DNA from: Ustilaginoidea virens | Lineage: Eukaryota; Ascomycota; Sordariomycetes; Hypocreales; Clavicipitaceae | Length of the DNA stretch: 64,000 nucleotides | Reading direction: 5' to 3' | NCBI RefSeq assembly: GCF_000687475.1 | Contig: NC_057316.1 | Span: 7,378,001 to 7,442,000, forward strand | Part shown: positions 1 through 64,000 of the stretch, piece by piece | Position numbering within the stretch: position 1 is the first letter of the stretch | Layout of the letters: every line of letters starts with the position of its first letter | Made by a program: the position numbers and the translations under genes | The notes under the pieces: generated by a model | What the model saw: the letters and a program-made list of their open reading frames with translations, nothing else | What the model was told of the DNA's origin: nothing | The model's database searches: none

Positions 1-430
1 CTCTAAGTAGCAACCATTCGCATAAAGTACTTATATATAGAGAGCCACGCAAAATTCGCGTGTATATAAAGTACCACTTTATAAATGAGGGGCAACCGTT
101 CGTATAAGGTATTAGTACATATAGAGCCACGTAAAATTCGCATGCATATAAAGTACCACTCTATAAATAAGGGGCAACCATTTGCCTAGGCAACTATTTA
201 CCTAAAAAACTATTTACCTAGGCAACTATTTTACTAGGTAACTATTTGCCTAAGCAACTATTAGTATATATAGAGGCACGCAAATTTTCGCGTGCATATA
301 AAGTACCGCTCTATAATTAAGGGGCAATTATTTCCCTAGGCAAATACTTATAAAGGCACACAAAATCTATATGCATATAAAGTACCGCTCTTTAAGTAAC
401 TATTTGACTAAAGTATTACTATATACTATA
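1..430 (+). repeat. Hairpin-box leader of part A, copy 1
   Basis: An irregular series of short boxes. Each has a small inverted repeat of the type GCACGCAAA..TTCGCGTGC, then TATAAAGTACCGCTCTA and a GGGGCAAC element. Between boxes lie short direct repeats around CCTAGGCAACTATTT. Noncoding; function unknown. Equivalent stretches are 9249-9858 and 48291-48901. Confidence 0.7.
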
Positions 431-1629
431 CACTATTAAACTCGCGTGTATATAAAGTATCCGACTGTTGTTGTTTTTTTAAGCCAAATCTGGAAAATCA
501 TCTAGCGATAGGGGTGTTATACCTATATACCTACTAAATATTAAATCGACTCAGTATATACTTATATACGCTAAATTTCGCGTGTATATAAAGTACTGCT
601 CTATAATAAGGGGCAACCATTTGCTCCCTAGGGCAACTAGTTAAGTAAAGTATCACTACATACTATGCACTATTAAACTCGCGTGTATATAAAGTATCCA
701 ACTATCGTTGTTTTTTTAAGCTAAATCTAGAAAATCATCTAGCGATAGGGGTGTTGTACCTATGTACCTACTAAATATTAAATCGACTTAGTATATACTT
801 ATATACGCTAAATTTCGCGTGCATATAAAGTACCGCTTTACAATAAGGGGCAACTATTTGCTCCTTAGGGCAACCAGTTGAGTAAAGTATTACTATATAC
901 TATGCACTATTAAACTCGCGTGCACGTAAAGTATCCGACTATCGTTGTTTTTTTAAGCTAAATCTGGAAAATCCTCTGGCGATAGGGGTGTTATACCTAT
1001 ATACCTACCAAATATTAAATCGACTTAGTATATACTTATATGCGCTAAATTTCGCGTGTATATAAAGTACCGCTCTATAATAAGGGGCAACCATTTGCTC
1101 CCTAGGGCAACCAGTTAAGTAAAGTATCACTACATACTATATACTATTAAACTCGCGTGTATGTAAAGTATCCGACTATCGTTGTTTTTTTAAGCCAAAT
1201 CTGGAAAATCCTCTGGCGATAGGGGTATTATACCTACGTACCTACCAAATATTAAATCGACTCAGTATATACTTATATGCACTAAATTTCGCGTGTATAT
1301 AAAGTACCGCTCTATAATAAGGGGCAACCATTTACTCCCTAGGGCAACTAATTGAGTAAAGTATTACTATATATTATACACTATTAAACTCGCGTATATA
1401 TAAAGTATCCAACTATCGTTGTTTTTTTAAGCTAAATCTGGAAAATCCTCTAGCGATAGGGGTATTATACCTATGTACCTACTAAATATTAAATCAACTT
1501 AGTATATACTCGTATGCGCTAAATTTCGCGTGCATATAAAATACCGCTCTATAAGTAAGGGGCAAACATTTGACTAAAGTATCACTATATATTATGCACT
1601 ATAAAATTCGCGTGTATATAAAGTATCCT
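431..1629 (+). repeat. 237-bp tandem satellite, copy 1 (five units)
   Basis: Units start at the CACTATTAAACTCGCGTG element near 431, 669, 906, 1143 and 1381; the last unit is shortened (about 223 bp). Each unit holds two versions of the CGCGTG(Y)A..TAAAGTA box, a T-run (TTGTTTTTTTAAG), a GCGATAGGGGTGTT element and GGGGCAACCATTTGCTCC. Neighbouring units differ mainly by transitions. No coding potential. Confidence 0.9.
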
Positions 1630-2016
1630 AAAGGCGCGCAAGCAATATACGTGATTACCTTACTGTAAAGGCTGGCAGGGGATTCGGCAAAAGGCGCGCA
1701 AGCAATACACATAACCTCACTCTAAAGGCATGCAGTGCATATAGCAAAAGGCGCGCAAGTAATATATATAACCTCACTCTAAAGGCATATAGGGCATACA
1801 GCAAAAGGCGCGCAAGCAATACACATAACCTCACTCTAAAGGTATATAGTGCATATAGCAAAAAGCGCGCAAGCAATATATATGACCTCACTCTAAAGGC
1901 ATACAGTGCATATAGCAAAAGGCGCGCAAGCAATACATATGACCTCACTCTAAAGGCATACAGGGCATACAGCAAAAGGCATGCAAGTAATATACGTGAC
2001 CTTACTCTAAATATAG
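1630..2016 (+). repeat. 57-bp minisatellite, copy 1
   Basis: Tandem units of 57 bp built on AAAGGCGCGCAAGCAATA, a CGTGACCTCACTCTAAAGG block and CATGCAGTGCATATAGC; about 6-7 units. Because 57 is a multiple of three, the minus strand shows an open frame repeating 19 residues (LLYALHAFRVRS-like). It has no start context, no non-repeat domain and no conserved boundary, so I treat it as noncoding. Confidence 0.9.
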
Positions 2017-2161
2017 GCAGACGCGCTATTAGTATATATAATATTACCCTAAAGGCGTGTATATCAAATAAACCACTTTAGACCTATAGGTCCTAACTAT
2101 ACTATTGATTTAATAGAAGTAAGATATATCTTCTTTATTCGTTTATTATTTCCCTTTATAT

Positions 2162-2270
2162 ACACACCCTATATTATAATAGGTACCCTTTAATTCCTAA
2201 TACTAGTACTACCACTCTATAGCATATAGCGCTTTATATATATATCGTACTACTATATATTACCTTATAT
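2162..2270. other. 108-bp insertion present only in copy 1
   Basis: Copies 2 and 3 read from CCCTTTATAT directly into TACTTATCTCTTCGG. Copy 1 has about 108 extra AT-rich bases at this point. The extra segment is bordered by TTATAT on both sides (2156-2161 and 2265-2270), which looks like a short target-site duplication. I see no convincing terminal inverted repeat and no reading frame. Confidence 0.7.
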
Positions 2271-2280
2271 ACTTATCTCT

Positions 2281-2420
2281 TTGGACCTGCAGGTCTTAGT
2301 AAGGCTTATATACCTACCTCTTCGGACCTGCAGGTCCTAGTAAGGCTTATATACCTACCTCTTTAGACCTATAGGTCCTAATAAGGCTTGCATGCTTATT
2401 TATTCAGACCTATAGGTCCC
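2281..2420 (+). repeat. 41-bp tandem array of the palindrome, copy 1, first array
   Basis: Four units, about 41 bp apart, each with the palindrome core GGACCTGCAGGTCC or its TATA-centred form (2283, 2324, 2365 and 2405) and a TAAGGCTTATATACCTACCT spacer. A single further core lies at 2080-2093. Confidence 0.88.
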
Positions 2421-2679
2421 AATAGGCTTCTATCTATACTAGGCGAAGTGGTAATAAGGAGGAAAAGGGCAGATAGCGCTATATCTAACGATATAGCCTT
2501 TTTATATATACATGCCGCAGTTATATATGCGTGCTGCGGTTATATAGGCAGCCATAGCCGTACCGCGGCCTTATATGCTATATACCTAGTTAGATGCGCT
2601 AAATAACTAGCTGATTAACCGACTGACTAATAATTCTAATAGCGTTATTACCTTACTTCTTACTATTTACTACCTTATG

Positions 2680-2992
2680 ACCTTCTTTTTTACTAGCTTT
2701 ATTCCTAATCTTTTTATATATTACCCTTTATACTAATACTCTCCTTCTTCTTCTTTACTTTTACTCTTTTTTTTCTTTCTTATTTTTACTCTCCTTTTTC
2801 TTCTTTACTTTTACTTTCTTCCTTCTTTCTTATATATTACTCTCTTCCTTCTTTTTTATATATTACTCTCTTCCTTCTTTTTTATATATTACTCTCTTCC
2901 TTTTTTTTTATACTTTACTCTTTTCCTTCTTTTTTATATTTTACTCTCTTCCTTCTTTTTTATATTTTACTCTCCTCCTTATAGGATATAAT
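2680..2992 (+). repeat. Pyrimidine-rich tandem tract, copy 1
   Basis: Nearly pure C/T on the + strand, with a repeat of about 27 bp (TTACTCTCTTCCTTCTTTTTTATAT). A second such tract lies at 3535-3690, just before the reconstructed start codon at 3738. Equivalents are 12000-12305 and 12850-13005 (copy 2), and 51680-51995 and 52550-52690 (copy 3). CT-rich stretches just upstream of start codons are common in filamentous ascomycete promoters; the long tandem tract itself is probably just satellite. Confidence 0.7.
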
Positions 2993-3014
2993 TTAGGCTT
3001 ATATATATATTATT

Positions 3015-3240
3015 CAGACCTATAGGTCCTAATAGGGCTTGTATACTTATTTATTCAGACCTGCAGGTCCCAATAGGGCTTGTATACTTATTTATTTAGA
3101 CCTATAGGTCCCAATAGGCCTTATATGCTTATTTATTTAGACCTGCAGGACCTATAGGGCTTGCATGCTTATTTATTTAGACCTATAGGTCCTATAGGGC
3201 TTGCATACTTATTTATTTAGACCTATAGGTCCTAATAGGC
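3015..3240 (+). repeat. 41-bp tandem array of the palindrome, copy 1, second array
   Basis: Six units with the spacer GGGCTTGCATACTTATTTAT and the core AGACCTATAGGTCC or AGACCTGCAGGTCC. The next ~200 bp repeat the sequence that follows the first array (GGAGGAAAAGGGC, CGATATGGCC, GCCGCAG motifs), so arrays plus flank form a larger diverged duplication: 2281-2640 against 3015-3460. Confidence 0.88.
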
Positions 3241-3737
3241 TTCTATCTATATTAGGTAAAGCGGGAAAAAGGAGGAAAAGGGCGGATAACGCTATATCTA
3301 ACGATATGGCCTTTATATATATATATACGGCAGTTATATATGCGTGCTATAGTTATATATGCATGCCGCAGATATAAGTGCGTACTAGGGTTATGTGAGC
3401 AGCCGCTGCTATAACGCGGCTATATATATTATATACCTATATACCTATTAGGTATGCTTATTACTTCCTATAATTTACTACTACCTTACGACCTTCTTTT
3501 TTACCAGCTTAATTTATAGCCTCTTTATCTACTACTTGCTATATTTATACTCCCTTCCTTTTTCTTTACTTTTACTCTTTTCTTTTACTTTTACTTTTAT
3601 CCTTTTTTTTTTCTTTTACTCTTTTCTATCTTCCTTTTTTTTACTCTTATCCTTCTTTCTTACCCTCTATTTTCTTCCCTCTAGGATATAATTTCCCTAC
3701 TCTATCGCCGGATTATAATACCTATATTATTATATTA

Positions 3738-6300
3738 ATACCTCGGCCCTATAAATATTTTCATAAGGTTAGTAATATTATAAGTGGGTATAAAGAATTC
3801 CTTAAAAATAACTTAGCTAATATAAAGCTATAGGATCGTTATCCTAGTAAAATGCCAGTTTATATATCGCTATATAAGTAACGGCTCGTCCGGTCTAATA
3901 TTATATTATCCTAGCAAAATGCTAGTTCGCATATCCCTATATAAGGATTAGCTCGGCCTATCCACTACTATATTATCCTTAACGAGATGGGGGTACCTAT
4001 TAATAAGCTGCAGAAAATGATTTATTAGTAATATTACTTATACATAAGATCGACTACGCCTATATCGCTACACCCAGGCTTTTACTATACTTACCTTATA
4101 AGATAGGCAGTAAGAGCGCATAAGAATATCGCTACTAGCGAAGGATTCTATATTGGCGGCAAAATGCTAATTATTAGTCATTATATATAAGCAGTATTAT
4201 TCGTACGCGAGATTAACCACGCCTATATCGTTATATCCGGCCGTCTACTATACCCACCTTATATGATAGTAAGTAAGAGTGCATAAGAATATCGCTACTA
4301 GCGAAAGATTTTATATTAGCAGGAAACCGCTAACGCCTATCTACTACTATATGGTTGATCTTGCATACGAGTAATATTGCTAATAGTAGTAGAATACGGC
4401 CGGGTGCAGCTATATAGGCATTATCCTAGACGAGATAGGGGTGCCTATAATTAAGCTGCAAAAGATAATATACTAGTAATATTACTCATACGCAAGATCG
4501 ATTACGCCTATATCGCTATATCCGGCCGTCTATTATGCCTACCTTACTAGATAGTAAGTAAAAGCGCATAAAAATATCGCAATTAGCGAAAAAGTATAGA
4601 TTAGCGGCAAAATACGTATGCTATTTTCGGCAATAACGAAAAGATATTTGGTTATAAAGACTTAAGGATTATATTATAATATCAAGCAAATAATATAAGA
4701 CTATATATAGAAACTATCTATAGTAAGAAGTTAAAACTGCCGATTAGTATTAACGAGCCTATAGATATTAATGCTCTACTTTAAGAGGGAAACTATCTGC
4801 CTAAAAGTAGGCTGCCCCCGTCTTTACTATATAGTATGCGCTGACTAGGTCTAATTGCCTTTATAAAAGGTTCCGACTTTAAAAATAGCGCTTAATAATT
4901 CGGCGATAACTAGATACCTTTTAGCACTCTTTACGAAACTATTGAGGGACTAAATAGAAAATATAAAGTCTAGAAGGGCAGTTTGGCTAACCCTGCAGTT
5001 TTATAGCTGAATATATATATCTAAATCTTAGTTCCTCTTTTTATTGAGGGCGGTTCCTATATTAGCTAAGACCTTAATTTAGACTCGCCTACACTAGATT
5101 TATCCAATATAGACCATTAGACTGTTTTTTTCCTATACTATACGCAAAAGTCGACTAATAAACCAGAGAAGACTAGTTTGCATATCGCTATATAAAAAAC
5201 ATATCGGCCTATATACTACCATATTATCTTAGACGAGATTGGGGTGCCTTTTAATAACCTATAGAAAATAATATATTAGTAATCTTATTTATATGCAAGA
5301 TCGATATTGCCTATATGGCTATACCCGGCCTTTTACTATACGTACCTTATAGTATAGCGAATAAGAGCGCAGGTATTCTTTAATAAGGTAAAGGATGTAT
5401 ATAGGGAAATATCTATTACTAAATAAATTAATAAAGATAATAATAAACTAGTCCCGGATAGCGATAATAGACGAGGCTAAGTAGAGTTGGTAATGCCTAT
5501 TTGGCTGCGTTTAGAGCTAACTAATAGGACTATCTATATAGTCTTTAGCCTTATCGGGAGGGACTTAGCATAATAAGCAAAGATTAGGGATTAATTTAGT
5601 AGATTTCTCGTACGTTTATACAAATATAAGCCATTATCACTAGGCTCTCTTTTCCAGGTTATTAGGATATTATTCTTATAAGCAATACTATAAGAACTAG
5701 ATGCATTAACTTTATTTACAGTTGCGGAGAGAAGGACCTAAGAATATCGCAACTAGCGAAAGATTTTATATTAGCGGCAAAATGCCAACTCTTGATAATT
5801 ATATATTAGTACTATTACTTATACGCTAGATCGGCTACTCCTCTATCGCTATACCTGCCCGTTTTCTATACGTACCTTGCCAAATAGTAAGTAAAAGCGT
5901 ATAAAAATATCGTAATTAGCAAAGGATTCCAGCTTAGCGGTAAAATGCCACCCGACTTTTAGTTATAATATATTAACTTCGTTTGCGGTTATAAAGAGAA
6001 AGACCTTAGAGTTGACTGATTAGCAAGGGGAATAACTCTACCTAGCGCTAACAAGACTTAGGCCCTTAAGTTTAGGTCTTTTAGCGGTATTAGCTTTTTT
6101 TTTTACTACCTAACTCGATATAGAGGTATCCCTAGGCTGTAGGTATTCCGTTTAGCTTATTAACGGCTAAAGAAGATAACGGCTAAAGAAGATGATAGCT
6201 AAAGAAGATAATTATTATAGCCCCTAGGCTGTAGGCATTCTGTCTAGCTTATTGACGGCAGAAGAAAATAATAACTAAAGAAGATAAATATTACGGCCCC
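3738..6300 (+). pseudogene. RIP-degraded coding stretch around a HAT1-derived gene, copy 1
   Basis: Begins with a reconstructed start (ATA here, ATG in copies 2 and 3) followed by a frame reading MPRPYKYFHKVSNIISGYKE, then a mosaic of coding-like segments broken by TAG/TAA. The middle part is HAT1-like (separate entry). Around it, a module of roughly 90-150 bp is iterated near 4030, 4195, 4475, 5280, 5810 and 6870; it reads approximately IYQQYYSYARSTTPISLHPA. The leading segment and the modules are not recognised. The whole is dead by stops. It could be a host gene broken by repeated insertions, or a chimeric element gene. Confidence 0.6.
4612..5177 (+). pseudogene. HAT1: HAT1-like histone acetyltransferase remnant, copy 1
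   Basis: The frame reads, in order: YAIFGDNEKIFGYKDL; IYSKKLKPP; a DINALLQEGNYLPKS segment; SDFKNSAQ; YETIEGLNRKYKVWKGSL; and IQILVPLFIEGG, then a WTVFFLY-type segment (Trp codon now TAG). The same order is found in the N-terminal half of fungal type B histone acetyltransferases (HAT1), which acetylate free histone H4 with a HAT2/RbAp46-type partner. The GNAT catalytic part that should follow (acetyl-CoA binding loop) is not recognisable; an iterated module follows instead. Stops come from CAG/CAA/TGG. At least eight in-frame stops make it a pseudogene. I infer a captured host gene fragment. Confidence 0.75.
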
Positions 6301-6539
6301 TAGGCATTAATAATTTTCTATAGTGGCGTAACCGCATAGTGCGGGGCAATATTACTTGCCAGCTGATAGCAGCCGTCTACCCCGCTCACCTAGATTGTGC
6401 ACTATATATACACTATATAGCTAGGCGTGCTTTAGTCTTAGTATATAGTATAGCTTTACCTAGCTGCTCTAACTTCCCCCTTCTACCTCTCATCCGCCTT
6501 AGTTAGCGGTAAAATACTAACTAACTAATAGTTATTCTA

Positions 6540-6862
6540 TATTAGTATAGGTATAAAGGAGAACTATAGTTCTCTATAAACCTTGATGAAAATAGGCAGC
6601 TAGCCGGTGCTCTAGTATGAGATTCAGTATGCTTTCTTATTACGCTGCGAGCCATAACTAAAGTGCATATTAGCCACTCTTACCTTATAATCTTTCTAAT
6701 GCCTAACTACTACTAATTAGTATAGGTATAAAGGAGAACTATAGTTCTCTATAAACCTCGATGAAAATAGGCAGCTAGCTAGTATTCTAGTACGAGATTT
6801 AGTACGCTTTTTTATTATACTGCAAGCTATAACTAAAGTGTATATTAGCCACTCTTAAGATA
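6540..6862 (+). repeat. 175-bp tandem duplication, copy 1
   Basis: Two units starting at AGTATAGGTATAAAGGAGAA (6544 and 6719), each with a TTCTCTATAAACCTCGATGAA segment and ending near ATTAGCCACTCTT. Also present at 15860-16175 and 55550-55865. Between 6300 and 6540 I see only AT-rich degraded sequence. Confidence 0.75.
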
Positions 6863-7092
6863 ATATACCAGCAATATTACTTATATGTAAGATCGATTAT
6901 GCCTATATCGCTGCATCCGGCCGTCTATTATGCCTACCTTGCTAGATAGCAAGTAAGAGCGCTAATTCTATATAGGCTGCAGGCCTTACTTAGTATACCT
7001 TTACTAATTTACCGTAAATAGATAAAGAGAGCATTTTAGGGGCTACAATATAGCACTAAGCGATAAAGAATCCGCTCCCTAGGATATAAAAG

Positions 7093-7572
7093 GCTAAAGC
7101 GAACGGCCACTATAGTATATATATAGACTCGCTCCTTCAACTAAATATTATAGCGGTATTTAATATAATAATTATACCCGCTTTATCTACTTACCCCTAA
7201 ATAAAGGACTCCTACTATATAGAGAAGATCTGCAACAGACCTAAAAGTTACTGCTTAATTGCTAAAGCTAATGGAGCCATATTTAAGCTATACCGTACGC
7301 ATAGCGGCACGATAATTAAGCCTATAACGGCCGAGGAGGAAGGTTTCGCTAAGCTTAAGCCTATCTACCTACTTACTAGTAGCAGCCTAAATAAGCAGCA
7401 GATATAGTAGCGCTTTAGGGATATAGCTAAGAAGGGGAATATAGAGCCGCCTATTATAGCGGCAGACTGGCTTACAGATATAGCTATAGCGTAGTAAATG
7501 CGATTTAAAGATAAGTTTTTAATTAAAAACTTTAGCCGAAAGACTCTTTCTTATAAAAGTATTAACCTATAA
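7093..7572 (+). pseudogene. Unrecognised ORF of part A, copy 1
   Basis: Same frame as the partly open ORF at 56100-56579. Stops are TAG/TAA at former Gln or Trp codons. No family recognised. The segment 6862-7092 before it holds one iterated module and nothing else I can name. Confidence 0.5.
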
Positions 7573-7652
7573 GGCTTTCCAGAAATATAGCTTAACCATC
7601 GCAATAAGGCTATTTTAGGCCTAGTTAATCGTCTTTCCAGAAAGATAGCTTA

Positions 7653-8210
7653 ACTGTTGCAATAAGGCTATTTCGGGCCTGGTCAATCTGCAATAATAAT
7701 GAGTAGATATTAAAAAAAATTTTGCGGACTTAAAGTTATTAGAGGACCCGTACCTAAAAATATATAGCATCGTTCCGGAAAGAGGGCTTTATATAAGCCA
7801 TTCTAATATACTAACCATCGCAATAAGGCTATTTCGGGCCTGGTTAATCTGCAATAATAATGAGTAGATATTAAAAATAATATTGCGGACTTAAAGTTAT
7901 CGGAGGACCCATACCTGAAAATATATAGCGTCTTTCCGGAAAGAGGGCTTTATATAAGCCATTCTAATATACTAACTATTGCAATAAGGCTATTTCGGGC
8001 CTAGTCAATCCGCAATAACGATAAGCAGATATTGAAAATAATATTGCAGACTTAAAGTTATCGAAGGACCCGTACCTAAAAATATATAGCATCGGTCCGG
8101 AAAGAGGGCTTTATATAAGCTATTCTAATATACTAACTGTTGCAATAAGGCTATTTCGGGCCTAGTTAATAGGCTTTCCGGGAAGAGGGCTTTATATAAG
8201 CCACTCTAGG
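7653..8210 (+). repeat. 161-bp tandem array, copy 1 (about four units)
   Basis: Units start at CTGTTGCAATAAGGCTATTT-type sequence at 7653, 7813, 7975 and 8136, with an incomplete extra start at 7595. Each contains GCAGATATTGAAAATAAT, GGAGGACCCGTACCTGAAAA and GAAAGAGGGCTTTATATAAG. Confidence 0.85.
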
Positions 8211-8545
8211 GTCCGTTGCAACTAAAATAGAAATAGGAAATATAGCAGAGGCAGAGGATATAAAAGCAGAGGCATTTAATAATAAGGATTTATATAAGCA
8301 TAATTAATAAGATAACAAGCGATAAAAGAAGGGAGATAAGGTTATAAATGTATAATACTCCTACTAGGTATTAGCTTATAGTTAGCGGCATTAGCTCCTA
8401 GTCGGCATTAATAAGCATAGGTTTAGTGCATATATTTAAATTCGGGATGTATATAAAGCCGATGATGTATGTGTTTTATATAGTGGGACTATAAGCCTTA
8501 GTGGGGCACCTATTGGTGATATATATATACCGCGGGCTGCTGTAA

Positions 8546-8570
8546 GTCAGGTGATAGGCGGCCACCTGAC
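8546..8570. repeat. Perfect 8-bp-stem inverted repeat, copy 1
   Basis: GTCAGGTG - 9-base loop - CACCTGAC. Identical stems at 18026-18050 and 57714-57738, with one transition in the loop. The stems survive unchanged in all three RIP-mutated copies. The surrounding 8211-8660 holds no reading frame that I can support. Confidence 0.75.
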
Positions 8571-8660
8571 CTAAGCATATGCAGCGAGTCGATTCCGCCA
8601 CTATATATCGGTGCATCCTCGCATATAGGAACTATTCTATACTGGCATTATTAGTGCCAT

Positions 8661-9000
8661 ATTAAGGGGTACCTATTTATATATAGGGTCGCGCGTATAG
8701 TATAATATACCTATTGATCATGAAGCAAAGGTATTCTATTATTTTGCTAATAACTATCTAAGAAAGTAGGAAAGAGGCAAAAGAGAGGAATTATACAATA
8801 TAGCCTCGGTTATACGCGTGCTATAGTCATATGCCTCGGCGCGGTCAGGCCGGGCTGCCCGCATGCCCTATTAGGCATAAGGGGTAAACGGGCAAAAGTG
8901 GCTATATCGTACGCAGCAGCATATGGCATATCTATCGCAGTATATGCCCAATTAGGCACCTTACGATAGCGATTCCAATAGGCATAGTTATTATAGCTAG
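8661..9000 (+). mobile_element. Truncated foldback (MITE-like) element, copy 1
   Basis: Begins AAGGGGTACCTATTTATATA and follows the left arm of the complete foldback element at 43846-44412 through GGCCGGGCTGCCCG, CCCTATTAGGCATA and CAATTAGGCACCTTACGATA, that is through its central palindrome. It then diverges, so the right arm is missing. Also at 18141-18480 and 57829-58168. From 9001 to 9186 I see only degraded sequence. Confidence 0.65.
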
Positions 9001-9248
9001 GCTAATGCAACTACCGATTCTAATATTCTATTTCTAGTAAGGTAGATATCGTTTAGTATACCTAATTATATCAGGCCTTTATATATAGCGCGCTATATAT
9101 CGCCGCGCTATACTGAATACCGCCGCTATATCCGCATCCTTATCGTGTAGTAGATAGCTCGCTTATTCCTACTACTCTCCCTCTTTAAAATCAGAGTCCC
9201 TTCTGGGGGCAGGGTTAGGCCAGTGGGTCGCAGGTTCGGTATATGCAG

Positions 9249-9858
9249 ATGCGCGCAAATTTTCGCGTGCACGTAAAGTACCGCTCTACTAAAAAAAAAA
9301 TTTCCTGGCTTAATTCAGACAAGTGAGGGGCAACCAGTCGCATAGAGTACTAGTACATTAAGAGGCGCGCAAATTTTTGCGTGCACGCAAAGTACCACTC
9401 TATAATTGAGGGGCAACTAGTTGCTCTGCTCTAAGTGGCAACCATTCGCATAAAGTATTTATACATAGAGAGCCACGCAAAATTCGCGTGTATATAAAGT
9501 ACCGCTCTACAAATAAGGGGCAACCGTTCGTATAAGGTACTAGTATATATAGAGCCACGCAAAATTTGCGTATATATAAAGTACTACTCTACAAATAAGG
9601 GGCAACTATTTGCCTAGGTAACTATTTACCTAAAAAACTATTTACCTAGGCAACTATTTCACTAGGTAACCATTTGCCTAGGCAACCATTGGTATATATA
9701 GAGGCACGCAAATTTTCGCGTGTATATAAAGTACCGCTCTATAATTAAAGGGCAACTATTTCCCTAGGCAAATACTTATAGAGGCACGCAAAATCTATAT
9801 GCATATAAAATACCGCTCTTTAAGTGACTATTTGACTAAAGTATTACTATATACTATG
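9249..9858 (+). repeat. Hairpin-box leader of part A, copy 2
   Basis: Complete version of the leader, including the left-terminal boxes missing from copy 1. It shows the same GCRCGC..GCGTGC hairpin followed by AAAGTACCGCTCTA and GGGGCAAC elements, repeated about six times at uneven spacing. Confidence 0.7.
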
Positions 9859-11057
9859 CACTATTAAACTCGCGTACACGTAAAGTATCCGACTATCGTT
9901 ATTTTTTGAAGCTAAATCTGGAAAATCATCTGGCGACAGGGGTGTTGTACCTATATACCTACCAAATATTAAATCGACTTAGTATATACTTATATGCGCT
10001 AAATTTCGCGTGCATATAAAGTACCGCTCTATAATGAGGGGCAACTATTTGCTCCCTAGGGCAACTAGTTAAATAAAGTATCACTATATACTATGCACTA
10101 TTAAACTCGCGTATACGTAAAGTATCCGACTGTCGTTATTTTTTTAAGCTAAATCTGGAAAATCATCTGGCGATAGGGGTGTTATACCTACGTACCTACC
10201 AAATATTAAATCGACTCAATATATACTCATATGCGCTAAATTTCGCGTGTATATAAAGTACCGCTCTACAATAAGGGGCAACCATTTGCTCCCTAGGGCA
10301 ACCAGTTAAGTAAAGTATTACTATATACTATGCACTATTAAACTCGCGTGTATGTAAAGTATCCGACTTTTATTATTTTTTTAAGCTAAATCTGGAAAAT
10401 CCTCTAGCGATAGGGGTGTTATACCTACGTACCTACTAAATATTAAATCGACTTAGTATATGCTTATATGCGCTAAATTTCGCGTGCATATAAAGTACCG
10501 CTTTACAATAAGGGGCAACTATTTGCTCCCTAGGGCAACTAGTTGAGTAAAGTATTACTATATACTATGCACTATTAAACTCGCGTGTACGTAAAGTATC
10601 CGACTGTTATTGTTTTTTTAAGCTAAATCTGGAAAATCCTCTGGCGATAGGGGTGTTATACCTACGTACCTACTAAATATTAAATCGACTTAGTATATGC
10701 TTATATGCGCTAAATTTCGCGTGTATATAAAGTACCGCTCTATAATAAGGGGCAACCATTTACTCCCTAGGGCAACCAGTTGAGTAAAGTATTACTATAT
10801 ACTATATACTATTAAACTCGCGTGTACGTAAAGTATCCGACTGTCGTTATTTTTTTAAGCTAAATCTGGAAAATCCTCTGGCGATAGGGGTATTATACCT
10901 ATGTACCTACTAAATATTAAATCGACTCAGTATATGCTTGTATGCGCTAAATTTCGCGTGTATATAAAGTACCGCTCTATAAGTAAGGGGCAAATATTTG
11001 ACTAAAGTATCACTATATATTATGCACTATAAAATTCGCGTGCATATAAAGTATCCT
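9859..11057 (+). repeat. 237-bp tandem satellite, copy 2 (five units)
   Basis: Same array as 431-1629, with the same number of units and a constant offset of 9,428 from one end to the other. Confidence 0.9.
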
Positions 11058-11443
11058 AAAGGCGCGTAAGCAATATATGTGATCACCTTACTATAAAGGC
11101 TGGTAGGGGATTCGGCAAAAGGCGCGCAAGTAATATATGTGACCTCACTCTAAAGGCATATAGTGCATATAGCAAAAGGCGCGTAAGTAATATATGTGAC
11201 CTCACTCTAAAGGTATGTAGGGCATACAGCAAAAGGCATGCAAGCAATATATATGACCTCACTCTAAAGGCATGTAGTGCATATAGCAAAAGGCGCGCAA
11301 GCAATATATATGACCTTACTCTAAAGGCATGCAGTGCATATAGCAAAAGGCGCGCAAGTAATACACATGACCTCACTCTAAAGGCATGCAGGGCATATAG
11401 CAAAAGGCGCGCAAGCAATACACGTGACCTTACTCTAAACACA
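11058..11443 (+). repeat. 57-bp minisatellite, copy 2
   Basis: Same array as 1630-2016 and the same number of units (386 bp). The minus-strand frame across it is a periodicity artefact. Confidence 0.9.
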
Positions 11444-11599
11444 GGCAGACGCGCTATTAGTATATATAATATTACCCTAAAGGCGTGCACATTAAATAAA
11501 CTACTTCAGACCTGTAGGTCCCAACTATACTATTGATTTAGTAGAAGTAAGATATATCTTCTTTATTCGTTTATTATTTCCCTTTATATTACTTATCTC

Positions 11600-11745
11600 T
11601 TCGGACCTGTAGGTCCTAGTAAGGCTTATATACCTACCTCTTCGGACCTATAGGTCCTAGTAAGGCTTATATACCTACCTCTTCGGACCTGTAGGTCCCA
11701 GTAAGGCTTGCATGCTTATTTATTCGGACCTGTAGGTCCTAATAG
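11600..11745 (+). repeat. 41-bp palindrome array, copy 2, first array
   Basis: Four units as in copy 1. Centres vary between TGTA, TATA and TGCA, showing single or double transitions at the same dinucleotides. Confidence 0.87.
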
Positions 11746-12334
11746 GCTTCTATCTATACTAGGCGAAGTGGTAATAAGGAGGAAAAGGGCAGATAGTGCT
11801 ATATCTAACGATATAGCCTTTTTATATATGCGTGCCGTAGTTATATATGCGTGCTGCGGTCATATAGGCAGCCGTAGCTATACCGCGGCCTTATATGCTA
11901 TATACCTAGTTAGATGCGCTAAATAACTAGCTGATTAACCGACTGACTAATAATTCTAATAGCATTATTACCTTACTTTTTACTATTTACTACCTTATGA
12001 CCTTCTTCCTTACTAGCTTTATTCCTAATCTCTTTATGCACTACCTTTTATACTAATACTCTCTTTCTTTTTTTTTACCCTTATTCTCTTTTTTCTTTCT
12101 TATTTTTACTCTCCTTTTTTTTTTTTACTTTTACTTTCTTCCTTCTTTTTTATATATTACTCTCTTCTTTCTTTTTTATATTTTACTCTCTTCCTTCTTT
12201 CTTATATATTACTCTCTTCCTTTTTTTTTATATTTTACTCTCTTCCTTCTTTCTTATATTTTACTCTCTTCCTTCTTTCTTATACTTTACTCTCCTCCTT
12301 ATAGGATATAATTTAGGCTTGTATGTATATTATT

Positions 12335-12565
12335 CAGACCTATAGGTCCCAACAGGGCTTGCATACTTATTTATTTAGACCTATAGGTCCCAATAGGGCT
12401 TATAACTTATTTATTCAGACCTACAGGTCCCAACAGGCCTTATATACTTATTTATTTAGACCTATAGGACCTATAGGGCTTATATACTTATTTATTTAGA
12501 CCTGTAGGTCCTATAGGGCTTGCATACTTATTTATTCAGACCTATAGGTCCTAATAGGCTTCTAT
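12335..12565 (+). repeat. 41-bp palindrome array, copy 2, second array
   Basis: Six units, equivalent to 3015-3240. Confidence 0.87.
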
Positions 12566-13056
12566 CTATACTAGGCGAAGCGGGAAAAAGGAGGAAAAGG
12601 GCGGATAGCGCTATATCTAACGATATAGCCTTTATATATATATATACGGCAGTCATATATGCGTGCCGTAATTACGTATGCGTGCTATAGATATAAGTGC
12701 GTACTAGGGTCACGTGAGCAGCCGCTGCCATAACGCGGCCATATATGCCATATACCTATATACCTATTAGGTACGCTTATTACTTCCTATAATTCACTAC
12801 TACCTTACGACCTTCTTTTTTACCAGCTTAATTTATAGCCTCTTTATCTACTACCTGCTATACCTATACTCCCTTCTTTCTTCCTTACCTTTACTCTTTT
12901 CTTTTATTTTTACTTTTATTTTTCTTCCTTTCCTTTACTCTTTTCTATCTTCCTTTCCTTTACTCTTATTTTTTTTTTTTATCCTTTACTTTTTTCCCTC
13001 TAGGATATAATTTCCCTACTCTATCGCCAGATTACAATACCTATATTATTATATCA

Positions 13057-15620
13057 ATGCCTCGGCCCTATAAATATTTTCATAAGGTTAGTAATATTAT
13101 AAGTGGGTATAAAGAATTCCTTGAAAATAACTTAGCTAATATAGAGCTATAGGATCATTATCCTAGTAAAATACTAGTTTATACATCGCTATATAAGCAA
13201 CGGCTCGCCCAGTCTAATATTATATCATCCTAGCAAAATGCTAGTTCGCATATCCCTATATAAGGATTAGCTCGGCCTATCCACTACTATATTATCCTTA
13301 ACGAGATGGGGGTACCTATCAATAAGCTACAGAAAATAATTTATTAGCAATATTACTCGTACATAAGATCGACCACGCCTATATCGCTGCACCTAGGCTT
13401 TTACTATACTTACCTTATAGGATAGGCAGCAAAAGCATATAAGAATATCGCTACTAGCGAAGGATTCTATATTGGCGGCAAAATGCCAATTATTAGTCAT
13501 TATATATAAGCAATATTACTCGTATGCGAGATTAACCACGCCTGTGTCGCTACATCCGGCCGTCTACTACGCCTACCTTATACGATAGTAAGTAAAAGCG
13601 CATAAGAATATCGCTACTAGCGAAAGATTTTATATTAGCAAAAAACCGCCAACGCCTATCCACTACTATATAGTTGATCTTGCGTACGAGTAATATTACT
13701 AATAGTGGTAGAATACGGCCGGGTGCAGCTATATAGGCGTCATCCTAGACGAGATAGGGGTGTCTGTAATTAAGCTGCAAAAGATAATATACTAGTAATA
13801 TTACTTATACGCAAGATCGACTACGCCTATATCGCTACATCCGGCCGTCTACTACGCCTACCTTGCCAGATAGCAAGCAAAAGCGCACGAAAATATTACG
13901 ACCAGCGAAAGAGTATAGATTGGCGGCAAAATATATATACCATTTTCGGCAATAATAAAAAGATATTTAGTTATAAAGACTTAAGGATTACGTTATAATA
14001 CCGAGCAAATGATATAAGACTATATATAGAAACCATCTACAGTAAGAAGTTAAAACCGCCGACTAGCATTAACGAGCCTATAGATATTAATACTCTACTT
14101 TAAGAGGGAAACTATCTACCTAAAAGTAGGCTGCCCCCGTCTTTGCCATATAGTATGCGCTAACTAGGTCTAATTGCCTTTATAAAAGGTTCCGACTTTA
14201 AAAATAGCGCTCAATAACTCGGCGATAATTAGACACCTCCTAGTACTCTTTACGAAACCATTAAGGGACTAAATAAAAAATATAAAGTCTGGAAGGGCAG
14301 CTTAGCTAACCCTACAGTTTTATAGCTAAATACATATATCTAAATTTTAGTTCTTCTTTTTATCGAGGGCGGTTCTTATATTAGCTAGGACCCTAATTTA
14401 GACTCGCCTACGCCAGACTTATCCGATATAGACTATTAGACCGTTTTTTTCCTATACTATACATAAAAGTCGACTGATAAACCGGAGAAGACTAATTCAT
14501 ATATCGCTATATAAGGAATACATCGGCCTATACACTACTATATCATCCTAGATGAGATTAGGGTGCCTTTTAATAACCTATAGAAAATAATATATCAGCA
14601 ATCTTATTTATACGCAAGATCGATATCGCCTATATGGCTATACCCGGCCTTTTACTATATGTACCTTATAGTATAGCAAATAAGAGCGCAGGTGTTCTTT
14701 GATGAGGTAAAGGATGTATATGGGGAAATATCTATTGCTGAATAAATTAATAAAGATAATAATAAACTAGTCCTAGATAGCGATAATAGATGAGGCTAAG
14801 TAGAGTTAGTAATGCCTACTTAGCTGCATTTAGAGCTAATTAGTAGGACTATCTATATAGTCCTCAGCCTTATCGGGAGGGATTTGGTATAATAAATAAA
14901 GACTAGGGATTAATCTAGTGGATTTCTCGCACGTTTATGCGAATATAAGCTATTATCACTAGGCTCTCTTTTCCAGGTTATTAGGATATCATTCCTATAA
15001 GCGATACTATAAGAACTAGATGCGTTGACTTTATTTACGGTTACGGAGAGAAAGACCTAAGAATATCGCAATTAGCGAAAGATTCCATATTAGCGGTAAA
15101 ATGCCAACTCTTGATAATTATATATCAGCACTATTATTTATACGCTAGATCGGCCACTCCTCTATCGCTATACCCGCCCGTTTTCTATACATACCTTACT
15201 AAATAGTAAGCAAAAGCGTATAAGAATATCGCAATCAGCAAAAGATTCCAGCTTAGCGGCAAAATGCCACCCGACTTTTAGTCATAATATATTAACTTCG
15301 TTTGCGGTTATAGAGAGAAAGACCTTAAAGTTAACTAATTAGCGAGGGGAATAGCTTTACCTAGCGCTAACGAGACTTAGGCCCCTAAGTTTAGGTCTTT
15401 TAGCAGTATCGGCTCTTTTTTTCACCACCTAACTCAATATAGAGGTATCCCTAGGCTATAGGCATTCCGTCTAGCTTATTAACGGCTAAAGAAGATAATA
15501 GCTAAAGAAGATAATAGCTAAAGAAGATAATTATTACGGCCCCTAGGCTATAGGCATTCTATCTAGCTTATTAATAGCAGAAGAAAATAATAACTAAAGA
15601 AGATAAACATTACGGCCCCT
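13057..15620 (+). pseudogene. RIP-degraded coding stretch around HAT1, copy 2
   Basis: Collinear with 3738-6300. The ATG at 13057-13059 is intact here. Iterated modules lie near 13345, 13510, 13795, 14600, 15130 and 16190. Confidence 0.6.
13935..14507 (+). pseudogene. HAT1: HAT1-like remnant, copy 2
   Basis: Same fragment as 4612-5177. Here the WTVFFLY Trp is TAG, and the IFGDNEKIF motif reads IFGNNKKIF after G-to-A changes. No length change relative to the other copies. Confidence 0.74.
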
Positions 15621-16411
15621 AGGCATCAACAATTTTCTATAGTGGCGCAACCGTATAGTGCGGGGCAACATCACTTGCCAGCTGATAGCAGCCGTCTGCC
15701 CCGCTCACCTAGACTATACACTATATATATACTATATAGCTAGGCGTGCTTCAGTCTTAGCATATAGTATGGCTTTACCTAGCTACTCTAACTTCCCCCT
15801 TCTACCTCTTATCCGCCTTAATTAGCGGTAAAATACCAACCAACTAATAGTCATTCCATATTAGTATAGGCATAAAGGAGAACTATGGTTCTCTATAAAC
15901 CTCGATAAAAACAGGCAGCCAGCCGGTGCTTTAATACGAGATTCAGTATGCTTTCTCATCACACTACGAGCCATAACTAAAGTATATATTGGCCACTCTT
16001 ACCTTATAATCTTCCTAATGCCTAACTACCACTAATCAGTATAGGTATAAAGGAGAACTACGGTTCTCTATAAACCTCGATGAAAATAGGCAGCTAGCTA
16101 GTACTCTAGTACGAGATTTAGCACGCTTTCTTATCATACTGCGAGCTATAACTAAAGTGTATATTAGCCACTTTTGAGATAATATACCAGCAATATTACT
16201 CATACGCGAGATCGACTATGCCTATATCGCTATATCCGGCCGTCTACTACACCCACCTTACCAGATAGCAAGCAAGAGCGCTAATTCTATATAGGCTGTA
16301 GGCCTTATTTAGTATACCTTTACTAATTTACCGCAAATAGATAAAAAGAGCATTCTAGAGGCTACAATATAGCGCTAGGCGATAAGGAATCCGCTCCCTA
16401 AGATATAAAAG

Positions 16412-16891
16412 GCTAAAGCGAATGGCTACTATAGCATATATATAGACTCGCTCCTTTAACTAAATATCATAGCGGCATTTAATATAGTGATTATACCCGC
16501 CTTATCTACTTACCCCTAAATAAAGGACTCCTACTATATAGAGAAGATCCGCAACGGACCTAAAAGCTACCGCTTAATTACTAAAGCTAACAGAGCCATA
16601 TTCAAGCTATACCGTACGCATAGCAGCACGATAATCAAGCCCATAACGGCCAAAGAGGAAGGTTTCGCTAAGCCTAAGCCTATCTACCTACTTACCAGCA
16701 GCAGCCCAAATAAGCAGCAGATATAGTAGCACTTTAGGGATATAGCTAAGAAGGGGAATATAAAGCCGCCTATCGTGGCGGCAGACTGGCTTACAGATAT
16801 AGCTATAGCGCAGCAAATGCGATTTAAAGATAAGTTTCTAATTAAAAACTTTAGCCGAAAGACTCTTTCTTATAAAAGTATTAACCTATAA
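16412..16891 (+). pseudogene. Unrecognised ORF of part A, copy 2
   Basis: Same ORF, same length, RIP-interrupted. The Trp in the AADWLTDIA segment is intact here (TGG) but TAG in copy 3; copy 3 in turn keeps other codons lost here. Confidence 0.5.
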
Positions 16892-16972
16892 GGCTTTCCG
16901 GAAATATAGCTTGACTATCGCAACAAGGCTATTTTAGGCCTAGTCAATCGTCTTTCCGGAAAGATAGCTTAA

Positions 16973-17690
16973 CCATCGCAATAAGGCTATTTCAGGCCTG
17001 GTCAATCCGCAATAATGACAAGCAGATATTGAAAAAAATTTTGCAGACTTAAAGTTATCGGAGGACCCATACCTGAAAATGTATAGCGTTATTCCGGAAA
17101 GAGGGCTTTATATAAGCCATTCTAATATACTAACCATCGCAATAAGGCTATTTCGGGCCTGGTTAATCTATAACAACGACGAGCAGATATTGAAAATAAT
17201 ATTGCGGACTTAAAGTTATCGGAGGACCCGTACCTAAAAATGTATAGCGTTATTCCGGAAAGAGGGCTTTATATAAGCCATTCTAACATACTGACCATCG
17301 CAATAAGGCTATTTCGGGCCTAGTTAATCCGCAATAACGACGAGCAGATATTAAAAATAATATTGCAAACTTAAAGTTATCGGAGGACCCGTACCTAAAA
17401 ATATATGGCGTCTTTCCGGAAAGAGGGCTTTATATAAGCCATTCTAATATACTGACCATCGCAATAAGGCTATTTCGGGCCTAATCAATCCGCAACAACG
17501 ACAAGCAGATATTAAAAATAATAGTACGGACTTAAAGTTGTCGAAGGACCTATACCTGAAAATGTATGGCGTCGGTCCGGAAAGAGGGCTTTATATAAGC
17601 TATTCTAATGTACTAACCGTTGCAATAAGGCTATTTCGGGCCTGGTCAATAGGCTTTCCGGGAAGAGGGCTTTATATAAGCCACTCTAGG
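16973..17690 (+). repeat. 161-bp tandem array, copy 2 (about five units)
   Basis: Same array with one more unit than copy 1. This explains the step in coordinate offset between copies 1 and 2 from 9,320 before the array to 9,480 after it. Confidence 0.85.
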
Positions 17691-18025
17691 GTCCGTTGCA
17701 ACTAAAATAGAAATAGGAAATATAGCAGAGGCAGAGGATATAAAAGCAGAGGCATTTAATAATAAGGATTTATATAAGCATAATTAATAAGATAATAAGC
17801 GATAAAAGAAGGGAGATAAGGTTATAAATGTATAATACTCCTACTAGGCATTAGCTTATAGTTAGCGGCATTAGCTCCTAGTCGGCATTAATAAGCATAG
17901 GTTTAGTGCATATATTTAAATTCGGGATGTGTATGAAGCCGACGATATGTATGTTTTATATGGTGGGACTATAAGCCTTGGTGGGGCACCTATTGGTGAC
18001 ATATACATACCGCGGGCTGCTGTAA

Positions 18026-18050
18026 GTCAGGTGACAGGCGGCCACCTGAC
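18026..18050. repeat. Perfect 8-bp-stem inverted repeat, copy 2
   Basis: Same hairpin as 8546-8570; the loop has a C where the other copies have T. Confidence 0.75.
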
Positions 18051-18140
18051 CTAAGCACGTGCAGCGAGTCGATTCCGCCACTATATATCGGTGTATCCTC
18101 GCACGTAGGAACCATTCTATACTGGCACTATTAGTGCCAT

Positions 18141-18480
18141 ATCAAGGGGTACCTATTTATATGTAGGGTCGCGCGTGTGGTATAATATACCCATTGATCA
18201 CGAAGCAAAGGTATTCTATTATTTTGCTAATAACTATCTAAGAAAGTAGGAAAGAGGCAAAAGAGAGGAATTACACAATATAGCCTCGGTTATGCGCGTG
18301 CTGTAGTCATGTGCCTTGGTGCGGTCGGGCCGGGCTGCCCGCGTGCCCTACTAGGCATAGGGGGTAAACGGGCAAAAGTGGCCATATCGTGCGCAGCGGC
18401 GCGCGGCATATCTATCGCAGTATGTGCCTAATTGGGCACCTTACGACAGCGATTCCAATAGGCACAGTTATTATAGCTAG
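18141..18480 (+). mobile_element. Truncated foldback element, copy 2
   Basis: Same truncated element at the same place in part A, so it was there before the long repeat was duplicated. Confidence 0.65.
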
Positions 18481-18666
18481 GCTAATGCAACTACCGATTC
18501 TAATATTCTGTTTCCAGTAAGGTAGATATCGTTTAGTATACCTAATTATATCAGGCCTTTATATATAGCGCGCCATATATCGCCGCGCCACGCCGAGCAC
18601 CGCCGCTATATCCGCATCCTCGTTGTGCAGTAGATAGCTCGCTTATTCTTACTGCTCTCCCTCTTC

Positions 18667-19318
18667 GAAGTATGTGTATAGGTTAGGTAGCTAGGGCACT
18701 CGCATATACCATATTGCTGAGATATATAGTAATGCCCGATCGCGGCCCTTGACCTCTTACCGGCCTCTTTCCCTTAGATAAGGCACCTACCTACGTGCGT
18801 AGGGCAGCGTAGCCATATAGGTAACCCTCCTATATGCATAGACCAGGTGAAGCTTCGGACCTGCAGGTTTGAACTGGCCACCTAATGCCGCCCCCGTTAG
18901 CAGCGCCCGTCCCATCGGCCATATAACCAGTCTTAGCCTAGCCGGTCTTATCCTAGCCGACCTTTTAATATACCACCCTAGTAATAGCAGCTCACCTATA
19001 AAGCCTAAAGTGGGTTTCAGTAGGGGCTGGTAGACTTAGCCTTAGAGTTATCGTAGGAGGGGATAAAGCCTGCCGCCTATCCCCGACTAACTACTCCTCC
19101 CTTATAGCTGCCTCTACGGACTAACCGAGCGAAGGTTGCCTAGTATATAGGCCAGTATAGGCCTATCTAGACCTGTATGTCCGAACCAGCCTCCCAGTAT
19201 CGCGTATGCTAATACAGCCTAGAGCAAGCAATACACTATAGAGATACTATACTACCGTATAGGGTTCCTATATTCGCGAACGACCGCGTGCTCCTTGTGT
19301 GTAGGCTCGCCTAAGCCT
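18667..19318. other. Start of part B, noncoding, copy 2
   Basis: Sequence absent from copy 1. It has one palindrome at 18854-18873 (right half decayed to GGTTTGAA) and a decayed one near 19168. Less AT-biased than part A, with no supportable reading frame. A minus-strand frame in copy 3 (58294-58569) is not open here. Equivalent: 58355-59000. Confidence 0.5.
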
Positions 19319-19830
19319 GTTCGGACCTGCAGGTCCCAACCGGCTACACACGCCACCGGGTCCTAATATAGCCTATATTATGGAATCTACTATGGACGCA
19401 CCATAATATATAGCTTGTATCGGCCTATAACTGCAGTAACCTTCGGCATAGGCTAGCATATACTAGTATAGACCTGTTCGGACCTGCAGGTCCTAACCGG
19501 CTACGCAGGCTACTAGATCCCAATATAACCCATATTATGGAATCTACTATGGACGCACTATGATATATGGCTTATGTCGGCCTACGACTGCGGTAACCTT
19601 CGGCATAGGCTAGCATATGCTAGCGCAGACCTATTCGGACCTATAGGTCCTAACCGGCTACGTAGGCCACTAGATCCCAACATAACCTATATCATAGAAT
19701 CTACTATGGACGCACTATGATATATGGCTTGTGTCGGCCCACGACTGCGGTAACCTTCGGCATAGGCCAGCATATGCTAGCGTAGACCTATTCGGACCTA
19801 TAGGTCCCAACCGGCCCCTCAGACTACTAT
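19319..19830 (+). repeat. 158-bp tandem array carrying the palindrome, copy 2
   Basis: Palindromes start at 19319, 19477, 19634 and 19791, a spacing of 157-158 bp. Between them lie ATGGAATCTACTATGGACGC, CGGTAACCTTCGGCATAGGC and GCTAGCATATGCTAGC, the last itself a 16-bp palindrome. Three full units plus a fourth palindrome. The centre is TGCA in the first two units and TATA in the last two. Confidence 0.88.
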
Positions 19831-20149
19831 ATATATGGAAGTCATAAGCACTAGAGTGCATAAGTAATAGGCAGAGGATGATGCGCGAGCCCTAATGAGA
19901 TAGCCTATATACTAGTAGGTATGGTGGTGCGGCTCTGCTGGTGCGGCTCTACTACTATAGGTCCTATAGTGGGGCTAGCAACTCCTAGTGCGGGGAAAAG
20001 CGGGGTATGCCTTATAATTCGGTGCGCCGACTTACCTAATACTCTTAAGTTACTACGGAATCATATAGGAACTACTATCGTAGCTTATTTACTCTTATTA
20101 TAGATAATAGAGAATTATATATATACGATCTGACTATATTTCATCCTAG

Positions 20150-20247
20150 TACCTATTTTTTTTTTTTTTTTTCTTATAAATTTATTCTTCCTCTCTCTTC
20201 CTTCCTTTCTTTTTTCTTCCCCTTTTATCCCTCCTTTCTTCTTTTTT
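20150..20247 (+). promoter_or_regulatory. CT-rich tract upstream of the 371-codon gene, copy 2
   Basis: About 90 bp of T- and C-runs ending directly at the reconstructed start codon. Also at 59840-59937. CT-rich leaders are typical of filamentous ascomycete promoters. Their placement before most reconstructed starts in this window supports those starts. Confidence 0.45.
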
Positions 20248-21360
20248 ATACCGATAACTAAGACGGATATAATAGCTCAACCTACCTTAGCTGCAGATGC
20301 TATAAAATATAGCATAAAGAAAGAGTTAATTATCCCTATGGTATTATTTAGCGCATTCGATGAGCTATTTACGAACCTTTATATATTAACCTATAGGAGG
20401 ATTACTAGTAGACTAGACGCTTAAACCTATCTGCCTAATAGGCTCACCGATAAAACTATCCGAATAGAAGACTAGGACGCTCTCGTATAAGTATCGCCCG
20501 CACAGCTATACTATAACTGCGTATATAATAGATTCATCTCTAGGTTCCTATACTACACTAGCACATAAGATAATAGCTCCTATAATTAGTATTTGCTCTA
20601 TAGCCGCTACTACCTCAGAAAGAGTAAGTTGATTATACGCTAGGAGATATTGGCCGGTAAATACCTTATACTTCTTAATATAATGTGTAATAGAACCAGC
20701 CTTTAGAAGCTAGTCGATAGTGCCGCCGCCCGCCCGCTTAGCGCTAACGAAATATTAATAATAACGATAACGCTAGCATTCTAGTCTATAATGGCTATAT
20801 TCCTCTGATACTTCGCGATAGCCGAAAGACGCCTATAAACGCTATATATCGAGGCGATAGAGTTCAAAAAGGCTATATACTAGAAGCATTTTTTGCATAT
20901 TATAAACCCTTCTATATACTATCCCTATCTAGCCTATTGGGACTTTAAAAGGGACATCGCCGAGTCTCTTTACTAATAGCATTAGGAGTGCTTTAGCCGA
21001 CCACACCCTATATAATCACTCTGCTATATCCCTCCCCCCCCCGGTAGTATCGCTTCTTCCCATACCAGCAGTATCGCATCCCCCCCCCCCTCACCCACTA
21101 ATAGCATACTCTACGATATAGATAAGGATTAGGAATTTATAAAAATAGGCACTAGCACCTATTCTAGCGCTTATAATAATAGTAACGCAAAAGATGCTGT
21201 ATACAATAACCGTAATAGTAGCTATTTTAAAGATAGATTCTACTTCGAAGATAATGTTATGTTATAGGAGTATGATTTAACTTATGAGTATTAATGATAC
21301 GAATATATGCCGCTAGGCGCGCAGCAGTAGGAGGTGATTTACTTTTTTTATTTTTATTAA
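20248..21360 (+). pseudogene. Unrecognised 371-codon gene of part B, copy 2
   Basis: One frame from a mutated start (ATA; ATG in copy 3) to TAA at 21358-21360. It is broken by some 20 TAG/TAA codons, but with no frameshift. Readable parts: VLFSAFDELFTNLY near residue 35, VYNRFISRFLY near 90, KKAIYWKHFLHIINPSIY near 215, a Ser/Pro-rich segment with two C-runs in the DNA, then an acidic C-terminal part with YFEDNVML. No family recognised. The earlier terminators near 21290 (TAA, TGA) may be mutated Gln/Trp codons; the true end is uncertain. Confidence 0.6.
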
Positions 21361-22496
21361 CTACTAATGGGAAACATAAGGTGGCGTTTTGTTTTGTTTT
21401 TTTCGTTTTTAGCTAATACTAGGGGGGGGGGCTATATTGCTCGGCATACAACTTAGGTGCATTCGCAGGCATTTTGCTTTATATTTTATCGAATAACTAT
21501 AGGGGGATATATTTTTATTTGGCATGGCATTATATTAGATGCAAACATATAGCATAGATAGATGCATACCTATATAGCTAACCACGAATTGAGAGTATAT
21601 CACTATATATATGCGCCGTAATATGATAAGCTATACGGGCGGTAGGGTGGTTTAGACCTGCAGGTCCTAACCGGGCCGTATAGTCGCACTATAGTGTCGC
21701 CCCCTAACCTACTAAGGTTGTATATATATACCATAGTGACTACTACATAAGTAGCGCGGCCTAGCCTATATGCTTAATTACGTTCTAATGGGGAGGGGGG
21801 TGTTGGATATCGGAAACTTAGGTTGATCTAAGACCTCGGTCTAATATAATTCCGACCTAATAATCCTCTTCTCCTTCTTCCCTAGTAGGCTCTATATGGT
21901 AGTTCATTATCGTATATAAGAATAAGATATATCAATTATTACGACTTAACCGGGGGGGTACAGTAGTTAGAGTCTTCTAGTAATATAAAGAATGCCTACC
22001 GATATATATAGTCTCTACGACTACCTACTCTATAAAGACCTATATACTAACCTCCCTAATGGTGAAGCTTGCCAGCTTTATTTTAAGCTGCCAGAATATA
22101 GAGGGGGGCATCGCAGCAGATAGCACCTTATAATAGTACATAGCGCGTGGCATTATAAATACTTTCCATAGAACCTATAGCGCTACAGCCCTATATCTCG
22201 CCTTTACGTCTGCTTTTACCCTTTTTATCCCTTTTAGTCAGTTAGTAGTATAGAGATACCGTTAGAGTATTGCTTATCACTATAGTCTATAGAGAAGGTA
22301 CTATTACTATTTTATAGGATCTATATATCGTAGATAATAAAGTACGATAGAATGGCGACGAAATAGGCAAGCAGGAGAACCGGCTTAGACTTATAGGTCC
22401 GAACCAAAACCACCCGCGATTTATAGCTGTATACCTAACCTTATCGTATATGCTCGCCTATTTAGCAGCGGAAGCGAGGCCTATTAAAGCAGAGAA
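21361..22496. other. Intergenic part of B with two palindromes, copy 2
   Basis: Palindromes at about 21650-21670 and 22382-22402, a G-run at 21423, and GC/AT mosaic sequence. No frame I can support. Equivalent stretch 61051-62187. Confidence 0.5.
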
Positions 22497-22720
22497 TTGA
22501 TGCATTTCCTGCCTTTACTTTCCCTTTACCTTCCTTTTGCCTTCCTGCCTTTATTTTCCCTTTACCTTTACTCCCGTTCCCTTAATTTCTTTTTCCTATA
22601 TAAAGCCTTAATTTCTCCCTCCCTTCTTCCTTTCTTTCCCCCTTATTATAATTCATACTCTTTTTTTCTTATCCTACTACTTACCCTGCCTTTTTCTCTC
22701 TTTTCCTCTTTTATATAAGT
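22497..22720 (+). promoter_or_regulatory. CT-rich tract upstream of the 165-codon gene, copy 2
   Basis: Over 200 bp that are mostly C and T. The open frame through it encodes only Leu/Phe/Ser/Pro low-complexity sequence and is not a gene. It ends about 130 bp before ATG 22851. Equivalent 62188-62408. Confidence 0.45.
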
Positions 22721-22850
22721 AAGCCTTAGCGTATCCCGCCCTTCTTCCTTTTTATCCTCTTTATAATACTATTTCCCTACTAGTGACTAGCATTTCACGT
22801 ATCGTATACCGCTATACTTTATCCCGCCTACGACCACAGCCTAAAGTGCT

Positions 22851-23345
22851 ATGACTAATAAGAGGGATCCCTACTTCCCCTGCTTTATAATTATATGCTA
22901 TTGTGGCCTTAACGTCTGCCTTATAGAGGAAGGATCCACCGTCTGCTATATTTGCTATTGCTATGGGCCTTACGTAAAGTGCCGAACCAGGATGGAACTA
23001 ATCAATCGTTACCCTTATATACGCGAGATATACTAGAGAATCGTGTATATAGTCCGCGACGAAGAGAGCACTATTGGCAGCGATATAAATAACCCCGACT
23101 ATATACTACTCACGGACGATTTTAAGTTAGAGTCGATATTTTTCCTTAGCTTTATCAGATATTACGATAATCAGCTGCGTAATATAATTAGATAGGCAAC
23201 CCCTGAAGAACAATCTATCTATATAGATGCGGCGATAGACTTTATGTAAGGCAGACTAATTAACGAGCAGCGCCTCTTGCGTATATAGGATGCTGCCGAG
23301 TTCCTCGCATATGCCTTTTCTTACTACTAGTTATTAGAATAGTAA
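22851..23345 (+). pseudogene. Unrecognised Cys-rich 165-codon gene of part B, copy 2
   Basis: ATG at 22851 and an open frame for 61 codons, then TAG at former Gln/Trp codons, to TAG-TAA at 23340-23345. The first 50 residues are Cys/Tyr-rich: CFIIICYCGLNVCL, CYICYCYGPYVKC (eight Cys). Then come MELINRYPYIREIY, an acidic DDFKLESIFFLSFIRYYDNQ segment and a helical INEQRLLRI..DAAEFLAYAFSYY tail. The Cys pairs could bind a metal or lie in a hydrophobic segment; I recognise no family. Confidence 0.6.
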
Positions 23346-23406
23346 GGCGGCCTTTTTCCTTTTCTATTTTTTCCCCTCTAACTAATAATAGCTAGGCCGT
23401 ATATAG

Positions 23407-24147
23407 TTATAGTGGCGCACTCATAAAAGGGGCATAGGGTATTTCTTTTGGTATATCTTACTATACGTAATATCGTATAGAAGTCAGGTACTAAGGCGGC
23501 TTAGCATATAGATGCTTTTTACTTTCCGGGGCAACGTATATTGCAAGGCATAGATAATTAATTATATATAGAGCTAAAGGCGACTAGTATGAGGTATTAG
23601 TAGGTTTCCTATCTGAATCGATGTTATTTTCCGACCTATTAGGATTCTTGCTATAGTTAACTAACCTTATAATCTCCTTCTTTCCTAGAGCTACTTAGTT
23701 AAACGACTGGGGTAGTAAATAATCCCCTAATAGGAAGTCTACCTTTAGATTGCGCGCTTTATCCTGTAAGCCCTGTTGGTTATATGGTATATCGAATATA
23801 TCCCTATATTTCTCCTTAATTTTAGACTAGCAAGCATTCTCGGTCCGGATAAGCCTAATAAGGAGGTTAGTATTATATAAAGACTATTAGTGGCGGCGCT
23901 AGGGGCGGCGCGCTAATGCCTTACGCTGCCGCCTGGATAGAAAGCGGTCGGATTTTGATAATATGCTGGCAAGGCGTGCTATAAAATAGCAAATATAATA
24001 GAGAGATAAGTCAGCACTATACCGAAATGCGTCGCCCTGGGCCGTCTAACCACTTACTATAGTAGATACTGTGTGGTAAAAAGAAGGTGGCTAGGTTAGC
24101 ACGCTATAGATTATTTGCTATGCTATTGTAGTTAGGTGAAACGCTCC
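23407..24147 (-). pseudogene. Unrecognised ~247-codon gene of part B, minus strand, copy 2
   Basis: Reading the minus strand from 24147 gives a continuous coding-like frame: an IIYSVL..PPSFYHTVSTIV segment, then AFRYSADLSLYYICYFIARL, RFLSRRQRKALARR, NTNLLIRLIRTENA, KIKEKYRDIFDIPYNQQGLQ, NLKVDFLLGDYLLPQSF and KKEIIRLVNYSKNPNRSEN. TAG/TAA replace Gln/Trp. The TAG at 23461-23463 is TGG in copy 3, so I extend to 23407. Convergent with the Cys-rich gene, 61 bp away. No family recognised. The true start may lie further right. Confidence 0.6.
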
Positions 24148-24290
24148 TTTTTATACTATAACCCTTACTTTATTTACTATAGTAGGCCTATATTAATAAG
24201 GTGAGGGGTGAGGCATAGGTAATACGCTATGCTTTCCTTTGTAGCCTTATAGCGCCTTCTTTGCTATGTATCCCTTATATTACCAAATGG

Positions 24291-24690
24291 AATTAATATC
24301 GCAATCGCCTAATTACTGCGATTATTATATATATAGTAAACCCGCTTTTCCCTATGCTCTTTTATAGGGTGTATAGGCAGCCCTGTAGAGCCGCACCACT
24401 ACTTATTACGTACTACCTCGCGCGCGACCGTATATATAACTTATATCCTTTATACGATTTAAATCTGGCATACGAACCGCACCCCTATTGGCTGGCTATT
24501 AGAATAAACGTAGAGTATATGCTAGTCATATGCTAGTCCACGCTAATGATAGGGTAGGGGCAGCAGCCAGCTTTTCTATACTAAATTATGCGCTAGTCTA
24601 CGCTAATAGATAGGGTAGGGGAAGTAGCCGGCTCTTCTTTAGCATATTCATATAGTAATAGTAAGGGTTAATATGGCAATAATATAGAAC
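24291..24690 (+). pseudogene. Fragment similar to part of the gene at 41823-43020
   Basis: A + strand frame with stops reads KPAFPYALL, then an SRTTTYYVLPRARPYI-type segment. This matches SRPAFPYALIRRIGGL and SRITTYN at about 42670-42760, in the same order and spacing; the DNA upstream (CGCAAT..CCTAATTACTGCG) is also similar. Family unknown. Copy 3 leaves the window at the start of this segment. Confidence 0.45.
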
Positions 24691-25048
24691 TTTTCTTTTT
24701 TTTACCCTCTTTCTATACGACTACCAACCTTACTATATATTCCTACTTACCTTTAGTACTCTAGAAAGTAGTAGCGCTAGCCTCTTATATTTATTGAATA
24801 AAAAGGATATATACGCTTGCCACCCTATACTAGGAAGTATGTCATCCCGCGCGCTTGCCACGAGCCCTATAGAAGTAACCCCCCCTAAGCGTCCTTATGG
24901 CCGCCCCCGGGTTAATCCTATAATATAACGACAGTATAGGAATACTAGGTAATGGCAGTAGCGCGCGTAAAGGGTAGTAAATGCTTTAAACAAAGCTATT
25001 TAGGATAACTAGCCTTTACAGCAGGAGCAGCTAGTATAGGCCGCGCCG

Positions 25049-25528
25049 CAAAGGATATCACCGAGGCTATCCGCTAGACCAGCCTCGAGCTAATACGGCA
25101 GCGTATCGCCGGCCCTATCTATAGCCTCTCTATGTGCCGGCCTGCGAAGGATATCACTAAGGCTATCCGCTAGACTAGCCTCGAGCTAATGCGGTAGCGT
25201 ATCGCCGGCCCTATCTACAGCCTCTCTATATACCGGCCCGCAAAGGATATTACTAAGGCTATCCGCTAGACCAGCCTTAAGCCAACGCGGCAGCGCATCG
25301 CTAGCCCTATCTATAGCCTCTCTATATACTAATCCGCGAAGGATATCACCGAGGCTATCCGCCAGACCAGCCTCGAGCTAATGCGGTAGCGTATCGCCGG
25401 CCCTATCTATAGCCTCTTTATATGCCGGCCTGTAAAGGATATTACCGAGGCTATCCGCTAGATCGGCCTCGAGTAGCCGCAGCATTATATCCCTAGCCGC
25501 GTCTATAGCCCTACCTTTCTGCCGGCTA
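25049..25528 (+). repeat. Five 96-bp in-frame repeats inside the giant gene
   Basis: Units start at 25049, 25145, 25241, 25337 and 25433, exactly 96 bp apart, encoding RRISPRLSARPASSQCGSVS and PALSIASLYAGL. Units differ by transitions and a few other substitutions but not in length. The last unit diverges after its first third. Confidence 0.88.
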
Positions 25529-25993
25529 TCCCCTATTGCTGACTATCTCGCCCCTATACTAGAGCCTTATATGGCGGTCGCCGGAAGCTCGGCATTAGGC
25601 GCCCTAAAGCGTTATATCAGGCGCGAAGAGGCCTATATGCAGTACCAGGGCAATATACAGTCACTTACTATATCGATAGAAGGGCTATATATCCTATAAA
25701 ATGCAGGCTCGGCAGCTACTAATGCCCTACCTAGACCGCAAGGCGATACTATAGTTATACTAGATTTATATAGCGAGAGCGAGACCGAGGAGCACTAGAA
25801 TACCCTAATAGCTAGTAATTCGGCTCAAATAGATAATAATAGTAGGGTTATACTAAACTCGGATAGTGAGAGCGATACTAAGGAGCGCAGGTATATCCTA
25901 GCAGCTAGCGACCCTGCTATATTATATAATAATACTAGGGTTATACTAAACTTAGATAGCGAGAGCGATGCCGAAGAATAAGAGTATATACTA

Positions 25994-26740
25994 GTGGCTA
26001 ATAATACTAGAGCGGATAACGATACTATAATGGATACCGGGCGTAATAGCACTAGAGCGGATGACGATATTATAATGGATACCGGCCGTAATAGTAGAGC
26101 GGATGACGATACTATAACGGATACCGGGCGCGATAGCACTAGAGCGGATGACGATACTATAATAGATACCGGCTATAATAGTAGAGCGGATGACGATACT
26201 ATAATGGATACCGGCCGCGATAGTAGAGCGGATAACAATATTATAATAGATACCGGGCCCGATAGCACTAGAGCGGATAATAATATTATAACGGATACCG
26301 GCCGCGATAGTAGAGCGGATAATGATATTATAACGGATACCGGCCGCAATAGTAGAGCGGATGATAATACTGTAATAGATACCGGCCGCGATAGTACTAG
26401 AGCGGATAATGACATAATAATGGATATCAGCCATAATAGCACTAGAGCGGATGACGACGCTATAGATACTAGCCGCGATAGTAGAGCGGATAATGATATA
26501 ATAATGGATATTAGTTATAATAGCACTAGAGCGGATGATGATGCTATAGATACCGGCCGCGATAGTAGAGCGGATAACGATATAATAATAGATACCGGCC
26601 GCGATAGCACTAGAGCGGATAATAAAACTATAACGGATATCAGCTATAATAGTATTAGAGCGGATGATAATGCTATAATAGATACCGGCCGCGATAGTAT
26701 TAGAGCGGATAATGATTTTATACTAGATGCCGGCGGCAAT
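25994..26740 (+). repeat. Asp-rich 42/45-bp coding repeats inside the giant gene
   Basis: About 17 units of 14 or 15 codons reading (T)RADNDTIMDTGRDS with variations. This is the longest stop-free stretch of the gene (251 codons), because its codons offer few sites where RIP gives a stop. Minus-strand and shifted frames here are shadows of the repeat. Confidence 0.9.
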
Positions 26741-29700
26741 ACTAGGTAGTACCCCTATCTTCTCTATCTAATAGAATACTATAAGAAAAGCTAGACTAAT
26801 TATAGCCCCGGTAATAGTATCGGCGGATGGGGCTTTAACGATAGCCTGCTACAGCTAGAATACTATAGCAGCCTTAAGGAGACCGATAGCGAGCCGCTAT
26901 ATTATCCTTCTATAATACCGCTATTATTGCCTAATCTATCAGCTAGGCCCCTATCTAGTAGGGGTAACCCGCTTCTTGCAATCGCAAACCAAGCTAGATA
27001 GCGCCTCAATAATAGCGGGATTAAATATAGCGATACTAGCAGCGATAATAAGGGCGACGAGTTCCTACAGCGATAGGCCTCGGTATATAAGATTATCTTC
27101 CAAAAGGCGTTCTAACCTTTATGCTCTTATAGCGCACAAGAGAATGACGATAGCGATAGTAACGGCGATAATAGCGACGATCCTAAGGGCAATAGGGCCG
27201 CTAGGCCAAGCCCTAGCGACTTCTAGGATATAGCAGACTCCCTTAGTCTTAGCCGCAATACTATTACGCAGCTGCTTACGGTCGACCCTCTCTAATTATC
27301 CGTTTATTAGTTTTCCGCTCATTAGGTGGCTATAGGGGCTGGCGCCGAGGCCGACTAAAAGCGGCTATAGCCTATACGCTTCAGGCCGACGTTGAAACTG
27401 CCTATCTCGCTAAAGGCCATATAGAAGGCCCTCGCGCGCCTATATAATATAGAGATCCACCGTATATAGGATGTCGATAGTAGTTAGATAGGGGCTATAT
27501 CGCTTGCTGTGGTCCCGCCGTCGATATATATATGCGTCTCCCTTATGCCGCCCTTTATGCTGTCTATCTAAGGTAATTAGGTGATCTAGCCCTATAGCGT
27601 CTAGCTAGGGAGGACACATTATACCTACCTAGGCTCCTATGCTATAGCATTTCGCGGTATTACCTTCTCTATCTTTATCCTCTTCCTAAACGCCTATATT
27701 ATACCTGGCAGTAAGTAGGGCAGCTAACCGTTTACCCTAAGCTACTAAAGGCAGGCCGAGTTTGTAGACAGCGCCCTACTACCGGCCATCCGCAGCTATA
27801 TGCCGCAGCACTATATGCAGGAGATGCCTATATTATTCGCCATAGCAAAGGCTAAGTCGCAGTCCAACCAGGAGCGGTATAGGGCTATATATATAGGGCC
27901 GGCAGATATAGCCGCGCTATAGAGGGGCGAAAGGCCTAGCTAATACCACCTATGCTATACTATTCCCGGCGAGCACCTGGACGATATATAGTACGACTTT
28001 TGCTGGCGCTATAGCTCTATCGAGGTCGCGCTAGTATTAGGTAGGATAGTCTGCTACTTTAAGCACCCTAAGCTCCTCTTCTAGGCGCACAATACAAAAA
28101 ATATTATAATTAGCGAGATAGTAGAATCGGCATTAGAGAGCTTTAGCGCCGTTATTTTAGGCTCCCTCAAGCTAGGCTATATCGATCCCTAGTCTACTTA
28201 AGTCGATATTGGCTTCCGCGACGCGGCTAAAAGGGCTAGGTAGGCTAGGCAGGCTAGGCAGGCCGAGGCTTACGATAACGCTATAGAGATCGACCGCGAT
28301 TATAAAGATAGCGGCGATATTAATAATAATAACAATAAGGATAGCGATACCCTTAGCGGCATAACGCTACTATAGAAGCACGCATATATAGAGTAGTATC
28401 ACTAGACGCTATATAAGCCCTCTTTCGATATTAAGCTAAATAAGAGCCTCTTCTACTCCTATAGTACGCGCGAGGCGGCCACCTATATAGGCAAGGCCCG
28501 CAGCATTATTAGGCAGGGCGCCGCCTACCTGCACCCCGGCCACCCGCTCTACCGCAAAATAGGCATTATGCGGGCTAAGGGCTACTACTTATATAAGGAG
28601 CTCTTCGGCAGTATATTTAGCGACTATAAGCTCTATACTAACGCCGAGATAGCGACGCTCGCCCTGCCTAAGGCCGTAGTAGATAAGATATATATCGCGG
28701 GCTATAACTAGGGTAGGGCGACTAAGGCCAGCGCGCCGCCGCGGTCTAAGGTTAAGGCGGCCTAGGCGGCCAACCGGGCCTATCTGCGGACCCTATACGA
28801 TAGCAAAATCGACGCCTAGGGCTATACGGCCAGGAAAGAGATCACCTTTCGCCTCGATATTATAGCCACACTTTACGCGCAGGGCAGCTTTTCTGCCGGC
28901 CGCATTAGCGGCATCTTAGGCGGAAAGGTGCGGCTGTGCGCGCGTATAGGCGGCGGTATCTGGGATACAACCCCGCTAGGCGACCCTTATTATTACTACT
29001 ACTACCCTTACTAGATCCTCCTAATGTGCGACCTTAATACTATCGTCTTTACTAACGCTAGCCGCCTTATCGCTGCACTCAATAATATCTTCCTTATTAA
29101 AGCCTAGCCAGACCCGCCTAAGTCCTAAGTCGGCCACTCTATCGCGCGGTATTATACGGCGTTGCTATTCCTACGGCTACTGCAGCTAGGCCTAACTAGC
29201 GAGGTCGATATACCCTACGACGACTAGATATAGCGCGATATATAGCGGACCTGCATCCGCGGCGATAGTAGCAGGGCTATCGTTATACGCCGCTATAGGC
29301 TCGGCCTGCTCGGCCGGCTGCTTTACGATAGCTACCTCTAGCTCGATGAGGGGTAGGTCGACCCAATAAACCTATACCTCTCCTTCGCCACGCTAGCCAC
29401 CTACTATATCCCCCATAATCCGCTTATAAATGCGTAGCTATCGCAGAGCATTATATAAAGCTTTACCACAAGACTTATCCGCACCGGCTTCCTAGTAAAG
29501 TACTATACGCGCGCTACCGCCTACTTACGCCAGTAGGTCTCTATATCAGACCCCCCTGCATCTGCGGCTAGGCGGGCGAATCGGAGGGCCTAGAAGCTCG
29601 AGAGCAAGGTTATTACTCTTATCGTTAGTAAGGTGGCGCGCTCGTATGGCTTTCACCTCCTAGAAAAGCTATATAAGTACTAGACCACAGCCGCCTAGGG

Positions 29701-31270
29701 GCTACAGCCCCTCCCCGGCGAAGACGTAGAAAAGCCTACTATCGCCCCTAAGGTCCCGGCGGTACTAGTAGCCGATGCTATTAGCGATGCCCTCCCTAGG
29801 ATATCGGCAGCATACGCCCTATAGGCCTAATACATCCACAGCAGTCCGCCTACCCTCCGCCTCCTACTTAAGCGCTACCGCAATAACCTTAAGCCAGCCA
29901 TCCTCCTCCCTATAAATATCGCTACCGTATACTACGAGGCATACTCTATCTACTTTAAGGATAGTTAACCGTCCATCTTTAGCGATAGCAAAACGGCTAT
30001 AGTATCTCTCCTTTGGCGGCCAGGCAGCAGGCCCTGCCCCGACCCTTCCTACGACGCCAAGGCCTAATATTTCCGCGATAAATATGCGAACCTATTTTAC
30101 TATACTATAGCCGAACTCGACTGCTACTATAACGATAGCTATAATAGCCGCAGCAGTAGTAACAGCAATAGCGATAGCGATAGTAATAGTCCTAAGGCCA
30201 AGATTAAGCTATACGGCATATACCTAAAGTGGCTATCCAAGCGCGGGGCCGGCAACAGGTAGTCCTAGCTTATCTATTATACCCTCTTCTACGATTAGGA
30301 GAAGAAGATATAAAGGATAAATACATTCTACAGCCTTTTTTAGATGCTACGCGATGCCTACTATAGGAACGCTCACCTAAGCGCCCTCCCATTCGACGAT
30401 ATTTTCTAAAAGTAGATCGGCAACTATATACTTATTATATTTAACTCGGACCACTCTAAAGAGGTCGGCACCTTACGATATATACCAGAACCGGCAAGCC
30501 ATAATAACCCGCTGGCGCAGCGCGCTGCTACCTCTTACGCCAGGCGGGCTAGCGTTATCCCATCCTTCTTCCTTATCCAGCTCCAGGCCCCTATAGTATA
30601 TACATATACCGATAGCTACGGCCCCGAGTCCTGCTACGACGACAGGCAGCAATAATACTACCGCAATAACTACCAGCACTTTATAACGCTTATACGGCTG
30701 CAGTAGTGGCATCGGGTACTGCCCATCCTACGCGCCGCCTAGCCCCGCGATATAGAGCAACCTACGATAATTCAAGCTATTACAGCACTTACCTACTACG
30801 CGTAGCGCCTATGCGATATACTTACTAACATCTAGGACCTAAACGGCATTAATCCACAGCTCGGTATAGATACGCCGGCCCCCTTGCCCTATAGGCAAAG
30901 GTTCGACCAAGGACACAAGGCCTAATCCCTATACGCCGCCAGCAACTTTAATATAATACGCGAGGTTCCGCGAGCTACCGTCGCTAAGTATAGCAAGGTC
31001 TATAATAGCTGGCCGGCTATATTCATGCCCTATAGGGAGTTAGTGCGGTTAATTCGGCGGCATTTAGCTGTAGTAGCCCGGTTCCTTACTATAGAGTATA
31101 TCGGGTATATAATCGCCTTATATTACCTAGCCGATAAGTATACTGTGGAAGCGCTATTCTGCTATTTGTATACCCTATGCCTCTGCCTATCTTCCGACCT
31201 TAGGCCTAAGGAAGGCGATAATAATATCTTTATAGACAGCCTATCGCGACCCGCCTTCCAGCCTATATAG

Positions 31271-31852
31271 TACCCCCCTGCTAAGCTGGATGCCGCTAAG
31301 ACCCTTAGGAATAGGTTTAACGAGGAGCATAGCTAGGGCGATAGCGTTAGGGACATAATAGCCTTCCTAAAGTAGAGGGAGCCGCCGCAGGAAGAAATCA
31401 GTATATTAACCGGGTTAGATAAGTTAGAAGCTAAATTAACCGATAGGACTATAAGCGAGAGCGATGCCTAGTCTAACGTATGGTCGGGCGGTAAGGAGGG
31501 CTAAAAGCCCCCCTTAGGACCTATATATCCTAACTATATTCGATCCGAGGTATAGATAGGGGGTCTAATAGGTAACTACTATTAACGCCTTAGGGGGCCA
31601 TCCGAGGCCATAAATAGGCAAACGTGGCACTAGATACTAGTGCGAAAAGGCCAGGTGTCTATATACGCGCTGTATTATGCGATACGCTAGGTTATCTTCT
31701 GCGTCTACTGCCCTCTCGTCCGATCCCAGCTATAGACTATACTACTAGCTAGCTAGCCCTATCTGTCTCTTTCCTCTATCCTCCCTGGTAAGGTAGAAGT
31801 ACAGCCGTCTTTTCCCCCTCTCCCCCCCCCTTTCCCCCCCTTATACCTTACT
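31271..31852. other. Intergenic, one decayed palindrome, CT-rich leader
   Basis: Holds a decayed palindrome near 31517 (TTAGGACCTATATATCCTAA) and a C/T-rich leader at 31795-31850 right before ATG 31853. No supportable gene. Confidence 0.5.
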
Positions 31853-33290
31853 ATGCCCCGCCTTAAGAGGAGCTGCTAGGATAGCAGCCCGGAACCTATA
31901 GACCCTCCTTTAGAATGCGAACGCAAACGCGAATATAAATGCGAACGCCTGACCAGGCTGCCTTACCCTGCCCTACGCTACGCCACTATATCAGTCTGCC
32001 TATTACCCGCCAACTCCCCCCCTAATACCGCCCCTGACGATGCAACCCTTACCCCTTTTAGGGCTATAATATAGAGCCAACCGACCACCGCAGAGGCAGA
32101 TAGCCAGCTAGAGGCCTAGGACGCATATGCTCCGGCAAGCCTGCTAGACCCGGCCAAAGACTACACGCAAATGCTGGGCCTAGTGCGGCAGCTTTTAGAA
32201 GCCACCCGCGCTATTAAAAGGTAGTTTATCTACCGCGGCCGCGATAAGGAGCTAGTGGCCGCGCTAATACTAGACTTAACCTATAACCACTTAAGTAGCC
32301 TCGCGTATACTATACGCCGGTTAGGGGCGCCAATCGGTACTATTGATGCCCCCCCGCTATTCATCAGCCTCATATAGCTCTAATAGGGGGGCAAGCATAT
32401 ATAAGAAGACGCCTATCTAGATAAGCAGACCCTAATATAAGCCAACCTACTGCTCGCTATACTATACTGTAGGCCGGGTCCTAATCCCGACCCTACCTTA
32501 CTCGACTAACTAGACGCGGCCTTTCTGCAGCACTTTATCGACCCATAAGACCCAGACCTAATATAGTTTTAGCAACTAATGCTGCTTATATATATATTTT
32601 GCCTCCTTAAGCTACTCCCCCCTTAGCCTAGCTAGGACAAGGCAAGCATAGTAAAGGCCATCGCCACTATATTCTACTGCTGCTATACAGACCGTACTAA
32701 CTAACATCGACTCTTTACCTATAGGCCCTTTAAGACCCTTACCGGCTTATATGAGTAAAAGGCGACTGAAGAGGTAGAGATACTCAAGATAGCCAATTGG
32801 ATCTATAAGGTAGAGGTAGCCCTCTAGAGCCTAGGAGACGTAAGCCTATGCCACCTACAAAAAACCTACTCCCAGCAGGCTATATTCGACACGCTTACCC
32901 ATCTATATTTTAACGCTATCTACTATAAGCCCCGCAAGTCGAAACCTAAAGGCATAGGCACCTTAAAGTAGGACTAAGACGACGGCTTCTATACTAATAG
33001 TATCGCCATTATGCCGCCCCCCCACCGGGCGCTAATATATAGGTATTTCCTCTTTTGCCGCTAGCCGCTGCCCTCTCCACCAATAATATCGCGGCTTCCG
33101 GCCCCTCCCCCGCTTTCTTACACAGGGATACCCTACTTATATAGGGGCAAGGACTATAGTAGCTAATCTACTATTTCCCCCTGCTAGGAACGCCCGTCGA
33201 CCCTATTACAGGTAGTAGCGACCCTCCTACTAGTAGAGGCAGATAGCCTACTAAAGGCCCTTCGGACCTATAGGTCTTAACCCTATATAA
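31853..33290 (+). pseudogene. Unrecognised ~470-codon gene
   Basis: ATG at 31853 after a C-rich leader; frame with TAG/TAA at former Gln/Trp codons and no frameshift. Readable parts: PALRYATISVCLLPANSPPN; DYTQMLGLVRQLLEATRAIK; DLTYNHLSSLAYTIRRLGAP; SIVKAIATIFYCCYTDRTN; EEVEILKIANWIYKVEVAL; SQQAIFDTLTHLYFNAIYYK; and LLQVVATLLLVEADSLLKAL. Mostly helical in appearance. No family recognised. The end is unclear: a palindrome starts at 33261, and a similar frame could continue to about 33590. Same strand as the giant gene and the helicase, so possibly part of one element's gene set. Confidence 0.58.
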
Positions 33291-34515
33291 TAAGAGCGCT
33301 AAGCCCGATAATAGAAAAAAGGGAAGGGGGTAAGCTAAGGAGGATAAAGTATCGGGTAGTAGAATATAGCGCTAGACTCTAGTTATATAAGGTAGGTAGT
33401 AAGATAAAGGCCACTTATATTTATACGCAGTATGTATACGGCTACGGCTATAACCTTACGCTTATCGTATAGGGGGGGCAGCCCGGCTCGCAATAAGGGC
33501 CGCTAGGACCTATAGGTCCCAACCGGCCTACAGAAACCCTATATATGCCTGCCTACCTTCCTAATAGAAGGTGGAAGGTGACTATTAGGTAATAGTTACG
33601 TGTGTTGTCACATATATAATATATAAAACGCCCCCCCCCCACTAGGCTAAGACGGCACGAATGCATTATAACGCGAAAAGTGGGTCGAGCCAGGCTATAC
33701 CTTAGCATATCTTCCTATAGGAGAGTAGGCTTATGCGGAGCATTTGCCACCTACCTACCCTATTACGAGTTAACACCCGGCATATCGAGGCGAACCGCTA
33801 AACCCTCTCTTACCTTTGCCCCTAGGGGACCTGGCAGTAAGGCGCTAGATAATATAGATGCAGCAACGCACGATAGAGACTGCGCTAGGCCAGGCCTATA
33901 ATACGGAGAGCCAGAGGCTATACGTCTAGTACAGTAGGTCCTAGCCAGCCAGCAGGGTAGAAAAAAGGTATTGCAGTATAGGTAGGTAAGCGCGGGTTCC
34001 ACTCACTAATACCATTACCCGCCGCCTATACTACTACCAATACTGCTCAAATAGGCAATATCTATTATAACTATATACCTAATAGCTCCCAGAAGGAGAA
34101 TAGGGACGCATATATTACACCATTAAGACCTGTAAGTCCGAAAATTAATCATTATATAAGTCTGTTCTACCGCTCTATTGCCTTACCGCCTATAGGTCTA
34201 TAAAACTTCTTCTTTTATGCTAACCTTTTCCTTTTCCTTTCTCTTCCTTATATCCTATAAATTAACCTTTTTTAGGACCTATAGGTTTAAGCCACCCTTC
34301 CTAGATTACGCTTAGTCTTTTCGCACTATCTTAGAAGCACCCGTCTATACTATAACGGCCGACTAATCGACTTAATTATCTCCCGTATTTTTTAACTTAT
34401 TAGTTTTTTTATATACTATTAATTTGCTGTATAAAATAAAAGAACGAAAAAGAGGTAAAACTCTATATAGAAGAGGAGGGCTTAAGTTTAGACCTATAGG
34501 TCCAAACCGCCCTCT
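33291..34515. other. Intergenic region with four palindromes
   Basis: Palindrome cores near 33505, 34125, 34275 and 34490, plus one at 33261-33280 at its left edge; a C-run at 33631; CT-rich sequence at 34200-34260. Two overlapping open frames of 73-79 codons on opposite strands (33680-34002) have no visible homologue or start context and are not called. The last palindrome ends about 12 bp before the helicase start codon. Confidence 0.5.
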
Positions 34516-35461
34516 ATGCGACCAACCTACTAACTAGCGAGCTAGATAGATTACGATAAGATAGTGCGTAAAACCCGCTAAAGCACTAAGAGGACTATAA
34601 TTCGACTTATAAGATGCGCTTAGGAGTCGCTAAGCTAGTAAGACCAGCAGCAGCCTCTAAGGCAGCATATCGCGTAAATGCTACTAAGCGGGCAGGTCGA
34701 TATATATACTACGCTAGTCTCGGAGGCAGATAACTATAATAGTGCGCTATCCTAGTATATATAGCTCTTAGCTTAAGCGATAAAGGAGATAAAAGTGCCA
34801 GATAGTTAGGAAACTCCTAGTGATAGGCCATCGCATACTATTAATACGCCATAATACGAAGGTAATATATTTAATAATAGCTTATAACCCGATATACCAA
34901 CCCCTCGACTTTAAATAAGGCGTAGAGTTCCCAAGCCATTAGCCGTAATACTAGAGTAGGAAGACGAAGTATAGGAAAAAGACCAAAAAAAAGACCTATC
35001 GGAAAGGACCCCTATATAGCAAGTGCTAGCACGTAGAGGTAAGAAAGGAAAAAAGTAATAAAACAATAAAGCAGAATGTTCCCCTATAGCAGTAGACGAC
35101 GAGGTAAATTAGCGCCGCGATATATACTAGCTTATAACCACTCTTATCAGCAATATATAGGCTCCTATTTCTATAATTACTGTGAATAAACCTAAAGAGA
35201 AGGAGGGTAAGGCCGAAAAGCTTAAGCGACTCCCGGCGGCTTATTTTAAGCAGTTTATAGAGTATAATATAGCGCCCTTCCTACCGCCGGCAGACTAAAA
35301 AGAGTAGTATCGGAGGGAGAGTATATAGCAGGCGTTTAGGTATATAGAGGGCCCGTATTTTCTAGAGAATAAGCCTAGTTTACAAATAAGAAATTATAAT
35401 ATTATATAGTATAACCATTTTAAGACGACGCTTAACCTTAAGTTATTTGCGGATGAGATTA

Positions 35462-35565
35462 GTACGTAATAACCCCGGCTGGGACCTATAGGTCCCACCC
35501 GCCTTCCTAGGGTTGCCCCCCCCCCCCCCCCTCCCCAAACTACTAACTAACGCCTATATCCCTAG
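35462..35565 (+). other. 104-bp spliceosomal intron containing the palindrome
   Basis: Donor GTACGT at 35462, branch box CTAACTAAC near 35543, acceptor CCCTAG ending 35565. Removing it joins the codon phase exactly (A from 35461 plus TT from 35566 gives ATT) and restores the helicase frame. Inside lie the palindrome GGGACCTATAGGTCCC (35485-35500) and a run of C residues (35516-35531). Confidence 0.8.
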
Positions 35566-37576
35566 TTCCGCGCATTATGCAACTATTAATACAGCTAGCT
35601 GGGTCCGGCCTAGACCATATAGAGCTTATTAAACTGATGTCGGAGGCGTAAAAAGCATAATATACTTCTGGTGGCTAAAAGGGACCTTTCGATAAGATGG
35701 TGAGGAAGCTATTTATATCGATATATCGAATTAAAGATATAAAGGGTAAAGCTGCTAATAATAAACTTTTTGAGGTACTTAGTGCTATAGTTCGCCGCCT
35801 AGAAAACGCAGGGGTACGCCGGCTAATAGAGGCTATTATAAAGGACCTAAGAGCGCTATTTTTCCTGCCGATTACCGACGAGCTAGCGACTAGGCGCGAC
35901 CTACTATCGCTAGTATTCGACTTTAACCTAATAGTAATAGGGTATGCGATACAGCTTCTTAAGTTTGCCCCTGCTAATATTAAAGAGTGGATAAAGGCTA
36001 GTCGCGTTTTAGGTAGGGAGGGCGATACTCCCTACTAATACCGCTATTTAACACCTATACCTACCATTAGAATAGGAGAACTTAATATCCCTATTCGGAA
36101 GGAACCCCTATTTATAGGCATATACTTAGCAGAAGACATCGCATAAGCTTTTACGATTATTAGATATATTAATATACAGCGAAAGTCGATAAGTAGCTAA
36201 AAGGTGTATTAGATTAAGCACTATAAGGCCGTTGCACTAGTACTACCTACGAAATTCCTTGGCTATTATAACCCTAATAATAAGCCTATAACGAGTAGTA
36301 AGGATAGGGAAGAGTAAGAGCCTTTTCTTAATAGAAATACTTCTTTAAGCCTTATTTATCGGTCTATAGTTTTAGCGCTAGGCGAGAAGTAGGATAAGAT
36401 AGCTAAGCATCTGATAGGCGATAATAATAACGACAACGACGATAATAATAATAACGAAAACAATAACGAGGATAATAATAATAATAATAATATTGGTAAG
36501 GATAATAGAAATGATACTAATAGTGGCAACGGGCCCGACGAGAGGCTAAAAGGTACTACTAGCGATTTCGACCCCCTTAGTATACTTTTCTCTAGTTCTT
36601 CTACCCTAATTAATCGTCTCATAAGGGCGAATAGAAAAGGCCTCCCCAAGGCTTATAATAGTCCAATAAAGGCCGAGTAGGTGTCCACACTCCGCGTACT
36701 GCAGCATAAGGCCGTAGACCTTAGTATTATTATCGCGCAGCGTATATCTATAATACAGCAAGAGAGGCGGAGCTTTACCGCAGTCTTTTATAGTGAGCAC
36801 CTTAAGTCTTATATGCGGGAGGTTTCCACATATCTACATTATATTGCAGCAACGCGCAAATCGCAGGCCCACGCTACTAAGGCCGGCAAGGCCCTAGATA
36901 AGATAAATAGCAGACTATAGGCCCTTCAATTGTAAGGCGCATCAGCAGATAAGCTCTAAGCGTAGCATAATTTGCAAAGATAGGCGTTTACCCAAAATTT
37001 TTCGGTCGATAAGATGTACTATATATTATTCCTCCTAAATGCGCATATCTAATCGTTCTAGCCACTAGAAATAGTAGATTTTAAAAGATTGCATCGATAG
37101 ATAGCCCTTACCGCTAATTATAGACTATACGATATAGTCGGCATAGAGCCATTATTGCTATACTAGGTGGTAGACCTCGGCCGCATTATTGAAAAGTTAA
37201 AGAGGGGGGTTTCTATTGGCTTTAATCTCGATATAAGGCTAGGGAAGATAAAGATCGCGCTAGCTACTATTAAGGTAATAGCTCGCCGGACCGAGTTATA
37301 TAATAAGTCTATCAAGTCCGGCGACGAGCCGCAACTATATGCACCTATGCTATTTATCCTCTTAGTTAATATCCTAAAGCAGACTATTAAGGAAGTAAGC
37401 GCCTATAACCTAGGCTTCCGCCTTATTATCTTCTACGGTTCTAATAAGAAAAGCATTAGCAATACTAGCGTAAAGCTATTAGAGGTAGGGCGGTTTCACA
37501 AAGTGATGAAGCAGCTTATAGACGCTACTCATCTCCCCTAGGTAAGCAGATACTACTATCGGCTCTAGCACGCTAT

Positions 37577-37790
37577 GGCGCTACTCTAGAGGGCATAGGA
37601 CCTATAAGTCCGAACCTGGCTAGGGAGCTCGGGACCTGTAGTTCCTAACCAGTCCTATAGAAAGAGGAAGCAGCTATTGGCGCTGCTAGGCTATAGCGCC
37701 ACTCTAGAGGACGTAGGACTTATAGGTCCCAACCTAGCTAGGGAGCTCGAGACCTATAGGTCCTAACTAATCCTATAGAAATATATCAAT
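37577..37790 (+). repeat. Duplicated palindrome-pair segment in the helicase gene (probable introns)
   Basis: A 137-bp segment occurs twice (from about 37577 and 37714). Each unit carries two palindrome cores around GCTAGGGAGCTCGGGACC and ends in CTAACCAGTCCTATAG or CTAACTAATCCTATAG, which looks like branch box plus acceptor. The helicase frame is 0 before and 2 after this stretch, so it is noncoding or was inserted. Duplicated intron-plus-exon is the simplest reading. Exact donors not fixed. Confidence 0.6.
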
Positions 37791-39634
37791 ATTGCTAATA
37801 TATAAGCCAGATAAGTAGGATAGTGATTTTTACTTTGTATAATATATAGCGGGTCTGGATAGTTAGAATAACCTAAACGAGGTTTATATTTATTAAGAAA
37901 GATATAAATATTAAAGACGACCGAAAGATACTAGAGGCAGACGATAACGATAATTTAGATAGTAAGCTTTTAGATCGTAAGGAAAATAAGGAGGATAAGG
38001 ATAAAAAAGAGGAGGAGTAGGAGGAGGATAAAGAGGAAGATAATATAGAAGATTAGGCGCGCGCAAGCACCCCTTATACCCCCTATACCCCCTATAAACG
38101 CAAGCGTTATAGCGATAATGCATTTGCATTAATACCAAAAAAACGGCGCTATGGTATTTACTGCACCTTAATAGAGAACGAGCTATAGCAGAGGATGCAA
38201 AATATTAGCGAGGAGATAGAGAAGAAGAAGAAAAAGGATATAAACTAGAAGTATACTACCTATTACGTAAAGATAGAACTTAGCTACTGTAAGATTTATA
38301 CTATTAGTAAAGAAAGTAATAAGGACCTAGACGGCAACCTAATTAATTATAAGTAGCGGGATGAGAGTTCCGCTTTATACTCGTTTAAGCTTTTTATACT
38401 TAATAAGGCGCATATTGCCTGTAACTTTCAGAAGAGTTATAATCGCTATCTCAGTCTTATTAAGCGCGAGTATAGCATCTAGATTACCGGTATATTAATT
38501 ATATCTGGCAATAAGGATATTATTGGATTCGCATGCTTTCTCTTTAAGTATATACCTATCGATAGAGTATAGCTCGCCGACTTTCTCTTCGCCGCTATCG
38601 ACTGCCAGAGCCTTACCGCGCTTTAGAGTAGTAAATACGATCCCTACTCTAGGCAATTGCCTGGCAATATCGATATTAGGGATAGGATCACAGCCAAAGA
38701 AAAAGGCCGCATTATTGGCATTCTATATGACGATTTCGCGCTTAACGACAATATTAAGACGGTACTGCAGTAGTACTACGATAATAGTATACATCTATAG
38801 CAGGTCTGCCCGCACCTTATACTAGCTATAGGAAGGATAATTAGGTGGGAGTTCACGTTTAGTAACAGTATAACATCTGCACTAAAAAACAATTTTTGCA
38901 TATTTCGCTTGGCAAGGGCTATTATTAATAGCCCCGATAGACACAGCATCATATTTCCTGGAATCGACCTCCCGCTACAAACGGTACACTACAAAGAAGT
39001 GAACTACAGCATTTTGCATAAAAAGTTGGTTAAGACGTATAGCGAGGAGTCGGCCTTATCGTCCTTTACCCCCCTATCCTAAGGCATAGATAATATTATT
39101 ACGACGGCTATAGCTAGTAATAGGCTGCAGGCAACCGGTAATATCGAGAAACCGCCTAATAGGAACTTTAGCTCGCAGCGCGCCGGTAATATAATTGCTT
39201 TCGACGCCAGATTTAAAAGAGTTTTAGAATATAATTTATATAAAAAGATAATAAAGCGCAAAGAGGCCGTCGCCTAGGTATTATATGAGATTTCCTATAA
39301 AGGCATTAAACTTACCGACACTAAGATCGAGCGGATTCAGAAAGAGACCAATAAAGGTAGGGTTATTACCTTTAGTACTAATAGCTATCGGGACCTTATA
39401 AGGTCTGACCTCTATTACGGTCTTAGCACCTTCTTCTTAATAACGAACCTAGAGCCAGGATAGTATAGACTATCTATATCGTTAGACTAGCTGTAGTACC
39501 TAGCGCACGGCAGCCCGGTTATTAACCGCGTGATCTAGCTTATCTACCTCTATATCATCTAGGGCAAGGAGAGGCTGCTAATATTTTATGATTTACCGGT
39601 TCTGCAGATATAAGCTCCAAGCCAGCTATAGCCC

Positions 39635-39765
39635 CTTAAGACCTATAGGTCTAAAAAGGTCCTCACTTCGGACCTATAGGTCTGAACCGGTGACTATAAC
39701 TAACCAACCATATAACTACCTAGGTACCTCTACGGCACTGTCCTACTTTGCGGGGTTCAGGCCTT
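39635..39765 (+). other. Probable intron with two palindromes in the helicase gene
   Basis: Coding similarity stops after the LLIFYDLPVLQ segment and resumes at ARSTNKGSEKQ (about 39767). Between lie palindromes at 39638-39653 and 39668-39687, a branch-like ACTAAC near 39699 and possible acceptors at 39723, 39759 or 39766. Borders not resolved. The encoded frame is the same on both sides. Confidence 0.5.
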
Positions 39766-40717
39766 TACAGCGCGTAGTACTAATAAGGGCTCTGAAAAGC
39801 AAGCAGCATTAGATGCCTTCCTTAACCCGAAGATAGGCCCATACGTTTTTATTACTAATATATCGATTATAGGCACTGGCGTCAACCTATAGCGATAATA
39901 CTATAAGGGTATCTTTATTAATTTCCACTCGAATGCATAAATCATCCGGTAGGCATAAGCCAGGCTATATCGAATAGGACAGCTTCGGCATATTATTTGG
40001 TATATCATTAAAGTCGTAGACTCGTACTAAGACTATATAGAGCACGGTATACTTAAACGATGGACCATATAGCTTTAGGCCGATATGAAAGTACCGTCTT
40101 AGGCAGACGGTATTATTAAGGAAACCTTAGTATATAAACTATAGAGGCAGTATTTCGGTTATTCCTTTAATAGAATGGCATAGCAGATTATTAAGGACAC
40201 CTCGCAGAAGGAGTTCAAGCCGAATGCCAAGTCTACACGCAAGTTAGGTTACATACTTTTATGCCTTATGAAGCTTATCTATACTATCCCTCCCGAGGAT
40301 ACTAAAAAGACGATATTTTTCAATAACAATATGCATAATATTTTAACATCCATATATACCATCTATCGGTCAAATACATACAATATACCTACCGTCCGAA
40401 GGTAGTATATAATATCTGCAGAGGAGATGTCGCCTATTATGTGGGAGGAGGCGAAGAAAGCCCAGCACGCGGCTAAATCTCGCAGTAAGAGCGAAGAATA
40501 AACGCAAATCCTACATAGGTTATGTGAGTATAGTAAGGAACTATTGGTAGGACGGGTGGATAAGGTGGAGAGTAAGTATCGAGATATACCGATTGATAGC
40601 AAAGAAGGAGAGGATAAGGACCTAGACGAATAATTAGCAGCTCATTATTTTTTCTTTTACTACATTTTGCTTTATACCAGACAGTTATTATATATAGGCA
40701 AGTCTAGATAGACGGAG

Positions 40718-41329
40718 ATGAATTCATATATATACTGCACAAAGATTCCCTCTAAATATATAGTCAAGTTAACTAAATGAAAGTAAGCTTATATATATAT
40801 ACTACTGTAGCTGGCATACTTAGGCAGCCCTAACTACACTAGTGTCTAGTACCTCTATACTAATATATGTAGGAAACCTAAGGACCAGGGGAAAAACCTA
40901 TATACGGTCGTGTGGCTATTGGTGCCCTATAAGGGGTATGATGTGATATAAAGGAGGCTTAATTGAGCTAAGCTAGGATATATAATGGTGGAGTGCCTAT
41001 ATAAGTAAGGTTATATAATATGCCCCTACTAGTCCGTAAAGGCTTGGTGTTATTGCGTGGAAATTTATTGCCCTACTGCTAATATCGTCAGGCTGCTGGG
41101 CTGGGAGTATGTAGGTAGTAACGCAGATGCCGTAAGGATAAGGCTTATTGCCCCGATTCATTCAATTGTTAGGGCTTGGAAGTACGGTTATTATTTTGGT
41201 GGGGCTTTAGGGCAATCGCAGTGCCGTAGTCGGGCGCGTACGTATTGTTATTTCCGAAAAGGGTGGGTTAAAGCCGACTGCATAATGCCGTATGCGTGTG
41301 TAAATTGGGGTGCCTCTTATAGGGTATAA
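40718..41329 (+). pseudogene. 203-codon ORF, unrecognised, lightly mutated
   Basis: ATG 40718 to TAA 41327-41329. Only about eight stops (TAG, TAA and one TGA that replaces TGG), and the last 90 codons are open. Reads IPSKYIVKLTK, LAYLGSPNYTSV, KNLYTVVWLLVPYKGYDVI, then a Trp/Cys/Tyr-rich part: LLGWEYVGSNADAVRIRLIA, WKYGYYFGG, RARTYCYFRKGWVKADCIMP. TGG, CAG and TGC are much more frequent than in neighbouring genes, so this part suffered less RIP or arrived later. It is in the same frame as the helicase end, so it may be its C-terminal extension rather than a separate gene. No family recognised. Confidence 0.5.
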
Positions 41330-41822
41330 AAACTTCTTCTCTTTCCCACCTGCTTTTATTTTCCTTTCCTTCTTCTCTTTTTCCCTTAAGTTAACCTTCC
41401 TTTTTCTCTCGTGAAATTATATAATAGTTCTTTGACCCGGTATACTGCCGCTTATATCCTATCTTTTAACTTACCTTTTTCTTATCGCGATACCTCCTAT
41501 ACTGCCGATTACGCTTAAGTTAGGTCTAGGGGCTGCGCACTCTTAGCCGTATTACGGTTATATGCAGTGCGGTGACCCTACGGTGCAGTATTATAATCAA
41601 TAAGGTAAGGTGCCTTTAATTAGTATTATAGTAGTATACTGACCTCAATAGGTCTTAGCGGAGTGTGTTTTGATTATGCCTCGCTATATCGTCTTTATAT
41701 GCCGGTAGGTATCCTATCTATTATAATGCATTTTCCTATTAATATTTTATTAGCTGGAGCGAACCCCCTGGAACCGTAAGGCTATCGAGCGGTATATAGC
41801 TTTATAGACGGCTTTTATATCT
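41330..41822. other. Intergenic with CT-rich tract
   Basis: CT-rich at 41335-41415. No palindrome and no supportable ORF. Confidence 0.45.
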
Positions 41823-43020
41823 GGGGAAGAAGTAAATGGTTTAGTTCCATTTTATTAGCCTTGCTGACCTTAGTAGGTTGGTCTAAAGGAGTAGTCAGAC
41901 GCCTAGGAGGCGGCTTGCCGCGCTATAAAGCTAACGGATTCTCCTACGCGTCCTACTACTGCCGCTACCTCATCGGGGTCTTTCGCCTCTATTCCATTAG
42001 CACCTATCCCTCTTAACTGCAAGTTTTTAGATCTCTTTAGGCGCGGTATTATGGCTCTTAAGGGCATTTAGGCCCGGTTGGATAGCGCTTTCCCTACTAG
42101 CCTGTCTCTCTCTACTACGGTAGAGACTATTGACCTTTAGAATGCCGCCGACCCCTTACCTTCCCCTATAAGTCAAAAGAGGGCAGAGATCGCGAAAATT
42201 TTATCTAATATATATACCGTAAGGGATAGTAAAAAGCCGGAAAAGGCTGCTGCAGATACTAGTATACAGACTCACGGTACCTAGACTTCTCTTAGGCAGA
42301 AGAGGGGCTTTAGTACCGGTCTTACTACAACTCCTCTCTCGAAGAAGAAGAATACTATAACCCCATCTCGACGTTTAAAACCATAGGGAGGCCGCTCTGC
42401 CGCCACTACTCTAGGAATGCCCTAAGTTATCCAGAATAATAAGCTTATATATTTTCTTTAGAAAACAATAAAGTTTTGGGAATTAAAGTATAAAACCTTA
42501 AGAATTAGAGATAGTATAGGGATTAATAGGTAAACTAGTAATAACTAGATAGCTAATAAATATGCCTTTTTTAATATTTATATAATATTGGAATCGCAAT
42601 TGCCCTTTTAGTTAGGTATTACGACTAATATACCGTTATATGCGCTATGCATATGATATATTTGCCGCCGTATATATAGTAGACCTGCTTTTCCTTACGC
42701 CTTAATTAGGCGTATAGGCGGCCTATAGAGCCGTATTACTACCTATAATTACAGTATATATATAAAAGACTATATTATTAGGGAAAGTAGAGCTTTACCT
42801 AAGATTTGCGAAGAAATCGGAAGGTAAGGCAGGAAGGGCATAGCTTTTTCCCGCTTTCCCTATTTAAAATATAATAAAGCCGTCCCATAGAGATATTTTT
42901 TTAAATCATCCGGGGATTAGACGAAAAAAGCGGGTAAAGTACTATAATATTCTACTTCTACTAGCCTTAGTATTAAAGAATATATATCTACAAAAAAAGG
43001 CGGTGAGATTCTGCTATATA
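41823..43020 (+). pseudogene. Unrecognised ~400-codon gene
   Basis: One + frame with TAG/TAA stops. The first ATG in frame is at 42051 (MALKGI), but coding-like sequence begins upstream. Order: Ser/Thr/Pro-rich N-terminal part (PTRPTTAATSSGSFASI), SQKRAEIAKILSNIYTVRDS, a basic stretch LSKKKNTITPSRRLK, a helical FLQKTIKFWELKYKTLR segment, then SRPAFPYALIRRIGGL and an Arg/Lys-rich C-terminal part ending near 43010, where satellite DNA begins. The basic stretch could be a nuclear targeting or DNA-binding segment (inference). A homologous fragment lies at 24291-24690. Family not recognised. Confidence 0.5.
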
Positions 43021-43745
43021 AAAGGCGGTAAAGAGACTGATTCTGCCATTAAAGTACTGCGATGTTTTGTTCTACTAAAAAATAGTGCTGAATACCATAT
43101 AGAAAGAAGGTAGTATAAAGGCGGTAAAAAGGGTAGTAAAAACGACAGTAAAATAAAATAGTAAAAAAGGCAGGGCAAAGGCGGTAAAATACGGCAGTAA
43201 AAGATGGTAAAATAAGGCAGTAAAAAGGCAGTAAAATAAGGTAGTAAAAAGCGGTGAAGTAAGACAGTAAAAAGGCGGTAAAAAAGGCAGGGTAAAAGTG
43301 GTAAAATACGGCAGTAAAAGATGGTAAAATGAGGCAGTAAAAAGGCAGTAAAATAAGGCAGTAAAAAGCGGTGAAATAAGATAGTAAAAAGGCGGTAAAA
43401 AAGGCAGGGCAAAAGCGGTAAAATACGGCAGTAAAAGATGGTAAAATAAGGCAGTAAAAAGGCAGTAAAATAAGGCAGTAAAAATATAGTAAAATAAGAT
43501 TATAAAAATAGCATAAAAAAGGCGGTAAAAAAAGGCAGTAAAAAGCGGTGAAGTAAGATAGTAAAAAGGCGGTAAAATACAGCAGTAAAAGATGGTAAAA
43601 TAAGGCAGTAAAAAAGCAGTAAAAGGCGGTAAAATAAGGCAGTAAAAAAGGCAGTAAAAAAAACAGTAAAAAGGCGGTAAAGGTAAAATAAGGTAGTAAA
43701 AAAAGCAGTAAAAAGAGTAGTAAAAAAAGGCAGCAAATAAGCAGT
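43000..43745 (+). repeat. GGCGGTAAAA satellite with 117-bp higher-order repeat
   Basis: Short degenerate 10-11-bp units of the type (A)GGCAGTAAAAT arranged in a higher-order unit of about 117 bp; the GGCAGGGCAAA variant marks the unit at about 43171, 43287 and 43404. The right part (43500-43745) is less regular. Minus-strand open frames (Phe/Leu/Tyr-rich) are artefacts of A-rich repeats. Confidence 0.88.
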
Positions 43746-43845
43746 AGCTAAACCAGACTAATATTTACCCGCCTGGCTACTCTGCTTTCCCTATGCCTTT
43801 AATACTAAAGAATTTAGTAGCACCCTAATATAATTCTTTCTATAG

Positions 43846-44412
43846 GTTTTACTAAGGGGTATTTAGTTATATATAAGGTTACGCGCGTAATATTATATAC
43901 CGTAAGGTTACTAGTTAAAGATATAATTACTTTTTTAATTATAATTTAACTAACTAAAAGGGAAGATAGGAAGCAGAAGAGGAATTATATAATATAGCCT
44001 TTTATATATATACTATTATTATATATATTAGTATAATTAGGCCGGGCTGCCTATATGCCCTATTAGGTATAGGGGTAAAAGGGGTAAAGGTATTAAAATA
44101 GCTATCGTAAAGTGCCTAATTAGGCATATTACGATAGATATACCGCGCATACCTATTATATATAATATAGCTACTTTTGCCCTTATGCCCTTAAGCCCGG
44201 TAGAATATATAGGCAGCCTAGCCTAACTATACTAATATATATAATAATAGTATATATATAAAAAACTATATTATATAATTACTCTTTTTTACTTCTTTTC
44301 CTCTTTCTTAGATAATTATTAGTAAAATAATTAAATCCTTTACTTAATAATTACCCGGTATATATTACTATATATACTACCCTATATATAACTAAGTACC
44401 CTTTAGTAAAAC
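43846..44412. mobile_element. Complete foldback MITE-like element
   Basis: Terminal inverted repeats: left GTTTTACTAAGGGGTATTTA (43846), right, read from the other strand, GTTTTACTAAAGGGTACTTA (ending 44412). The two continue to match as TTATATATA and beyond. The whole element is close to one long palindrome folded at 44112-44126 (TGCCTAATTAGGCA, flanked by CTATCG..CGATAG). No coding capacity. Related truncated copies sit at 8661, 18141, 57829 and 46075. A TA or TAA-type target duplication is possible but not clear. Confidence 0.75.
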
Positions 44413-44629
44413 TAATACTAATTAGTAAAGTTAAAGTTTACTTTATAGATTAACTAGGATTAATAAGAAGAGATAATTTAAAAAGATTATATTAATAAGG
44501 AATATAATTTATCTTAATTTAGTTAAAACGGCTTATATATTATAGACTAAAGGATAAATTAATTATATCTAACATTCTATATTCATCTATTATAAGGAAT
44601 AATTACTAAATATTATAAGGTAGGCTTTT

Positions 44630-45060
44630 ATTAGGCCTTATTTTTAGTAAGGCTTAATATAATATATCGGGCCTTATTTTAAAATATATAGTAAGGCGGT
44701 ATATAATACTAGGCCTTATTTAAAAATATTTAATATAGCTAGATATTATATAGGCATATTAGGCCTTATTTAAAAATATTTAATACGGCTGGATATTATA
44801 TAGGTATATTAGGCTTTATTTAAAAATCTTTAATACGGCTAGATATTATATAGGTATACCGGGCTTTATTTAAAAGATATTTAATATAGCTAGATATTAT
44901 ATAGCATACTAGGCATTATTTAAAATATTTAATATAGCTAGATATTATATGGCATACTAGGTATTATTTAAAATATTTAGTAAGGCTTAATATAATATAT
45001 TAGACCTTATTTTTTAAAATATATAGTAAGGCTAGATATATTATAGTATAATAAGTATTA
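44630..45060 (+). repeat. 59-bp AT-rich tandem array
   Basis: About seven units of roughly 55-60 bp built on AGGCCTTATTTAAAAATATT, ACGGCTGGATATTATATAGG and similar. Unit length varies. Confidence 0.75.
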
Positions 45061-45419
45061 TAAAGAGCTTTTTTATTAGCTACTTTAAATACCTAAGCCT
45101 ATCCTCCTTTATATATATTTAAAATAGCTTTTCCTTTTCTTTTTAGATAATAAAAAAATAGTATAATTAAGTCTATTAATATACTATATGCCTTTTAATT
45201 CTTTTTACCTTTCCTATATTTTTAGTTATTTATATTTATCTTACTATTTTATACTAGTTTTACTTTATATTTACCTTTAAAATTATAATAGTTAGAGTAG
45301 GATAATATAATATATATTATATAGCTATAGAATTATTAATTAATATAGATATATTTTTATTTAGTATAATAGGGTCTTCCCTATTAATAATAAATAAAGG
45401 CATTATATCTTTAGAGGTT

Positions 45420-45665
45420 ATAAATATAAAAGGGTAAGATATTATAGTATTATTAGAAGGGTAAGATACTATAGTATCTTTAGTTTTATAAGATACTATA
45501 ATATCCCTAGTATTAATTAGGTAAGATACTATAGTATCTTTAGTAATAATAATAGTGCGAGTTAGGTAAAATACTATAGTATCCCTAGTAATAATAGTTA
45601 TAATAGTTAGGTAAGATACTATAGTATCCCTAGTTATAATAATAGTATTAGTAGCTATAGTAACT
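45420..45665. repeat. Tandem array of the palindrome GATACTATAGTATC
   Basis: Six or more copies of AAGATACTATAGTATCTT or slightly decayed forms, about 30-55 bp apart, separated by AT-rich AATAATAAT spacers and TTAGGTA. Read on the minus strand it is an open frame repeating DTIVSYL, adjoining the copia protease segment, so it may be an expanded polyprotein linker or a satellite inside it. Confidence 0.7.
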
Positions 45666-45689
45666 TTACTATACTTGATAACCTATTAG

Positions 45690-46030
45690 CTAAATATCTA
45701 ATAAATATAAAATAAACGGTCCTTATTATATATAATCTAGCTAATCTATAAGTTTTAATAGTAATTCGCATATATAAATCGCTCTAAGTTTGCTATATTA
45801 GTATAAAACGTTAGTATATATATTATATATAGTAGCTTAAAGATGCCTTTATTTATATTTAATAGCATTCTTCTATATCTTAATATAAAAAGATTAGATT
45901 CGCTAATAAATACTATTTTAGGCTTAATATTTAAAATATAATCTAATAATTAGTCTTTATTATTAGTAATATAAATATTAGAATTACTATCTATTATCTA
46001 GGAATCTTTAAGTAGATAAGGTATAATAGA
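45690..46030 (-). pseudogene. Ty1/copia-type protease segment, RIP-killed
   Basis: The minus strand reads a segment with IIDSNSNIYITNNKD (active-site triad DSG decayed to DSN at about 45980-45991), then KIVFISESNLFI and an IIYILTFYTNIANLERF segment. This is the usual order in copia retrotransposon polyproteins (aspartic protease DSG-H-(I/M)-T, then a TNLVSLSRF-like motif). Reverse transcriptase, integrase and LTRs were not found in the AT-rich flanks, which are too decayed to read. A foldback element lies directly upstream (46075). Confidence 0.6.
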
Positions 46031-46074
46031 GAGAGATACCTATATACTAATAATAGGCAGAAAAAAGAAGCTAT

Positions 46075-46397
46075 TAATATTAAAATTGCTATCGTAAGAT
46101 ACCTAATTAGGCATATTACAATAGATATGCCGTATAATTAATATATATAATATAGCTACTTTTGCCCCTTTTCTTATACCTAATAGGGCATATAGGCAGC
46201 CTAGCCCAACTATACTAATATATATAATTATAATATATATAAAAAGGCTATATTATATAACTACTTTCTTTTACTTTTTTCCCCCTTTTTTAGATAATTA
46301 TTATTATTAGTAAAGTAATAGAATACTTTTACTTAGTAACCTTACAGTATATAATACTATACGTGCGACCTTATATATAACTAAATATACCGAGTTT
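46075..46397. mobile_element. Right half of a foldback element
   Basis: Runs from the central palindrome (CTATCGTAAG..TTACAATAG) through CCTAATAGGGCATATAGGCA to a decayed end ACCTTATATATAACTAAATA, matching the right arm of 43846-44412. The left arm is missing. Confidence 0.6.
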
Positions 46398-47082
46398 ATA
46401 TTAATATATATAGCAATATTATTCTCTTAGCTTATAGTATTATAGTAATTGCCTATAATTACGATAATTTAATATTAAATATTAATAAAAGCCTTTTTTT
46501 TATCTTTAAAAAAATAGGTAGAAAAGTAGGATAAATAAAATAGATAAAATAGGTAAAATAAATAAAAAAGAATAATAATAGGAAAGAATAATAATTTAGC
46601 CTTAATTAAAGAAAATCTAATAGAATAAAAAATCTAAATAAATCTAAAAGGCTAAATAATCTTAAGTAAATAATTTTAGGTAAAAGTGATTAATCTAAAT
46701 AGTTAATCTAATTAATCTAATTATAATATACTATATTTATAGTATTTTAGCTTTAATAATTAAAAATTACTTACCACCTTTTTAAATTAGAAAAAATATT
46801 TCGCATAAGTAAATATATTAGTATTATTATATTCTTTTAAACTATATTTTATATTAATAATTTATATAGTAGTATAAATACCCTAATAGAACTTTTGCAT
46901 AAAGGTAATTTCTTTATTAAAAAGAATATTTAATTATAGAAAATTATCTAATAAAATAGTAATAATATAATAAAAGGTATATAAATAAGTAGTTAGTATA
47001 CCTAGTATATAGCAAAAGTTAAAATAAAGCAATAGAATTATAATATAAAAATATATAATTATATAGATTTATATACTATTTA

Positions 47083-47102
47083 TTAGGGTTAGGTAGGGTT
47101 AA
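47083..47102 (+). repeat. Short telomere-like sequence, G-rich strand
   Basis: TTAGGGTTAGGTAGGGTTAA, about three degenerate TTAGGG units in an otherwise A/T-only stretch. Confidence 0.4.
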
Positions 47103-47939
47103 TAATAGTATTAGCATAAAGGTATAAGAAATATAATAGTAAAAAAAATTAATATTATATAGAATATATAATTATACTTTTGCAACTAAAGTATAGCTAT
47201 ATATAGCTAGCTAAAGTCAGTATATAGCTATTTATTTATATAATAAAAAAGAGAAGTACTTAGTAATTTATTAGACTAATTAATAATTTATTAGTATATA
47301 GCTAGTAATAAATATATATAAATAATAGTCTAAAAGAAATCAATAAAATAAAATAAATAAAATAAAGTAATTTACTAAATATAAACTATACTTATAATTA
47401 TTAAATAGTTTTCGTATATTAAAGTAATATAGTATATAAAAGATAAAAGTAGTAAAATAATAAAATTGCTATAAAGTAATAATATAGATAAGATATAAGA
47501 TTAAAGTATAAAAATAATTTAATATTTACTTATATATATATATATTTCTTTACTTTTCTTTTTATTATTTAGGTAGGAATATCTAAAGATTTAAATATAT
47601 AATAGTTTAATATAAAATATCCCTAGTAAAATTAATCTAATATAAATATTATAATTTTAATATAATATTATAGATATATAGCGAAATATGCATTTATAGT
47701 ATATTAAAATTAGTAATAATAAAATAGTATAATTAATTTATAATATATTATATATTTATATATAAGGGAATATATATAAGTACTAAATACTTAACTTAAT
47801 TAATAGCTATTATATAAATATAAATACTAAATACTTAATACCTTTTTTAATCTAATAATATAGCAATATATAAAGATTATTAGCAATAGATATCTAAAAA
47901 ATAATAAAATAGATAATAATAATTAATTTTATTATAATA

Positions 47940-48175
47940 TATAAACCCTATTCTAATCCTATATTAACCCTTTAGAAACCCTATTTTAACCCTATAAAAA
48001 CCCTATAGAAACCCTATATATTGACCCTATACTAACCCTATAATAACTTTATAATAACCCTATAGAAACCCTATATAAACCCTAGATTAACTTTATAGTA
48101 ACCTTATATTAACCCTATAGAAATCCTATATTAACCCTATATTAACCCTTTAGAAACCTAATATATTTACCTATA
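47940..48175 (+). repeat. Degenerate telomere-like satellite, C-rich strand
   Basis: About 20 units of 10-12 bp of the type AACCCTATATT or AACCCTATAGA. All contain AACCCTA, the C-strand core of TTAGGG, but the period is about 11 rather than 6, so it is not a plain telomere repeat. It lies directly before the junction to copy 3 and points in the opposite sense to the G-rich tract at 47083. Confidence 0.65.
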
Positions 48176-48232
48176 TAAGTATCTTAAAGTGGCTGCTAGA
48201 GCTGGAGCTATAGCCGCAGCCGCAGCCGGTAG
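48176..48232. other. GC-rich junction before copy 3
   Basis: About 55 bp rich in GCTGGAGC and GCCGCAGCC motifs with several CAG sites left intact, unlike everything around it. It ends where the repeat copy starts. The corresponding sequence left of copy 2 (9187-9190) is unrelated. Confidence 0.6.
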
Positions 48233-48290
48233 ATCAGAGTCCCTTCTGGGGGCAGGGTCAGGCCAGTGGGTCGCAGGTTCGGTATATGCA

Positions 48291-48901
48291 GATGCGCGCA
48301 AATTTTCGCGTGCACGCAAAGTACCGCTCTACTAAAAAAAAAATTTCCTGGCTTAATTCAGACAAGTGAGGGGCAACCAGTCGCATAGAGTACCAGTACA
48401 TTAAGAGGCGCGTAAATTTTTGCGTGCACGCAAAGTACCACTCTACAATTAAGGGGCAATTAGTTGCTCTGCTCTAAGTGGCAACCATTCGCATAAAGTA
48501 CTTATATATAGAGAGCTATGTAAAATTCGCGTGCATATAAAGTACCGCTCTACAAATGAGGGGCAACCGTTCGTATAAGGTATTAGTATATATAGAGCCA
48601 CGCAAAATTCGCGTGCACATAAAGTACTACTCTATAAATGAGGGGCAACCATTTGCCTAGGCAACTATTTACCTAAAAAACTATTTACTTAGGCAACTAT
48701 TTCACTAGATAACTATTTGCCTAGGCAACTATTAGTATATATAGAGGCACGCAAATTTTCGCGTGCATATAAAGTACCGCTCTATAATTAAGGGGCAACT
48801 ATTTCCCTAGGCAAATACTTATAGAGGCACGCAAAATCTATATGTATATAAAGTACCGCTCTTTAAGTGACTATTTGACTAAAGTATCACTATATACTAT
48901 A
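48291..48901 (+). repeat. Hairpin-box leader of part A, copy 3
   Basis: Same structure and order as the leader of copy 2, with scattered C/T and G/A differences only. Confidence 0.7.
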
Positions 48902-50574
48902 CACTATTAAACTCGCGTGCACGTAAAGTATCCGACTGTCGTTATTTTTTTAAGCTAAATCTAGAAAATCATCTGGCGATAGGGGTATTGTACCTACGTA
49001 CCTACTAAATATTAAATCGACTTAGTACATACTCATATGCGCTAAATTTCGCGTGCATATAAAGTACCGCTCTATAATAAAGGGCAACTATTTGCTCCCT
49101 AGGGCAACCAGTTGAGTAAAGTATCACTATATACTATGCACTATTAAACTCGCGTGCACGTAAAGTATCCGACTATCGTTATTTTTTTAAGCCAAATCTA
49201 GAAAATCATCTAGCGATAGGGGTGTTGTACCTATGTACCTACCAAATATTAAATCGACTCAGTATATACTTATATGCGCTAAATTTCGCGTGCATATAAA
49301 GTACCGCTCTATAATAAGGGGCAACCATTTGCTCCCTAGGGCAACCAGTTGAGTAAAGTATTACTATATACTATACACTATTAAACTCGCGTGCACGTAA
49401 AGTATCCGACTATCGTTGTTTTTTTAAGCCAAATCTAGAAAATTATCTGGCGACAGGGGTGTTATACCTATATACCTACCAAATATTAAATCGACTCAGT
49501 ATATACTTATATACGCTAAATTTCGCGTGCACATAAAGTACCGCTCTATAATGAAGGGCAACTATTTGCTCCTTAGGGCAACCAGTTGAGTAAAGTATCA
49601 CTACATACTATGCACTATTAAACTCGCGTGTACGTAAAGTATCCGACTGTTGTTGTTTTTTTAAGCCAAATCTGGAAAATCATCTGGCGATAGGGGTGTT
49701 ATACCTATATACCTACTAAATATTAAATCGACTTAGTATATACTCATATGCGCTAAATTTCGCGTGTATATAAAGTACCGCTCTATAATAAGGGGCAACC
49801 ATTTGCTCCCTAGGGCAACCAGTTGAGTAAAGTATCACTATATACTATGCACTATTAAACTCGCGTGTATGTAAAGTATCCGACTATCGTTGTTTTTTTA
49901 AGCCAAATCTGGAAAATCCTCTAGCGATAGGGGTATTATACCTACGTACCTACCAAATATTAAATCGACTTAGTACATGCTTATATGCGCTAAATTTCGC
50001 GTATATATAAAGTACCGCTCTATAATAAGGGGCAACTATTTGCTCTCTAGGGCAACCAGTTGAGTAAAGTATCACTATATACTATGCACTATTAAACTCG
50101 CGTGTACGTAAAGTATCCGACTGTTGTTGTTTTTTTAAGCTAAATCTGGAAAATCCTCTAGCGATAGGGGTGTTATACCTATGTACCTACCAAATATTAA
50201 ATCGACTCAGTATATACTTATATGCGCTAAATTTCGCGTGTATATAAAGTACCGCTCTACAATAAGGGGCAACCATTTGCTCCCTAGGGCAACCAGTTGA
50301 GTAAAGTATCACTATATACTATGCACTATTAAACTCGCGTGCACGTAAAGTATCCGACTGTCGTTATTTTTTTAAGCCAAATCTGGAAAATCCTCTGGCG
50401 ATAGGGGTATTATACCTATGTACCTACTAAATATTAAATCGACTTAGTATATGCTCGTATGCGCTAAATTTTGCGTGCATATAAAGTACCGCTCTATAAG
50501 TAAGGGGCAAACATTTAACTAAAGTATCACTACATATTATGCACTATAAAATTCGCGTGCATATAAAGTATCCT
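48902..50574 (+). repeat. 237-bp tandem satellite, copy 3 (seven units)
   Basis: Same array with two more units than copies 1 and 2 (about 1,674 bp against 1,199 bp, a difference of 475 bp). Unit starts lie near 48902, 49139, 49377, 49614, 49852, 50090 and 50327, followed by the short terminal unit near 50549. Confidence 0.9.
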
Positions 50575-51131
50575 AAAGGCGCGCAAGCAATATATGTGAT
50601 CACCTTACTGTAAAGGCTGGCAGGGGATTCGGCAAAAGGCGCGCAAGCAATACACGTGACCTCACTCTAAAGGCATGCAGTGCATATAGCAAAAGGCGCG
50701 CAAGCAATATACGTGACCTCACTCTAAAGGCATGTAGTGTATATAGCAAAAGGCGCGCAAGCAATATATGTGACCTCACTCTAAAGGCATGTAGGGCATA
50801 CAGCAAAAGGCGTGCAAGCAATATACGTGACCTCACTCTAAAGGCATGCAGTATATACAGCAAAAGGCGCGCAAGCAATACATGTGACCTCACTCTAAAG
50901 GCATGCAGTGCATACAGTAAAAGGCGCGCAAGTAATACACATGACCTCACTCTAAAGGTATGTAGGGCATACAGCAAAAGGCGCGCAAGCAATACACGTG
51001 ACCTCACTCTAAAGGCATGCAGTGTATACAGCAAAAGGCGCGCAAGCAATACATATGACCTCACTCTAAAGGCATGTAGGGCATATAGCAAAAGGCGCGC
51101 AAGCAATATACGTGACCTTACTCTAAACACA
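50575..51131 (+). repeat. 57-bp minisatellite, copy 3 (three extra units)
   Basis: Same array, 557 bp long, that is 171 bp or exactly three 57-bp units longer than in copies 1 and 2. The long minus-strand frame here (192 codons) exists only because the array expanded. Confidence 0.9.
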
Positions 51132-51289
51132 GGCAGACGCGCTATTAGTATATATAATATTACCCTAAAGGCGTGCATATCAAATAAACTACTTCAGACC
51201 TACAGGTCCCAACTATACTATTGATTTAGTAGAAGTAAGATATATCTTCTTTATTCATTTATTATTTCCCTTTATATTACTTATCTCTT

Positions 51290-51435
51290 CGGACCTGCAG
51301 GTCCTAATAAGGCTTATATACCTACCTCTTCGGACCTGCAGGTCCTAGTAAGGCTTATATACCTACCTCTTCGGACCTATAGGTCCCAGTAAGGCTTGCA
51401 TACTTATTTATTCGGACCTATAGGTCCCAATAGGC
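51290..51435 (+). repeat. 41-bp palindrome array, copy 3, first array
   Basis: Four units. The first two keep the full GGACCTGCAGGTCC core; the last two have the TATA centre. Confidence 0.87.
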
Positions 51436-52019
51436 TTCTATCTATACTAGGCGAAGCAGTAATAAGGAGGAAAAGGGCAGATAGCGCTACATCTAACAAT
51501 ATAGCCTTTTTATATATGCGTGCCGCAGTTATATATGCGTGCTGCGGTTATATAGGCAGCTGTAGCCGTACCGCGGCCTTATATGCTATATACCTAGTTA
51601 GATGCGCTAAATAATTGGCTGATTAACCGACTGATTAATAATTCTAATAGCGTTATTACCTTACTTCTTACTATTTACTACCTTATGACCTTCTTCTTTA
51701 CTAGCTTTATTCCCAATCTCTTTATATACTACCTTTTATATTAATATTCTCCTTCTTCTTTTTTACCCTTACTCTTTTTTTTCTTTTTTATTTTTACTCT
51801 CCTTTTTCTTTTTTACTTTTACTTTCTTCCTTTTTTTTTATATATTACTCTCTTCCTTCTTTTTTATACTTTACTCTCTTCCTTCTTTCTTATATATTAC
51901 TTTTTTCCTTTTTTTTTATATTTTACTCTTTTCCTTCTTTCTTATATTTTACTCTCTTCCTTCTTTCTTATACTTTACTCTCCTCCTTATAGGATATAAT
52001 TTAAGCTTATATGCATATT

Positions 52020-52245
52020 ATTCAGACCTATAGGTCCCAATAGGGCTTGCATACTTATTTATTTAGACCTATAGGTCCCAATAGGGCTTGCAACTTATTT
52101 ATTCAGACCTGTAGGTCCTAATAGGCCTTATATGCTTATTTATTTAGACCTATAGGACCTATAGGGCTTGTATGCTTATTTATTTAGACCTATAGGTCCT
52201 ATAGGGCTTGTATGCTTATTTATTCAGACCTATAGGTCTTAATAG
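52020..52245 (+). repeat. 41-bp palindrome array, copy 3, second array
   Basis: Six units, equivalent to 3015-3240 and 12335-12565. Confidence 0.87.
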
Positions 52246-52744
52246 GCTTCTATCTATACTAGGCGAAGCGGGAAAAAGGAGGAAAAGGGCGGATAGTACT
52301 ATATCTAACGATATAGCCTTTATATATATATATGCGGCAGTTATATATACGTGCCGCAGTTACGTATGCATGCCGCAGATATAAATACGTATTAGGGTCA
52401 CGTGAGCAGCCGCTGCTATAACGCGGCTATATATGCCATATACCTATATACCTATTAGGTACGCTTATTACTTCCTATAATTTACTGCTACCTTACGACC
52501 TTCTTTTTTACCAGCTTAATTTATAGCCTTTTTATCTACTACCTGCTATACTTATACTCCCTTTTTTCTTCCTTACCTTTATTCTTTTCTTTTATTTTTA
52601 CTTTTATCTTTCTTCCTTTTTTTTACTCTTTTCTATCTTTTTTTCCTTTATTCTCATCCTTCTTTCTTACCCTCTACTTTCTTCCCTTTAGGATATAATT
52701 TCCCTACTCTATCGCCGGATTATAATACCTATATTATTATATTA

Positions 52745-55310
52745 ATGCCTCGGCCCTATAAATATTTTCATAAGGTTAGTAATATCATAAGTGGGTATAA
52801 AGAATTCCTTAAAAATAACTTAGCTAATATAGAGCTATAGGATCGTTATCCTGGCAAAATGCCAGTTTATACATCGCTATATAAGCAACGGCTCGCCCGG
52901 TCTAATATTATATTATCCTGGCAAAATGCCAGTTCGCATATCCCTATATAAGGATTAGCTCGGCCTATCCACTACCATATTATCCTTAACGAGATAGGGG
53001 TACCTATTAATAAGCTGCAGAAAATGATTTATTAGCAATATTACTTATACGTAAGATCGACCACGCCTATATCGCTACACCCAGGCTTTTACTATACTTA
53101 CCTTATAGGATAGGCAGCAAAAGCGCATGAGAATATCGCTACTAGCGAAGGATTCTATATTAGCGGCAAAATGCCAATTATTAGTCATCATACATAAGCA
53201 GTATTACTCGTACGCGAGATTAACCACGCCTATATCGCTACATCCGGCCGTCTACTATACCCACCTTACACGATAGTAAGTAAAAGCGCATAAGAATATC
53301 GCTACTAGCAAAAGATTTTATATTAGCGGGAAACCGCTAATGCCTATCTACTACTATATAGTTAATCTTACGTACGAGTAATATTGCTGATAGTAGTAGA
53401 ATACGGCCGGGTGCAGCCATATAGGCGTTATCCTGGACGAGATGGGGGTGCTTATAATTAAGCTGCAAAAGATGATATACCAGTAATATTATTTATACGC
53501 AAGATCGACTACGCCTGTATTACTACATCCGGCCGTCTACTACGCCTACTTTACTAGATAGTAAGCAAAAGCGCATAAAAATATCGCGACTAGCAAAGGA
53601 GTATAGATTAGCGGTAAAATACGTATGCTATTTTCGGCGATAACGAAAAGATATTTAGTTATAAAGACTTAAGGATTATATTGTAATACCGAGCAAATAA
53701 TATAAGACTATATGTGGAAATTATTTATAGTAAGAAGTTGAAACCGCCGATTAGTATTGACGAGCCTACGGATATTAATACTCTGCTTTAAGAGGGAAAC
53801 TATCTGCCTAAAAGTAGGCTGCCCCCGTCTTTGCTATATAGCATACGCTAACTAGGTCTAGTTGCCTTTATAAAAGGTTCTGACTTTAAAAATAGCGCTT
53901 AATAACTCGGCGATAACTAGACACCTCTTAGCACTCTTTACGAAACTATTAAGGGACTAAATAGAAAATATAAAGTCTGGAAGGGTAGCTTGGCTGACCC
54001 TATAGTTTTATAGCTGAATATATATATCTAAATCTTAATTCCTCTTTTTATCGAGGGCGGTTTCTATATTAGCTAGGACCCTAATTTAGACTCGCCTACG
54101 CTAGATTTATCCGATATAGACCGTTAGACTGTTTTTTTCCTATATTATACATAAAAGTCGATTGATAAACCGGAGAAGACTAATTCGCGTATCGCTATAT
54201 AAGGAATATATCGGCCTATATACTACCACGTTATCCTAGACGAGATTAGGATGCCTTTTAATAACCTATAGAAAATAATATATTAATAATCTTATTTATA
54301 CGCAAGATCGATATCGCCTATATGGCTATACCCGGCCTTTTACTATACGTACCTTATAGTATAGCGAATAAGAGCGTAGGTATTCTTTAACGAGGTAAAG
54401 GATATATATAGGGAAATATCTATTACTAAATAAATTAATAAAGATAATAATAAACTAGTCCCGGATAGCGATAATAGACGAGGCCAAGTAGAGTTAGCAA
54501 TACCTGCTCGGCTGCATTTAGAGCTAATTAGCGGGACTATCTATATAGTCCTCAGCCTTATCGGGAGGGGCTTAGTATAATAAGCAAAGACTGGGGATTA
54601 ATCTAATAGATTTCTTGCATATTTATACGAATATAAGCTATTATCACTAGGCTCTTTTTTCCAGGTTATTAGGATATTATTCCTATAAGCGACACCATAA
54701 GAACCAGATATATTAACTTTATTTACGGTTGTGGAGAGAAAGACCTAAGAATATCGCAACTAGCGAAAGATTCTATATTGGCGGCAAAATGCTAACTCTT
54801 GATAATTATATATCAGCACTATTACTTATACGCTAGATCGGCCACTCCTCTATCGCTATACCCGCCTATTTTCTACATATACCTTACCAAATAGCAAGCA
54901 AAAGCGCATAAGAATATCGCAACTAGCAAAGGATTCTAGCTTAGCGGCAAAATACCACCCGACTTTTAGTTATAATACATTAACTTCGTTTGCGGTTATA
55001 AAGAGAAAGACCTTAGAGTTAACTAATTAGCGAGGGGAATAGCTCTACCTAGCACTAACAAGACTTAGGCCCCTAAGTTTAGGTCCTTTAGCGGCATCGG
55101 CTCTTTTTTTCACTACCTAACTCGATATAGAGGTATCCCTAGGCTATAGGCATTCCGTCTAGCTTATTAACGGCTGAAGAAGATAATAGCTGAAGAAGAT
55201 AATAGCTAAAGAAGATAATTATTACGGCCCCTAGGCTATAGGCATTCTATCTAGCTTATTAACGGCAGAAGAAAATAACAACTAAAGAAGATAAATATTA
55301 TAGCCCCTAG
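52745..55310 (+). pseudogene. RIP-degraded coding stretch around HAT1, copy 3
   Basis: Collinear with 3738-6300. ATG at 52745-52747 is intact. Iterated modules lie near 53037, 53197, 53485, 54288, 54818 and 55880. Some modules carry GTAAGT and a GCTAACTC..ATCAG string, so they may contain intron borders, but I could not fix the exon structure. Confidence 0.6.
53618..54185 (+). pseudogene. HAT1: HAT1-like remnant, copy 3
   Basis: Same fragment, with the best preserved first motif (YAIFGDNEKIFSYKDL) and an intact VWKGSLADP segment. It ends at about the KPEKT motif, where the similarity to HAT1 stops in all three copies, so the truncation predates their duplication. Confidence 0.75.
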
Positions 55311-56099
55311 GCATTAATAATTTTCTATAGTGGCGCAACCGCATAGTGCGGGGCAACATCACTTGCCAGCTGATAGCAGCCGTCTGCCCCGCTCACCTAG
55401 ACTATACACTATATATACACTATATAGCTAGGCGTGCTTCAGTCTTAGCATATAGTATGGCTTTACCTAGCTGCTCTAACTTCCCCCTTCTACCTCTTAT
55501 CCGCTTTAGTTAGCGGTAAAATACCAACTAACTAATAGTCATTCTATATTAGTATAGGCATAAAGGAGAACTACGGTTCTCTGTAAACCTCGATAAAAAT
55601 AGGCAGCTAGCCGGTACTCCGGTATAAGATTCAACACGCTTTCTCGTTATACTACGAGCTATAACTAAAATGCATATTGGCTACTTTTACCTTACAATCT
55701 TCCTAATGCCTAACTACCACTAATCAGTATAGGTATAAAGGAGAACTATGGTTCTCTATAAACCTCGATAAAAACAGGCAGCTAGCTAGTGCTTTAGTAC
55801 GAGATTCAGTACGCTTTCTTATTACGCTGCGAGCCATAACTAAAGTGTACATTAGCTACTCTTGAGATAATATACTAGTAATATTACTCGTACGCGAGAT
55901 CGACTACGCCTGTATCGCTGTATCTAGCCGTCTACTATGCCTACCTTGCTAGATAGCAAGCAAAAGCGCTAATTCTATATAGGCTGCAGGCCTTACTTAG
56001 TATACCTTTACTAATTTACCGCAAATAGACAAAGAGAGCATTCTAAAGGCTACAATATAGCGCTAGGCGACAAAGAATCCACTCCCTAGGATATAAAAG

Positions 56100-56579
56100 G
56101 CTAAAGCGAACGGCCACTATAGTATATATATAGACTCGCTCCTTCAACTAAATATCATAGCGGCATTTAATATAGTAATTATACCCGCCTTATCTACTTA
56201 CCCCTAAATAAAAGACTCCTACTATATGGAGAAGATCCGCAACGGACCTAAGAGCTACCGCTTAATTGCTAAGGCCAACGGAGCCATATTTAAGCTATAC
56301 CGCACGCGTAGCGGCACGACAATCAAGCCTATAACGGCCGAGGAGGAAGGTTTCGCCAAGCCTAAGCCTATCTACCTGCTTACCAGCAGCAGCCCAGACG
56401 AGCAGCAGATATAGTAGCGCTTTAGGGATATAGCTGAGAAGGGGAATATAGAGCCGCCTATCGTAGCAGCAGACTAGCTTACAGATATAGCCATAGCGCA
56501 GTAAGTGCGATTTAAAGATAAGTTTCTAATTAAAAACTTTAGCCGAAAGACTCTTTCTTATAAAAGTATTAACCTATAA
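56100..56579 (+). pseudogene. Unrecognised ORF of part A, copy 3 (best preserved)
   Basis: A frame of about 160 codons, open for 62 codons from ATG 56226 to TAG at 56412. It reads as a normal globular protein: KIRNGPKSYRLIAKANGAIF, then KLYRTRSGTTIKPITAEEE, then KPKPIYLLTSSSPDEQQ, and after two TAG codons RFRDIAEKGNIEPPIVAAD and a KDKFLIKNFSRKTLSYKS tail. The upstream half (from 56100) is coding-like but holds one TAA. Not recognised; no signal peptide, membrane segment or metal-binding motif seen. The frame differs from that of the HAT1 fragment, so it is probably a separate gene or exon. Confidence 0.55.
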
Positions 56580-56660
56580 GGCTTTCCGGAAATATAGCTT
56601 GACTATCGCAATAAGGCTATTTTAGGCCTAGTTAATCGTCTTTCCAAAAAGATGGCTTAA

Positions 56661-57378
56661 CCGTCGCAATAAGGCTATTTCGGGCCTGGTCAATCCGCAA
56701 TAATGACGAGCAGATATTGAAAAAAATTTTGCAGACTTAAAGTTATCGGAGGACCCATACCTAAAAATATATAGCGTCGTTCCAGAAAGAGGGCTTTATA
56801 TAAGCCATTCTAATATACTAACCATCGCAATAAGGCTATTTCGGGCCTGGTTAATCCGCAATAACGACGAGCAGATATTGAAAATAATATTGCGGACTTA
56901 AAGTTGTCGGAGGACCCATACCTGAAAATATATAGCGTCGTTCCAGAAAGAGGGCTTTATATAAGCCATTCTAACATACTGACTATCGCAATAAGGCTAT
57001 TTCGGGCCTAGTTAATCCGTAATAACGACGAGCAGATATTGAAAATAATATTGCGGACTTGAAGTTGTCGGAGGACCCGTACCTGAAAATATATAGCGTC
57101 TTTCCGGAAAGAGGGCTTTATATAAGCCATTCTAATATACTGACTATCGCAATAAGGCTATTTCGGGCCTAATCAATCCGCAATAACGACGAGCAGATAT
57201 TGAAAATAATATTGCAGACTTAAAGTTGTCGAAGGACCTATACCTGAAAATATACGGCGTCGGTCCGGAAAAAGGGCTTTATATAAGCTATTCTAACGTA
57301 CTAACCGTTGCAATAAGGCTATTTCGGGCCTGGTTAATAGGCTTTCTAGGAAGAGGGCTTTATATAAGCCACTCTAAG
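56661..57378 (+). repeat. 161-bp tandem array, copy 3 (about five units)
   Basis: Same unit number as copy 2; offset of 39,688 on both sides of the array. Confidence 0.85.
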
Positions 57379-57713
57379 GTCCGTTACAACTAAAATAGAA
57401 ATAGGAAATATAGCAGAGGCAGAGGATATAAAAGCAGAGGCATTTAATAATAAGGATTTATATAAGCATAATTAATAAGATAATAAGCAATAAAAGAAGG
57501 GAGATAAGGTTATAAATGTATAATACTCCTACTAGGCATTAGCTTATAGTTAGCGGCATTAGCTCTTAGTCGGCATTAATAAGCATAGGTTTAGTGCATA
57601 TATTTAAATTCGGGATGTATATGAAGCCGATGATGTGTGTGTTTTATATGGTGGGACCATAAGCCTTGGTGGGGCACCTATTGGTGACACATACATACCG
57701 CGGGCTGCTGTAA

Positions 57714-57738
57714 GTCAGGTGATAGGCGGCCACCTGAC
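57714..57738. repeat. Perfect 8-bp-stem inverted repeat, copy 3
   Basis: Same hairpin as 8546-8570, stems unchanged. Confidence 0.75.
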
Positions 57739-57828
57739 CTAAGCATATGCAGCGAGTCGATTCCGCCACTATATATCGGTGCATCCTCGCACGTAGGAAC
57801 CATTCTATACTGGCACTATTGGTGCCAT

Positions 57829-58168
57829 ATTAAGGGGTACCTATTTATATATAGGGTCGCGCGTGTGGTATAATATACCCATTAATCACGAAGCAAAGGT
57901 ATTCTATTATTTTGCTAATAACTATCTAAGAAAGTAGGAAAGAGGCAAAAGAGAGGAATTACATAATATAGCCTCGGTTATGCGCGTGCTATAGTCACGT
58001 GCCTTAGCGCGGTCGGGCCGGGCTGCCCGCGTGCCCTACTAGGCATAGGGGGTAAACGGGCAAAAGTGGCTATATCGTGCGCAGCGGCGCGCGGCATATC
58101 TATCGCAGTATGTGCCCAATTGGGCACCTTACGATAGCGATTCCAACAGGCATAGTTATTATAGCTAG
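57829..58168 (+). mobile_element. Truncated foldback element, copy 3
   Basis: Same truncated element as at 8661 and 18141. Confidence 0.65.
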
Positions 58169-58354
58169 GCTAATGCAACTACCGATTCCAATATTCTGTT
58201 TCCAGCAAGGTAGATATCGTTTAGTATACCTAATTATATCAGGCCTTTATATATAGCGCGCTATATATCGCCGCGCTACGCCGAGCACCGCCGCTATATC
58301 CGCATCCTCGTCGTGCAGTAGATGGCTCGCTTATTCCTACTGCTCTCCCTCTTC

Positions 58355-59005
58355 GAAGCATGTATATAGGTTAGGTAGCTAGGGCACTCGTATATACTAT
58401 ATTGCTGAGATATATGGTAATGCCCGATCGCGGCCCTTGACCTCTCACCGGCCTCTTTCCCTTGGATAAGGCACCTACCTACGTGCGTAGGGCAGCGTAG
58501 CCATGTAGGTAACCCTCCTATATGCATAGACCAGGTGAAGCTTCGGACCTGCAGGTTTGAACTGGCCACCTAGTGCCGCCCCCATTAGCAGCGCCCGTCC
58601 CATCGGCTATATAACCAGTCTTAGCCTAGCCGGTCTTATCCTAGCCGACCTTTCAATATACCACCCTAGTAATAGTAGCTCACCTATAAAGCCTAAAGTG
58701 GGTTTTAGTAGGGGCTGGTAGACTTGGCCTTAGAGTTATCGTAGGAGGGGATAAAGCCTGCCGCCTATCCCCGACTAACCACTCCTCCCTTATAGCTGCC
58801 TCTACGGACTAACCGAGCGAAGGTTGCCTAGTATATAGGCCAGTATAGGCCTGTCTAGACCTGCACGTCCGAACCAGCCTCCCAGCGTCGCGTGTGCTAA
58901 TATAGCCTAGAGCAAGCAATGCACTACGGAGATACTACACTACCGTATAGGGTTCCTATATTCGCGAACGACCGTATGCTCTTCGTGTGTAGGCTCGCTT
59001 AGGCC
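58355..59005. other. Start of part B, noncoding, copy 3
   Basis: Equivalent of 18667-19318, with the palindrome at about 58541-58560 and a decayed one near 58855. Minus-strand frames here are not conserved in copy 2. Confidence 0.5.
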
Positions 59006-59515
59006 TATTCGGACCTGTAGGTCCTAACCGGCTACGCACGCCACCGGGTCCCAACACAGCCTATGTTATAGAATCTACTATGGACGCACTATGATATATG
59101 GCTTGTGTCGGCCCACGACCGCGGTAACCTTCGGCATAGGCTAGCATATGCTAGCACAGACCTGTTCGGACCTGCAGGTCCCAACCGGCTACGCAGGCCA
59201 CCAGATCCCAATATAACCTATATTATGGAATCTACTATGGATGCACCATGATATATGGCTTGTGTCGGCCCACGACTGCGGTAACCTTCGGCATAGGCCA
59301 GTATATACTAGCGTAGACCTGTTCGGACCTATAGGTCCCAACCGGCCACACAGGCCACCAGATCCTAATATAACCCATGTCATGGAATCTACTATAGACG
59401 CACTATGATATATGGCTTATATCGGCCTACGACTGCGGTAACCTTCGGCATAGGCCAGCATATGCTAGCGCAGACCTATTCGGACCTATAGGTCCCAACC
59501 GGCCCCTCAGACTAC
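59006..59515 (+). repeat. 158-bp tandem array carrying the palindrome, copy 3
   Basis: Same array and same number of units; palindromes near 59007, 59164, 59321 and 59478. From 59516 to 59840 (19831-20150 in copy 2) I see no supportable gene; a 60-codon frame at 19921 is not conserved in copy 3. Confidence 0.87.
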
Positions 59516-59937
59516 TATACATATGGAAGTCATAAGCACTAGAGTGTATAAGTAATGGGCAGAGGATGACGCGCGAGCCCTAATAAGATAGCCTATATAC
59601 TAGTAGGCATAGTGGTGCGGCTCTACTGGTGCGGCTCTACTACTATAAGTCCTGCAGTAGGGCTAGCAACTCCTAGTGCGGGGAAAAGCGGGGTATGCCT
59701 TATAATTCAGTGCGCCGACTTACCTAATACTCTTGAGTTACTACAGAATCATATAGGAACTGCTATCGTAGCTTGTTTACTTTTATTATAGATAATGGAG
59801 AATTATACATACACAATCTGACTATATTTCATCTTAATACCTACTTTTTTTTTTTTTTTTTTCCTATAAATTCGTTCTTCCTTTTTCTTCCTTCCTTTCT
59901 TTTTTCTTCCCCCTTTATCCCTCCTTTTTTCTTTTTT

Positions 59938-61050
59938 ATGCCAACAACCAAAATGGATATAATAGCTTAACCTACCTCGGCTGCAGATACTATAAAATAC
60001 GGTATAGAGAAAGAGTTGATTATCCCTATAGTATTATTTAGCGCATTCGACGAGCTATTTACGAACCTTTATGCGTTAACCTATAGGAGGATCACTAGTA
60101 GACTAGACGCTTAAACCCATCTGCCCGATAGGCTTACCGATAAAACCATCCAAATAGAAGACCAGGACGCTCTCGTGTAAGTATCGCCCGCGCAGCCATA
60201 CTATAACTATACATACAACAGATTTATCTCTAGGTTCCTATACTGCACTAGTATATAAGACGGTAGCTCCTGCGATCAGTATTTACTCTATAGCCGCTAC
60301 TGCCTCAAAAAGAGTGAATTAATTATACGCCAGGAGATATTAGCCGGCAAATACCTCACGCTCCTCAATATAATACGTAATAGAACCAGCCTTTAGAAGC
60401 TAATCGATAGTGCCGCCGCCCGCCCGCCTAGCACCAACGAAATATTAATAATAACGATAACGCTAGCGTTCTAGTCTATAGTAGCTATATTCCTCCGATA
60501 CTTCGCGATGGCCAAAAGACGCTTACGAACGCTATATATCGAGGCGATAGAGTTCAAAAAGGCTATATACTAGAAGCATTTTTTGCATATTATAAACCCT
60601 TCCATATACCGTCCCTATCCAGCCTATTAGGATTTTAAAAGGGATATCGCCGAGTCTTTTTACTAGTAGCATTAGGAGTGCTTTAGCCGACCACACCCTA
60701 TATAATCACTCCGCTATATCCCTCCCCCCCCCGGCAGTATCGCTTCTTCCCGCACCAGCAGTATCGCATCCCCCCCCCCCTTACCCACCAATAGCATACT
60801 CTACAATATAGATAAGGATTAGGAATTCATAAAAATGGGCACTAGCACCTATTCTAGCGCCTATAACAACGGCGACGCAAAAGATGCCGCATACGATAAC
60901 TGTAGCAATAGCTATTTTGAAGATAGATTCTACTTCGAAGATAATATCATATTATAGGAGTATAATTTAACTTATGAGTATTAATGATACGAATATACGC
61001 CGCTAGGCGCGCAGCAGTAGGAGGTGATTTGCTTTTTTTATTTTTATTAA
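59938..61050 (+). pseudogene. Unrecognised 371-codon gene of part B, copy 3
   Basis: Same gene with intact ATG (59938-59940) and exactly the same length as copy 2, frame included. Some codons that are stops in copy 2 are intact here (for example the CAG after IED near residue 70 and the CAG of the IIRQEI segment), and the reverse is also true, so the two copies were mutated independently. Confidence 0.6.
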
Positions 61051-62187
61051 CTACTAATGGGAAACATAAGGTAGCGTTTTATTTTATTTTTTTCGTTTTT
61101 AGCTAATACCAGGGGGGGGGGGCTATATTACTCGGCATATAACTCAGGTGCATTCGCAGGCATTTTGCTTTACATTTTATCGAACGACTATAGGGGGATA
61201 TATTTTTACTTAGCATGGCATTACGTTAGACGCAAACACACAGCATAGATAGATGCATACCTATATAGCTAACCACAAATTGAGAGTATGTCACTATATA
61301 TATGCGCCGTAATACGATAAGCTATACGGGCGGTAGGGTAGTTCAGACCTGCAGGTCCCAACCGGGCCGTATAGTCGCACTATAGCATCGCCCCCCAACC
61401 TACCAAGGTTACATATATATGCCATAGTGACTACTATATAAGCAGCGTGGCCCAACCCACGTGCCTAATTACGTTCTAACGGGGAGGGGGGTATTAGATA
61501 TCGGAAACCTAGGTTAATCCAAAACCTCAGTCTAATATAATTCCGACCCGATAATCCTCTTCTCCCTCTTCCCCAGTAGGCTCTATATAGTAGTTCATCA
61601 TCGTATATAAGAATAAGATATATCAATCATTACGACTTAACCGGGGGGGCATAGTAGTCAGAGTCTTCTAGTAACGTAGAGAACGCCTACCGATACATAT
61701 AGTCTCTACGACCACCTACTCTATAAAGACCTATATACCAACCTCCCTAACAGTAAAGCTTGCCAGCTTTATTCCAAGCTGCCAGAATACAGAGGGGGGC
61801 ATCGCAGCAGATAGCACCTTATAATAGTACATAGCGCGTGGCATTATAAATACTTTCTATAGAACCTATAGCGCTATAGCCCTATATCTCGCCTTTATAT
61901 CTACTCTTACCCTTCTTATCCCTTCTAGTCAGTCAGTAGTATAGAAATACCATTAGAGTATTGCTTATCACTATAGTCTATAGAGAAGGTACTATTACTA
62001 TTTCATAGGATCTATATATTGTAGATAATAAAGCACAATAGAATGGCGATAAAGTAGGCGAGCAGGAGAACCGGCTTAGACTTATAGGTCCGAACCAAAA
62101 CCACCCGCGATTTACAGCTATGCACCTAACCTTATCGCACGTGCTTGCCTATTTAGCAGCGGAAGCGAGGCCTATTAAAGCAGAGAA
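61051..62187. other. Intergenic part of B with two palindromes, copy 3
   Basis: Equivalent of 21361-22496. Palindromes near 61340 and 62071, a G-run near 61113. No frame to support. Confidence 0.5.
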
Positions 62188-62541
62188 TTAATGCATTTCC
62201 TGCCTTCACTTTCCCTTTACCTTCCTTTTGCCTTCCTACCTTTACTTTCCCTTTACCTTTACTCCTATTCCCTTAATTTCTTTCTCCTATATAAAGCCTT
62301 AACTTCTCCCTCCCTTCTTCCTTTCTTTCCCCCTTATTATAACTCACACTCTTTTTTTCTTATCCTACTGCTTGCCCTGCCTTTTTCTCTCTTTTCCTCT
62401 TTTATATAAGCAAGCCTTGGTATATCCCGCCCTTCTTCCTTTTTATCCTCTTTATAATACTATTTCCCCGCCAGCGACTAGTATTTCACATATTATATAC
62501 CGCCACACTTTATCCCGCCTACAACCACGGCCTAAAGTGCC

Positions 62542-63036
62542 ATAACTAACGAAAGGGATCCCTACTTCCCCTGCTTTATAATTATATGCCACTATAGCCT
62601 TAACGTCTGCCTTGCAGAGGAAGGATCCACCATCTGCTATATTTGCTATCGCTATAGGCCTTACGCAAAATGCCGAACCAGGATAGAACTAATTAATCGT
62701 TACCCTTATATACGCGAGACATACTGGAGAATCGTGCATATAGTCTGCGACAAAGAGAGCACTATTAGTAGCGATATAAATAACCCTAACTATATGCTAC
62801 TTACGGACGATTTTAAGTTGGAATCGATATTTTTCCTTAGCTTTATCAGACATTACGATAATCAGCTATATGATATAATTAGATAGGCAACTCCTAAAGA
62901 ATAATCTATCTATATAGATGCGGCGATAGACTTTATGCAAGGTAGACTAATTAACGAGTAGCGCCTCCCGCATATATAGGATGCTGCCGAGTTCCTCGCA
63001 TATGCCTTTTCTTACCACTAATTACTAGAATAGTAA
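62542..63036 (+). pseudogene. Unrecognised Cys-rich 165-codon gene of part B, copy 3
   Basis: Same gene and identical length (495 bp). The start codon is ATA (ATG in copy 2), a G-to-A change in TpG context; other stops differ between the copies. Confidence 0.6.
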
Positions 63037-63097
63037 GGCGGCCTTTTTCCTTTTCTGTTTTTTCCCCTCTAACTGACAATAGCTAGGCCGTATATAG

Positions 63098-63838
63098 TTA
63101 TAGCGGCGCACTCATAAAAGGGGCATAGGGTATTTCTTTCGGTATATCTTGCCATACGTAATATCGTATAGAAGTCAGGTACTAGGGCGGCTTAGCATAT
63201 AGATGCTTCTTACTTTCCGGGGTAACGTATATTGTAAGGCATAAATAATTAATTATATATAGAGCTAAAGGCGATTAGTATAAGGTATTAATAGGTTTCC
63301 TATCTAAATCGATGTCGTTTTCCGACCTATTAGGATTCTTACTATAGTCAACCAACCTTATAATCTCTTTCTTTCCTAGAGCTATTTAGTCAAACGACTA
63401 GGGTAGTAAATAATCCCCTAATAGGAAGTCTACCTTTAGATTGCGCGCTTTATCCCATAAGCCCTATTAGTTATGTAGTATATCGAATATATCCCTATAT
63501 TTCTCCTTAATTTTAGACTAGTAAGCATTCTCGGTCCGGATAAGCCTAATAAGGAGGTTAGTATTATATAAAGACTATTAGTAGTAGCGCTAGGGGCGGC
63601 GCGCTAATACCTCACGCTGCCGCCTAGATAGAAAGCGGTCGGATTTTAATAACATACTAGCAAGGCGTGCTATAAAATAGCAAATATAATAGAGAGATAA
63701 GTCAGCACTATACCGAAATGCGTCGCCTTAGGCCATCCAACCACTTACTATAGTAGATACTGCGTGGTAAAAAGAAGGTGGCTAGGTTAGCACGCCGTAG
63801 ATTGTTTGCTATACTATTATAGTCAGGTGAAACGCTCC
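63098..63838 (-). pseudogene. Unrecognised ~247-codon gene of part B, minus strand, copy 3
   Basis: Same frame and length (741 bp). Retains TGG at 63152-63154 where copy 2 has TAG, and a readable continuation WQDIPKEIPYAPFM. Confidence 0.6.
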
Positions 63839-64000
63839 TTTTTATACTATAACCCTTACTTTATTTACCATAGCAGGCCTATATCAATAAGGTGAGGGGT
63901 GAGGCATAGGCAATACGCTATACTTTCCTTCGTAGCCTTATAGCGCCTTCTTTACCATATATCCCTTACATTACTAAATGGAATTAATATCGCAATCGCC

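Follow-up and report, generated by a model that had tools for sequence, protein, structure and literature searches.

A near-palindromic motif in introns and spacers of a subtelomeric unit of Ustilaginoidea virens, a candidate protein recognition sequence

Introduction

The short dispersed palindromes of fungal mitochondrial DNA, named as Pst1 in Neurospora crassa, MUSE1 in Podospora, the GC clusters of yeast and (A)n/(T)n in Fusarium, are regarded as mobile, and several are argued to be so from presence/absence comparisons, according to PMC7218506. The motif described here resembles the palindromes of that account in being short, dispersed, mostly palindromic and noncoding, and it carries the CTGCAG of those such as Pst1. 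Unlike them, it is nuclear and subtelomeric, and its sites show no presence/absence variation in the copies compared, one rearranged copy aside. The likeness to the Neurospora PstI palindromes drawn in the original prediction is an analogy; those palindromes are mitochondrial.

Repeats at chromosome ends and within introns provide two further comparisons. The subtelomeric DNA of Metarhizium anisopliae reportedly contains a RecQ-like gene, and the U. virens unit is likewise a chromosome-end repeat with a helicase-type gene; the latter, however, is assigned to the SNF2 family through an intact relative, and the title of the Metarhizium work mentions no palindrome. Fungal introner-like elements and repeated stwintrons also place a repeated sequence within introns, but there the whole intron is the repeat, whereas the U. 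virens introns have 22–28 bp in common and most motif copies lie outside introns. Among the matches listed, no description of the motif was found in open-licence PMC papers, and none of the 20 papers listed of 116 matching ACCTGCAGGT concerns a fungal repeat by title. The exact pattern TTYRGACCTRYAGGTCYRAACC gave 0 matches in viral contigs, a set from which records near the U. virens genome may be absent. A nuclear palindrome tied to a chromosome-end unit, and found in introns, in spacers and once, in perfect form, in unique DNA, would allow testing whether such a sequence has moved, is bound or was carried along.

Results

The motif belongs to one subtelomeric repeat family

The window, a stretch of 64,000 nucleotides from U. 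virens UV-8b, lies 24–88 kb from a telomere; one subtelomeric unit is represented in it three times, by complete or partial copies. The repeated motif spans about 22 bp, TTCRGACCTGCAGGTCCNAAC, and is a near-palindrome. The repeats are real: with ≤3 mismatches allowed, the 20-mer is found 25 times in the window and 0 times in each of 100 shuffles, and the sites had been located correctly to within a few bases. In contrast, the perfect 20-bp palindrome originally described does not occur, with 0 exact matches in the window and 0 in 37.16 Mb. When up to 2 mismatches to GACCTGCAGGTC are allowed, the window contains 54 cores, of which the 41-bp arrays account for 28, the 157-bp arrays for 8 and the 118-bp array for 2, the other 16 being single. 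The "dozens" of occurrences thus stand as a count of cores but not of independent sites, which number about 18 once the three unit copies are taken into account, and fewer if both 41-bp arrays share an origin. The sequence YAACCGG, thought to follow the motif usually, does so at 11 of the 54 cores.

Genome-wide, the 12-bp core is found 392 times, against 8 for a reversed control, and all but three of the core sites among the matches listed are near a chromosome end. The 22-mer (≤2 mismatches) has 38 places, 37 of them near the ends of C1, C2, C6 and C7. The sole interior one, which is also the only perfect one, lies in unique DNA at C3:909.2–909.7 kb, with the 3' end of a gene on either side, and has no promoter position. 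Most motif copies arise from tandem arrays and from recent duplication of the subtelomeric unit. The sites outside the gene described below are as follows.

2076–2097, + strand: single site (equivalents 11504–11525, 51192–51213)
2264–2433, + strand: 41-bp tandem array of the first kind, each unit with one motif (equivalents 11584–11753, 51272–51441)
2980–3253, + strand: 40/41-bp tandem array of the second kind (equivalents 12330–12565, 52005–52253)
18853–18874, + strand: single site (equivalent 58541–58562), in 19 of 20 unit copies, with other sequence in the remaining one
19165–19186, + strand: single imperfect site (equivalent 58853–58874), in 20 of 20 copies
19316–19815, + strand: 157-bp tandem array, four motifs (equivalent 59004–59503)
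21650–21671, + strand: single site (equivalent 61341–61362)
22383–22404, + strand: single imperfect site (equivalent 62074–62095)
33260–33281, + strand: single site upstream of the SNF2 gene, in 10 of 10 copies
33502–33523, + strand: single site upstream of the SNF2 gene, in 10 of 10 copies
34122–34143, + strand: single imperfect site, in 10 of 10 copies
34271–34292, + strand: single site, in 10 of 10 copies
34486–34507, + strand: single site, in 10 of 10 copies

The unit as a whole is rich in satellites.

All three introns of a decayed SNF2-family gene carry the motif

The unit contains a SNF2-family gene broken by RIP, with four exons and three introns.

34630–40633, + strand: RIP-broken SNF2-family gene, no motif core in any of its four exons
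34630–35461 (predicted start), 35566–37541, 37811–39609 and 39724–40633, + strand: exons
35462–35565, + strand: intron 1, one motif (35478–35499), in 9 of 9 copies reaching this intron
37542–37810, + strand: intron 2, two 118-bp units with four cores (37599, 37633, 37717, 37751), unit number varying among copies
39610–39723, + strand: intron 3, two motif cores (39640, 39671)

The family assignment rests on the intact relative P0001, as the window's own pieces gave no Pfam match above cut-off; the start of exon 3 at 37811 was likewise placed by comparison with this protein. None of 51 pattern matches in viral contigs is a relative of P0001. The site at 35485 had been placed in an intron, and this is borne out: the reading phase and splice signals largely kept among copies back intron 35462–35565. 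The motif is present in 3 of 3 introns, which hold 5 of the 18 contexts, an excess with p about 1e-4 given a rough denominator. Its reported absence from coding frames is confirmed in the 4,020 bp of exons covered by the intact protein, as well as in the remaining predicted exons and 24.3–33.2 kb (0 cores at ≤1 mismatch, centre free). It is less clear at 33265 and 33507, where stops are scarce in one of the forward frames. For a long open frame at 28.8–34 kb, none of the 7,994 scored candidates listed reached E 0.001.

The motif is kept as sequence and its centre decays by RIP

The half-sites GGACC/GGTCC are fixed, and the motif carries about 28 bits of information over about 22 bp; the signal has faded into the background some 16 bp away from the centre, with no common element edge around the contexts. 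Complementary bases stand at ±8 in 5 of 19 contexts, against 5.1 expected from shuffling. No longer hairpin arms extend beyond ±11 (12.05 for own arms and 12.86 for swapped arms, permutation p 0.88), and across 19 contexts no covariation is seen at ±7 to ±16 at p<0.05. The pair ±1 does correlate (p 0.0025), as predicted by RIP at both CpA steps. The motif is kept as sequence rather than as structure. The outer AACCGG arm has no uniform orientation (12 versus 6 with 1 tie, not significant).

Differences between copies are almost all transitions, and the centre TGCA is frequently C-to-T mutated, in agreement with the decayed centres noted at the outset. It has turned to TATA in 33 of 64 cells, whereas the figure for other TGCA sites is 65 of 224 (p 0.0015 counting by cell and 0.055 counting by site); in a second region the corresponding figures are 12 of 18 and 40 of 90 (p 0.12). 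These counts omit 4 of the 20 A copies and 1 of the 10 B copies. The core centre has no shielding from RIP.

Motif sites bear no insertion footprint

Apart from one rearranged copy, which concerns one site, no empty site was found in 9–20 recent unit copies of one genome; as the sites are common to the copies compared, recent movement is unlikely. The best target-site duplication signal, 3 of 19 contexts, does not exceed the control mean of 3.2, and the terminal inverted repeats with target-site duplication of a MITE are not seen. The 118-bp and 157-bp arrays vary in unit number from copy to copy. Of 10 breakpoints outside arrays, 1 falls no more than 30 bp from a motif, arguing against the motif as the place where unit copies break. 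Visual inspection suggested that a Helitron-like CTRR end or a 3' splice-like AG follows the palindrome, but the single columns support neither. The original prediction had staked its case on presence/absence variation, a non-random distribution and absence from exons, and the outcome is mixed: there is no such variation in the copies compared, the distribution is far from random and no core falls in supported exons.

Discussion

A recognition sequence for a dimeric DNA-binding protein acting on the subtelomeric unit fits these observations somewhat best, with the fossils of a mobile element as a close rival, and we propose the former tentatively. The motif would be an old, built-in, dyad-symmetric recognition sequence of one U. 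virens subtelomeric unit. It stood at about 18 places, all outside the supported exons, by the time the unit spread. The 41-, 157- and 118-bp arrays arose by tandem duplication, whole units were multiplied by duplication from one chromosome end to another, and RIP wore down the core at its single CpA/TpG step, turning TGCA into TGTA, TACA or TATA. These historical steps can be read from the data or follow closely from them. Beyond them, we infer that the motif may work as DNA, bound by a homodimeric protein acting on the unit or on subtelomeres, possibly in silencing, replication or recombination control. The core excess (392 versus 8), the position of 37 of the 38 full-motif places near chromosome ends, the fixed half-sites, the conservation as sequence, the near-restriction of differences to transitions, the lack of an insertion footprint and the presence of cores in introns 1–3 but not in supported exons are consistent with this proposal. 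Against it count the unshielded centre, the perfect interior site away from promoters, an intron density exceeding what a plain spacer site needs, and the 28 bits of information, which is long for the usual site of a fungal factor. Of the binding site of one element family once suggested, the single repeat family and the conservation as sequence stand, with binding itself putative. A Gal4-type zinc-cluster site has the form CGG-N10-CCG; here position +8 is mixed (C7 G6 T4 A3 of 20 rows, in an alignment with two contexts mapped to sister array units and 22382 six bases off), and the CCG triplet is therefore not kept.

The close rival, which we consider quite possible, holds that the sites are fossils of an ultrashort palindromic mobile element of about 22–28 bp. 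Ahead of the amplification of the unit, this element would have entered the unit's introns and spacers and, in rare cases, other DNA. The features looked for in such an element are a near-palindrome, about 18 unrelated contexts and absence from supported exons, all observed here, the few-stop frame at 33265/33507 aside; the intron excess (5 of 18, p about 1e-4 on the rough denominator) and the perfect copy in unique interior DNA point the same way. This history is weakened by the constancy of the sites in the copies compared, one rearranged copy aside, by a target-site signal at control level (3 of 19 versus 3.2), by the missing common edge and by the single interior full-motif site in 37 Mb at ≤2 mismatches. 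The small mobile element of the original prediction survives in this older form, without clear presence/absence variation across 9–20 copies. An early minisatellite-like word, spread within the unit as a functionless by-product of replication slippage and template switching at ends, would account for the motif in three kinds of tandem array, in a satellite-rich unit whose 118-bp and 157-bp arrays vary in number; it appears improbable, since single sites have no longer common flanks, breakpoints mostly fall away from the motif (1 of 10 within 30 bp) and the perfect interior copy is left unexplained. Least probable of all is an RNA hairpin, serving as splicing aid, introner-like intron or RNA processing signal. 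The motif does occur in all three introns of the SNF2 gene and its core could form a stem capped by a four-base loop, but covariation outside the fixed letters and longer stems are lacking, 36 of the 54 cores lie in 41- and 157-bp arrays, and Rfam gave 0 matches at gathering thresholds. By eye, the three introns are alike only in the motif and not along their length, which also argues against an introner-like element.

A bolder idea, slightly less likely than either leading proposal, is that of a nuclear ultrashort palindromic element of about 22 bp that travelled by a route of its own into a telomere-linked SNF2 unit, entering introns and spacers there, and on one occasion into unique interior DNA. 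Equally bold would be an address tag by which the unit's SNF2-type ATPase or a partner finds the unit. Such an element, if true, would be the nuclear equivalent of the fungal mitochondrial palindromes. PMC13233505 names further U. virens strains that have been sequenced, and these offer a natural comparison of filled and empty sites.

Form and abundance of the motif

The motif is a near-palindrome of ~22 bp with a 12-bp core, and its dispersal, as first noted, is real: 25 places in the window match the proposed 20-mer at three or fewer mismatches, as against none in 100 shuffles. The exact 20-bp palindrome is absent from both the window and the genome. The window holds 54 cores within two mismatches of GACCTGCAGGTC, with the centre TATA in 28, TGCA in 14, TGTA in 10 and TACA in 2. 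Since the core has CpA/TpG steps in TGCA and nowhere else, the decayed centres look like RIP products. A frequent form of the motif is TTCGGACCTGCAGGTCCCAAC, whose symmetry is broken at ±8; the tail NYAACCGG, presented earlier as the usual sequel (YAACCGG), follows 11 of the 54 cores. Information amounts to ~28 bits across 22 positions and reaches the background level ~16 bp from the centre. The motif occupies 41-, 157- and 118-bp arrays as well as single sites of the subtelomeric repeat unit, with ~18 independent positions. The features concerned are as follows:

11058-24309 and 50749-64000, satellite-bearing part of the unit, two copies
25400-33000, long repeat-rich forward frame
34630-40633, + strand, SNF2-family gene, broken by RIP
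35462-35565, 37542-37810 and 39610-39723, introns 1, 2 and 3 of this gene
44298-48213, cytosine-poor block

Distribution in the genome

In the genome searched (37,158,136 bases, 8 contigs), the degenerate 12-mer core has 392 sites, compared with 8 for the reversed control. The 12-mer sites among the matches listed (50 of 392, all on C1) lie no farther than 53.1 kb from the start or 86 kb from the end of this chromosome, as does every C1 site of the longer pattern GACCTRYAGGTCYRA. The window spans C1:7,378,001-7,442,000, and C1 terminates in TTAGGG repeats at 7,466,040. Exact TGCA cores number 77, and among the 50 listed, 47 lie within 170 kb of a chromosome end and 3 are interior. Two of these three, C5:952232 and C5:4810129, carry no outer motif, the former within sequence that reads as coding. 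The whole 22-mer at two or fewer mismatches has 38 sites (complete list; control, 0), 37 of them near the ends of C1, C2, C6 and C7. With the three pattern searches combined, the motif is present at no fewer than 9 of the 14 chromosome ends.

The one interior site, C3:909,407-909,428, is the sole perfect 22-mer of the 38. Its locus is unique in the genome except for low-complexity matches and is not RIP-like, with a TpA/ApT ratio of 0.61 vs 1.36-1.75 in window segments. It is flanked by what we take, by eye, to be a DnaJ-like gene and a Med10-like gene.

Copies of the repeat unit

The two copies of the satellite-bearing part share 92% identity across 13 kb, a third lies at the left end of the window, and the offset between copies on C1 is ~39.7 kb. 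Genome-wide, the 157-bp array has 20 matches (2 partial), the region upstream of the SNF2 gene 10 full matches and 1 fragment, and the region around 21655 18 full or nearly full matches and 7 fragments. Differences between copies are transitions in 132/132 cases (1,401 bp, gap-free) and in 392/399 (4.9 kb, 15 gap columns), and a divergence of 0.41% separates the cytosine-poor block (44.3-48.2 kb) from the telomere-adjoining block. From these near-transition-only differences and the low block divergence, the duplication looks recent, with RIP the source of most divergence between copies.

The block at 44298-48213 shows 99.3% identity to the final 3.9 kb of C1 next to its telomere, and the next unit begins at 48.2 kb. 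This block was once a chromosome end and has become internal, which suggests that telomeres are where units were added. Away from the motif sites, ~210 bp of the unit (33646-33857) have an 81% relative in a chromosome interior, C7:623013-623223 (locus L050).

The SNF2-family gene and its introns

The gene at 34.6-40.6 kb is a broken member of the SNF2 family. A Pfam search of the window's own gene pieces gave no match; the sole close relative found, the intact protein P0001 (1,340 aa, source lgn), carries Pfam SNF2-rel_dom and shares 74% identity with the gene as read from the window. More distant relatives bear names from Trichoderma and Paramyrothecium. P0001 runs continuously across introns 2 and 3, where its genome matches are interrupted; its source may be spliced RNA, a prediction that allowed for introns, or a gene that lacks these introns. 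Intron 1, beyond P0001, is supported by phase, GTACGT, ACTAACTAAC and CCCTAG, signals that are mostly retained among copies. The window and two copies have ATAAG as the intron-3 donor, another copy GTAAG.

Introns 1, 2 and 3 hold one, four and two cores, respectively, whereas no core occurs in the predicted exons of the gene, in the 4,020 exonic bp that P0001 covers or in 24.3-33.2 kb. The proposal that the motif never enters coding DNA thus holds for these stretches and is supported in part only, because 33.0-34.6 kb, which carries five sites, may be coding. With 9.2-24.3 kb taken as non-coding, introns hold 5 of 18 contexts, an excess (p ~1e-4). Fragments related to the SNF2 gene (35697-40099) lie in chromosome interiors, at C4:4.72 Mb, C5:4.85 Mb and C2:0.31 and 0.42 Mb, and are probably remnants of this family or of one related to it. 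The frame at 25400-33000 has few stops for RIP-mutated DNA, and a homologue search for its 3' part found none.

Nature of the motif

Short palindromes regarded as mobile have been reported from fungal mitochondria (PMC7218506). The U. virens motif would at most work like them; unlike them it is nuclear, and no clear variation between filled and empty sites was seen among the unit copies compared. Among the literature matches listed, nothing relevant was found on the motif in U. virens or on subtelomeric palindromes with RIP and introns.

Recognition of the motif as DNA by a putative dimer is our slightly preferred reading, because sequence rather than structure is conserved and the motif is tied to one unit. 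No extension of the symmetry into the flanks and no covariation of outer pairs were found; pair ±1 covaries (p 0.0025), as expected under RIP. RIP has not spared the centre and, if anything, has hit it more often, with weak support per site. Only a little behind comes the reading as an old mobile word, to which the lone perfect copy on C3 and the intronic excess point; no target-site duplication was found at motif sites.

Since the unit copies are themselves apparently recent, shared sites argue against movement in recent times alone. Allowing for RIP changes, the five sites upstream of the SNF2 gene are filled in 10/10 copies and the intron-1 site in all 9 copies reaching that far; site 18858 is filled in 19/20 copies and site 19170 in 20/20. 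In the exception, the copy at locus L021, position 18858 is occupied by different sequence, and the breakpoint of a rearrangement lies directly before 19170. Of the 10 copy breakpoints outside the arrays, a single one falls within 30 bp of a motif.
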